Part shown: positions 1 through 37,653 of the stretch, piece by piece
Layout: every line of letters begins with the position of its first letter
Numbering within the stretch: position 1 is the first letter of the stretch
From: a virus
IMG/VR virus record: IMGVR_UViG_3300044655_002470
Span: 1 to 37,653 of that record
DNA length: 37,653 nucleotides
Strand: one strand, 5' to 3'
Program-made: the position numbers and the translations under genes
Notes under the pieces: model-generated
Seen by the model: the letters and a program-made list of their open reading frames with translations, nothing else
What the model was told of the DNA's origin: nothing
Database searches by the model: none

Positions 1-1
1 T

Positions 2-343
2 AATATAAGAAAACAACATACTTTGGATAAACTTAATAGAGAGTTAAAGATATTAAGTAATAGAGGTAGATTTATTAAAGCTATTCTAGATGAGAAGTTA
101 AAAATAAACAATGTGTCTAAAAATGAGATTATCAACGGTATTGATTCATTAGGACTAGAACAAATAGATGATTCATATGATTACTTATTAAGAATGTCAA
201 TTTACTCTTTAACAAAAGAGTTATTTGAGAAAATGAAGCAGGACTTCACTGCTAAAAAAGAAGAGATTAAGATACTAGAAGATACTGATCCAAAAGATAT
301 GTATCTCTTAGATTTAAGTGAATTAAAAAAGAAGTTTAAATAG
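2..343 (+). CDS. Type IIA DNA topoisomerase subunit, C-terminal fragment (gp52-like), cut by window edge
   Basis: The reading frame is open from the first bases, so the N-terminal part lies outside the window; the TTG at 23 is not a convincing start. The visible 110 or so residues match the end of the breakage-reunion core of type IIA topoisomerases. They contain a helical stretch (KLNRELKILSNRGRFIKAIL) followed by a segment reading YDYLLRMSIYSLTKE, then a charged helix and DPKDMYLLDLSEL. The order YDYLL-M-SLTKE-helix-DL is diagnostic and closely resembles eukaryotic Top2 and T4 gp52. The enzyme cuts and rejoins duplex DNA to relax or decatenate it during phage replication. The catalytic tyrosine domain is not in view. 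The protein stops at LKKKFK, so it lacks a GyrA-type C-terminal beta-pinwheel. Whether ATPase and cleavage parts are fused or separate cannot be told here. Confidence 0.82.
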   Translation, partial: NIRKQHTLDKLNRELKILSNRGRFIKAILDEKLKINNVSKNEIINGIDSLGLEQIDDSYDYLLRMSIYSLTKELFEKMKQDFTAKKEEIKILEDTDPKDMYLLDLSELKKKFK

Positions 344-373
344 TTGAACATTTGATTTTTTTCACTATATTTG
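344..373 (+). promoter_or_regulatory. Bacteroidetes-type promoter before the nucleotidyltransferase gene
   Basis: TTG at 344-346, a 19-base spacer, then TATATTTG at 366-373. This fits the Bacteroidetes primary-sigma consensus (TTG about 19-20 bases before TAnnTTTG). It lies 19 bases before the ATG at 393. Host-type promoters imply transcription by unmodified host polymerase, that is, early expression (inference). Confidence 0.6.
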
Positions 374-392
374 TAAAAATTATATAATAGAA

Positions 393-1547
393 ATGAAAGA
401 ACAATTACTAAAACTTATAAATGAAAGATCTCCTGGTGCTATACCACTTTTCTTGGTGGTTAGAGGTTCACATGCTTATGGAACTAACATAGAGACATCC
501 GATACTGACTTTGCAGGTGTATTTATACAACCAATGGATGATATTATGGGGTTTAAATATAAACAACAAATAAATGATGATAATAATGATATTGTAATCT
601 ATGAGATACGTAGATTTTTAGAATTGTTGGCTAGTAATAATCCAACAGTTTTGGAATTGCTTAATACTCCAGAAGATTGTATTATTTATAAAGATCCTAT
701 TTTTGATTTGATATTGGAAGATAGAGACCAATTTATTACTAAAATCTGTGCAAACTCTTTTGGTGGTTATGCTAGAGCTCAAATTGGTAAAGCTAAAGGT
801 CAAAACAAGAAACAAAACTGGGAGAAAGATAAAGTAGTTCGTAAAGACTTACTTGACTTCTGTTATGTTATTGATGGTGAGAAAACAATACCTTTTAAGA
901 AATCGAAATATGGTTCTGATTACAAAGGTGATTTCTTACATAAACTATTTGGTAGGAAATATGATATAAGAATGTTTGGATTAACAAATGTTCCACATGC
1001 TAAAGACGTTTATGCGGTTTACTACAATGATAAACCAGGTTTTTACAAAGGACTTGTAAAAGTAGGTGATGAAGGTTTAGAAACACCTAATTTAGGTATT
1101 TCAAATCAGTTAAGATTGTCTTCTATACCAAAAGGTGAAGTCTCATTGTGTAACATTATTTATAATAAAGATGGTTACTCTGAACACTGTAAAGACTTTA
1201 GAGAATATGAAGAATGGTTAGAAAAGAGAAATCTTCAAAGATGGGTTGATGTTAAGTCACACGGTCAACAAATTGACGGGAAAAACATGTTACATTGTCG
1301 TAGATTGATGGACATGGCTCGTGAAATTGCAGAGGGTAAGGGTATACTTGTTAGAAGATCAAATGCTCAAGAGCTTCTTGCAATTAGAAGAGGTGAGGTA
1401 GATTTACAAACTTTGATTGACCACGTTGAAAGTGAGATTAAAGAAGTAGATACTTTGTTTAAAGAATCAAATTTACCGGAAAAGGTAGATGAAAAATTTA
1501 TAAATAGTTTATTAGTAAAAATTAGAAAATCAGTATATGGTATATAG
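393..1547 (+). CDS. RlaP-like predicted nucleotidyltransferase (DNA polymerase beta superfamily)
   Basis: 384 residues. The N-terminus shows the nucleotidyltransferase signature: RGSHAYGT (residues 24-31) with the Gly-Ser pair, then SDTDFAGVF (36-44) giving the metal-binding Asp37 and Asp39. This arrangement matches the RlaP/YcgL family (PF10127), which is often linked to RNA repair. The helical C-terminal part (about 270-384) is Arg/Lys-rich, with RWVDVKSHGQQ and HCRRLMDMA. The likely activity is transfer of a nucleotide to RNA, but the substrate is not known. The gene has its own host-type promoter and is followed by two overlapping genes (1537 and 2162), so it heads a three-gene operon. 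Start: ATG at 393 after an A-rich leader without Shine-Dalgarno. The fold call is secure; a role in repair of cleaved tRNA is a guess from the family. Confidence 0.75.
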   Translation: MKEQLLKLINERSPGAIPLFLVVRGSHAYGTNIETSDTDFAGVFIQPMDDIMGFKYKQQINDDNNDIVIYEIRRFLELLASNNPTVLELLNTPEDCIIYKDPIFDLILEDRDQFITKICANSFGGYARAQIGKAKGQNKKQNWEKDKVVRKDLLDFCYVIDGEKTIPFKKSKYGSDYKGDFLHKLFGRKYDIRMFGLTNVPHAKDVYAVYYNDKPGFYKGLVKVGDEGLETPNLGISNQLRLSSIPKGEVSLCNIIYNKDGYSEHCKDFREYEEWLEKRNLQRWVDVKSHGQQIDGKNMLHCRRLMDMAREIAEGKGILVRRSNAQELLAIRRGEVDLQTLIDHVESEIKEVDTLFKESNLPEKVDEKFINSLLVKIRKSVYGI

Positions 1548-2169
1548 TAACGCTACGATTATAGCAATTATTTTAGGTTTCTTTGCATTAGGTTATTTAT
1601 TTAATAATCTTTTAAGAAAGATTCTTGATGTTTATAATGAAAAAAATTATAAAAAAGAAATAAATGATATTTTTCAAGGAATATTGGATAATATTTACAC
1701 ACATAAGACGAGTTTTAATAGCCGTATCAATAATACTGTTAGTGTTATGACTGAATTAGAGAATCTTGGTTCGATAAATATTGTTTATTTGATGGATAGA
1801 AAGGATATTGCGGTATTTAAAGGAGATAAATGTATTTATACATCTGATTCTGCTGAAAAGACTTTAGTGGAGGAAATTATTATGGGTGTAGAAATTTTTT
1901 ATAAGCATGAAATCAATGATGTTGTAAATGTGATGGGAATGGTTTTTTCTCGTGATGAATTTGAGAAAAAGTTTGGTGTTAAAGTAGAGGATATAAAGAA
2001 AGGTAATTTCAGAGGGTTGAAAGAAGAAATGTCTGATATTGAAAAAATCAAAAAAAGAAATTCGGTTAAATTCAATATAGATGAAATATTAGATAGAATT
2101 AGTTCTGTTGGTATAGAAAATCTTACACCAGAAGAAAGAAACTTCTTAGATAATTATAATAATGAATAA
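1537..2169 (+). CDS. Membrane-anchored protein with a DUF6576-like C-terminal helix motif
   Basis: 210 residues, function not recognised. Residues 5-27 form one hydrophobic segment (NATIIAIILGFFALGYLF) followed by Lys/Arg, consistent with an N-terminal anchor and a cytoplasmic body. A middle region (60-120) reads as alternating strands and helices, with a VYLMDRKDIAVFKGDKCIY core. The last 35 residues contain a two-helix pattern, IDEILDRISSVGIENLTPEE, then NFLDNY. The same pattern ends the protein at 11808-12389 and resembles the DUF6576 tail on Bacteroidetes rhomboid-type proteins. It overlaps the upstream gene by 11 bases and the downstream gene by 8, so translation is probably coupled. Confidence 0.6.
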   Translation: MVYSNATIIAIILGFFALGYLFNNLLRKILDVYNEKNYKKEINDIFQGILDNIYTHKTSFNSRINNTVSVMTELENLGSINIVYLMDRKDIAVFKGDKCIYTSDSAEKTLVEEIIMGVEIFYKHEINDVVNVMGMVFSRDEFEKKFGVKVEDIKKGNFRGLKEEMSDIEKIKKRNSVKFNIDEILDRISSVGIENLTPEERNFLDNYNNE

Positions 2170-2503
2170 TCTTGAGTTAAATTCTTTTAGTTCAGACTTT
2201 GGAGATTTTAAAATAGTTTCTATTTTAAGTGACTATAGTAATCACTGGGTATTGGGTTTAACATCTGTTATACTTGAGAAAGACGAATTATACTATTACA
2301 TTCAAGAAGAAAAAGAAAAGATTAGTGATGTTTCTAATATGCCACTTTATATTAAAGAAGATTGGATAAATTATAATAAACATGATTTAACTTTAGATAT
2401 TATCAATAAACATATTAAGTATTATAAGAATGATGATGAAGATATGTTTAATTTATTAATGACGATACGTAGAGATTTTATTCTTAATAAGTATATAAAA
2501 TAA
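2162..2503 (+). CDS. Hypothetical phage protein
   Basis: 113 residues, not recognised. It is acidic and aromatic-rich (LYYYIQEE, HIKYYKNDDEDMF), with no hydrophobic segment or signal peptide, and looks soluble. The start overlaps the end of the previous gene by 8 bases and the stop lies in the left arm of a terminator hairpin, so it is the last gene of the 393-2503 operon. Confidence 0.55.
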   Translation: MNNLELNSFSSDFGDFKIVSILSDYSNHWVLGLTSVILEKDELYYYIQEEKEKISDVSNMPLYIKEDWINYNKHDLTLDIINKHIKYYKNDDEDMFNLLMTIRRDFILNKYIK

Positions 2504-2530
2504 AAAAACCACTCATTTGAGTGGTTTTCT
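2502..2530. terminator. Bidirectional terminator between convergent genes
   Basis: A-run, then stem AACCACTCA / TGAGTGGTT with a tiny TT-centred loop, then a T-rich run. Symmetric A/T flanks serve the + operon ending at 2503 and the - gene ending at 2546. Confidence 0.8.
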
Positions 2531-2545
2531 TTTTATATTTAAAGA

Positions 2546-3112
2546 TTAAAGTGGTAATTCTTCTTCCTCTTCTTCCTCTTCTTCTTTTTGACCTTGTGCA
2601 GGTTCTTGAACTTCTCCTTGTGCAGGTTCTTGAGCTTGTCCTTCAACTGGAGTTTGAGCTTGTGGCTCTTCAAATTCTCCTTCTGGAGTTTGACCTTGTG
2701 CAGGTGCTTGAGCTTCTCCTTGTACAGGTGCTTGACCTTGTGCTTGTGGTTCAGCTTGTCCTTGAGTTTGTGCTTGTGGTTCAGTTTGAACTTGTACTTG
2801 CCCTTGTCCTTGAGTTTGAGCTTGAGTTTGACCACCCATTATTGCACCACCAGGAATTTTATCAATATCTAAAAATGTAGTAGTTACATATTTAATTATC
2901 TCTTCAGCAATATCTACGTCTCCAAAGAACTGACGTAAGTTTTTACCAGTAGTATCTTTTACTTTTTTAACATAAGCGTTTATTAAAGACTGAGGTAAAT
3001 CAATCATAGTTTTTACTTTATAAAGATCGTTAACTTGGAAAACAGATTCTTTGATAATCTCTTCTCTATTTTTTTGAATACGAAATTTTTCAAATGCTTT
3101 AACGTGTTTCAT
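2546..3112 (-). CDS. Leader-bearing protein with Gln/Glu/Pro-rich repeat tail
   Basis: 188 residues. It opens with MKHVKAFEKF, a form of the shared leader seen in eleven proteins here, followed at about residues 19-22 by IIKE then S, a T4-gp21-like [IL]xE cleavage site. Residues 24-92 are a mixed helical domain (DLYKVKTMIDLPQSLINAY). From about 95 to 175 it is low complexity: imperfect 8-13 residue units built from Ala, Gln, Gly, Glu and Pro (QAEPQAQGQ, QAPAQGQTP). It ends in a Glu tract and LPL. The acidic, disordered tail and leader suggest an internal head or scaffold-type protein (inference). A TTAATATATA-type motif lies 22 bases upstream. The Leu-rich frames on the opposite strand are shadows of the repeat. 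Confidence 0.65.
   Translation of the reverse strand: MKHVKAFEKFRIQKNREEIIKESVFQVNDLYKVKTMIDLPQSLINAYVKKVKDTTGKNLRQFFGDVDIAEEIIKYVTTTFLDIDKIPGGAIMGGQTQAQTQGQGQVQVQTEPQAQTQGQAEPQAQGQAPVQGEAQAPAQGQTPEGEFEEPQAQTPVEGQAQEPAQGEVQEPAQGQKEEEEEEEEELPL
2565..2835 (-). repeat. Low-complexity Gln/Ala/Glu/Pro codon repeats
   Basis: Degenerate tandem units in DNA (cttgtgcttgtggttcag and variants, read on +) encode the repeat tail of the gene at 2546-3112. The spacing is irregular, so this looks like slippage expansion inside a coding region rather than a CRISPR or satellite. Confidence 0.6.
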
Positions 3113-3133
3113 GTTTTTGTTTATTTTTTATAT

Positions 3134-3147
3134 GATTTATATATTAA
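3134..3147 (-). promoter_or_regulatory. Late-type promoter motif
   Basis: Reads TTAATATATAAATC on the minus strand, 22 bases before the ATG at 3112. One copy of the recurrent motif found before virion genes. Confidence 0.45.
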
Positions 3148-3174
3148 GTATAAAAAGTCATTTTTTGTACTTTT

Positions 3175-3684
3175 TTAGAAAACTCCTAATACTGACAATA
3201 ATAAACCAACTATTACTACGGAACCACCAATTCCACCTACAACCATCTTAGTTTTTAACCTTGATAATTGTTTATCTTTTTCATCAATTACTTGTTGTCT
3301 ATTGGCTAATTGTTTTTCTAATACATTATTTTTTTCCATCCAAGCAATTATCTCACCTTGTAAAGCTTTGATTTTATCATCCTTTACTATTATTTGTTGG
3401 TCTAATTTAGTTATAGTAACATCTAATCTAGCAATTACTTCATCTTTTTCATTAACTACTTTAATACACATATCTTCATAGTCTTTCATTTCTTGTGATA
3501 GTTTTTCAAATTTTTCTAATATATTTGAATTATTATTAAGTTTCATGGCTTGTGGTATAGTCATAACTATAACTTTTTGTCCAAGTGAATCTTTTTCAAA
3601 TCTTGGATATTTGATTTCTTGTGTAACTTGTGAAAACATTGTTGTGAAAATCAATGTCATTAATATTGTAAATAACTTTCTCAT
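3175..3684 (-). CDS. Secreted/membrane coiled-coil protein, spanin-like candidate
   Basis: 169 residues. Residues 1-19 are a signal peptide (MRKLFTILMTLIFTTMFSQ) whose FSQ end is typical of flavobacterial exported proteins. There is no lipobox Cys. Residues 50-145 are heptad-like coiled coil (KLDQQIIVKDDKIKALQGEI, NVLEKQLANRQQVIDEKDKQ). Residues 147-169 form a Gly/Val/Leu C-terminal membrane segment. Together with the adjacent N-anchored coiled-coil gene (3 bases away, same strand) this looks like a two-protein envelope-spanning lysis unit. However, a classical outer-membrane spanin would be a small lipoprotein, so the assignment is tentative. Other possibilities are an envelope protein exposed in infected cells or a tail-chaperone-like coiled coil. 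Confidence 0.5.
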   Translation of the reverse strand: MRKLFTILMTLIFTTMFSQVTQEIKYPRFEKDSLGQKVIVMTIPQAMKLNNNSNILEKFEKLSQEMKDYEDMCIKVVNEKDEVIARLDVTITKLDQQIIVKDDKIKALQGEIIAWMEKNNVLEKQLANRQQVIDEKDKQLSRLKTKMVVGGIGGSVVIVGLLLSVLGVF

Positions 3685-3687
3685 ATC

Positions 3688-4101
3688 TTATTTTATATTT
3701 TTTATTAAATCTTCTAAAAGTTCATCATCAGTTAGTACTTTTGGATTATTTTTCATATCTTCAATTTCCTTTCTTGTTTCTTCCATTCCACCTTTTAATT
3801 CTGTTAACTCGGCTTTGGCTTTTTCTGCATTTTGTTTTGCAATTAAAACATCAGCTTTTGCTTTTCCTACTTCAATTGCGAGTTTTTTGTCTTTCGCATC
3901 TTTTTGGTCATAGATTTCTTTCCAAGCGGCAACTTTTGCCTCAGCAGCTTCTTTTTCTTGTTCTAACTTTTTATATTTTTCTTCAAGTTCTTTAACTTTT
4001 TCTTTAGAAGAATCATATCCTCCTAAGTACCAAGTAAGTCCAAACCCTGTAGAAGATATTAGTAAAAATAAAATAGCAATTTTTCTAAAATCAATTTTCA
4101 T
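3688..4101 (-). CDS. N-anchored coiled-coil membrane protein, inner-spanin-like candidate
   Basis: 137 residues. One N-terminal membrane segment (residues 8-27, IAILFLLISSTGFGLTWYLG) is followed by an uninterrupted Lys/Glu/Ala heptad helix to about residue 118 (KEKVKELEEKYKKLEQEKEA). This topology (short cytoplasmic tail, one membrane pass, long periplasmic coiled coil) is that of inner-membrane spanins. The first gene of a two-gene operon with 3175-3684, with a TTAATATATATAA motif 17 bases upstream. No enzyme motif is visible. Confidence 0.5.
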   Translation of the reverse strand: MKIDFRKIAILFLLISSTGFGLTWYLGGYDSSKEKVKELEEKYKKLEQEKEAAEAKVAAWKEIYDQKDAKDKKLAIEVGKAKADVLIAKQNAEKAKAELTELKGGMEETRKEIEDMKNNPKVLTDDELLEDLIKNIK

Positions 4102-4117
4102 ACTTTTATTTATTTTT

Positions 4118-4130
4118 TTATATATATTAA
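4118..4130 (-). promoter_or_regulatory. Late-type promoter motif for the coiled-coil pair
   Basis: TTAATATATATAA on the minus strand, about 17 bases before the ATG at 4101. Confidence 0.45.
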
Positions 4131-4141
4131 AAAATTATATA

Positions 4142-4149
4142 TATCTTTG
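4142..4149 (+). promoter_or_regulatory. TAnnTTTG box before the HAD gene
   Basis: TATCTTTG fits the Bacteroidetes -7 box and lies 19 bases before the ATG at 4169, but there is no TTG at the -33 spacing. A partial match only. Confidence 0.35.
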
Positions 4150-4168
4150 TATAAAATTATAAAAAAAT

Positions 4169-4681
4169 ATGGAAATAAAAAAATTAGTATGTTTTGACTT
4201 TGATGATACTTTATGTAACACAGTTAAACATGACGATGGAAAAGTTATATGGAGAGATAAGTTTGGTGTTGAATATCCTCACAGAGGATGGTGGTCAAAA
4301 CCAGAAAGTTTAGATATGGATATTTTTCCAGTCACGGTAAATCCTTATGTTTACCAAGAATATTTAAAAGCAGTTTCTGATCCAGATAATTATGTTATTT
4401 TGGCAACAGGTCGTATAGAGAAATTAAGACCAGAGGTAGAGGCAATTTTAGATAATCTGAACTTAGCATTTGATGCAGTTTATTTAAACACAGGTGGTGA
4501 TACTTTTACCTTTAAAAGAAGATTATTTGAAAAAATGATTTCAAAGGTTAATCCACAAGAATTTATAATGTATGACGACCGTTACGAGCATTTAGAGGAA
4601 TTTGAGAAATGGGCTAAAACAATTGACTGTCGAATTACTATAATAGACGTAAAGAACAAAACAACAAAAATATTCAAATAA
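4169..4681 (+). CDS. HAD-superfamily phosphatase-like protein
   Basis: 170 residues. Motif I is FDFDDTLCN (residues 9-17) with nucleophile Asp10 and acid/base Asp12. Motif II is ILATGR (about 77-82). A Lys (FKRRLFEKMI, about 113-122) is motif III, and MYDDRYEH (about 132-139) is the acidic motif IV. The core is complete, so phosphatase or phosphotransferase activity is likely. Its length and layout resemble the HAD domain of Swiss Army Knife RNA repair proteins (HAD_SAK) and other phage 5'/3' phosphatases. With the RlaP-like transferase 3 kb upstream this hints at RNA or nucleotide end processing, but the substrate is unknown. The ClpS gene follows after 3 bases. Confidence 0.72.
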   Translation: MEIKKLVCFDFDDTLCNTVKHDDGKVIWRDKFGVEYPHRGWWSKPESLDMDIFPVTVNPYVYQEYLKAVSDPDNYVILATGRIEKLRPEVEAILDNLNLAFDAVYLNTGGDTFTFKRRLFEKMISKVNPQEFIMYDDRYEHLEEFEKWAKTIDCRITIIDVKNKTTKIFK

Positions 4682-4684
4682 GAT

Positions 4685-4969
4685 ATGCCAACTATTACTA
4701 AGAAAAAAACACAATCTAAAGTACAGGAGATTTTATCTAAACCTTACAAACTAATACTTCATAATGATGATTATAACTCATTTGATTGGGTTATTGAATG
4801 TCTTATGAAAGTATGTAAGCATGAATATGAACAAGCAACACAATGTGCTCATATTGTTCACAATAATGGTAAGTGTGATGTTAAGTATGGTGACTTAGAA
4901 ACCATTTCAGAAATGAAGAATTTACTAAAATCGGCGGGACTCTCAGTCACTATGGAAGTGAATGAATAA
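4685..4969 (+). CDS. clpS: Phage-encoded ClpS, N-degron adaptor of the Clp protease
   Basis: 94 residues and a clear ClpS over its whole length. YKLILHNDDYNSFDWVIECL (residues 21-40) matches the E. coli segment [20 protein letters not shown]. The N-degron pocket residues are kept: Asn27-Asp28 with Asp29 (E. coli Asn34-Asp35-Asp36) and His59 in EQATQCAHIVHNNGKC (E. coli His66). ClpS binds proteins with N-terminal Leu, Phe, Tyr or Trp and passes them to ClpAP or the Bacteroidetes equivalent ClpC/ClpP. The N-terminal 15-20 residues are short and charged, the region that modulates the unfoldase. In the phage it could redirect host proteolysis to chosen proteins or protect others (inference). It is coupled to the HAD gene and ends at a terminator. 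Confidence 0.9.
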   Translation: MPTITKKKTQSKVQEILSKPYKLILHNDDYNSFDWVIECLMKVCKHEYEQATQCAHIVHNNGKCDVKYGDLETISEMKNLLKSAGLSVTMEVNE

Positions 4970-4998
4970 AAAAAGACATCTGATGATGTCTTTTTTTA
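4967..4998. terminator. Bidirectional terminator between clpS and terminase
   Basis: A-run, stem GACATC (4975-4980) / GATGTC (4985-4990) with loop TGAT, then seven T. Serves convergent genes ending at 4969 and 4996. Confidence 0.82.
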
Positions 4999-7143
4999 TT
5001 TACTACCACTATTAAACCAGTTTATACCCGTACTATTAACATCATTAACAGTTTTATTTCTACCTAAAACTTTTCTTCTAACACTTAATAATTGTGAATA
5101 ATCAACAGTTTCACTATATTCAAGATTTTTTAAGCAATCTTCAACATGGTTCTTAAATGTAGGATCTTTTTGTAAAGTATCTTCAACCATTTCTTTAAAA
5201 TCATTTTTTGAAAATATTGAAGTTGTATTAACAATAGTCATTACACAATCATCGTGTCCTACATCAGCAGCATACCTGGTATTACCAGCAGTTGTTGTGT
5301 GTTTAACAAATGTTGTAATCTCTCTAACAGTTTCTTCATTATTAATAGAGAATCCTTTAGAAATCATTAAATCTTGATAATCTTTAACCATCATATTTTT
5401 ATTCTCACCTACTTTTAATCCAACTTTTTCTTCAGTTGCATCTGCTCTATGTTTATATCTAAAGAAAATAGATGAACCATATTGATTATTACCATCAAAA
5501 ACGTGTGGTAACTCAGCTAATAAGGTATTACCATAGTTATTTAACTCTAAAACTATTTTAACATTATCTGGATTGAAGTATTCAAAGGCTAATATGTAAA
5601 GTATTTCAGCTAATTGTTTAACTGAGATTAAATTACTTCTAAATAAACCAAATTGTTCCAATCTAATAAAGTCGGTAACTGATTTATAGGAAGCTTTCTG
5701 TGATTCAATTAAATCCATATCTTTTTTAGATATTTTAAATATGTTCATAATAGAATAATCTTGTCCTAATCCTTCAGATATATCGACTGATATAATAACC
5801 TTCTCAGTTTTTCTATTAATAGGTAGAAATATTTCATCATCATCAACCCATCTCAAATCTTTATAGCTAAATCTTAGTTTATTTTCAAATTCAAAAATCT
5901 CTTCAAACTTATAATTTTTCTTATTATTTAAAAGACTATCAATAATGGCTTCGTTTAATAACGATTTACTTGAGTTAATAAAACGTAATCCATATTCTTG
6001 GTTAAACGCATCTTCACCACCAATATCTTTTACTGCTTCTTCTTTCCAAGTTGTCATCTCACCAATAGCTCTTAAAGGAACTTCAAATCCTTTTGAATCA
6101 ATGAAAGTTAGATTTTTAACATCTTCATCAGTACATTGTTCATTATTAAATACTGATATAATATCTTTTTGGAAATCTGAATTGAATCCCATATGAGTTT
6201 TAGTTATTTTCTCTGGATATCTTTGTTTAATACCTTCAAATATTTCTTCTTTAGTTACACCGTGTTCATATAATCTATGATTATTTAATCTTAGATAAGT
6301 AACAAATCTACCGGGAACTTGATGCCAGTAAACCCTCATAGGTTTATAGTTATTTTTAAGTGGATCTCCTTCCGGTCTCTCTGCATCGGTTAACAACTTG
6401 TGGAATAAATTCATACCATTTGGTGTTGATGTAATAATAATCTTTGAGTTTTGTACTGCAGACACGGTTGGATAAGCTGCTGTATAGTAAGGTTCTATAA
6501 TATTTGATGGAATGTGTGCAAACTCATCAAGATAAAGTACGTCAATGGTAAAACCGATTGCTGGTGTTTTAGATCTTGCAGATGTTTTTATTCTACATCC
6601 ATTCTCAAATGTTAGAGACTTTTGATTCCAAGTTTTAATACCTGGTTTTAAAAAGAATGGTAGTAATGAGTAGATGGATTTAATTTTATCTACAATCTCT
6701 ACTGCGGTATCTCCTTTATTTGCAACAATCATTATATTCTTATCATTGCTAAATAAGATAGTATGCAACATGAAGATTGATGCTGAGATTGTTTTACCAA
6801 CCTGACGAGAAGCCATTAAAATATTAAATCTACTATTAACGAAGTTATCTAATATTTCTTTTTGGTATTCTCTTAGTTTAATGTTATTTATCGAACCATC
6901 TTCAGTTTTCACTTTACAATATGTTTCTGTAAAGTAATGTACATCTAATGCACACTTAATATACTCTGCTTGTTCTTCTGGAGACATTCTAAATGAAACC
7001 CCTGCTCTTCTTAGACCTACCTCAGATTTTAACCAAGGATTTTGGTATCTTTTTATAACGATACCGTCATTGATTTTATCAGAAGCTTCATCTACCAGAC
7101 GAGTGGTAAATATCATTTGTTTCTCTATTATTTCTTTTGCCAT
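4996..7143 (-). CDS. Terminase large subunit (T4 gp17-like packaging ATPase/nuclease)
   Basis: 715 residues. It packages phage DNA into proheads. The N-terminal ATPase has Walker A MASRQVGKT (about 114-122, the gp17 type SRQxGKT), Walker B VLYLDEFA (about 203-210) and coupling motif TSTPNGMN (about 236). The C-terminal RNase H-fold nuclease has IISVDISEGLGQDYS (about 448, first metal Asp), IVLELNNYGN (about 535, acidic residue) and DVGHDDCVM (about 630, last Asp). T4 gp17 is 610 residues, so this one is about 100 longer. The ATG at 7143 is preceded by the late-type motif. The gp16-like gene starts 48 bases away on the other strand, an arrangement unlike T4, where 16 and 17 are co-directional. 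Confidence 0.93.
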   Translation of the reverse strand: MAKEIIEKQMIFTTRLVDEASDKINDGIVIKRYQNPWLKSEVGLRRAGVSFRMSPEEQAEYIKCALDVHYFTETYCKVKTEDGSINNIKLREYQKEILDNFVNSRFNILMASRQVGKTISASIFMLHTILFSNDKNIMIVANKGDTAVEIVDKIKSIYSLLPFFLKPGIKTWNQKSLTFENGCRIKTSARSKTPAIGFTIDVLYLDEFAHIPSNIIEPYYTAAYPTVSAVQNSKIIITSTPNGMNLFHKLLTDAERPEGDPLKNNYKPMRVYWHQVPGRFVTYLRLNNHRLYEHGVTKEEIFEGIKQRYPEKITKTHMGFNSDFQKDIISVFNNEQCTDEDVKNLTFIDSKGFEVPLRAIGEMTTWKEEAVKDIGGEDAFNQEYGLRFINSSKSLLNEAIIDSLLNNKKNYKFEEIFEFENKLRFSYKDLRWVDDDEIFLPINRKTEKVIISVDISEGLGQDYSIMNIFKISKKDMDLIESQKASYKSVTDFIRLEQFGLFRSNLISVKQLAEILYILAFEYFNPDNVKIVLELNNYGNTLLAELPHVFDGNNQYGSSIFFRYKHRADATEEKVGLKVGENKNMMVKDYQDLMISKGFSINNEETVREITTFVKHTTTAGNTRYAADVGHDDCVMTIVNTTSIFSKNDFKEMVEDTLQKDPTFKNHVEDCLKNLEYSETVDYSQLLSVRRKVLGRNKTVNDVNSTGINWFNSGSK

Positions 7144-7158
7144 AAATTGGACTTTACT

Positions 7159-7176
7159 TTTTTTATATATATTGTA
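7159..7176. promoter_or_regulatory. Palindromic AT-rich divergent promoter between terminase subunits
   Basis: TTTTATATATATTG on + and CAATATATATAAAA on -. It lies about 18 bases from the terminase large-subunit start (7143) and 18 from the small-subunit start (7192). Near-palindromic, so one site could fire both ways. Confidence 0.45.
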
Positions 7177-7191
7177 AAAAACCGTTTACTT

Positions 7192-7815
7192 ATGTCAAAA
7201 AGTGAAGAACAAAGAATTAGACTACAAGATGAATTCGATCAAATCCAGTCAGAAAACTCGGAATTCGACATTTCTCTACACTTAGCCAAGCCAGAAGATT
7301 TACCTGATTTAGGTGAAATCGAGATATATGATTATGATGCTGATTTAACTGTGGCAACACAACAATCAATGGATGTATTAGAATCATTGGTTGATTTATA
7401 TCTAAGTGATATACCAAAATTAAAAGAACATTCTTATATTAGAAATAAGATGAGAGAAGACGCTATGGTTTACGCTGAAGCAATTTTCTTATCAAAGATG
7501 ACTAGAAAAAACTTTCTATCTCAATTGAGACAAGTTGATAATGGTGATAACGCAGCAAGAATGCATGAAGTTGTCAATCAAACAATTGGTCAAATTAGAG
7601 AGAATGGTAAGTTTTTATCAAATCAAAGAACTGAATTAGAGAAGTTCTATAAAACATTAAGAAAAGACTTAGGTTATAACGAAATTGAAAACCCTGAAGT
7701 TAAACAAGCTGAGGCAGAAAGTCAAGCTGATACATCTACTGATGGTTTGGTTACAAATAATCGAGATCTAAATGAAATGATTAAGAATGCGATGAGTAAG
7801 AAAGATGAGAAATAA
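7192..7815 (+). CDS. Terminase small subunit (T4 gp16-like)
   Basis: 207 residues from the ATG at 7192. The longer in-frame reading from 7042 would overlap the large-subunit gene and is rejected. The order of features parallels T4 gp16: an acidic N-terminus with EDLPDLGEIEIYDYDADL (T4: SDLPGIDGEEIKVYEP), then two long central helices (IRNKMREDAMVYAEAIFLSK and RMHEVVNQTIGQIRENGKFL), then KFYKTLRKDLG and a variable tail. In T4 the central helices form the oligomeric ring that recognises concatemer DNA and stimulates gp17. Adjacency to the large subunit supports the call. Residue-level identity with gp16 is low, so this rests on pattern and context. Confidence 0.75.
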   Translation: MSKSEEQRIRLQDEFDQIQSENSEFDISLHLAKPEDLPDLGEIEIYDYDADLTVATQQSMDVLESLVDLYLSDIPKLKEHSYIRNKMREDAMVYAEAIFLSKMTRKNFLSQLRQVDNGDNAARMHEVVNQTIGQIRENGKFLSNQRTELEKFYKTLRKDLGYNEIENPEVKQAEAESQADTSTDGLVTNNRDLNEMIKNAMSKKDEK

Positions 7816-7848
7816 AAAAAAGACTAACATTTGTTAGTCTTTTTTTAT
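7814..7848. terminator. Bidirectional terminator
   Basis: A-run, stem AGACTAACA / TGTTAGTCT, then a run of seven T. Between convergent genes ending at 7815 and 7849. Confidence 0.82.
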
Positions 7849-8424
7849 TTATCTTCTACCATTTGGATTTTGTTCTTGTGCTAGTAATGTATTTAGACGA
7901 TCTTGAAACTCAGTTCTAATAGGCTCACGTGCGGCAACTTCTCCGGTTACATCACGTCTTTCTATTAGATCATAAACTTTTGTAAGTTCGGCAACCACCT
8001 GCATCGCACTCATTTGTCTAGGTTCATAATCCCAGATTTGAGTTCTTAGATAATCTCTATTTTTAAAGTTATATAAAGGAGCTTTTTTACTTACTTCTTG
8101 TTTATAGATTTGTAAAGTTGGATATTTCTCTTTAACTTTCTTTAAATCTTTCAATTTTGAAATAACTTTTTTTCTTTCAACATCAGTAATATCTCTCTTT
8201 CTTGAAATATTTTCTAATGTAGTTATTAAAGTATCAATATTTGCATAAATGTCTAAAAGTCTTTCTTTGATTACCTTTGAAATGGTTCTACCACCAACAA
8301 ACTGCATTGTTAATAATCCAAGTATAGTTATAGGAAATGATAAAATAGATTTTATTATTCCTCCTAGTGATTCGTTTATTTCTTCTCCTTGAGAGAATGA
8401 TTCAAATGTTTTAATGTTTTTCAT
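7849..8424 (-). CDS. Leader-bearing protein with a hydrophobic segment and helical body
   Basis: 191 residues. The leader MKNIKTFESF is followed by EEINE then SLGG, a good fit to the T4 prohead-protease rule ([IL]xE before a small residue). Residues 20-45 are hydrophobic (GGIIKSILSFPITILGLLTM) and could cross or insert in a membrane once the leader is removed. The rest is helical and basic (RKRDITDVERKKVISKLKDL) and ends in NPNGRR. Function unknown; the features suit a capsid-packaged protein that contacts a membrane on entry (inference). Third gene of a minus operon after 9303-9722 and 8435-9283, with a 10-base gap. Confidence 0.6.
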   Translation of the reverse strand: MKNIKTFESFSQGEEINESLGGIIKSILSFPITILGLLTMQFVGGRTISKVIKERLLDIYANIDTLITTLENISRKRDITDVERKKVISKLKDLKKVKEKYPTLQIYKQEVSKKAPLYNFKNRDYLRTQIWDYEPRQMSAMQVVAELTKVYDLIERRDVTGEVAAREPIRTEFQDRLNTLLAQEQNPNGRR

Positions 8425-8434
8425 ACATTATATA

Positions 8435-9283
8435 TTATTTTTTATAATTAAAATTTTCAAAGGTTCTTACAATTTTATGTAGATTTAACTCTACTTTTGT
8501 TGTAATAAATGTATTTACCTTATTGAATGTAACTTGATTTATAATCAATTCACACTCTTCCATTTTAAGTACTTCTTTTACTTTCTCTTTAACTTCATCA
8601 TCACTGTTCTTAACTAAGAATTGAAGCACATCATTTACACCTTTAGCTAGTTTGACTGTATTAAGATCATCGTCATATAAAGAAACTTCATCATATTTAG
8701 TTATTTCTTCTTCTGTAAACTTCGTATCAGCGGTTTTTAAACCAATTATATGTTGGAGTACCAATCTCACTTTTTTGTGTACTATATCGTCTCTATCTCT
8801 GTTATAGAATGTTTCTGATATGTAATAGAAGTTCTTTATTTTTAATCCAAAGTCTAATAATTTTTCTTCTAACTTTTCAATTAGTGATTCATAACTTCTT
8901 TTAGAGTTTTTAGAACAAATAACATAGATGTCGTCTTGACTATTTTTAAGATGTCTAATATTTTCTAAGTGTATTGTAAAGTCACCATTATCAATTATGT
9001 CTTTACTCATAAATTCCTGCATTGAGAATGCTAAATCTGATACATCTACATTGGCATTTTTTGCTTTAATTTTAATTCTGTTTAAAAGTTCTTCACTGAA
9101 CCAATAAGATTCCCCAGACATATCAAATTTGATATTATCTTTTCTATAAACACCTTTTCTTAAAAGGTTAAATTCTGATTTAGATATTCTTAACAAAGGT
9201 TTATTAGGATTTAGTTTATTAACTATCCAAACTTTACTATTCATAGTAATTAAACTGTTAAGGTCAAAGAAATGTGCATTCAT
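8435..9283 (-). CDS. Unknown protein, possible degenerate HAD-like fold
   Basis: 282 residues from the ATG at 9283 (MNAHFFDLNSLI). An upstream in-frame start at 9352 would overlap the previous gene by 50 bases and adds residues in poor context, so it is rejected. HFFDLNSL sits where HAD proteins have DxDxT, DDIYVICSKNSKRSYE (about 120) resembles a motif II strand with Ser, and VSLYDDDLNTVKLAKG (about 205-220) resembles the acidic motif IV. The nucleophile region is altered, so catalysis is doubtful. No leader. The 20-base gap to the upstream gene suggests the same operon. Confidence 0.5.
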   Translation of the reverse strand: MNAHFFDLNSLITMNSKVWIVNKLNPNKPLLRISKSEFNLLRKGVYRKDNIKFDMSGESYWFSEELLNRIKIKAKNANVDVSDLAFSMQEFMSKDIIDNGDFTIHLENIRHLKNSQDDIYVICSKNSKRSYESLIEKLEEKLLDFGLKIKNFYYISETFYNRDRDDIVHKKVRLVLQHIIGLKTADTKFTEEEITKYDEVSLYDDDLNTVKLAKGVNDVLQFLVKNSDDEVKEKVKEVLKMEECELIINQVTFNKVNTFITTKVELNLHKIVRTFENFNYKK

Positions 9284-9302
9284 TAGTGAGTTTTTGTTTT
9301 TA

Positions 9303-9722
9303 TTACCAGAATGATCCACCTGGATGTCTGTGAGATTTTTTATCATAATCATCCTTTAAATAAACTTCCGCAGATTTACCTTTCTCGTCAAATACAAGTT
9401 TTATACTATCTCCTGCCTTTGGTGTATCTTCTCTCCAAAATCCATTTGGATATATAGTAGTTTCTATTTTATTGCCATTATTATCAATGAATTGAATTCT
9501 TAATTTACCCTTACTATGTCTTTCTATATCTTTTATAGTACCAGTAGATGTTTTATTTGCATAATCTATATTTTCAATATCATTACCATTTTTATCTTCT
9601 ATACCAACAAAGGTACAAGAACCAAATAATAGACCAAGTGCCGCAACCATACCGGTTGCCACTGATCTTAATCCTTCATCAATATTTTCAAAATCTTCAT
9701 TATATTTTTTAATGTATTTCAT
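9303..9722 (-). CDS. Leader-bearing small protein with Gly/Ala hydrophobic segment and Cys
   Basis: 139 residues. The leader MKYIKKYNEDFENIDE is followed by GLRS, an IxE-Gly site. Residues 22-36 are hydrophobic (VATGMVAALGLLFGSC), ending in Cys like a weak lipobox. If the leader is clipped by a prohead protease, the new N-terminus would carry this segment. Residues 55-125 form a beta-rich domain (KLRIQFIDNNGNKIETTIYP, DSIKLVFDEKGKSAEVYL), perhaps an OB- or SH3-like barrel. The end is His/Gly-rich. First gene of a three-gene operon behind a late-type motif. Confidence 0.58.
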   Translation of the reverse strand: MKYIKKYNEDFENIDEGLRSVATGMVAALGLLFGSCTFVGIEDKNGNDIENIDYANKTSTGTIKDIERHSKGKLRIQFIDNNGNKIETTIYPNGFWREDTPKAGDSIKLVFDEKGKSAEVYLKDDYDKKSHRHPGGSFW

Positions 9723-9733
9723 AAAAGTTTATT

Positions 9734-9750
9734 TTTTTATATATATTAAA
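9734..9750 (-). promoter_or_regulatory. Late-type promoter motif
   Basis: TTTAATATATATAAAA on the minus strand, about 15 bases before the ATG at 9722, just downstream of the terminator of the preceding gene. Confidence 0.45.
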
Positions 9751-9751
9751 T

Positions 9752-9782
9752 AAAAAAACTCACTAAAAAGTGAGTTTTTAAT
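9752..9782 (-). terminator. Terminator after the 9786-10241 gene
   Basis: Stem AAACTCACT / AGTGAGTTT with an A-loop. On the minus strand it is followed by TTTTTT. It separates two minus-strand operons. Confidence 0.75.
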
Positions 9783-9785
9783 TTT

Positions 9786-10241
9786 TTATCTTAATAATTT
9801 TCTACTTAGTGCAAAATCATATAATACTGGTAAGTTTAAGTATTCTATAAAGTGTTTTCTCATTTCTTCCAGTGTTCTAGATCTATTTATTATACTTATT
9901 ACTAAAAATCCAAACTCTTCTTGAAACTCTAAATAACAATCACACCAAGGTCTGTTATAATGTTCTAATGTTTTCCATTCTCTTTCACCACCTGATAACC
10001 AGTATAAACTTTTTTCTGGTGATACATTATCTGTATCTATATCTCTAGTTTCTAGTTGCCAAATTGGATCATTTGCATCACAATTTCTTAATAATAATGA
10101 AACTGCCTCACCTAAATCTGTCGTTAACTCTTTTCCTATTTCAAAGAACCATTCATTTCCTTCTCTGCTTATTATAATTGTGTTATTGTCATAAATAATT
10201 TTAGTTCCAATTTCTTTCAGTAAAGTTCTTTTTCTTTTCAT
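9786..10241 (-). CDS. Hypothetical phage protein
   Basis: 151 residues, not recognised. A basic start (MKRKRTLLKEI), then beta-rich segments (TKIIYDNNTIIISREGNEWF), a WQLETRDIDTDN stretch, and a Trp/Cys-rich centre (EREWKTLEHYNRPWCDCYLE). It ends in helix (TLEEMRKHFIEYLNL). No signal, no leader. Second gene after 10261-10551 (19-base gap) and closed by a terminator. Confidence 0.5.
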   Translation of the reverse strand: MKRKRTLLKEIGTKIIYDNNTIIISREGNEWFFEIGKELTTDLGEAVSLLLRNCDANDPIWQLETRDIDTDNVSPEKSLYWLSGGEREWKTLEHYNRPWCDCYLEFQEEFGFLVISIINRSRTLEEMRKHFIEYLNLPVLYDFALSRKLLR

Positions 10242-10260
10242 AGTAATTAATTATTTTTAT

Positions 10261-10551
10261 CTAGATAGGTTTGTTTAACCCACTCTTCCAAGTTCCTTTG
10301 AAGACTCCTTTCTCCCAAATACCATTCTCCCACGTTCCATAGAATCCACCATTTTTAAATATGCCGTATTTCCAATTACCAAATTTATAAATACCTTCGT
10401 GCCAAATTAAAGTATCTTTCTTAATTTCTACAATAGCATCTTCAACCTCAGAATCAATTAGCCAATTGAATCCCAGTTCTTTTAATTTCTTTAAAATTTC
10501 TGATTTTGTTGTGATAGATTTATCGTTATACTTAAATTCTTTAATTCCCAT
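10261..10551 (-). CDS. Small protein with MORN-like Trp-Gly/Phe-Gly repeats
   Basis: 96 residues. Residues 1-45 are a helical cap (SEILKKLKELGFNWLIDSEV). From about residue 48 there are short tandem units of the type GxWxxGxF (HEGIYKFGNWKYGIFKNGGF, then TWENGIWEKGVFKGTWKSG). These resemble MORN or bacterial W-x-x-G-x-F repeats that stack as beta hairpins. Such repeats usually bind membranes or proteins, but no function can be assigned here. It has its own AATATATATACT motif 20 bases upstream. Confidence 0.55.
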   Translation of the reverse strand: MGIKEFKYNDKSITTKSEILKKLKELGFNWLIDSEVEDAIVEIKKDTLIWHEGIYKFGNWKYGIFKNGGFYGTWENGIWEKGVFKGTWKSGLNKPI

Positions 10552-10570
10552 TTTGAATAATCTTTTTACG

Positions 10571-10584
10571 AGTATATATATTTT
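10571..10584 (-). promoter_or_regulatory. Late-type promoter motif
   Basis: AAATATATATACT on the minus strand, 20 bases before the ATG at 10551. The rest of 10585-10665 is AT-rich with no gene that I can support. Confidence 0.45.
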
Positions 10585-10665
10585 TTAACGTCTGACATTC
10601 TTTTTCTTTTTCTCTAATTTTTACTTAAAAATGAAGATTTTACTTTGAAAAAAAATAAAATAAAT

Positions 10666-10694
10666 GAAAAAACCGAGATAGTTCTCGGTTTTTT
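10666..10694 (-). terminator. Terminator after the 10693-11268 gene
   Basis: Stem AACCGAGA (10671-10678) / TCTCGGTT (10683-10690), loop TAGT, with T-runs on both strands. Confidence 0.78.
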
Positions 10695-11268
10695 ATAATA
10701 ATTTGAATATAACATTTACTTCAGAAGTTATTATATCAAAAGATAATTTTTCAAAATCTTCTTTACTTAGTTTATGTGACTTCCCTTCAGTTGTAAGATC
10801 TCTCATGTTTGGTAAAGGTATTTCTTCATCATCTCCATACATAAGTTTCATTTGTTCTTTATAAATAAAATAAACATCTAATATATTATAATGTTTCATA
10901 ACACGATCTACCATAAATAGTAATTGATCTTTAACATCATCAATAATAAATTTAGTTTCTTCTATACCACCTTCATCACCATGTCTAACTTGTTTCTGTA
11001 CTCTAATTCTAGCTTCTGTTTTTCTCTCACCATGTATAGTTTCACCACTATGTCCTCTTTCAAATGAGCTTTCTACAAATGATATAGTTATAGTAAAGTC
11101 ATCCTGTAAATAAGTAATAGAATCCAGTATAAACTCTTTAAATTTGGATTGTTTTTCTTCTGAACCAGTTAGGTTATTTTCGGTATTGGGTTCTTGTTCT
11201 TTGATTTTATCTTTTATAAATGTTTTAACCTTATTGATAAATCCTTCGTGTGTTTGTAAATACTTCAT
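10693..11268 (-). CDS. Leader-bearing protein, paralogue of 11271-11768
   Basis: 191 residues. Leader MKYLQTHEGF, then a Lys-rich helix with DKIKEQ (possible IxE site). The body from about residue 45 aligns by eye with the next gene upstream: FILDSITYLQDDFTITISF against IRNEVSYLSDDDRFNILVGF, then EARIRVQKQV, KFIIDDVKDQLLFMVDRVMK, and SKEDFEKLSFD-x-EVNVIFKLL. This is an alpha/beta domain of unknown function. It starts 2 bases after the paralogue's stop, so it is a tandem duplication in one operon. The protein has extra linkers (GSEEKQ; RGHSGETIHGERK) relative to its sister. Confidence 0.6.
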   Translation of the reverse strand: MKYLQTHEGFINKVKTFIKDKIKEQEPNTENNLTGSEEKQSKFKEFILDSITYLQDDFTITISFVESSFERGHSGETIHGERKTEARIRVQKQVRHGDEGGIEETKFIIDDVKDQLLFMVDRVMKHYNILDVYFIYKEQMKLMYGDDEEIPLPNMRDLTTEGKSHKLSKEDFEKLSFDIITSEVNVIFKLL

Positions 11269-11270
11269 AA

Positions 11271-11768
11271 TTAATATATTTTTATAAGAAAAGTTACTTC
11301 TTCAACTTCATCATTATCTGATAATTCTTCAAACTCTTCTATTGATACTTTTTCTTCTTTTATTTTAGCTAACATTTTAACCTTATCATAAGTTTTTTCA
11401 ACTAATTGTGATGTTAGTAAAATAAAATCTTTAATTTCTGATAATTTAAAACTTTCTTTTTCGGTTCTACTAATATTTACTCTAAATATAGTTTTGTATT
11501 TACCTGTAACTAATTCACCTTCTTTATTTACATAAATATCATTTTCACTAAATCCAACTAATATATTAAATCTATCATCATCTGAGAGATAAGATACTTC
11601 ATTTCTAATTAATTGTGATAAATCTTTTTTTGGAAAGTCGTCTGGTAGAGTAGGTTTTAATTCAAATAAAATACCAACTAGTTCAACAACTTCTTGAGTA
11701 TCAAGATCTTCGGGTCTAGTATATTTTATTTTACCGGAGAAGTTCTCATATAATTTTAAGTTTTTCAT
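11271..11768 (-). CDS. Leader-bearing protein, paralogue of 10693-11268
   Basis: 165 residues. Leader MKNLKLYENF followed by SGKIKY, with no clear IxE cleavage site nearby, unlike most of its relatives. The body shares its order of segments with the downstream gene: a DDRFNILVGF strand, an NKEGELVTGKYKTIFRVNIS hairpin, the SEIKDFILLTSQLVEKTYDK helix, then EEFEELSDNDEVEEVTFL. Function unknown. The ATG at 11768 sits only 2-5 bases from a TATATATACT motif which itself follows a terminator, so the transcript may have almost no 5' leader. Confidence 0.6.
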   Translation of the reverse strand: MKNLKLYENFSGKIKYTRPEDLDTQEVVELVGILFELKPTLPDDFPKKDLSQLIRNEVSYLSDDDRFNILVGFSENDIYVNKEGELVTGKYKTIFRVNISRTEKESFKLSEIKDFILLTSQLVEKTYDKVKMLAKIKEEKVSIEEFEELSDNDEVEEVTFLIKIY

Positions 11769-11770
11769 AT

Positions 11771-11783
11771 GAGTATATATAAA
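11771..11783 (-). promoter_or_regulatory. Late-type promoter motif abutting a start codon
   Basis: TTTATATATACTC on the minus strand, immediately before the ATG at 11768. All other copies are about 15-50 bases away. Confidence 0.4.
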
Positions 11784-11809
11784 AAAAACCAGGTGATTTA
11801 CCTGGTTTT
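11783..11809 (-). terminator. Terminator after the 11808-12389 gene
   Basis: Stem AACCAGGT / ACCTGGTT with loop GATTT on +. The minus strand continues into eight T. Confidence 0.8.
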
Positions 11810-12389
11810 ATAAATTATCTAAAAATTCCTTTTCTTCTTTTGTTAAAGAGTCAATACCACTTTCGTTTATTTTATCTAAGATTGTATCGATTTCTAAACT
11901 AACTTGTTTTTTAGTTTTGGATTTAACCTCGCTAACTACTTTAGTTTGTTCAACCTCTGTATTTTTTTCTTGGTTATTTCTTATATGTTCAATCTTTCTA
12001 TCTAGAGAAGGCATTTTTATATCATATCCTTTTTCAATATAGAATAAATAAGAGTTTAAAGTATCATCATTCTTAGATACTTTAGGAATTACTACCGGTT
12101 TCATTCTAAATACTCTATCATACTCTTTTTTTGTTACAGGACATACTTCAGGGAAGAAGAAAAACTCTTTATCAAGTAGCTCACCTGTAAATTTATTTAT
12201 ATCTTGTTGTTCAACTGCTACAGTCATACCAGTTTCTTGACAAATCCATAATTTTAAGCAACGTTGATTCTTGTATTTTAAAAGAATTTCAAAATCTATT
12301 GAAAGTGTAGTTGATGCTATAAATAGTTGTCTTTGATCCATTGCCTTTAAGTTAAGACAGATTACTTTATTAATATTAAATAAACTCAT
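11808..12389 (-). CDS. Unknown protein with DUF6576-like C-terminal motif, host-type promoter
   Basis: 193 residues, not recognised. The N-terminal 120 residues are a mixed domain with Cys and Trp (RCLKLWICQETGMTVAVEQQ, FFFPEVCPVTKKEYDRVF). A charged linker (KSKTKKQ) leads to EIDTILDKINESGIDSLTKE, then EKEFLDNL. This tail is nearly the same as that of the membrane protein at 1537-2169, suggesting a common binding partner. It lies alone between a terminator and a Bacteroidetes-type promoter, so it is probably expressed early, unlike its leader-bearing neighbours. Confidence 0.6.
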   Translation of the reverse strand: MSLFNINKVICLNLKAMDQRQLFIASTTLSIDFEILLKYKNQRCLKLWICQETGMTVAVEQQDINKFTGELLDKEFFFFPEVCPVTKKEYDRVFRMKPVVIPKVSKNDDTLNSYLFYIEKGYDIKMPSLDRKIEHIRNNQEKNTEVEQTKVVSEVKSKTKKQVSLEIDTILDKINESGIDSLTKEEKEFLDNL

Positions 12390-12406
12390 ACTCTATTTTA
12401 TTTTTA

Positions 12407-12436
12407 CAAATATACTGATAATTTTTAAAATATCAA
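12407..12436 (-). promoter_or_regulatory. Bacteroidetes-type promoter
   Basis: On the minus strand TTG (12436-12434), 19 bases, then TATATTTG (12414-12407), 17 bases before the ATG at 12389. Spacing and -7 box are identical to the promoter at 344-373. Confidence 0.6.
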
Positions 12437-12453
12437 AAATTGATACTTATTAT

Positions 12454-12466
12454 TTTATATATATAC
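12454..12466 (+). promoter_or_regulatory. Late-type promoter motif
   Basis: TTTATATATATAC, 21 bases before the ATG at 12488. Confidence 0.45.
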
Positions 12467-12487
12467 TAAAAAATTTTTTATATCATA

Positions 12488-15199
12488 ATGAGATATTTGA
12501 ATAAAAGAGAGGATTTTCTTAGAGAAAAAAACTCTAACTCTATAAATAAAATCAAGTCAATAAACGAAGAAGCCGAATTTAACAGTGGACCATTTGCAAA
12601 TGACGTTGGCTGGAATGACTCTTTATTGGGTCGTTTGATTAATCATATTATTAGAAAAGCAAGAATTGCTAGAAAAGTTGGACAAATTAAAAAATTAATA
12701 GAAAGGTTACAAGAACAATTTGATTATCTTGTAGATCAATCTACTGTTTTCTCGTTAGGTGATGATAGTCAATTATTATTACTTAGAATAACACTTTCTT
12801 CTTTCTTTAAAGAGTTGATATTTGCGGTTGAGAATGGACGTCCAGTATCTGAATTAATTGGATTAACAGATGGTGCAATCAAAGTGGTTAATAATGTAAA
12901 GGATTTAGATAAGAAAGATGTTTTATTAGAGGAACTTAAAAAATTTAGAGAGTTTTTAAATCAATTTAAAGATGAAGAAGGTTCTGGTGATGATAGTGGA
13001 GAGAATTCTGAAAGTGGTTCTGGTGATGCAGATGCAGAAGGTATAGTTGCAAATAGTTATGGTTTAATGGTTAAGAATTTAAAAGCACTTGCTTTAATTT
13101 TGGCTAACTATAAAAAAGTTAATACTGGGGCATCAACTGGTACAACTGGTAAACCAAAAGTAACATATATTACTAAAAATGGTGATAAATTAAATCTAAT
13201 TCAAAGTGATAATACTAAAAATCCTAAAAAATTAGATATTGCTACTATTAGAAGTAAAAACCCTAAACTAAGTACATATGCAAAAGATGATCAATCACTT
13301 CCTTCTGGAATGGTTCTTCTTATGGAGGCAGCTGATTCATTTGGTACTGGTGGTTCTGCAAATAGAGGTAAAACTGTTGTTGGTGAAGATCACCTAACAC
13401 AAGCATTCAATAAATTGAAAAAGGATATTGAGGTGTTAATTTCACCTAAAGAAAAAGGTATAGCGGTTGATTATACTTTAATAAATGATATTGCAACAAA
13501 TTCAAATAATACTGATAGTAAAAAACTTATAAAAAATCTTTATAATGAAGTAAATAGATATTTGGTTGGTGATAAGAAAGCAACAATACAAGAAAAAGAT
13601 AAACTTTATAACGAGGGTATTGAAATTTTAAATGATAAAAATAAGATTGTTATTATTGCTGAAAAAATTGCTAGATTTTCAAAAAGAGCTCTTCAATTTC
13701 AGAAAGAAAATTTATATGGTGGTTTAGGAGATTTAAAAGTTCCTTTACAAACATTTGTAACTACTTTACTAGAGATAAATAAAGTACCTATAGTTACTGC
13801 TAAAAAGGAATCTTTATTTAATTACTCTTCATTTTTAGAAGCAAAAAATATATTACCTTCTGGAACACCAAATTCTAATCCTGGTGCAACTGCGGCTGTT
13901 CCTCAAGGTGGTACTGCAAGTGGTGATGCACAAGGTAAAGAAGGTGATGATGCACAAGGTAAAGAAGGTGGTGATCAAAGTAAAAAAATCTTAGAGTTTT
14001 TTAATCAAACTTGTATAGAAGTTAGAGCATTTACTGCAACTGACGAAGAGATTACTAAATTAAGAGAAGAATTAGAAACCAAGAAGAAAGAGGGTGGTGA
14101 AGTGATTATGAGTATGGATCCTATTATTGAAATAATGAATCTTTTTATCAAAGCTTATAAATTATATACAGTTCAAACAATTACAAAAAGAAGTGAGAAG
14201 GTTGATACAAATACATTATCTGAATATACTTCATTTGGTGGTAATTCAAGTGATGGTGGTGATAGTGGTAGAAATGGTCCTTATAGAAATAATAAATTAT
14301 TTGATGCTTGGGAAGAAGGTGTTAATGAAATAAGAAAAAATCGTAAGTATCAAGTTTTCTTTACTAAGAATGCTAAGTTAAGATTACCAACTGTACCTGA
14401 TCCTAATCCTGCTAAAGCAGATGATTGGGAAATTAAAGATAATGCTGGTATTAACTTTAATAGATTTATAAATGACATATTAGATGGTGAGAAGTTGTAT
14501 AAAAGTGGATCTGAAAGAGGTAAAGTTGCAGTATTTGTTGATTCATATTTTGGAGAAGGTGCAGTAACTAAAAACGGTGAGGGTGCCATGGCAACATTAG
14601 ATGAGAAGGATCTTACTGATGCTGCTACATTAGAAAATTCTAAACAGAAATTGAGTTTAGAATTAGGTAAAATTAATCCTGCTCTTAAAGGAGTTGATTT
14701 AAAGGCAAACACAATTTTTACAATTACTTATAAAAACGAAGATGATGTAGTTAAACAAAGAACATTTTTAATTCATGAAGTTTCAGGTGGTAATATATAT
14801 ATGTCATATACCTTAATTAATTATTATAAAAATAAGTACTTGAATAGAATGAATGGAACTCAAAAAGATATACTCAAAGGAACATTTCCTGTGAATTTGG
14901 CAAATGATGGTACACTAGCTCCTAAATATACTATGGTTAAGGTAAATGAGTTTGATAACATTTTCAAACCAAATAATACAATAACTGTTTCTTCAGTTGA
15001 TAATGATGGTACAGTAACTTCACCTGTATTTAAAGGTATTTCTGAGATTTATTGGTTAGTTTATACAGAAAATAAAAAGATTTATACTATTGATGATACT
15101 ACTGAACCAAAATTAGCTAATCTTATTTTACAAGCAGGTAATAAACCTTGTAAAACAACAGTTAATTCTAAATCTGGTATTCAAATTAAAAAATCATAA
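12488..15199 (+). CDS. Large leader-bearing protein, candidate internal capsid protein
   Basis: 903 residues, no known domain recognised. It begins with a divergent leader (MRYLNKREDF) and a Lys-rich stretch ending SINEEAEF, a possible IxE cleavage site at about residue 27. Residues 45-165 are long helices (RKVGQIKKLIERLQEQFDYL). A Gly/Ser/Asp linker follows at about 167-185 (GSGDDSGENSESGSGDAD). A second low-complexity block at about 465-495 has repeated DAQGKEGDD units, and a Gly/Ser patch lies at about 585-600. The C-terminal third is beta-rich (PVFKGISEIYWLVYTENKKI). Two copies of the string SFLEAKN/LMEAADSF hint at internal repeats. Its size, leader and position before the sheath suggest a major packaged or head-associated virion protein (inference). 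Confidence 0.6.
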   Translation: MRYLNKREDFLREKNSNSINKIKSINEEAEFNSGPFANDVGWNDSLLGRLINHIIRKARIARKVGQIKKLIERLQEQFDYLVDQSTVFSLGDDSQLLLLRITLSSFFKELIFAVENGRPVSELIGLTDGAIKVVNNVKDLDKKDVLLEELKKFREFLNQFKDEEGSGDDSGENSESGSGDADAEGIVANSYGLMVKNLKALALILANYKKVNTGASTGTTGKPKVTYITKNGDKLNLIQSDNTKNPKKLDIATIRSKNPKLSTYAKDDQSLPSGMVLLMEAADSFGTGGSANRGKTVVGEDHLTQAFNKLKKDIEVLISPKEKGIAVDYTLINDIATNSNNTDSKKLIKNLYNEVNRYLVGDKKATIQEKDKLYNEGIEILNDKNKIVIIAEKIARFSKRALQFQKENLYGGLGDLKVPLQTFVTTLLEINKVPIVTAKKESLFNYSSFLEAKNILPSGTPNSNPGATAAVPQGGTASGDAQGKEGDDAQGKEGGDQSKKILEFFNQTCIEVRAFTATDEEITKLREELETKKKEGGEVIMSMDPIIEIMNLFIKAYKLYTVQTITKRSEKVDTNTLSEYTSFGGNSSDGGDSGRNGPYRNNKLFDAWEEGVNEIRKNRKYQVFFTKNAKLRLPTVPDPNPAKADDWEIKDNAGINFNRFINDILDGEKLYKSGSERGKVAVFVDSYFGEGAVTKNGEGAMATLDEKDLTDAATLENSKQKLSLELGKINPALKGVDLKANTIFTITYKNEDDVVKQRTFLIHEVSGGNIYMSYTLINYYKNKYLNRMNGTQKDILKGTFPVNLANDGTLAPKYTMVKVNEFDNIFKPNNTITVSSVDNDGTVTSPVFKGISEIYWLVYTENKKIYTIDDTTEPKLANLILQAGNKPCKTTVNSKSGIQIKKS

Positions 15200-15729
15200 T
15201 GAGACATTTAAAGAATTATAAGTTATTTTTAGAAGCAGATGGTATAAGTATTCCAATTGAACAAACTGATCCAGTTGATATTAAGATGAATAAACAAAGT
15301 ATGGAAACTCTTAGTAAACAACTAGCTGATTATAAAACTAAACGACCTCAAATTGATAATGTTTACAAAAACATTAAAGATTCAGTTCAATTAGAAAGAG
15401 AATTGGTTAGAATATTAGGAGATCAAGCAATTCAAAATGGTCCTGATAGAAATCCATTTCTTGTTGAATATTCAACTTTAGCTAGAATGCAAAGTGATTT
15501 ATTAAAAATGGAACAAGAAAATAAAAATTATCAAGAAGAGCTAAAATTATCTACTGATGCTACTACAAAACAAGCTGTTAATACAAAGATACAAGAGTTG
15601 GTACAGAAAGTTAATAAAACAAAGACTGATTTTACGTTCGCTGAGAAGAAGCACAAAGATAATTTAGCTAAAATTGAAAAGGATATGAAAGAAAATATCA
15701 CAAAAATATCTAATGTTAATCAAAAATAG
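15199..15729 (+). CDS. Leader-bearing coiled-coil protein
   Basis: 176 residues. Leader MRHLKNYKLFLEADG: the FLE-Ala position closely resembles the T4 leader end FIAE-Ala. The rest is almost entirely helical and charged, with heptads from about 35 to 60 and 95 to 170 (RMQSDLLKMEQENKNYQEEL, FAEKKHKDNLAKIEKDMKEN). Its ATG overlaps the stop of the 903-residue gene by one base (TAATG), so the two are translationally coupled and probably act together. It could be a scaffold/core or packaged protein; no enzyme motif is seen. Confidence 0.6.
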   Translation: MRHLKNYKLFLEADGISIPIEQTDPVDIKMNKQSMETLSKQLADYKTKRPQIDNVYKNIKDSVQLERELVRILGDQAIQNGPDRNPFLVEYSTLARMQSDLLKMEQENKNYQEELKLSTDATTKQAVNTKIQELVQKVNKTKTDFTFAEKKHKDNLAKIEKDMKENITKISNVNQK

Positions 15730-15749
15730 AAAAAATATGATTTTTTTCT

Positions 15750-15764
15750 TTTAATATATACATT
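15750..15764 (+). promoter_or_regulatory. Late-type promoter motif before the sheath gene
   Basis: TTTAATATATACATT, 25-28 bases before the ATG at 15789. Confidence 0.5.
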
Positions 15765-15788
15765 AAACTAAAAAATTAAAATAAAAAT

Positions 15789-18700
15789 ATGGCAATTCAA
15801 ATTGGAAAATACAAAAGACCTGGTATCTTCATCGAAGAAATTGACAAGTCAGTATTCAGCACACCTACAGTAGAAGGAATAACTAACCTTATAATAGGAG
15901 TTTCTAAAAAAGGACCTGTTAATACACCGATTAGATTAACAACGGTTAACGACTTAGAAGCGGTTTATGGTCAATTAGATAGAAACTTGGAAAGAAAAGG
16001 ATCTTTTTTCCACAGAACTGTTTCTAAAATGTTAGAATCATCTCCTGTTTTTGCGATGAACGTGTTATTAACGGATGATACATTAGATGTTATTGAGTAT
16101 AAATCATTATCTTCTTCTGCACGTTATCTTAATGATATTAAAAGAGAAGGTCCTTATAGAAGATTCTTTGATACAACTGGTTTCTGGAAGAGAGATACTG
16201 AGGCTTTCATTAATCTAACAAAAAATAACTCTGGTTATGCAGAAAGAGCATTAAGCTTTACTAACTTATCAGACAGATACGTTACTGTATTTGCTGTTAA
16301 AACACAAGTTAGTGGATTTGATAGAACATTACTTGAATGGTATGGTTCTATTGAGAAACTACCACCTTATGTTAATGCTTCAGATTATGCATCTGACTAT
16401 ATGGTTGACGTGGTTGTAATCGCAGGTGACTGGTCAGATTACAGAAACTTAGCTGTAGATAACAGATGGGGTCAATATTTTAATTCTGATGGTTTAATTA
16501 AAGGTGAATTAAGAAACTTTGCAAATGATAGAAATGTTACTTTGTTAGCATATTACGAAGGATTATCATTAATTCCTTACTTTAGAGATTTAGAAGGAAG
16601 AAATATCTTTATTGAAACTACGATTAACAGAGGTACTGATACAACTGGTTTATATTGTGCATTCAATGCTGATTTAGTTGAAGAAGATTACTATACAGGT
16701 TTAGTTGACCTTATCGGTGGTACTTTAATTGACTCTGCTAATCCATTAATAACACAACAAAAAGAAATTGATTTCTTATCATATAAAGAAACTATTATTG
16801 AATCAGTTCCATTTACTGCAACTCCTTTGGATTTACCAGGGAACGTTGTTGCATTATTTGGTACAGTATCAAATAATAATAGTGGTTTAGAAGGTCAAAT
16901 GCCACACGCTTTTGGTAATCCAAAAGAAACAGGTGTTGTTGTTCATCACTCTAATAGAACTGCTTGGTTTACAGAAGGTGCCGTAGTTGGTGTCAATCTT
17001 GCTACTGGTGCTAATGTAGATACAGATGGACATTTTAATCATACAAAAACTGGTTCAGGTACATCATCTATATTAAATGTTAAATATACTTCAACTAACT
17101 TTATTGATAATGGATTTGATGTAAGTCCTTACGCTGTAATTGGTGGTCAGTATATTCCTGTTACATATGGTACATATTCATTTAATGTTAAATCTACTGA
17201 CTTTACATACTCTACGTCTGTAGCAACTTACTCAACAGTATTCACATTAAATACAAGTGGAGTTATCTCTAGTGTTACTAGTTATACACCAAATGTTAGA
17301 CCAAGTGTATCAACATCTGATATAGTATTGGGTTATATTTCATATAATGTTATAAATGGTGGTTTCTCTGGAACGGCATCATTTCAAGAGATTACTATTG
17401 CATCAGACCCTACACTAGAAGAATATGTTATTCCTGGTTATGGAGATGATGTATATTTCCAAGCAGGTACAACACCATACCAAGATTTAACTTATGGTAC
17501 TAATTCAACAGTACATGATTATTATGTTTATGATTTAAGTAACGAGGTTGGTTATTCACAAGGTGATGTTAGATTGGTGTTCTGGGGAACAGCAGGATCT
17601 GATGTTAAAAACTATGTACAGTTTAGAAAACTTAAAATGTTTAATAAAATTACTGAGTTTTTAGGTACTTATAAAGATCAAGCAACTATGATTATTAGTG
17701 TAGATGGTTCTGGTAAAGAAGTTAAGAAAAGTTTAGCTTCTATGACAGTTACTGAAGTAGTAACTTCTTCAACACAAAATAAATCTTTGGTATTAAAAAC
17801 TGGATTATCAAATGTTTCTTATATCTCTGGTGCAAATGGTGGTGTATTTAAAATCTATAAAAACGATAATGAGTTTATTTTAGGTAGTGATAAATTACGT
17901 ACTAAAGATGAACCTGCAAATACTAATATTGGTGTTGTTGGTAAGTATTCAACTTTCTACCAAAAATACTTTAATGGTTTAATTAGTGATGGTGATTATT
18001 TCTATGCAAATAGATTATTAACTACTGCAGATAAAGATACATTGAACGATGAGTTTGTAGATGGTGGTGGTAATTTTACAACTACTATAAATGTTACATT
18101 TGTTAATGGTGAGGCAACTCCTGATCCTACAGTAATTAATATTACAAGTCCTTATGCAGGATATAACTATGTTGTATTTGAAACTCCAAGTGTCAGTGCT
18201 TCAACTGCAGTAAGTAATTTAGATTTACAAATTTTAGATCAAATTTTATTCCCTGTATCACTTAATAATACTACTTCATTAACAATACAACAAAATAGTG
18301 TTAATTCTTCACAGGGTGCTGTTGCTTTAGCAACTGCTTTAGGGTTTACCGGTAGTAATTTCTTCGCATATGAGGTAGCAGAGAATGTTACTTACGAAGA
18401 ATTAACAGGAGTTACTATGATGTATAATACATTAGAAAGTGCTGCAATGAAGTCTTATTTACAAATGTTTGTAGATTTAGATGGTTTATTAGAAGTTTCA
18501 TTTACTAGTGATGATTTAATATCAATTAATTCAATTGAACCAGTTGCTAACTATACATTTAATGTTCAATCTGAATTAAGTAACTTAAAACAAACACTTG
18601 AGATTGAATTACCTACTGGATATACTCAAGTACAAAACAAAATATTAGTTAATGCATCAAGATATAGTGAAGTAAAAGTTGGTGATTTCTTATTAGCAGA

Positions 18701-19955
18701 TAATAGTGATTTCACTCCTGCATTAGGACAAACAAACCTAAGAAACTTAACAAGAATCTTGAGTAAAAGACAATATGCTGGTGATACTAGTTTAACTGAG
18801 ATTACTTGTGATGCTAAAATCTTAAAAACATCATATACTAATCCTCTAACTGGTTTATTAGATTATCAAACAACAAGATACTCAACAGTTGACCAATATA
18901 CAACGACATATAAAGGTATTTCTTTAAAAGGATTTAGAGTTAGACAAGCTTCTTTACCTGATGGTACTGAAACTAAACAAAATCAAATCTTAAACTTGAT
19001 TGCAAAAGGAACACCATTGTTCAAAGCGTTAATTAATAAAGAAGCATTTGACTTTAGATATTTAGTTGACTCATTTGGTTTAGGTTTAACTGAAAGATCA
19101 AAACAACAATTAGTAGATATTTGTGGTGAGAGATTGAATGTATTTGGTTTCATTAATATGCCATCATTAAAATCATTCAAAAACTCTTCATCTCCAAGTT
19201 TCGTAAACACAGAAGGAGTATTACAAGTAGATTTTATTGCTAAAGGTGGAGACCCAGAAAGTAATCCTGCATTCCTTTACTCATTCGGTGATGGAAATGG
19301 AGTATCAACAGTTGGTTATTTCACTCCTTATGTAACAGTAAATGATAATGGTAGACCATTAGATTTTCCACCTGCTGCATATGTTGCGACAACTTATATG
19401 AGAAAACATACTTCTATTGTAAGTAATATTACACCTTGGACAATTGCTGCTGGTGTTACAAATGGTAGAGTTACTAATATTGCTGGTGTTGAACACGATT
19501 TCAACCCAACAGATATTGAGTTCTTAAACCAAGCACAAATGAACCCAATTGTATTGAAAAGAAACAGAGGATATGTAATTGAGACTGAGAATACTGCATT
19601 AACAATCTACAAATCAGCATTATCTTTAATCCACGTGAGAGAAGTATTAGTTGAGTTAGAAAGAGAACTTGCTGCAATGTTGCTTGATTACCAATGGAAG
19701 TTTAATACTCCTGATGTTAGAGCTGAAATTAAATTAAGAGCTGATGTTATTTGTGAAACTTATGTAAACAAAAATGGTTTATATAACTACTTCAACAAAA
19801 TGGATGACGAGAATAATACAGTTGATATTATCGATAGTCAAATTGGAGTTCTTGATACTTATGTAGAACCAATCAAAGGTATGGGTATCATTGTAAACAA
19901 TGTTACAATTTTAAGAACTGGTGCTATTGCAGCTGGTGGTTTCATCAACGCATAA
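15789..19955 (+). CDS. Contractile tail sheath protein (gp18-like), oversized
   Basis: 1388 residues, about twice T4 gp18 (659). The N-terminus has the sheath handshake region (KRPGIFIEEIDKSVFSTPTV, residues 9-28, and TNLIIGVSKKGPVNTPIRLT). The C-terminal 200 residues are the conserved sheath core (about 1225-1388), with AGVTNGRVTNIAGVEHDF, KRNRGYVIETENTALT, LIHVREVLVELERELAAM, and a final beta strand VNNVTILRTGAIAAGG. Between about residues 400 and 1000 lies a large Ser/Thr/Tyr/Gly-rich beta insertion with no counterpart in minimal sheaths, probably exposed on the tail surface. The sheath polymerises around the tube and contracts at infection. It is transcribed alone from a late-type motif and ends at a strong terminator. 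Confidence 0.92.
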   Translation: MAIQIGKYKRPGIFIEEIDKSVFSTPTVEGITNLIIGVSKKGPVNTPIRLTTVNDLEAVYGQLDRNLERKGSFFHRTVSKMLESSPVFAMNVLLTDDTLDVIEYKSLSSSARYLNDIKREGPYRRFFDTTGFWKRDTEAFINLTKNNSGYAERALSFTNLSDRYVTVFAVKTQVSGFDRTLLEWYGSIEKLPPYVNASDYASDYMVDVVVIAGDWSDYRNLAVDNRWGQYFNSDGLIKGELRNFANDRNVTLLAYYEGLSLIPYFRDLEGRNIFIETTINRGTDTTGLYCAFNADLVEEDYYTGLVDLIGGTLIDSANPLITQQKEIDFLSYKETIIESVPFTATPLDLPGNVVALFGTVSNNNSGLEGQMPHAFGNPKETGVVVHHSNRTAWFTEGAVVGVNLATGANVDTDGHFNHTKTGSGTSSILNVKYTSTNFIDNGFDVSPYAVIGGQYIPVTYGTYSFNVKSTDFTYSTSVATYSTVFTLNTSGVISSVTSYTPNVRPSVSTSDIVLGYISYNVINGGFSGTASFQEITIASDPTLEEYVIPGYGDDVYFQAGTTPYQDLTYGTNSTVHDYYVYDLSNEVGYSQGDVRLVFWGTAGSDVKNYVQFRKLKMFNKITEFLGTYKDQATMIISVDGSGKEVKKSLASMTVTEVVTSSTQNKSLVLKTGLSNVSYISGANGGVFKIYKNDNEFILGSDKLRTKDEPANTNIGVVGKYSTFYQKYFNGLISDGDYFYANRLLTTADKDTLNDEFVDGGGNFTTTINVTFVNGEATPDPTVINITSPYAGYNYVVFETPSVSASTAVSNLDLQILDQILFPVSLNNTTSLTIQQNSVNSSQGAVALATALGFTGSNFFAYEVAENVTYEELTGVTMMYNTLESAAMKSYLQMFVDLDGLLEVSFTSDDLISINSIEPVANYTFNVQSELSNLKQTLEIELPTGYTQVQNKILVNASRYSEVKVGDFLLADNSDFTPALGQTNLRNLTRILSKRQYAGDTSLTEITCDAKILKTSYTNPLTGLLDYQTTRYSTVDQYTTTYKGISLKGFRVRQASLPDGTETKQNQILNLIAKGTPLFKALINKEAFDFRYLVDSFGLGLTERSKQQLVDICGERLNVFGFINMPSLKSFKNSSSPSFVNTEGVLQVDFIAKGGDPESNPAFLYSFGDGNGVSTVGYFTPYVTVNDNGRPLDFPPAAYVATTYMRKHTSIVSNITPWTIAAGVTNGRVTNIAGVEHDFNPTDIEFLNQAQMNPIVLKRNRGYVIETENTALTIYKSALSLIHVREVLVELERELAAMLLDYQWKFNTPDVRAEIKLRADVICETYVNKNGLYNYFNKMDDENNTVDIIDSQIGVLDTYVEPIKGMGIIVNNVTILRTGAIAAGGFINA

Positions 19956-19970
19956 TCACTTAATAAATAT

Positions 19971-20004
19971 TAAAAACCCTTAGAGAAATCTAAGGGTTTT
20001 TTAT
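19971..20004 (+). terminator. Terminator after the sheath gene
   Basis: Stem AACCCTTAGA / TCTAAGGGTT, loop GAAA, then six T. It has an exact inverted twin at 32848-32871. Confidence 0.85.
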
Positions 20005-20052
20005 TTTAAACCAATTTGTTATTATTTAATATAATAGAGACATTGATTATGT

Positions 20053-20065
20053 CAATATATAAATA
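20053..20065 (+). promoter_or_regulatory. Late-type promoter containing TATAAATA
   Basis: CAATATATAAATA; the embedded TATAAATA (20058-20065) equals the T4 late-promoter octamer. 18 bases before the ATG at 20083. Confidence 0.5.
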
Positions 20066-20082
20066 AAAAATAATAATTAATT

Positions 20083-21024
20083 ATGTCAGATACAAATAAA
20101 GATATGAGCGAAGAAGATTACTTAATGAGACACTTAGGTGATATAGAAGCTGGTAAAAAAAATACAAACACATTTTCTGATAATGTTGCGGAACCTGTTA
20201 TTGAAAGTACACGAACAAGTGACTTACAATACTTAACATTTGATGTTAGAGACTTTCCTTGTGGTAAATTCTATCCTGTTGGAACTATGTTTATGGTTAG
20301 AGCTGCACAAGTTAGAGAAATTCAAGCTTACTCTATGGTAGATGATAATAACTTCTATGATGTTGTTGAGAAGATGAATGATATGTTACAAGCTTGTGTA
20401 AGAATTAAATATACTGATGGTAGAGTTGGTTCTTTCTTAGAAGTAAAAGATCAAGATAGAATTTACTTAATCTTTTTAATTAGAGAATTAACATTCCAAC
20501 AAGGTAATTCATTATCTGCAAATGCAAAATGTACTTGTGGACAGGATGTTGCAATTGAATTAAAAAGAGAAAACTTTAGATTTCATAAAATAGATGAGAA
20601 ATTGGATAGATTCTATTCACCTGCATCAAATTCGTTCTCATTTAAAACAATTAATGGAGGTCAGTTTGAAGTTACTCCACCAAATATAGGATTACAAAAA
20701 GCATTTACTGATTATATTATCAAAGAAAATAATGAGAAAAAAGCTCCTAATTTATCTTTCTTAAAAATCATTCCATTTATGTTAAATGGAAGAACATCTA
20801 TTACTATGGATGGTATTAAAGCAAAGTTAACAGAGTTTGAACAAATGGATGATATTTCATTCCAGTTCTTAAATGCTGCAATCGGTAAAATGACTTTTGG
20901 AATCGAAAAATTAGGTAAGGTTTGTAGTTGTGGTGAGGAGGTTACCACAGAAATGCAGTTTCCCAACGGAACGTCAGGTATTTTCGTTATTCATGATGCC
21001 TTTGAAGCATATATTAAAGAATAA
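20083..21024 (+). CDS. Baseplate protein, T4 gp26-like family
   Basis: 313 residues. The centre (about 45-200) resembles the T4 gp26 baseplate family (PF12322): FPCGKFYPVGTMFMVRAAQV, then IYLIFLIRELTFQQGNSLSA. Two CxCG pairs (KCTCGQD at about 149 and VCSCGEEV at about 286) could together bind one zinc ion, a feature of zinc-ribbon versions of this family. The C-terminal part (NIGLQKAFTDYIIKENNEKK; DISFQFLNAAIGKM) is helical. In T4, gp26 is a minor hub-assembly component. Position between sheath and tube genes supports a baseplate role. The next reading frame overlaps its 3' end. Confidence 0.65.
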   Translation: MSDTNKDMSEEDYLMRHLGDIEAGKKNTNTFSDNVAEPVIESTRTSDLQYLTFDVRDFPCGKFYPVGTMFMVRAAQVREIQAYSMVDDNNFYDVVEKMNDMLQACVRIKYTDGRVGSFLEVKDQDRIYLIFLIRELTFQQGNSLSANAKCTCGQDVAIELKRENFRFHKIDEKLDRFYSPASNSFSFKTINGGQFEVTPPNIGLQKAFTDYIIKENNEKKAPNLSFLKIIPFMLNGRTSITMDGIKAKLTEFEQMDDISFQFLNAAIGKMTFGIEKLGKVCSCGEEVTTEMQFPNGTSGIFVIHDAFEAYIKE

Positions 21025-21247
21025 ATTATTGCTTCAAAAACACTTCCATACACAAGAATCCGCAATGGATTTGTGGCCTTTTTGGATGCTTGAAGAAAAC
21101 ATTAAATTAGTTAATGAAATTCTTGAAGAAGAAGATAGTAATAAGAAGAAGGAAGAAGAATCTCAAAGAGGTTCAATGCCAGATACGAGTTCTATGATGA
21201 GAAATGCTCAGAGTATGACAAACAATATGCAAATGCCAAAATTCTAA
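20996..21247 (+). CDS. Small protein overlapping the gp26-like gene, possible tail-assembly partner
   Basis: 83 residues if it starts at the ATG at 20996 (20993 is equally possible). Starting at the ATG at 21065 would give 60 residues and avoid the overlap. KLLLQKHFHTQESAMDLWPF then WMLEENIKLVNEILEEEDSN resembles the short proteins that follow gp26-type genes in other myophages, where an aromatic pair precedes an acidic helix. The tail is Glu/Lys-rich then Met/Asn-rich. It lies in the +1 frame relative to the upstream gene across the overlap, so expression may be by coupled re-initiation or by frameshift fusion. Function not known. Confidence 0.5.
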   Translation: MPLKHILKNKLLLQKHFHTQESAMDLWPFWMLEENIKLVNEILEEEDSNKKKEEESQRGSMPDTSSMMRNAQSMTNNMQMPKF

Positions 21248-21249
21248 AA

Positions 21250-21284
21250 TAAAAAAAACTCATCGAAAGATGAGTTTTTTATTT
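21250..21284. terminator. Bidirectional terminator
   Basis: A-run, stem AAACTCATC / GATGAGTTT with a GAAA tetraloop, then T-run, between convergent genes ending at 21247 and 21299. Confidence 0.85.
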
Positions 21285-21298
21285 TTATAAAGTTCTTA

Positions 21299-21922
21299 TT
21301 AATAACCTGAAACCAACGGTGGGCTGATTGTAAAGTTGTTATCAATATACTCATCAATGAAGTAATCATATGTGAAATCTGCTAATACAGTTTCAATGAT
21401 GTTATTTTGTGACCAGTCTAAGTCATAACCTTGTAATTTAGTTATTTGACAGTTTTGGAATGTTACTCTTCTTAATACAACACCTTTTTTATCGTGTTGA
21501 TTAACAATAATAGTACCAATAATATCACTCTTATAACTAAGAGCTCCATTTTGAGAGTTAAATACTAAGTCATACCAAGCTTTCATTGTATTCCAATTCT
21601 CCATAGATCCTTGTTGATTAACATTTACCTGTACAGGTATTTGTATAGTCCCAGAAGTTTTGGTAGGAGTTGTAACGAACTCTCTTGTAGAGTATTTGAA
21701 CCTTTGTTGTTTAGTGGCAACACCTTCAAACTCAGTTAAGTTTAAAGAAACTTTAGTTGCATTTTGTAACAACAAGATCGGGTCTCTACCTTGTGCTTGT
21801 AAGATAACAGGTAATATAAATGTTATCTCAAATAGGTTTAAATATACTACTTCATCTGGTAGTGTACCTGGCCCCCCAGGTGAACCTACTCCTTGTAATT
21901 GGGTAAAGTGAGGTAATGGCAT
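21299..21922 (-). CDS. Tail tube protein (gp19-like)
   Basis: 207 residues. The gp19 fold signature is visible: an N-terminal strand with FEITFILPVILQAQ (about 32-45), a KTSGTIQIPVQVNVNQQ strand, then NTMKAWYDLVFNSQNG (about 110-125, the WY-containing helix typical of tube proteins), a GTIIVNQHDKKGVVLRRVTF strand pair, and CQITKLQGYDLDWSQNNI (about 155-175). It ends with VLADFTYDYF. These match the tube-protein pattern of a helix, then strands, then a DxxxW-type loop and a final strand. It polymerises into the inner tube through which DNA passes. Encoded opposite to the sheath gene and 1.3 kb from it, unlike T4, where 18 and 19 are adjacent and co-directional. Confidence 0.8.
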   Translation of the reverse strand: MPLPHFTQLQGVGSPGGPGTLPDEVVYLNLFEITFILPVILQAQGRDPILLLQNATKVSLNLTEFEGVATKQQRFKYSTREFVTTPTKTSGTIQIPVQVNVNQQGSMENWNTMKAWYDLVFNSQNGALSYKSDIIGTIIVNQHDKKGVVLRRVTFQNCQITKLQGYDLDWSQNNIIETVLADFTYDYFIDEYIDNNFTISPPLVSGY

Positions 21923-21968
21923 GTCTTTTTTAATTATTTTTTGTTTAACTTGATTAACAAATTATTAA

Positions 21969-21983
21969 AATTATATATTAATC
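21969..21983 (-). promoter_or_regulatory. Late-type promoter motif for the tail tube
   Basis: GATTAATATATAATT on the minus strand, about 47 bases before the ATG at 21922, the longest leader in the set. Confidence 0.4.
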
Positions 21984-22034
21984 TTTTTGTATTCTCTATG
22001 ATGTATATATTATAATAAAAAAGTGATTTTTTTC

Positions 22035-22064
22035 TAACTTTGTAGATAAATATCATATAAATAA
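22035..22064 (+). promoter_or_regulatory. Promoter region of the gp47-like gene
   Basis: TAACTTTG (22035-22042) fits the host -7 box, although no TTG lies at -33. TATAAATA (22056-22063) equals the T4 late octamer, 17 bases before the ATG at 22081. Either or both could work. Confidence 0.35.
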
Positions 22065-22080
22065 AAAAGAATTTTTATTA

Positions 22081-23199
22081 ATGAGAGTTTTTATGATAAC
22101 TGACACTCATTTCGGTATTTATCTTAATAATTTAGATAAGTGGTTGAATATGATGGAGTCAACATTTTATGAGTTTGTTATTCCTTACTTAAAAGAAAAT
22201 GTAAAAGAAGGTGATGTTCTAATACACCTTGGTGATTTATTTGATAATAGAACTAGTTTACCTATTATTGTTTTAAATAAGGTAGAGAAGATACTTAGAG
22301 AACTAGCCGAAATTCTTCCTGTTCATATAATGGTTGGAAATCATGATCTTTGGAATAAAGGATCTAATGAAGTAAACTCTGTTAGATTATATGGTTATAT
22401 CGATAACATTACAGTATATGAAGAAACGACAACATTAGATTTAGGTGGTCAAAGAATCGTTTTAATGCCTTGGGTTGAGAAACGTTTAGATATGGTAAAT
22501 GAGATTAGATCTAATCAAGGAGATTATCTAATGTGTCACTCTGATTTGAATGGATGTAAAATGCACCTTAATTCAGTTGCTCATAGAAACGCTGATAAGA
22601 TTGATGTAGAAGATTTTAAGTCATATAAGAGAGCTTTTTCTGGTCACATACATATTCGTCAAGAGAATAGTAATTTCACGTTTATAGGATCTTTATATCA
22701 AATGGATAGAAATGATTATGGTGATCAAAAGGGAATAACAATGTTAGATCTATCTGATGATGAAGTTAGCTTTATTCCAAATACATATTCACCCGTATTC
22801 AGAAAATATAATGTTATTTCAGAAACTGATGTTGATGGATTAGATGCTTTAAGAAATTCAAAAGATTATATTGATTTGTCTATTTCAAATAACTTACTTA
22901 TTAGTAATAGAAAATTAAGAAGAAAATTAGAAGTTCTATTGGAAAATAGTGGATTCTCTTCAGTTGATTATATTGATGATATAGTTACTAAGGTTGACGA
23001 ATCAGTTGACTCAACACCTGATGAAGAATTTGATGAAGAAAAATTAGACATTTCTATACAACTTGATTATGCCGATTATATAAAAGAGTATATAAATAAA
23101 CAAAAGTATGATAATGATACTTTTAGAGAAGGAGTGGTAACTGAATATGATGAGGTTATTAGAATTTATAACGAGAACTATAGTTCTAAAAAAGATTAA
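22081..23199 (+). CDS. Recombination endonuclease subunit, SbcD/Mre11/T4 gp47-like
   Basis: 372 residues. All phosphoesterase motifs are present: DTHFG (8-12), GDLFDN (51-56), GNHDLW (86-91), a His-containing CHSD (about 152-155) and GHIHIR (188-193). In T4, gp47 pairs with the SbcC-like gp46 ATPase to process DNA ends for recombination-dependent replication. The gp46 partner is not in this window. The C-terminal third (from about 240) has the capping domain and acidic helices (DSTPDEEFDEEKLDISIQLD). It is followed after 2 bases by a small gene that may be part of the same unit. Confidence 0.9.
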   Translation: MRVFMITDTHFGIYLNNLDKWLNMMESTFYEFVIPYLKENVKEGDVLIHLGDLFDNRTSLPIIVLNKVEKILRELAEILPVHIMVGNHDLWNKGSNEVNSVRLYGYIDNITVYEETTTLDLGGQRIVLMPWVEKRLDMVNEIRSNQGDYLMCHSDLNGCKMHLNSVAHRNADKIDVEDFKSYKRAFSGHIHIRQENSNFTFIGSLYQMDRNDYGDQKGITMLDLSDDEVSFIPNTYSPVFRKYNVISETDVDGLDALRNSKDYIDLSISNNLLISNRKLRRKLEVLLENSGFSSVDYIDDIVTKVDESVDSTPDEEFDEEKLDISIQLDYADYIKEYINKQKYDNDTFREGVVTEYDEVIRIYNENYSSKKD

Positions 23200-23201
23200 A
23201 A

Positions 23202-23402
23202 ATGAGAGCAGAAAACGTATTTGAAAGAATTACAAATGGAATACTATACAATCGTAATTTAAAAGTTTATACAAAGGATTATTTACAAGGAATTGTAATA
23301 GAACTTGAACAACAAGAGCAGTTTGAGAAATGTATAGAACTAAATGATTTTATAAGTAAAAGATTTAGTCACGAACTAAATTACAAAAACCCTATTAAAT
23401 AA
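23202..23402 (+). CDS. Small helical protein downstream of gp47-like gene
   Basis: 66 residues. KVYTKDYLQGIVIELEQQEQ then FEKCIELNDFISKRF is a helical hairpin resembling a UvrB/UvrC-type interaction motif, but too short to assign. It is coupled to the nuclease gene (2-base gap); its last codons form the left arm of the terminator. Function unknown; a role with the gp46/47 complex is a guess from position. Confidence 0.55.
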   Translation: MRAENVFERITNGILYNRNLKVYTKDYLQGIVIELEQQEQFEKCIELNDFISKRFSHELNYKNPIK

Positions 23403-23417
23403 TAGGGTTTTTATTTT
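23384..23417. terminator. Bidirectional terminator
   Basis: Stem AAACCCTATT / AATAGGGTTT around an AAAT loop with A and T flanks. Between convergent genes ending at 23402 and 23417. Confidence 0.8.
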
Positions 23418-24175
23418 TAAAATTTTATAAATAATACTTGTACTGGTATACCAAGTTGAAGAGCTATAGTAGACCTTTTGTGTCCTCCAATCAATCTATT
23501 ATCATTACCTTGATTGTCCTTTAAGTTTATAACAAAGGGCGTGGGTAAAGATATTTTACCATTATTTTTAATCAAATCATCATAAGTTATTAAGTATCGT
23601 TCAACATCTGCTTTAATTGGACAAGTAGGTAATGCACTTTTTAGTTCTTCAATACCTTTTATACCTTTATTTTTAACTTGAAAAGAACCTTTCCATCCTC
23701 CCTTTCCAGATGTACTACCGAATATTTTTGTTAAATCTCCCATATTTCCGGTTGAATCAACATCTTTCCAAGTAACTACACTACATGATTTTATAAAATT
23801 TGATACTTCTTTTATACAAGTTGGATCACCGCCCTCTACAATACCATCTTTATCTGGAACACCAACTATATCCTTTTTAAATTCAATGTTTCCAAATCCT
23901 AAACTTTCAGGATTTTTATTTAACAATAGTTTTTTAATTTCTTCCTTATCGGTTGTTTCTTTTTTAAGATAATTTTTTACTACATAATGAAAAACACTAG
24001 GTATTTTAGCATAAACCCTATCAAAGTTATCTGGTTTAAAAAACAACTCCATATTATTTATCAACTCATGTAGTTCTGATAAAATTGTTTTATCATCTGG
24101 TGTAACCCAATCGATTTCAAATTTCATCTCATTTTCATCTAGTATGAATGATTCATATACTTTTAAATACCTCAT
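23417..24175 (-). CDS. Leader-bearing protein with ParB-like C-terminal motif
   Basis: 252 residues. Leader MRYLKVYESFILDEN (ILDE is close to, but not exactly, the IxE rule). The middle is unfamiliar, with a Cys pair region (DPTCIKEVSNFIKSCSVVTW) and Gly-rich loops (GSTSGKGGWKGSF). The last 60 residues read ISLPTPFVINLKDNQ, then RLIGGHKRSTIALQLGIPVQ and VLFIKF. This has the layout of ParB/sulfiredoxin-fold domains, in which a (D/G)GxxR/HKR turn and following helix bind a nucleotide and a strand closes the sheet. Its ATG overlaps the cupin gene's stop by 4 bases. Probably packaged with the other leader proteins (inference); nuclease or nucleotide-binding activity is possible but unproven. Confidence 0.55.
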   Translation of the reverse strand: MRYLKVYESFILDENEMKFEIDWVTPDDKTILSELHELINNMELFFKPDNFDRVYAKIPSVFHYVVKNYLKKETTDKEEIKKLLLNKNPESLGFGNIEFKKDIVGVPDKDGIVEGGDPTCIKEVSNFIKSCSVVTWKDVDSTGNMGDLTKIFGSTSGKGGWKGSFQVKNKGIKGIEELKSALPTCPIKADVERYLITYDDLIKNNGKISLPTPFVINLKDNQGNDNRLIGGHKRSTIALQLGIPVQVLFIKF

Positions 24176-24432
24176 AATTTTTGTAATTTTATTTTCAAAT
24201 CTCCAGTTCCTTTTATAACTCTGTGATAAACTCCCATTGGTATAAAAACTTCACCTTGAATAACTTTTGGTAATTCATCATCTAATTGTACTTGCCAATC
24301 TGTTTCACCAATAGATTCAATTATCCTATCTTCTCTATCTCTGTGCCATTGATAATCTCCAGAGTCAGTATTTTGTTTAAACTCTCTGATAAATATATTA
24401 TCTGATATTATTTCTTCTTTAAACGGTAACAT
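24172..24432 (-). CDS. Small single-domain cupin-like protein
   Basis: 86 residues. QWHRDREDR (28-36) and VFIPMGVYHRVIKG (62-75) fit cupin motifs 1 and 2. His30, Asp32 and His70 could form a 2-His-1-carboxylate metal site as in iron dioxygenases. The protein is too small to be a full prolyl or lysyl hydroxylase and may be a sensor, isomerase or stress-type cupin. It has no capsid leader, although both neighbours do. It is tightly coupled: it begins 1 base inside the upstream stop and its own stop overlaps the next start by 4 bases. It might modify or stabilise the neighbouring proteins before packaging (speculation). Confidence 0.6.
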   Translation of the reverse strand: MLPFKEEIISDNIFIREFKQNTDSGDYQWHRDREDRIIESIGETDWQVQLDDELPKVIQGEVFIPMGVYHRVIKGTGDLKIKLQKL

Positions 24433-25016
24433 TATAAAATCTTATTAATTTTTTCAATTGAGGATTCATCAAATATTGCCACATTTTTAGAACCTCTTTC
24501 TGCAACCATAAATCCATCATATCCTTTTGACTTTATTTGATTGATAATTGGATCACATTCTATTATTTGCCAAGAACCATTCTTTATTAGCCAAAGATAG
24601 TTATAAACAGTTTGTGAAAAATCTTCTAAATCAAATTCCTTTTCGGTATCATAATCAAATCCTTTGAATCCTTTACCTCTATTTGCTATAAATTTTTTAC
24701 CATTTGTAGGATCTTCATATTTATCATCTATCATTTTTTGTAATATTGATTTAAGTTCTAACTCTTTCATAGTCTTTACTTGCATCGGATCACATATTTT
24801 TAGATTTGACTTTATTTTTATTTCCCAAACGGCTCCTTCTGGAAATTGTTCTCTTTCATCGAATCCTGCAAAGTTTTTTGCAAAGTCTAAATTACTTGTT
24901 AAAAATATAGCACCTGCAAATCTTTTTCTCTTTGGTGGAAAATCTCCTTTTCTATTACCATGATATAACTTTTCTTCTATAGATTCAAATATTTTGTATT
25001 CTTTTAAGTATTTCAT
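24432..25016 (-). CDS. Leader-bearing ADP-ribosyltransferase-like protein (Alt-like effector candidate)
   Basis: 194 residues. Leader MKYLKEYKIFES (IFE then S fits the cleavage rule). It is followed directly by a small ART-type fold: LYHGN (about 17-21, the Tyr-His-Gly start of the NAD-binding strand), FAGAIFLTSNLDFAKNFAG (about 33-51, the F-T/S-x-N-x-x-x-A helix), AVWEIKIKSNLKICDP (about 62-77), and KSKGYDGFMVAERGSKNVAIF (169-189, the strand carrying the acidic/ANY region). This order is typical of ADP-ribosyltransferases of phage and polyvalent proteins. T4 Alt is likewise packaged in the head and modifies host RNA polymerase on entry. The catalytic Glu cannot be fixed by eye. An active enzyme injected at infection is the leading hypothesis; an inactive homologue is possible. 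Confidence 0.62.
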   Translation of the reverse strand: MKYLKEYKIFESIEEKLYHGNRKGDFPPKRKRFAGAIFLTSNLDFAKNFAGFDEREQFPEGAVWEIKIKSNLKICDPMQVKTMKELELKSILQKMIDDKYEDPTNGKKFIANRGKGFKGFDYDTEKEFDLEDFSQTVYNYLWLIKNGSWQIIECDPIINQIKSKGYDGFMVAERGSKNVAIFDESSIEKINKIL

Positions 25017-25020
25017 TCTA

Positions 25021-26118
25021 TTATGTTATTTTTATTGCATCAAGCTTTGGTTTTACTATCATATAGATACCCACAGATATTACCAATGTGTCTAATACAT
25101 TTAGTATTGAACCAACGTATGGTATTTTCATAACTGCGGCTTTTATACCTTTTGTAATATCTTCTCCATTAAATCCTACCATTTTCCAAACTTCATCCAT
25201 CGATTTATCTTGTATTGAGTTAGTTAGTTCATCAAAACCACTTGCCTTTGAGACAAAATCTTTAAATTTATTTATACTACCTAAAACTTTATAAAAAATA
25301 TATAACTCTAATATTTGAAATAGAAATACGAAAGATTTTCCAAATCTACTCATAGATTCTGATTTACCTGTTGTCAACCAACAAAAAAATTTATCCATTA
25401 GTTGTGATAGTTTACTTATTCCTTGTTTCATTAAATCCTCGATTTTTGGAATCCAATTAAATGGTGGATAAGTCATTATTTTCTCACCTAATCTTTGTAA
25501 AAATGATTTTTTTTCTTCTTCACCATTATCCTCTAATAAAAAATTATCATCTAAATAAATAAGTCCTTCATTAGTTCCTAAGTTTAATACACCTGAAAAT
25601 GTTTCTGATAATCTAGTCACTAAATCTGTTATAATTTGACCTGATGCTATATATTTTAGTAGTTCTGATATACTCGTTATATAAGATTTTAGTTTAATTA
25701 GTTTTTTATTTTCTATAAATTCGATTAGTGGTTCTATAAATCCACTATCTTTTAACGCATGTTCTTTTATTTTCTGTTCCATTGATAAAAATTGTGTCTT
25801 AACATAATTACCAATTTGTCCTGCTAGTGATTTTGCAAAATCTAATACATCTTTTGCTTTTTTTGCTAAATCAACTAATAGTTCACCTGCTTTAGATTTT
25901 ACTGCTAAAACTCCTCTCTTACCTTTATCTACTAAATCAGAAAACCAGGATTCATTTATCATACCATAGTTAGAGTCTATTAGTATTTTCTCATTTATAG
26001 TTAAATGACTTTCATATAATGAATTGAATATCATAGTAAAGTTAGATATATCATTACTATCAATACCCTCTAATATATTTACTTCTGAAAAATTCTCGTA
26101 TGTCTTTAAGTATCTCAT
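25021..26118 (-). CDS. Leader-bearing protein with C-terminal membrane segments
   Basis: 365 residues. Leader MRYLKTYENF, then VNILE before GID, an exact [IL]xE-Gly site, and a second such site at MINE before SW (about residue 57). After that come amphipathic helices rich in Lys/Ala (DLAKKAKDVLDFAKSLAGQI, about 84-104). The C-terminal 130 residues have hydrophobic segments (FVFLFQILELYIFYKVLG, about 265-282; YVGSILNVLDTLVISVGIYM, about 335-354). If packaged and injected, it could insert in the cell membrane, for example to aid DNA entry or exclusion (inference). Unrecognised family. It precedes the ART gene by 4 bases. Confidence 0.58.
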   Translation of the reverse strand: MRYLKTYENFSEVNILEGIDSNDISNFTMIFNSLYESHLTINEKILIDSNYGMINESWFSDLVDKGKRGVLAVKSKAGELLVDLAKKAKDVLDFAKSLAGQIGNYVKTQFLSMEQKIKEHALKDSGFIEPLIEFIENKKLIKLKSYITSISELLKYIASGQIITDLVTRLSETFSGVLNLGTNEGLIYLDDNFLLEDNGEEEKKSFLQRLGEKIMTYPPFNWIPKIEDLMKQGISKLSQLMDKFFCWLTTGKSESMSRFGKSFVFLFQILELYIFYKVLGSINKFKDFVSKASGFDELTNSIQDKSMDEVWKMVGFNGEDITKGIKAAVMKIPYVGSILNVLDTLVISVGIYMIVKPKLDAIKIT

Positions 26119-26133
26119 ATTATTATAAATTTT

Positions 26134-26712
26134 TTACCAGAAGCCGGGGTACGTACGTCCACCCCACAGATGTCCGTATTTATTTATTCTGCATGCCCAA
26201 TAACCTGCAGTAGTTTTATCTTTCTTAGTATCACACTTATGTCTTGCTGCAAATGATTTTCTTGCTTTAGGATCACTTACCTTAGCAGTTAGACCACCAT
26301 GAACATCTCCAAAGGCAATCTTTTTAACATTTCCAGTTTTAGGATTTCTAACATAAACATGGTATTTCTTAGTACCACCTCTCATAGGTTTATTCAACTC
26401 TACTTCTCTACCTTTGTATTCTGCTTCGTTTAATTCTTCAATAGTTTCCATTGGTAAATCTAAAGGAACTATTTGACCTTCATATTCGGCAAATCGACCT
26501 ATATCAGTTGATTCAAATAATTCGGTATCTAATTCAGATAATTCGATTTGATTTGCATCAAATAATTGTCTTGCTTCTTTAATTAGGTTAAAGTATTGAT
26601 TAGATCCAGGTCTAAATACATTTTCAACAATAGGTTTATTATTATCGATGTGATATTGTAGATTTTCTGATATTCTACCAGAGAATGATTCAAATAGTTT
26701 TAAGTACTTCAT
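26134..26712 (-). CDS. Leader-bearing protein with conserved Cys/His phage domain
   Basis: 192 residues. Leader MKYLKLFESF, then GRISE before N. The C-terminal 75 residues have a pattern I associate with uncharacterised proteins in many large phages: KYHVYVRNPKTGNVKKIAFG (about 114-133), DPKARKSFAARHKCD (about 147-161), GYWACRI (about 168-174). Cys and His in RHKCD and YWACR could bind metal. The function in other phages is not established; virion association is likely. It is the promoter-proximal gene of the 26712-23417 cassette and has a late-type motif 20 bases upstream. Confidence 0.6.
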   Translation of the reverse strand: MKYLKLFESFSGRISENLQYHIDNNKPIVENVFRPGSNQYFNLIKEARQLFDANQIELSELDTELFESTDIGRFAEYEGQIVPLDLPMETIEELNEAEYKGREVELNKPMRGGTKKYHVYVRNPKTGNVKKIAFGDVHGGLTAKVSDPKARKSFAARHKCDTKKDKTTAGYWACRINKYGHLWGGRTYPGFW

Positions 26713-26731
26713 ATTAAGTAAATAATTTTTT

Positions 26732-26744
26732 AGTATATATTAAT
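26732..26744 (-). promoter_or_regulatory. Late-type promoter motif of the effector cassette
   Basis: TTAATATATACTA on the minus strand, 20 bases before the ATG at 26712. Confidence 0.5.
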
Positions 26745-26759
26745 TATCAAGAACTCAAA

Positions 26760-26773
26760 ATTTAATATATAAT
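26760..26773 (+). promoter_or_regulatory. Late-type promoter motif of the giant tail gene
   Basis: TTTAATATATAATC, 20 bases before the ATG at 26793. With the preceding copy it forms a divergent promoter pair within 45 bases. Confidence 0.5.
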
Positions 26774-26792
26774 CAAAACTCAATAAAATTAA

Positions 26793-29700
26793 ATGTCTAG
26801 TCACGAAAACTTATATTTCTTTAATAAACAAGGAGATGCTCTAAACTTTAGATATGATGATACAACTCAACTATTCCAAGGAGATATTCTATTTGATGAA
26901 AATTCAAACGATACTTTTAAAACATTTGCTCTTTATACATTAGAGCGAATTGAAGCATTTGATTTTGAATCACCTGGTGATTTAGGAACTAATAAATTTC
27001 AGTTATTTAATGAGTATGGACTACATTATTATGGATGTACTAATTCATCTCAACAACAAATAACTAAAATAGAACCTGCTAATAATGATCCTGATTTTTA
27101 TTCTAAATGGATCTATGGACAGAATTTTGAGTCTAAGTTTCCCGTTGGAACTTTAATTGTATTTAATCAAAATCTATTAGAGTTTACAAATATAAATCAA
27201 ACGTTTGTTGTTGTTGGAACTAAAAAGAATGCTATTTTAATTATTTCAACGGTTGATAACTCTACATTTGAAAGTACATATTATAATGATTATATAAATA
27301 ATTCTTTATATTCTGGAAAAACAATATCTGGTATTGATGCAATTGGTATTTATAACTATATTGATACAAATTATGTTAATAATTTATCACCTTGGAATGA
27401 ACCTAATTTTTATGATAAAGTTTATAAAGGTAAGAAATTAAATATTATAAACAGTAAATCAAATGATGGTACTTATACTATTAAGGGTCCTGAAATTACT
27501 GATATTATGCATTTTGAATATTCGCTTAGTCAAGCAGTTCTACCAGTAGATTCTGATTTAATTATTGAAGTTGTTTTAGGTACAGATTTACCTAAATTAT
27601 ATGATGGTGGTTTGAATATAACTGGTGATAATAGAATATTAGTAAATGATTATATACATTATCCAAGGTTATTACGAGCAGGACAAGAGTTTAAAATAGT
27701 TGGTTCAGTTCTTAATGAAAACTTTTTAACAGTTGCGGATATTTATGATTTTGAATCAATTTATACTACTAAACATTATGAGTTAGACGATCAAATATAC
27801 TTTCAAGGTAAATTATATCAATGTATTTTAGGTTATACACATAGTTATACTGATGATGCTACTAGATATTTAACTCCTAATGTAGATACCACTCACTGGT
27901 CTAATCCAACTTATATTAAAGTAAATGAAACTACGACTGTTGAACCTTTACTTTTTGCTCAGTTATATTTAACAAAAGAAAAGTATTATTATGATTATGG
28001 TTATACACAATCTGCTTCGGTAACATTGGCTTCTGCTGCGGAAAAATATAAAACAGATTTAAGTATATTTAATGTTGATCTTTATTATGATAAAGGATAT
28101 TTAAAAGCAGACTTAGTTTATCCTAGTAGATACGCTAGAGTTAATTTTTATCATACCTCAGTTGATCCTCTAAACACTATAGGAACAGAATACAGATCAT
28201 TTGAGAGACTTTTACAAGTAAATGAGACACTTACTCCGGAGTTCAATTATGATTACTCAGAGAACTTTAAATACAATATTGTATTTACTGATTTAGATGA
28301 ATATGGTTTAAAGTTAATTATAAATAAACAAGTTTACGAAGAAGAAATTTCATATGTTTATAGTGGTATTGGTCTAGATATGCCTAGAACGATTGATAAA
28401 ACACTTAGAAATTGGTTAACAAGAAATTATCTTACCTTATATAAATTAGGACTTGATGTAGAGTTGGCTTATACTTATGTTCCAAACTTAGGATTACCTA
28501 TTAACTCATTGTTTTACAACTCAATTGTGGTAAGAACGGAATATCCAAATGTTCCAGTTGATATAAGTGATGTTTTAGTTGGAACAACTGCTAATTATTT
28601 CATTGAGCACTCAAGAGTACTTTTTAATGATTTAGGACCTTCTTTGAATATAAAGATAAATAATAAGGATCATATTATACAAACATCAAACTTTTATGTA
28701 TTAAATATAAATGCTAATTTATTACCACTTAATAGTGAAGTTATTGGTGCGACTGCTGGAACATATAGTACAATATTTAGTACAGGTGATACTGCAAATA
28801 TATCTGTTGGTATTGATGGAAAGGTATCATCAATTGTACTTTCATCAGTTGGTAATATTGGATATTCAATAGGTTCGACATTTAGTTTAGAATTTGGTGG
28901 TATAAATGGTACGTCATCTATTTTATTTGAAGTTGGTGTCAACGATTTACAAATAAAGGCCGACGTTCCAAAAACATTACAATCTTGGATTGACTTATAT
29001 GCAACTGATTTATTAGAATATGGTTTTATTGTTACAAATATAAATAGTGTTTTAAAGTTTGATGTTAAACAAACAGACGTTGCTTTTGATTACACAATAA
29101 AAACTGGTAAAGTTAATTTACCTGGGTTATCAGATTATGTGATAACTAATAAAATGAGAGGTAATTTTGGTGGTTTAATTACTTCTAATGAAGTTATACT
29201 TTCTGCAACCTCTTCATATTCATTTGAACAAGAAGGATTTGCAACTGGTATGGTATTTTCAATTAATAATACATTCTGGCCTTTAATGAATGTCGAATAT
29301 AACATTCAATACTTAGATCCATTAGTACTTAATTTAAGTTATGAAGGTCCTTTCTGGGATTACAATAATACAATCTGTGATAAATCTCCATTTGTTACGA
29401 TTGCATTTAATTTGGGATTTGGTCAAACTGGTTGTGGTGCTATTAGTTCCACCGGGATTGGAGGTCAATTTAATCAGTATCAATTTGATGATACTCAGTT
29501 TAATATTGTTTTCTATCCAAATACTTATCAAATAAGTGATTATGCTTCTACTACTAATTTAGTTGATATTAAATATATTCAATTATCAAACACAATTTTA
29601 TCATATGGTGATAATTTGGTTGTACACGACTCTTATACTGGTACTTTCTTAATAGAAATTGAGTTGGTTGGTAATGTCGATAGTATTAAAATGGAATATA

Positions 29701-32700
29701 ACCCAGTAAACAACTATGTTTATTGTTTATCTAAAAATATTGTTTGGATAGTTGATCCTTCTACAAATCTTTTACTTACGTCATTTACTTTAAGTTATGA
29801 TGCTGTTGATTTACAAATAAATCCTATTAATGGTGATGTTTATATTACTTATAGTAATTTATCTCAAGTACATATTTTCTATTCTACGACATTTAATGGA
29901 GTTCTAGATGATTATATAGTATCAACATTTGGTAATACTGGTAAAATGGCTTTTAGTGAGTTTGAACAAGATATGTATGTTGTTACAACTAATAATGTTT
30001 TAAGAATTAATGGTACAAATAGAACTTTACTAACATCTTATAGTGTTCCTGGTGCAATTGATGTCATTGTATATGAACCAGTTAATGAGTCAATATATGT
30101 TTATGGTGCTAGTAATTTATACCAAATAGATAATGGTTCTATTAATAGTATATCTGTTACAACAGAGTCATTTAATGATATTATCTTTAATAATTTAACT
30201 GGAGATATGAATATATCTGATTCTTCTAATCAGATTAAGAGATTAAGTTTAGATGGTACAATAGTTAATGATGTTAATATTTCTAATCACGGTTATATGG
30301 CTTTAAATCAATATGATGGAGCTATTTATATATCATCTCAAAATACCAATTCGGTTATTGTTGTTGATTCGATTACTAACCAATTGGTATATATGAATAG
30401 TTTAATTGCACCAACGACAAAATTATGTTATAATCCTGATAGAAAATCTATATGGGTATTACAACCATCACTTAACCAATTAGTTGAGATATTAGTTGAA
30501 TTAAAAAATGAAATAACAACTGAACCTGCTGTAGTGGAAGAAGTTATAGTAGATAATTTATATGGAACGTTACATCCTTCGTTTAAAGAAAGAGATGATA
30601 TGTGGTTAAAAACTAGAGATTATTTTAGAAGACCTAGAGAAAACTTTAATACGGACTATAGAGTTAAGTATTATTGGAAATGGTTCTCTGATAATATTCC
30701 TCAGTTCTTTATGTATGATTTTTCCGGAGAACAATTATCACAAACAACAACTGGTTCATACTCGTATGTTGGACCAACACCATTATCTACGGTTGTTTTA
30801 AATAAAAAATCAAACAAGGATGTTACTAAGGTTTCTCTTCCTGAGTATCAACAAACAATATTTGATAAAATTGAGTATCCATTGAGTTATATTGATGACG
30901 AACTTGATATTTCAACCGATGTTGAACCTTTACAATTATTCATTGGGTTTAGAGCTGATAATGAGGGTGCTTTACGTTCTTTACTTCAGTTATATAAAAA
31001 AGAAGATATTTCTTTAAAAATTAATTCTAATAACTATAATCAAGTTTATTTAGAAACATTAGATGTAAATGGTCCTGATAAGAGAGGTATGATTTCATTA
31101 GGTCAGTATTCTACCGCATCATTTGTAGATAGTGGATTAAAATCTGGTCAGCATATTGTTATTTATCTTAAAGACAATCAAAATAGAAGAAATCAATATA
31201 TTTCTAATAATAATGGTAGTATATTTAAAATTAGAGACGTTTATACTAGTCAAATAATAGTAGATTTCTTTAATATTACTAATGATATAATTGATACAGA
31301 GACTTCAATAATTGTTGATTATCCAAAATCTGGTGAAACTACATATTTAGATTTCACTATTGAAGTTATTGATAAGGAAATTGGTAGATTCTTTACTTAT
31401 GGTCAAACAGAAGAAGAAGATATACGTTTTAAGATCGAATTAGGAAATGTTGGTAAGTTAATTGCACCAGATGATGTATTTATATTTAAACAATATGATA
31501 TAGAAGAAGGTGGTATTGATTGGTTATATCTTAATAAGAAGAGAAAGGAGATGTTGATGATGAAACATTTAATTTATCCTTATATTGGCTCTTATAAGTC
31601 AATTATTAATGCAATTAACTTCTTTGGATATAATGATTTACAATTAAATGAATATTATAGAAATATAGATCCTAGTGCCGTTAACTTTACTAAGTTGTTT
31701 AAAGTTGAAATACCTGATATTTTTGACAATACAGTTGAAGGCTGGACTGAAAATGATTTTATCAAACATACAATGCCAAATGATAATTTTGAAGAAACTA
31801 ACTTATTTAACTTAACTTACTTTATTACTGATAAAGAGGGTAATAATATTTTAAACTATACGTTAGATGAGATTATTATAAAATTACAGGGATTAAAATA
31901 CTGGTTAAAGAAAAATATAATTCCGTTAACACATAAAATACTTGATATTACAGGAAGTGCATACTTTACGGGTGGTACTCAAATACAACATAGATTACAC
32001 GATATAAGAATAGTTAATATTTATGATAATATGACACCTATTACATTTAAGTTAAATGAAGCTTATCTTATGCCAGTTAATAGTGGTTCTACTGTTTATA
32101 ATTGTGTATTGGATTTTTATAGTATTATACCAGATGTTGGTGCAGATAAAACTAAAACAGGTTTAGTTGTACCACCAACTCCATTTAATGGCAAAACCTT
32201 AGTTTTACCCGACTATTTTACTGTTAAGATTAGAACTTATAAAACATATAAAGAGTGGGCACCATTCGCTACGTATGATTTGGGTGACAGAGTGACTTAC
32301 TATGGTAAGTTATATGAATCTGCGACTTCTTCAAATAAAGTCAATTCTCCAAGAGAGTATGAAACGGTTACTCCTTGGTTATCTGGTGATGTGTATGATT
32401 TAACAAGTATAGTAGAGTATAATAGAAATATTTATGTATTTACTAAAAATGCAACTGCATCAACTATTACTCCTTATGCAGATAATTTTAATTGGAATCA
32501 AATTAATAAATGGATAGAAATTGATTGGTCACCAGTTCAAACTATTTCTGAGTTTAGATCAGGTAATAATTTACTTCCTTTTAACTTTACATTGGACTCA
32601 AATATAGATCCTTTTGTTACGGTGGAAGTTATTTCTGATAATGGTTATGGATGTGTTTATAATGATAAGAAAAACTATGAAATAAGAGGTTTAAAAGACT

Positions 32701-32840
32701 TAACTTTACCATATAAAGATATTGAGCCGGTTGGACCATTTGAACCTATTATATTGAATACTATTCAACCAACTGTTCAACCTAAAAAGAATTTGACTTT
32801 TAATCCTGGGTTAAATACTGTGGCAATTGAATCACCTTAA
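26793..32840 (+). CDS. Giant tail/baseplate protein with beta-propeller and carbohydrate-binding-like modules
   Basis: 2015 residues. The N-terminal 60 residues (NLYFFNKQGDALNFRYDD) start a structural domain. A carbohydrate-binding-like unit at about 328-375 reads YELDDQIYFQGKLYQC and ends in W. Two more such units lie near the C-terminus (YDLGDRVTYYGKLYES at about 1827, VEYNRNIYVFTKNAT at about 1873); the pattern Y-x-x-G/D-D-x-V-x-Y-x-G-x-L-Y is that of CBM5/12-type modules. Residues about 960-1230 are YVTN-like beta-propeller repeats (NPVNNYVYCLSKNIVWIVDP, NPINGDVYITYSNLSQVHIF, YDGAIYISSQNTNSVIVVDS). A conserved core at about 1580-1620 contains YPYIGSYKSIINAINFFGY. I read it as a gp7-like baseplate wedge or peripheral fibre protein with host-recognition modules (inference). 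T4 gp7 is about half as long. Monocistronic. Confidence 0.6.
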   Translation: MSSHENLYFFNKQGDALNFRYDDTTQLFQGDILFDENSNDTFKTFALYTLERIEAFDFESPGDLGTNKFQLFNEYGLHYYGCTNSSQQQITKIEPANNDPDFYSKWIYGQNFESKFPVGTLIVFNQNLLEFTNINQTFVVVGTKKNAILIISTVDNSTFESTYYNDYINNSLYSGKTISGIDAIGIYNYIDTNYVNNLSPWNEPNFYDKVYKGKKLNIINSKSNDGTYTIKGPEITDIMHFEYSLSQAVLPVDSDLIIEVVLGTDLPKLYDGGLNITGDNRILVNDYIHYPRLLRAGQEFKIVGSVLNENFLTVADIYDFESIYTTKHYELDDQIYFQGKLYQCILGYTHSYTDDATRYLTPNVDTTHWSNPTYIKVNETTTVEPLLFAQLYLTKEKYYYDYGYTQSASVTLASAAEKYKTDLSIFNVDLYYDKGYLKADLVYPSRYARVNFYHTSVDPLNTIGTEYRSFERLLQVNETLTPEFNYDYSENFKYNIVFTDLDEYGLKLIINKQVYEEEISYVYSGIGLDMPRTIDKTLRNWLTRNYLTLYKLGLDVELAYTYVPNLGLPINSLFYNSIVVRTEYPNVPVDISDVLVGTTANYFIEHSRVLFNDLGPSLNIKINNKDHIIQTSNFYVLNINANLLPLNSEVIGATAGTYSTIFSTGDTANISVGIDGKVSSIVLSSVGNIGYSIGSTFSLEFGGINGTSSILFEVGVNDLQIKADVPKTLQSWIDLYATDLLEYGFIVTNINSVLKFDVKQTDVAFDYTIKTGKVNLPGLSDYVITNKMRGNFGGLITSNEVILSATSSYSFEQEGFATGMVFSINNTFWPLMNVEYNIQYLDPLVLNLSYEGPFWDYNNTICDKSPFVTIAFNLGFGQTGCGAISSTGIGGQFNQYQFDDTQFNIVFYPNTYQISDYASTTNLVDIKYIQLSNTILSYGDNLVVHDSYTGTFLIEIELVGNVDSIKMEYNPVNNYVYCLSKNIVWIVDPSTNLLLTSFTLSYDAVDLQINPINGDVYITYSNLSQVHIFYSTTFNGVLDDYIVSTFGNTGKMAFSEFEQDMYVVTTNNVLRINGTNRTLLTSYSVPGAIDVIVYEPVNESIYVYGASNLYQIDNGSINSISVTTESFNDIIFNNLTGDMNISDSSNQIKRLSLDGTIVNDVNISNHGYMALNQYDGAIYISSQNTNSVIVVDSITNQLVYMNSLIAPTTKLCYNPDRKSIWVLQPSLNQLVEILVELKNEITTEPAVVEEVIVDNLYGTLHPSFKERDDMWLKTRDYFRRPRENFNTDYRVKYYWKWFSDNIPQFFMYDFSGEQLSQTTTGSYSYVGPTPLSTVVLNKKSNKDVTKVSLPEYQQTIFDKIEYPLSYIDDELDISTDVEPLQLFIGFRADNEGALRSLLQLYKKEDISLKINSNNYNQVYLETLDVNGPDKRGMISLGQYSTASFVDSGLKSGQHIVIYLKDNQNRRNQYISNNNGSIFKIRDVYTSQIIVDFFNITNDIIDTETSIIVDYPKSGETTYLDFTIEVIDKEIGRFFTYGQTEEEDIRFKIELGNVGKLIAPDDVFIFKQYDIEEGGIDWLYLNKKRKEMLMMKHLIYPYIGSYKSIINAINFFGYNDLQLNEYYRNIDPSAVNFTKLFKVEIPDIFDNTVEGWTENDFIKHTMPNDNFEETNLFNLTYFITDKEGNNILNYTLDEIIIKLQGLKYWLKKNIIPLTHKILDITGSAYFTGGTQIQHRLHDIRIVNIYDNMTPITFKLNEAYLMPVNSGSTVYNCVLDFYSIIPDVGADKTKTGLVVPPTPFNGKTLVLPDYFTVKIRTYKTYKEWAPFATYDLGDRVTYYGKLYESATSSNKVNSPREYETVTPWLSGDVYDLTSIVEYNRNIYVFTKNATASTITPYADNFNWNQINKWIEIDWSPVQTISEFRSGNNLLPFNFTLDSNIDPFVTVEVISDNGYGCVYNDKKNYEIRGLKDLTLPYKDIEPVGPFEPIILNTIQPTVQPKKNLTFNPGLNTVAIESP

Positions 32841-32842
32841 AA

Positions 32843-32876
32843 AATAAAACCCTTAGATTTCTCTAAGGGTTTTTTA
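32843..32876. terminator. Bidirectional terminator, inverted twin of 19975-19998
   Basis: Stem AACCCTTAGA / TCTAAGGGTT, loop TTTC, followed by six T. Ends the + gene at 32840 and the - gene at 32877. Confidence 0.85.
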
Positions 32877-33545
32877 TTACTTAACTTCTTCAAACTCAAT
32901 TTCTGTTTGTATACTTTTAGGTTGTTCCATTGCAACATTATCATCAAAGCAAGCTACCCAGTCTTGAATGTCTGCTGCTAGATTTTTACCAATTGTATCA
33001 TAGTAATTAAAAACTTTACTAACTGCGCCAATTCTTTTAAGAATTTCAGAGAAAGTATAAGTATCTTTAGTTAATCCTTTAACTTTATGTTCTGCAATTA
33101 AGTGATAGATATAAGTTATTTCTGTTGCATTAACTAGAAATGCAAATGAATCATTATCATTATTGAAAACTTTACTGTCTTCTCTCATTGTACCTAATAC
33201 TTCTGTTAGTTCAATTGCAATGAATACAGTGTTAATATCATATTCTAACTTACCTTGAATTAAATCACTTAAATATTTCCATTGTGCTCTATTTAAGTTA
33301 AAGTTATACTTTGTTGATTTTAGTGCATTCGTGTAATCTGCCCAAAGTTGTTGTGCATCTTTGTAAAGATTATCTTTTTCTAAATCACTTTTACCTTTAC
33401 CATTATTATTTTTGGTGAAGTCTAATACTGCTTGATACTTAGTATCTAAGTTATTCTCAAAATCCTCTCCAATATTTCTATAGTCAATATCATTCTCCGT
33501 GAAAATAACACTTGGTTTAACTACATTTGTTTGTATATCTGACAT
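32877..33545 (-). CDS. Hypothetical phage protein of the tail-gene block
   Basis: 222 residues, not recognised. N-terminal 30 residues unstructured (TNVVKPSVIFTENDIDYRNI), then a nearly all-helical body (LYKDAQQLWADYTNALKSTK, AQWKYLSDLIQGKLEYDINT, TEITYIYHLIAEHKVKG). It ends in an acidic tail. No signal peptide or leader. Located 16 bases after 33562-33987 in one minus operon that also contains the tape-measure candidate upstream, so a tail assembly or chaperone role is plausible but not shown. Confidence 0.5.
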   Translation of the reverse strand: MSDIQTNVVKPSVIFTENDIDYRNIGEDFENNLDTKYQAVLDFTKNNNGKGKSDLEKDNLYKDAQQLWADYTNALKSTKYNFNLNRAQWKYLSDLIQGKLEYDINTVFIAIELTEVLGTMREDSKVFNNDNDSFAFLVNATEITYIYHLIAEHKVKGLTKDTYTFSEILKRIGAVSKVFNYYDTIGKNLAADIQDWVACFDDNVAMEQPKSIQTEIEFEEVK

Positions 33546-33561
33546 ATTTATTTAATTATTT

Positions 33562-33987
33562 TTATACGATAAAATCGTTATCTTGGTCTTCTTTTTGTTC
33601 AACAAAAAGTGCTTCAACTTGATTAGCTCTACTAACTTTTTCAACTCCGTATTTTACTACGATTGATGAGAATGTATTGAAGTCAGTTCCTACTAATTTA
33701 ATTTTACCACTTTCTAAATTCATGTTGATTTTATCAATTTCTTGTTCAATTAGAATGGTTCTTGATTCTTCATCAAACGCATCCATTAAATCTTCATTGA
33801 TAGTAACTTTTAAATCTTTTTTAAGAACAAATGCGTAATCATCTGCAATCTTAGCGATTTTAATAAGTTGTTTTTGTTTTTTTACTCCGATAAATTGAAA
33901 GTCAATTTGTACAGGAAATGTTTTTTTATTAAAAACATCAAAAAAATCATTTATTGTATCCTCCGATAGCTCATAAAAATTATCCAT
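33562..33987 (-). CDS. Phage protein resembling a degenerate metallopeptidase family
   Basis: 141 residues. The order VQIDFQFIGVKKQKQLIKIA, DLKVTINEDLMDAFDEESRT, ILIEQEIDKINM, then GTDFNTFSSIVVKYG parallels the phage metallopeptidase family, whose members read DALDDEQR-x-LL-HELCH and end EEF-x-IVRRYG. Here the HExxH position is occupied by EQEID, so zinc catalysis is lost. It probably survives as a structural or assembly protein in the tail block. The resemblance is from memory of the family pattern, not a search. Preceded by TATAAATA on the minus strand (33999-33992) only 5 bases from the ATG. Confidence 0.5.
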   Translation of the reverse strand: MDNFYELSEDTINDFFDVFNKKTFPVQIDFQFIGVKKQKQLIKIAKIADDYAFVLKKDLKVTINEDLMDAFDEESRTILIEQEIDKINMNLESGKIKLVGTDFNTFSSIVVKYGVEKVSRANQVEALFVEQKEDQDNDFIV

Positions 33988-34036
33988 ATTATATTTATAT
34001 TTTTATATTATAAAAAATAATGTGAAAAAGTTTTAC

Positions 34037-34177
34037 TTATCTGAATAAAAAATAGGTTATAGTACTTAGAAATAGTACACTTGGTATGACTTTATAATAA
34101 AGATTATTATAAAGTTTAGGTGTCTCAATTAATGAGAAACCAATTACAATTAAATATGAGTATTTATCTACCTTTTT
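34037..34177 (-). other. Open -1-frame extension downstream of the 34168 gene
   Basis: A 46-codon open frame lies in the -1 frame just past the stop of 34168-34455. It has no ATG, GTG or TTG start. It reads KKVDKYSYLIVIGFSLIETP and ends VIPSVLFLSTITYFLFR before a TAA at 34037. It contains two hydrophobic segments. The junction A AAA AGG at the end of the upstream gene is a weak slippery heptamer. It could be a frameshift-produced membrane tail, a real frameshift mutation, or a base-call error in the A5 run. The remaining 33988-34036 is AT-rich and holds nothing else that I can support. Confidence 0.4.
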
Positions 34178-34455
34178 AATCTAAAAAGTTCCATTAAACC
34201 TTTTGTATTTAATAGTTTTGATACTTCAAATATATATTCTCTGATATAAGTTTCTGATATTCTATCAATATCAGATTTTTTCAGTGAGTAAGCTTCACCA
34301 ATTAATTCTTCAGGAACATTTAAAACAGTGTATAATCGTTGTGCATTATCAACTCTAATATTTAATGATCTTTCAAGTTCTAGTTTATTTTGTTTAACTA
34401 TTTTCTTATAATTTAAAAATAGTTTTAATTTTTTAAAAAATGATAATTTATTCAT
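34168..34455 (-). CDS. Small helical phage protein, possibly truncated by frameshift
   Basis: 95 residues, function not recognised. A Lys-rich N-terminal helix (FFKKLKLFLNYKKIVKQNKL), then NIRVDNAQRLYTVLNVPEEL and SDIDRISETYIREYIFEVSK, ending GLMELFRLKR. The central pattern resembles small conserved proteins in tail blocks of other myophages, but I cannot name it. It is 33 bases after the tape-measure candidate in the same direction, probably the same operon. The open -1 frame beyond its stop is described separately. Confidence 0.55.
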   Translation of the reverse strand: MNKLSFFKKLKLFLNYKKIVKQNKLELERSLNIRVDNAQRLYTVLNVPEELIGEAYSLKKSDIDRISETYIREYIFEVSKLLNTKGLMELFRLKR

Positions 34456-34488
34456 AAATAATTATATTATTTTTTTTATAATAAGTTG

Positions 34489-37400
34489 TTATTGACTTTT
34501 TTGATCTGCACTTGCAGTACTTCTACCTTTAGATTCAATATATTCGTCAACACCACTTGTTGATTGATCTATTTTAGATAAAAGTCCTATAATTACATCA
34601 AGTTGTTGATGAGTATCACCATATTTCGATTTAGGTTTAGCTGTTCCTCCTTTTGCTGCTACTACACCTTGTTTTTTATCACCAACAGATGGTCTCTTAG
34701 TTTTCTCATTATCAACATCTAATAATTTACTAAACACACTTGCCTTATCTTCAAGTGTTTGCATCATATCTTCAAATGCATTTTGATTCAGAGCTGCTAA
34801 TACTGCCAAATTACCCGTTAATCTTCTTATTAGATTAACTTTGTCTCCATCAATACTTTTTAAAGCACCACCAAATTTTTTCAGAGAGGTTGCTAATTTA
34901 TCATAAGCTCCCGCAATTTTAACCATTCCACGTGCTGCTTGAGAAATTGGATCCATACCAATTAATGATTTAACTCCACTTAACATACCCATTCCAGTTA
35001 TACTATTAGCTAGATTAACATAATCTAATACATTTTTAGATACATTACTCATATAGTTAGGATCGATAGTCTTAGAAAAGTATTTACTACCGGATGCCAA
35101 TGTTTTTGCAACACCTACCATTGACAATGCAACTATATTAGTTTTTGCAATCTTTAATAATTTTGCACCGGATACTATTTCTACTATGTCCACATATCCA
35201 GATATTGATGATTTTGTACCATCAATCCATTTTTTTGGTGGGTATGAGTTCCAAGTTGATTTACCAAGATCAAATATTGCCGCCACTGCAACCATTGATG
35301 TTGCAATTATATTAATTTTAGCAATTTGATTTAACTTGGTATTAGATGTTATTTCTACTATGTCCACATATCCAGATATTGATGATTTTGTACCATCAAT
35401 CCATTTTTCTGGTGGATAAAAATCCCAAACTGCTTTATCTACAAGTGTAAATAATTGTGCTACTCCAACAATTGCAAGTGATATGGCACCTATTCCATAG
35501 ACCATGTCATTAACTGCACTTTTATTAGACTTCCAAAAACCACTACCTTTCATAAATTCAAATACTGGTGCAAATGCTTGTAAAGAGGCACCAACATTTT
35601 CACCCCATTCTTTAGAAGGAACTTTTGTTAAATCAAACTTGGCTATGTTTGTACCAAATTTTTCAGCGGCCGCTATTATACCATCCGATATAGTAAGTAT
35701 AGCACTCTTCATATCCTCTGCAGAAACATTTGCTCCAAAGAAACCTGTATCCATAAGTGCTGCATATACTGGTGAGAATGCACTAATTGCAGTACCAACA
35801 CCTTCTGCCCACTCTTTACTTGGTCCATTTTTGAATGCTACTTTTACTCCTGCAAAGTATGTTGCTGCATCTACAATACCTCTTGATACTGTTCTTATTG
35901 CTTTGGCAAAATCTTCTGGTCCAACTCCTCCACCAAGTAAACTCATTATTTTATTTGCTGCTAACATTGCATATACTGGTGAAAAAGCACCTAATGCTAG
36001 TGCTATACCTTCTGCCCAAGCTTTGGTAGGTCCACCTGTATAATTACCTTTTCTTAAAATAAATGAAGTATCAACTATGGTTTGTGCTATTAGTAAAACA
36101 GCTTCACCACCTGCAATTAATGCAATCATTCCTAATCCAAGAGTTCCTAATATAAATGTACCAAGTCCTCCCATTGCCAACCCAAATGCGGTCATACTTA
36201 ATCCTACACTAAATGACCATTCATAAGATGGAAATTTGTCATACTTACCTAAACCAAGAATGTATGATGTTGCTACAATAGTAGCTGCCACTAACATTAC
36301 TGCCACTGCACCAATTGCAAGTGCTGCTAACCCTAAACCACCTGTTTCCATTATTAAGGCACCTAATACTAAAGCTGCCCCACCAAATGCAATCAATGAT
36401 AATCCAACCCCAAGTGCCCACTTCCAACTAGGATATTTATCATACTTACCTAATGCTAATATATGTGAAGAAATTGCAATTGCGGCAGCAATCATAATAA
36501 CTCCTATAATACCCAATGCTAAGTCTGCTATAGGCATTTTGCCCATAAGTATAACTGCGGGTGTCATTAATAATGTTACAATCGCTAAAGTTGCTCCAAG
36601 TAGAAGTATTTTAAGAATTAACATAAATGGTAGATCTGCTGTGCCTTGTAATATTATAGATGATAATGCTATTGCTGTGGCTAATGCAACTAATACTAAT
36701 GGAATTAAATATATCTTACCTTTTCCTAGATATTTTTCAATTATTGTTATACCAATTGCCAAGTCAGTCATAAAATAAGACATTAACGCAAAAACTAAAG
36801 CTATTCCTAATACAGTTAAAAACTGCCAAAATCCGATAGGTTGTACATATGATAATACCCAAGAAGATACAGTAATTGCAGCCGCTATACCAACTAAAAC
36901 TAATAACAGATCTGTTGCTTTAACACCGGTTCTTTTAAAAGCAATAACTCCTATTGCTATTTTATCCATATTAAACGCAATTACTGCAAACATAGCGGCT
37001 ATTAGGATACCCGTTATGGCTTGTCCAAATGACATTGGTTTAATAAATGCAAGTATAAAGGACGATGCAGTAATTGCTAGTGCGATACCAACTAAAACTT
37101 TTACTAACTCGAATGTACTTATATTAAGACTTTGAAATAGCACTACTCCTAATGCGATTTTATGTAAACTATATGAAATTACTGCAAACATAGCGGCGAT
37201 TAATATAGCAGTAATTGATTGTCCTAGTGTCATTGGTTTAATAAATGCCAGTATAAAGGAAGACGCAGTAATTGCTAGTGATATGGCAACTAAAGATTTT
37301 ACTAACTGGAATGGACTAACATTTAGTTTTCCAAATATAATTGATGCGATGAATATATTCTCTAAGTAGTTTGAAAGTACTGCAAACATTGCTGCAATTA

Positions 37401-37653
37401 ATACCGCAGTTAATAGTTGTGTGAATCCAATTGGTTCTATAAATGCCATTATCCAAGAAGCCATTGTAACCGCAACTGCCATCATTACAATAACTAATGA
37501 TGCGTTAAATGCTTCTTTTATGGATAGATTTAGTTTTGCTATTTTTTCAAATGCAATTGCCATTAAGACTACGGCTAAACTTAGACCAACTACTGATAAA
37601 AAGTCTATTTTACCAACTAGTTTGAATGCCAAACCAATCGCCAATACTGCAAC
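34489..37653 (-). CDS. Tape-measure protein candidate with hydrophobic tandem repeats, cut by window edge
   Basis: More than 1050 residues; the frame is still open at the window end, and the TTG-initiated start at 37644 is not real evidence of a start. The visible N-terminal 300 residues contain four 66-residue units (SSFILAFIKPMTLGQSITAI, SSFILAFIKPMSFGQAITGI and two diverged ones) made of paired hydrophobic helices. From about 385 to 870 there are seven looser units with Y/F-P-x-x-x-W at 58-70 residue spacing (KYDKYPSWKWALGVGLSLIA, NGPSKEWAEGVGTAISAFSP, YPPEKWIDGTKSSISGYVDI). The C-terminal 150 residues are soluble helices. Length, repeats, hydrophobic helices and tail-gene context fit a tape measure that sets tail length and enters the membrane on ejection. 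A polytopic membrane protein is the alternative. Confidence 0.62.
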   Translation of the reverse strand, partial: VAVLAIGLAFKLVGKIDFLSVVGLSLAVVLMAIAFEKIAKLNLSIKEAFNASLVIVMMAVAVTMASWIMAFIEPIGFTQLLTAVLIAAMFAVLSNYLENIFIASIIFGKLNVSPFQLVKSLVAISLAITASSFILAFIKPMTLGQSITAILIAAMFAVISYSLHKIALGVVLFQSLNISTFELVKVLVGIALAITASSFILAFIKPMSFGQAITGILIAAMFAVIAFNMDKIAIGVIAFKRTGVKATDLLLVLVGIAAAITVSSWVLSYVQPIGFWQFLTVLGIALVFALMSYFMTDLAIGITIIEKYLGKGKIYLIPLVLVALATAIALSSIILQGTADLPFMLILKILLLGATLAIVTLLMTPAVILMGKMPIADLALGIIGVIMIAAAIAISSHILALGKYDKYPSWKWALGVGLSLIAFGGAALVLGALIMETGGLGLAALAIGAVAVMLVAATIVATSYILGLGKYDKFPSYEWSFSVGLSMTAFGLAMGGLGTFILGTLGLGMIALIAGGEAVLLIAQTIVDTSFILRKGNYTGGPTKAWAEGIALALGAFSPVYAMLAANKIMSLLGGGVGPEDFAKAIRTVSRGIVDAATYFAGVKVAFKNGPSKEWAEGVGTAISAFSPVYAALMDTGFFGANVSAEDMKSAILTISDGIIAAAEKFGTNIAKFDLTKVPSKEWGENVGASLQAFAPVFEFMKGSGFWKSNKSAVNDMVYGIGAISLAIVGVAQLFTLVDKAVWDFYPPEKWIDGTKSSISGYVDIVEITSNTKLNQIAKINIIATSMVAVAAIFDLGKSTWNSYPPKKWIDGTKSSISGYVDIVEIVSGAKLLKIAKTNIVALSMVGVAKTLASGSKYFSKTIDPNYMSNVSKNVLDYVNLANSITGMGMLSGVKSLIGMDPISQAARGMVKIAGAYDKLATSLKKFGGALKSIDGDKVNLIRRLTGNLAVLAALNQNAFEDMMQTLEDKASVFSKLLDVDNEKTKRPSVGDKKQGVVAAKGGTAKPKSKYGDTHQQLDVIIGLLSKIDQSTSGVDEYIESKGRSTASADQKSQ
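35176..35241 (-). repeat. 66-bp direct repeat in the tape-measure gene, copy 1
   Basis: Matches 35350-35415 with one mismatch, offset 174 bases (58 codons). Encodes KWIDGTKSSISGYVDIVEI. Confidence 0.85.
35350..35415 (-). repeat. 66-bp direct repeat in the tape-measure gene, copy 2
   Basis: Second copy, one mismatch. Near-identity at DNA level implies recent duplication or gene conversion. Confidence 0.85.
36835..37628 (-). repeat. Four 198-bp (66-residue) hydrophobic modules
   Basis: Equivalent positions start near 36835, 37033, 37231 and 37429, exactly 198 bases apart. The middle pair (37033-37082 and 37231-37280) shares all but three or so of 50 bases; the outer two are diverged. Confidence 0.7.

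What the first reader, a model, noticed from the sequence alone, without database searches (positions are those of the whole stretch)
2546..26712. Eleven unrelated proteins share one N-terminal leader resembling the T4 capsid targeting sequence
Seen: proteins starting at 3112(-), 8424(-), 9722(-), 11268(-), 11768(-), 12488(+), 15199(+), 24175(-), 25016(-), 26118(-) and 26712(-) begin M-[KR]-x-[LIVN]-x-x-[YFRH]-E/K-x-F (MKYLKLFESF, MRYLKTYENF, MKNIKTFESF and so on), while their bodies differ. Most have an [IL]xE followed by a small or polar residue soon after: NILE-G, NIDE-G, EINE-S, IIKE-S, IFE-S, RISE-N, FLE-A. Sheath, tube, terminase, gp47 and the giant tail protein lack it. Known: T4 IPs and Alt carry MKTYQEFIAE, which targets them to the prohead and is cut by gp21 after [IL]xE. 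Inference: a prohead-loading code marking at least eleven capsid-internal proteins, making up an injected effector set.
Basis: partly seen in the sequence, partly recalled or inferred. Interest (0 to 1): 0.85.

Follow-up and report, generated by a model that had tools for sequence, protein, structure and literature searches.

The report
A capsid address on megaphage proteins
Eleven genes in this giant bacteriophage fragment, and about one gene in seven to ten in its 640-kilobase relatives, begin with the same short tag, which looks like the address label phage T4 uses to load proteins into its head for delivery into bacteria.

Summary
The 11 named ORFs, and no others among 36 gene-like ORFs, carry a leader near M[KR]x[LIV]Kx[YF]; scores are 9.4 or more against -5.9 or less. 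The window is a fragment of a T4-type megaphage related to 635-642 kb uncultured genomes. There the leader starts 96 of 921 and 129 of 958 predicted proteins, with shuffles giving under 1 each. It is conserved as protein, not DNA.

Conserved positions 4 and 7 match those shown genetically to target T4 IPIII into the prohead. One leader class ends in the T4 protease motif [ILM]xE|[SANG] (38 of 69 against 54 of 1791). Relatives encode a T4-type protease and a capsid protein with a similar predicted site. Two small leader proteins join the leader to a copy of the predicted mature capsid-protein arm. Leader-less relatives of two families start near the leader's end.

Best reading: a T4-like capsid-targeting propeptide used on an unusual scale, about 100-130 addressed proteins per genome. 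Cleavage, packaging and injection are inferred. Sites in the commoner window class are weak, and the ADP-ribosyltransferase reading of one cargo is unconfirmed.

The parts
3047..3112 (-). Leader of ORF 2546-3112: MKHVKAFEKF..EEIIKE|S (predicted cut after residue 22)
   Evidence: Score 19.7; 27 of 27 distinct N-termini among 80 ortholog ORFs (window's own included) keep the leader and II[KR]E|[SA]
2546..3112 (-). Leader protein near the terminase, glutamine/alanine-rich tail; orthologs in W01, W04 and W06
8371..8424 (-). Leader of ORF 7849-8424: MKNIKTFESFSQGEEINE|S
   Evidence: Score 20.4; W04 homologue SINE|E
7849..8424 (-). Leader protein, hydrophobic segment soon after the predicted site
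9675..9722 (-). Leader of ORF 9303-9722: MKYIKKYNEDFENIDE|G
   Evidence: Score 9.4, lowest of the eleven
9303..9722 (-). Leader protein; leader followed by a signal- or lipoprotein-like hydrophobic segment
11239..11268 (-). Leader core of ORF 10693-11268: MKYLQTHEGF; later IKE|Q not a good site
   Evidence: Score 16.8
10693..11268 (-). Leader protein, paralogue of 11271; possible distant DIL-type body
11739..11768 (-). Leader core of ORF 11271-11768: MKNLKLYENF; only LYE|N at residue 8
   Evidence: Score 20.3
11271..11768 (-). Leader protein, paralogue of 10693; 9 IMG/VR loci encode relatives
12488..12568 (+). Leader of ORF 12488-15199: MRYLNKREDF..SINE|E
   Evidence: Score 14.9
12488..15199 (+). 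903-aa leader protein two genes upstream of the sheath; orthologs in W01 and W04
15199..15234 (+). Leader of ORF 15199-15729: MRHLKNYKLFLE|A
   Evidence: Score 22.2
15199..15729 (+). Leader protein directly upstream of the sheath; orthologs in W01 and W04
24134..24175 (-). Leader of ORF 23417-24175: MRYLKVYESFILDE|N
   Evidence: Score 19.0
23417..24175 (-). Leader protein; C-terminus weakly like phrog_7527 (E 0.0024)
24984..25016 (-). Leader of ORF 24432-25016: MKYLKEYKIFE|S, model type A
   Evidence: Score 25.9; leader in 13 of 13 loci examined, 6 of them 98-100% identical to the window
24432..25016 (-). Leader protein; LYHG..IFLT motif recalls ADP-ribosyltransferases, not confirmed by any profile or fold
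26068..26118 (-). Leader of ORF 25021-26118: MRYLKTYENFSEVNILE|G
   Evidence: Score 23.6
25021..26118 (-). 365-aa leader protein; homologue in W01 also has the leader
26665..26712 (-). Leader of ORF 26134-26712: MKYLKLFESFSGRISE|N
   Evidence: Score 23.6; SE invariant in the 20 family members I chose to align (of 80 kept) while upstream residues vary
26134..26712 (-). Leader protein with a phrog_7595 C-terminal domain (E 1.7e-13)

Best explanation
The shared N-terminus is a capsid-targeting propeptide that works like the T4 CTS. Shown by sequence: a short leader near M-K-[YH]-[LI]-K-x-[YF], hydrophobic at positions 4 and 7, sits on many unrelated proteins of a T4-type megaphage. It often ends in a hydrophobic-x-E|small site and can be present or absent on homologous bodies. 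Inferred: residues 4 and 7 bind the prohead core (a gp22-like scaffold, apparently fused to the gp21-like protease), so any protein bearing the leader is built into the prohead. The gp21-type protease then cuts after E, the propeptide leaves, and the mature cargo stays with the DNA. Further inferred: many cargos enter the host with the DNA and act early, for example as nucleic-acid repair or modification enzymes.
For: Census against shuffles: W01 96/921, W04 129/958, window 11/36; cross-validated; 2 of 3155 and 4 of 3336 internal Met windows reach the same score. All 124 strict leaders differ as 30-mers of DNA, third positions mostly near background. T4 IPIII genetics puts targeting mainly at residues 4 and 7 and processing at 8 and 10 (PMC9026906 passages); here residues 4 and 7 are hydrophobic in 100% and 97% of 236 leaders, 5, 6 and 8 in 12% or fewer (the leaders were chosen by a matrix covering these columns, but unselected N-termini show L/I at 4 and Y/F at 7 too). 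Type A [ILM]xE[SANG] 38/69 against 54/1791, p = 7e-35; the residue after E11, outside the matrix, is S in 36/79 against 7% background. S77 protease match in 7/7 first relatives at E<=1, 3 over the cut-off, and in close relative G009 (1.5e-4, below the cut-off); gp23 over its cut-off in 7/7. Candidate capsid-protein sites, picked by eye, INE|N (twice), MNE|N, LYE|N, IHE|N, INE|S, LME|N in the seven non-T4 sequences aligned. Capsid-arm copies behind the leader: scores 94 and 80 against their own capsid protein, 0/1000 shuffles each. Junctions: leader-less homologues of RNA ligase and of the 572865 family begin near the leader's end. PAU has its own leader MK[TSG][LI]xxLYE| on 18 of 290 proteins (shuffles 0.0; 0 in the 17 other gene sets), 13 of the 18 within 20 genes of gp21, 0 of 20,000 permutations. 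T4-homologous genes: 0 of 28 rows (27 distinct proteins) in W01 and 1 of 30 rows (25 distinct) in W04 have it.
Against: I found no virion proteomics for any of these phages. Type B, the commoner class in the window, shows only weak enrichment of sites at residues 9-30: 10/55 against 152/1791, p = 0.024. In close relative G009 only 6 of 23 leader proteins have [IL]xE[SANG] by residue 25, against 17 of 189 others; in G007, which contains the window, 11 of 21 against 8 of 85. The protease matches in W01, W04 and G009 are below the curated cut-off, and one cellular control genome also gives a sub-threshold match. The window record has no match (whose control also found nothing), nor do fragments G007 and G008. 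T4's mature capsid-protein site (FLTE|A, recalled) does not align with the candidate megaphage site. Five phages with the protease (PTm1, MA9V-1, T4, Syn9, RM378) have no protein reaching the threshold with this leader's matrix. 66 of 244 leader proteins of W01 and W04 (any-start count) are one fast-evolving family, so the count overstates independent acquisitions. Most cargos have no recognisable function.
Confidence: 0.74

Rival explanations
1. The leader recruits proteins to the prohead core, but many are scaffold or core components that are degraded or expelled during maturation, not cargo that is injected.
For: [quoted passage not shown] Several window leader proteins lie near terminase and sheath and have orthologs in the same places in W01.
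Against: Bodies include NUDIX, RNA ligase, SET and HNH domains and a methyltransferase; 124 strict leaders fall into 99 body clusters, unlike a dedicated scaffold.
Confidence: 0.13
2. The leader sends proteins to another place, such as a phage-made compartment, the membrane or a replication site.
For: Nucleus-forming jumbo phages place different proteins inside and outside their compartment (review PMC13282480 passages); several leader proteins have a hydrophobic segment soon after the leader.
Against: T4-homologous replication genes lack the leader; PAU's analogous leader genes cluster round the prohead genes; leaders often end in protease-type sites.
Confidence: 0.07
3. The shared N-terminus is a translation or recombination module without a targeting role: favourable first codons or a copied 5' segment.
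For: Lys at position 2 is among the three most enriched residues in all eight gene sets examined.
Against: 124 of 124 leader 30-mers are distinct, codons mostly near background; positions 4 and 7 and E|S are constrained at protein level, and 27 of 27 distinct N-termini of the 2546 family keep leader and site.
Confidence: 0.04
4. The leader is a turnover tag, perhaps linked to the ClpS-like adaptor encoded beside the terminase.
For: The window has a ClpS-like ORF at 4685-4969 (phrog_27368, 4.8e-8), and an ORF of matching size and N-terminus sits next to the terminase in W01.
Against: Cutting after E would often expose S, N, A or G, not the bulky N-termini ClpS is known to bind (recalled); the leader also occurs on large conserved proteins beside the sheath.
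Confidence: 0.02

Closest known systems
T4 capsid targeting sequence (CTS) of internal proteins IPI, IPII, IPIII
   Same: Short N-terminal leader on otherwise different proteins; MKT[YF][QK]EF with hydrophobic 4 and 7; IPII/IPIII end in E|A; T4-type protease and capsid genes in relatives
   Different: Sequence differs (near MK[YH][LI]Kx[YF]), ends vary (E at 8, 9, 11 or later), and it sits on about 10-14% of genes in W01 and W04 instead of a handful; three sub-forms occur in one genome
T4 Alt and other virion-packaged ADP-ribosyltransferases, Nudix and Macro proteins (PMC9503650)
   Same: Cargo classes overlap: NUDIX matches in 2 of 121 leader proteins, and an ART-like motif in window 24432
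   Different: In the passages I read that survey inferred packaging from gene neighbourhood and domain fusions, not from a shared leader; the ART reading of 24432 is unconfirmed
phiKZ / SPN3US inner-body and ejection proteins with prohead-protease propeptides (PMC5694885)
   Same: Giant phage, gp21-type protease, many head proteins, propeptides proposed to target to the prohead
   Different: Most of the SPN3US propeptides are over 100 residues; the paper notes one identical pair (gp53, gp54). Here the leader is roughly 8-27 residues and shared by about 100 proteins

Membership tests
T4-type capsid targeting sequence | Short N-terminal segment shared by proteins with different bodies | tested here: met
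   11 of 36 in window, 96 of 921, 129 of 958; 99 body clusters for 124 strict leaders
T4-type capsid targeting sequence | Hydrophobic or aromatic residues at positions 4 and 7 (targeting determinants in IPIII) | tested here: met
   100% and 97% of 236 leaders, which a matrix over these columns had selected; unselected N-termini show L/I at 4 and Y/F at 7 as top enrichments; T4 genetics in PMC9026906 passages
T4-type capsid targeting sequence | Ends in [LI]xE site for the gp21-type protease | tested here: inconclusive
   Type A met (38/69 against 54/1791); type B weak (10/55 against 152/1791); window 8/11 against 1/25; G009 6/23 against 17/189
T4-type capsid targeting sequence | Phage encodes S77 prohead protease and gp23-type capsid | tested here: met
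   Relatives: protease 7 of 7 at E<=1, 3 over cut-off, gp23 7 of 7 over cut-off; close relative G009 has both. Not in the 37.7-kb window record
T4-type capsid targeting sequence | Leader is sufficient to load a protein into the head | not testable with these tools
   Needs a fusion experiment
T4-type capsid targeting sequence | Leader cut off in the virion and mature protein inside the head | not testable with these tools
   Needs virion mass spectrometry
T4-type capsid targeting sequence | Common descent with the T4 leader | tested here: inconclusive
   Too short; T4 proteins score below threshold with this matrix (0 of 255)
phiKZ-like ejection proteins | Long (over 100 residues) propeptides on most processed ejection proteins | tested here: not met
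   Predicted propeptides in the window are at most 27 residues; SPN3US lengths from PMC5694885 passages
ADP-ribosyltransferase (window 24432) | Match to an ART profile or fold | tested here: inconclusive
   No Pfam match and no ART family among the weak PHROG matches, no ART among six weak PDB profile matches, model pLDDT 53

The most novel reading that the evidence does not exclude
Megaphages of this clade use a general, modular protein-delivery code: about one protein in seven to ten, some 100-130 different proteins per genome, is addressed to the capsid, trimmed by the prohead protease and injected at infection. Leaders differ from lineage to lineage, so cargo is swapped by exchanging bodies behind each phage's own address. 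The delivered set includes nucleic-acid repair and modification enzymes and a short copy of the capsid protein's own arm.
Probability: 0.5. Interest if true: 0.88.

Novelty: new variant of a known kind. Interest (0 to 1): 0.72.

Why it matters
Most genes of huge phages have no known function. If the leader is a capsid address, a short N-terminal pattern gives each such genome a readable list of proteins that travel in the virion, and so the prime candidates for host takeover and anti-defence. It would raise the number of addressed internal proteins from a handful in T4 to about a hundred, and give an added reason for very large heads. It would also offer ready-made short tags for loading foreign proteins into giant capsids.

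Tried and rejected
ART reading of 24432: no Pfam match and no ART among weak PHROG matches, no ART among six weak PDB profile matches, AlphaFold model with mean pLDDT 53, so I did not search folds with it; the name stays a motif-level lead.

Fold of the 26134 cargo: model pLDDT 67.9, no PDB match at E <= 0.001.

DNA-level repeat or copied 5' module: rejected.

Idea that the 'basic and aromatic' extensions of phage ribosomal protein S21 (PMC7162821 passage) might be this leader: one S21-like regular expression found nothing in the genomes held; a stricter test was not made.

Reading E8 of type B (LFE|S, TFE|N) as the cut site: not excluded, but [ILM]xE lies within residues 6-9 in only 17 of 55.

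Literature: nothing on PAU's virion among the 15 rows listed. No paper describing a shared leader in huge phages appeared in the rows listed by searches; several lists were capped and the library is open-access only. Of ten papers opened I saw passages only.

Rows dropped or partly used: one search kept 80 of 151 relatives and one search examined 79 of those 80; one search aligned 20 that I chose; one search kept 80 of 181; one search examined 13 of 14 ART loci (one is a fragment without the N-terminus). Alignment A1 held 121 proteins: 120 of the 124 strict leaders (4 lay across locus borders) plus window 9303. W05, W07 and G005 were read only in part. The PAU and W06 leader patterns were written after seeing the hits; shuffles were run for both.
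Full report
WHAT WAS CHECKED. The eleven ORFs were read and translated. A 10-column position matrix built from strict-pattern hits scores all eleven at 9.4 to 25.9; the other 25 gene-like ORFs score -5.9 or less. Trained on one relative alone, the matrix still finds 11 of 36 in the window, against 0.04-0.06 in shuffles. Two of the eleven, 10693 and 12488, depart from the core at positions 5 and 7. Two, 10693 and 11271, are paralogues, so there are ten body families. Most bodies have no convincing family match; 26134 matches phrog_7595, of unknown function.

WHERE IT COMES FROM. The record is a 37.7-kb virus fragment. It is 99.965% identical to part of an 85-kb IMG/VR contig, G007, in which 21 of 107 genes carry the leader; a 179.6-kb relative, G009, has 23 of 217. 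The terminase is 76% and 73% identical to two uncultured genomes of 634,780 and 642,428 bases, W01 and W04, and 40-42% to others of 636 and 735 kb. The paper on huge phages describes a 735-kb genome (PMC7162821 passages); that LR756501/3 is that genome is my inference from length.

HOW COMMON IT IS. At score 6 or more: W01 96 of 921 genes (shuffle mean 0.8), W04 129 of 958 (0.8), W05 parts 4 of 123 and 6 of 81, W07 part 11 of 177, W06 9 of 1002 (0.8), PAU 1 of 290; PTm1 0 of 301, MA9V-1 0 of 262, T4 0 of 255, Syn9 0 of 196, phi14:2 0 of 114, MaF61 0 of 189, RM378 0 of 151; G005 part 1 of 143. Allowing any start in the first 30 residues gives 107 and 137 in W01 and W04. Internal Met windows reach the score in 2 of 3155 (W01) and 4 of 3336 (W04). 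In 80 IMG/VR neighbourhoods of the 2546 family, some from the window's own virus, 122 of 936 distinct genes carry it. Gene calls are my own simple ORF calls, not curated.

WHAT IS CONSERVED. Without any selection, the 1,879 N-termini of W01 and W04 show K2, H/Y/K3, L/I4, K5, Y/F7, F10 and E11 among the strongest enrichments. The strict hits fall into type A, MK[YH][LI]KxYK[IL]FE|S (69), and type B, MK[YH][LI]Kx[FY]E[SN][FY] (55); relaxed hits add MK[HY]L[KR]x[FY]NE|S. All 124 strict leaders differ as DNA, and third codon positions are mostly near background, so selection acts on the peptide.

THE PROTEASE SITE. PMC9026906 (passages) states that gp21 cuts after L/I-x-E, that ten residues of IPIII suffice for targeting, that targeting lies mainly at residues 4 and 7, and processing at residues 8 and 10. 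Here [ILM]xE[SANG] falls at residues 9-14 in 38 of 69 type A proteins against 54 of 1791 non-leader proteins (p = 7e-35); in type B the later sites are only weakly enriched, 10 of 55 against 152 of 1791 (p = 0.024). For all 236 leaders a hydrophobic-x-E-small site lies in residues 5-20 in 134, against 169 of 1644 others; this measure is partly circular because the matrix covers residues 2-11. The residue after E11 lies outside the matrix and is S in 36 of 79 against 7% background. In the window, [IL]xE[SANG] occurs in 8 of 11 against 1 of 25; in G007 11 of 21 against 8 of 85; in G009 only 6 of 23 against 17 of 189.

THE MACHINERY. An S77 (gp21-type) protease match was found in 7 of 7 first relatives at E<=1; the 3 over the curated cut-off are PTm1, W07 and PAU, while W01 (1.1e-4) and W04 (1.8e-5) are below it, and one cellular control genome also gives a sub-threshold match. 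gp23 is over its cut-off in 7 of 7. The protease ORF has 589-807 aa in W01, W03-W07 and lies beside the capsid gene, as if fused to the scaffold; PAU's has 246 aa and MA9V-1's 1347. The seven non-T4 capsid proteins aligned each have a candidate site, picked by eye, before a GMG motif: INE|N (W01, W04), MNE|N, LYE|N, IHE|N, INE|S, LME|N. T4's mature site, as I recall it, does not align there. G009, close to the window, has the protease ORF at 132430 and capsid protein INE|NAYVNAS.

CAPSID-ARM COPIES. W01_93266 (84 aa) and W04_80294 (81 aa) carry the leader, a candidate site (FIE|N, FNE|D), and then a stretch like the start of the predicted mature capsid protein: scores 94 and 80 against their own capsid protein, 0 of 1000 shuffles each; against the other capsid proteins tried 0 to 4 of 1000. 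By my count the candidate sites lie one or two residues nearer to GMG than in the capsid protein. This is the best internal evidence that the leader's end is a head-protease site.

MODULARITY. Homologous bodies carry different leaders, or none, in different lineages. RNA ligase: W04 MKKLHRYNSFIKE|S, W01 MKLFKYIEFINE|N, W06 and T4 none. The 572865 family: W01 and W04 have a leader ending ISE|A or INE|A and one W05 member has FLLE|R, while two W05 paralogues begin MPLRDE and MALRDE at the aligned body start. A W01 methyltransferase (Pfam 1.6e-12) has IFE|N; its W04 and W06 homologues have FVFE|N and FINE|A. In the 26134 family SE is invariant in the 20 members I chose to align, while what precedes it varies; 22 of the 80 matches kept begin only at residue 14 or 15, at the ISE; and with this matrix only 31 of 79 members score 6 or more. 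So the site belongs with the body there, and the leader is often replaced. 24432 loci keep the leader in 13 of 13, 6 of them 98-100% identical to the window; the 2546 family keeps it in 27 of 27 distinct N-termini.

OTHER LINEAGES. PAU has MK[TSG][LI]xxLYE|[ASGN] on 18 of 290 proteins, none in the 17 other gene sets, shuffles 0.0; 13 lie within 20 genes of gp21 (0 of 20,000 permutations). The pattern was written after seeing the list. W06 has an [FY][IL]xE|small leader on 31 of 1002 genes against 1.4 expected; the same pattern gives 10 and 12 in W01 and W04 against 1.3. W07 has MKYIxxYxDFINE|A-type starts. T4 itself: IPII and IPIII MKTYQEFIAE|A, IPI MKTFKEF. So the signal looks lineage-specific with a common design.

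WHAT CARRIES IT. Of T4 proteins with a best hit, 0 of 28 rows in W01 (27 distinct proteins) and 1 of 30 in W04 (25 distinct; the RNA ligase) point to a leader protein. I read most rows as polymerase, helicase, recombination, nucleotide, terminase, portal, sheath and capsid genes, partly from recall of the T4 map; a few are homing endonucleases. With 10-14% of genes tagged, about three leaders would be expected per genome, so this is modest evidence. Leader cargo by Pfam: NUDIX (2 of 121), DUF6576 (2), RNA ligase, SET, HNH, PQ-loop (1 each) and weaker single hits; most have none. One fast-evolving family (D-I-x-x-x-L-x-D-x-G) has 75 members in W01 and W04, 66 of them with the leader, out of 244 by the same any-start count, so independent acquisitions are fewer than the raw count. 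Its profile found no window member, though the pair 10693/11271 is a distant HHalign match (probability 92.5, an alignment that includes the leader itself).

MECHANISM AND CONFIDENCE. Shown: leader, conservation, sites in type A, modular junctions, head genes in relatives. Inferred: binding to the core, cutting, retention in the head, injection. I give 0.74 to a T4-like capsid-targeting propeptide and about 0.5 to large-scale injection of the cargo.

NOVELTY. [quoted passage not shown] A survey of jumbo phages (PMC7824862) and a 2026 review (PMC13282480) show no such leader in the passages found. New here, as far as the searches listed under Tried and rejected show, are the scale, the distinct leader form, the lineage-specific leaders and the capsid-arm copies. 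Hence 'new variant of a known kind'.

Noticed in passing
window 4685-4969 (+): ClpS-like adaptor ORF (phrog_27368, 4.8e-8) beside the terminase; an ORF of similar size and N-terminus sits beside the terminase in W01 (180414). Role unknown.
   Followed up: no
window 15789-19955 (+): Very large tail sheath, 1388 aa; 1295 aa in W01 and 1283 aa in W04.
   Followed up: no
window 3175-4101 (-): Two neighbouring ORFs with hydrophobic N-termini and charged, coiled-coil-like middles, one also with a hydrophobic C-terminus; could be a spanin- or membrane-type pair. Similar ORFs lie in W01 (181321-182258).
   Followed up: no
window 9303-9722; W04 56658, 544849, 580926: Leader followed closely by a hydrophobic, signal- or lipoprotein-like segment, with a Cys after it in 9303 and 580926: cargo that might enter the membrane after trimming.
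   Followed up: no
W01 92-94 kb (L028:13266-13517); W04 80 kb (L138:294-536): Small leader proteins whose body copies the predicted mature N-terminal arm of the major capsid protein.
   Followed up: partly
W01 416232, 90898; W04 321131, 251650; W06 65144, 437060: Multi-copy family of proteins (341-656 aa in the four measured), several per megaphage, no Pfam match for the two scanned; several members begin with other F[IL]xE-type leaders.
   Followed up: partly
W01 and W04, 75 proteins: Fast-evolving DIxxxLxDxG family, 66 of 75 with the leader; largest cargo family found.
   Followed up: partly
W01 182970, W04 207650, W06 455943; G007 78927; G009 116844: Proteins with an isochorismatase-like [VI]VDVQ motif (no Pfam match for the two scanned) carrying lineage-specific leaders.
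   Followed up: partly
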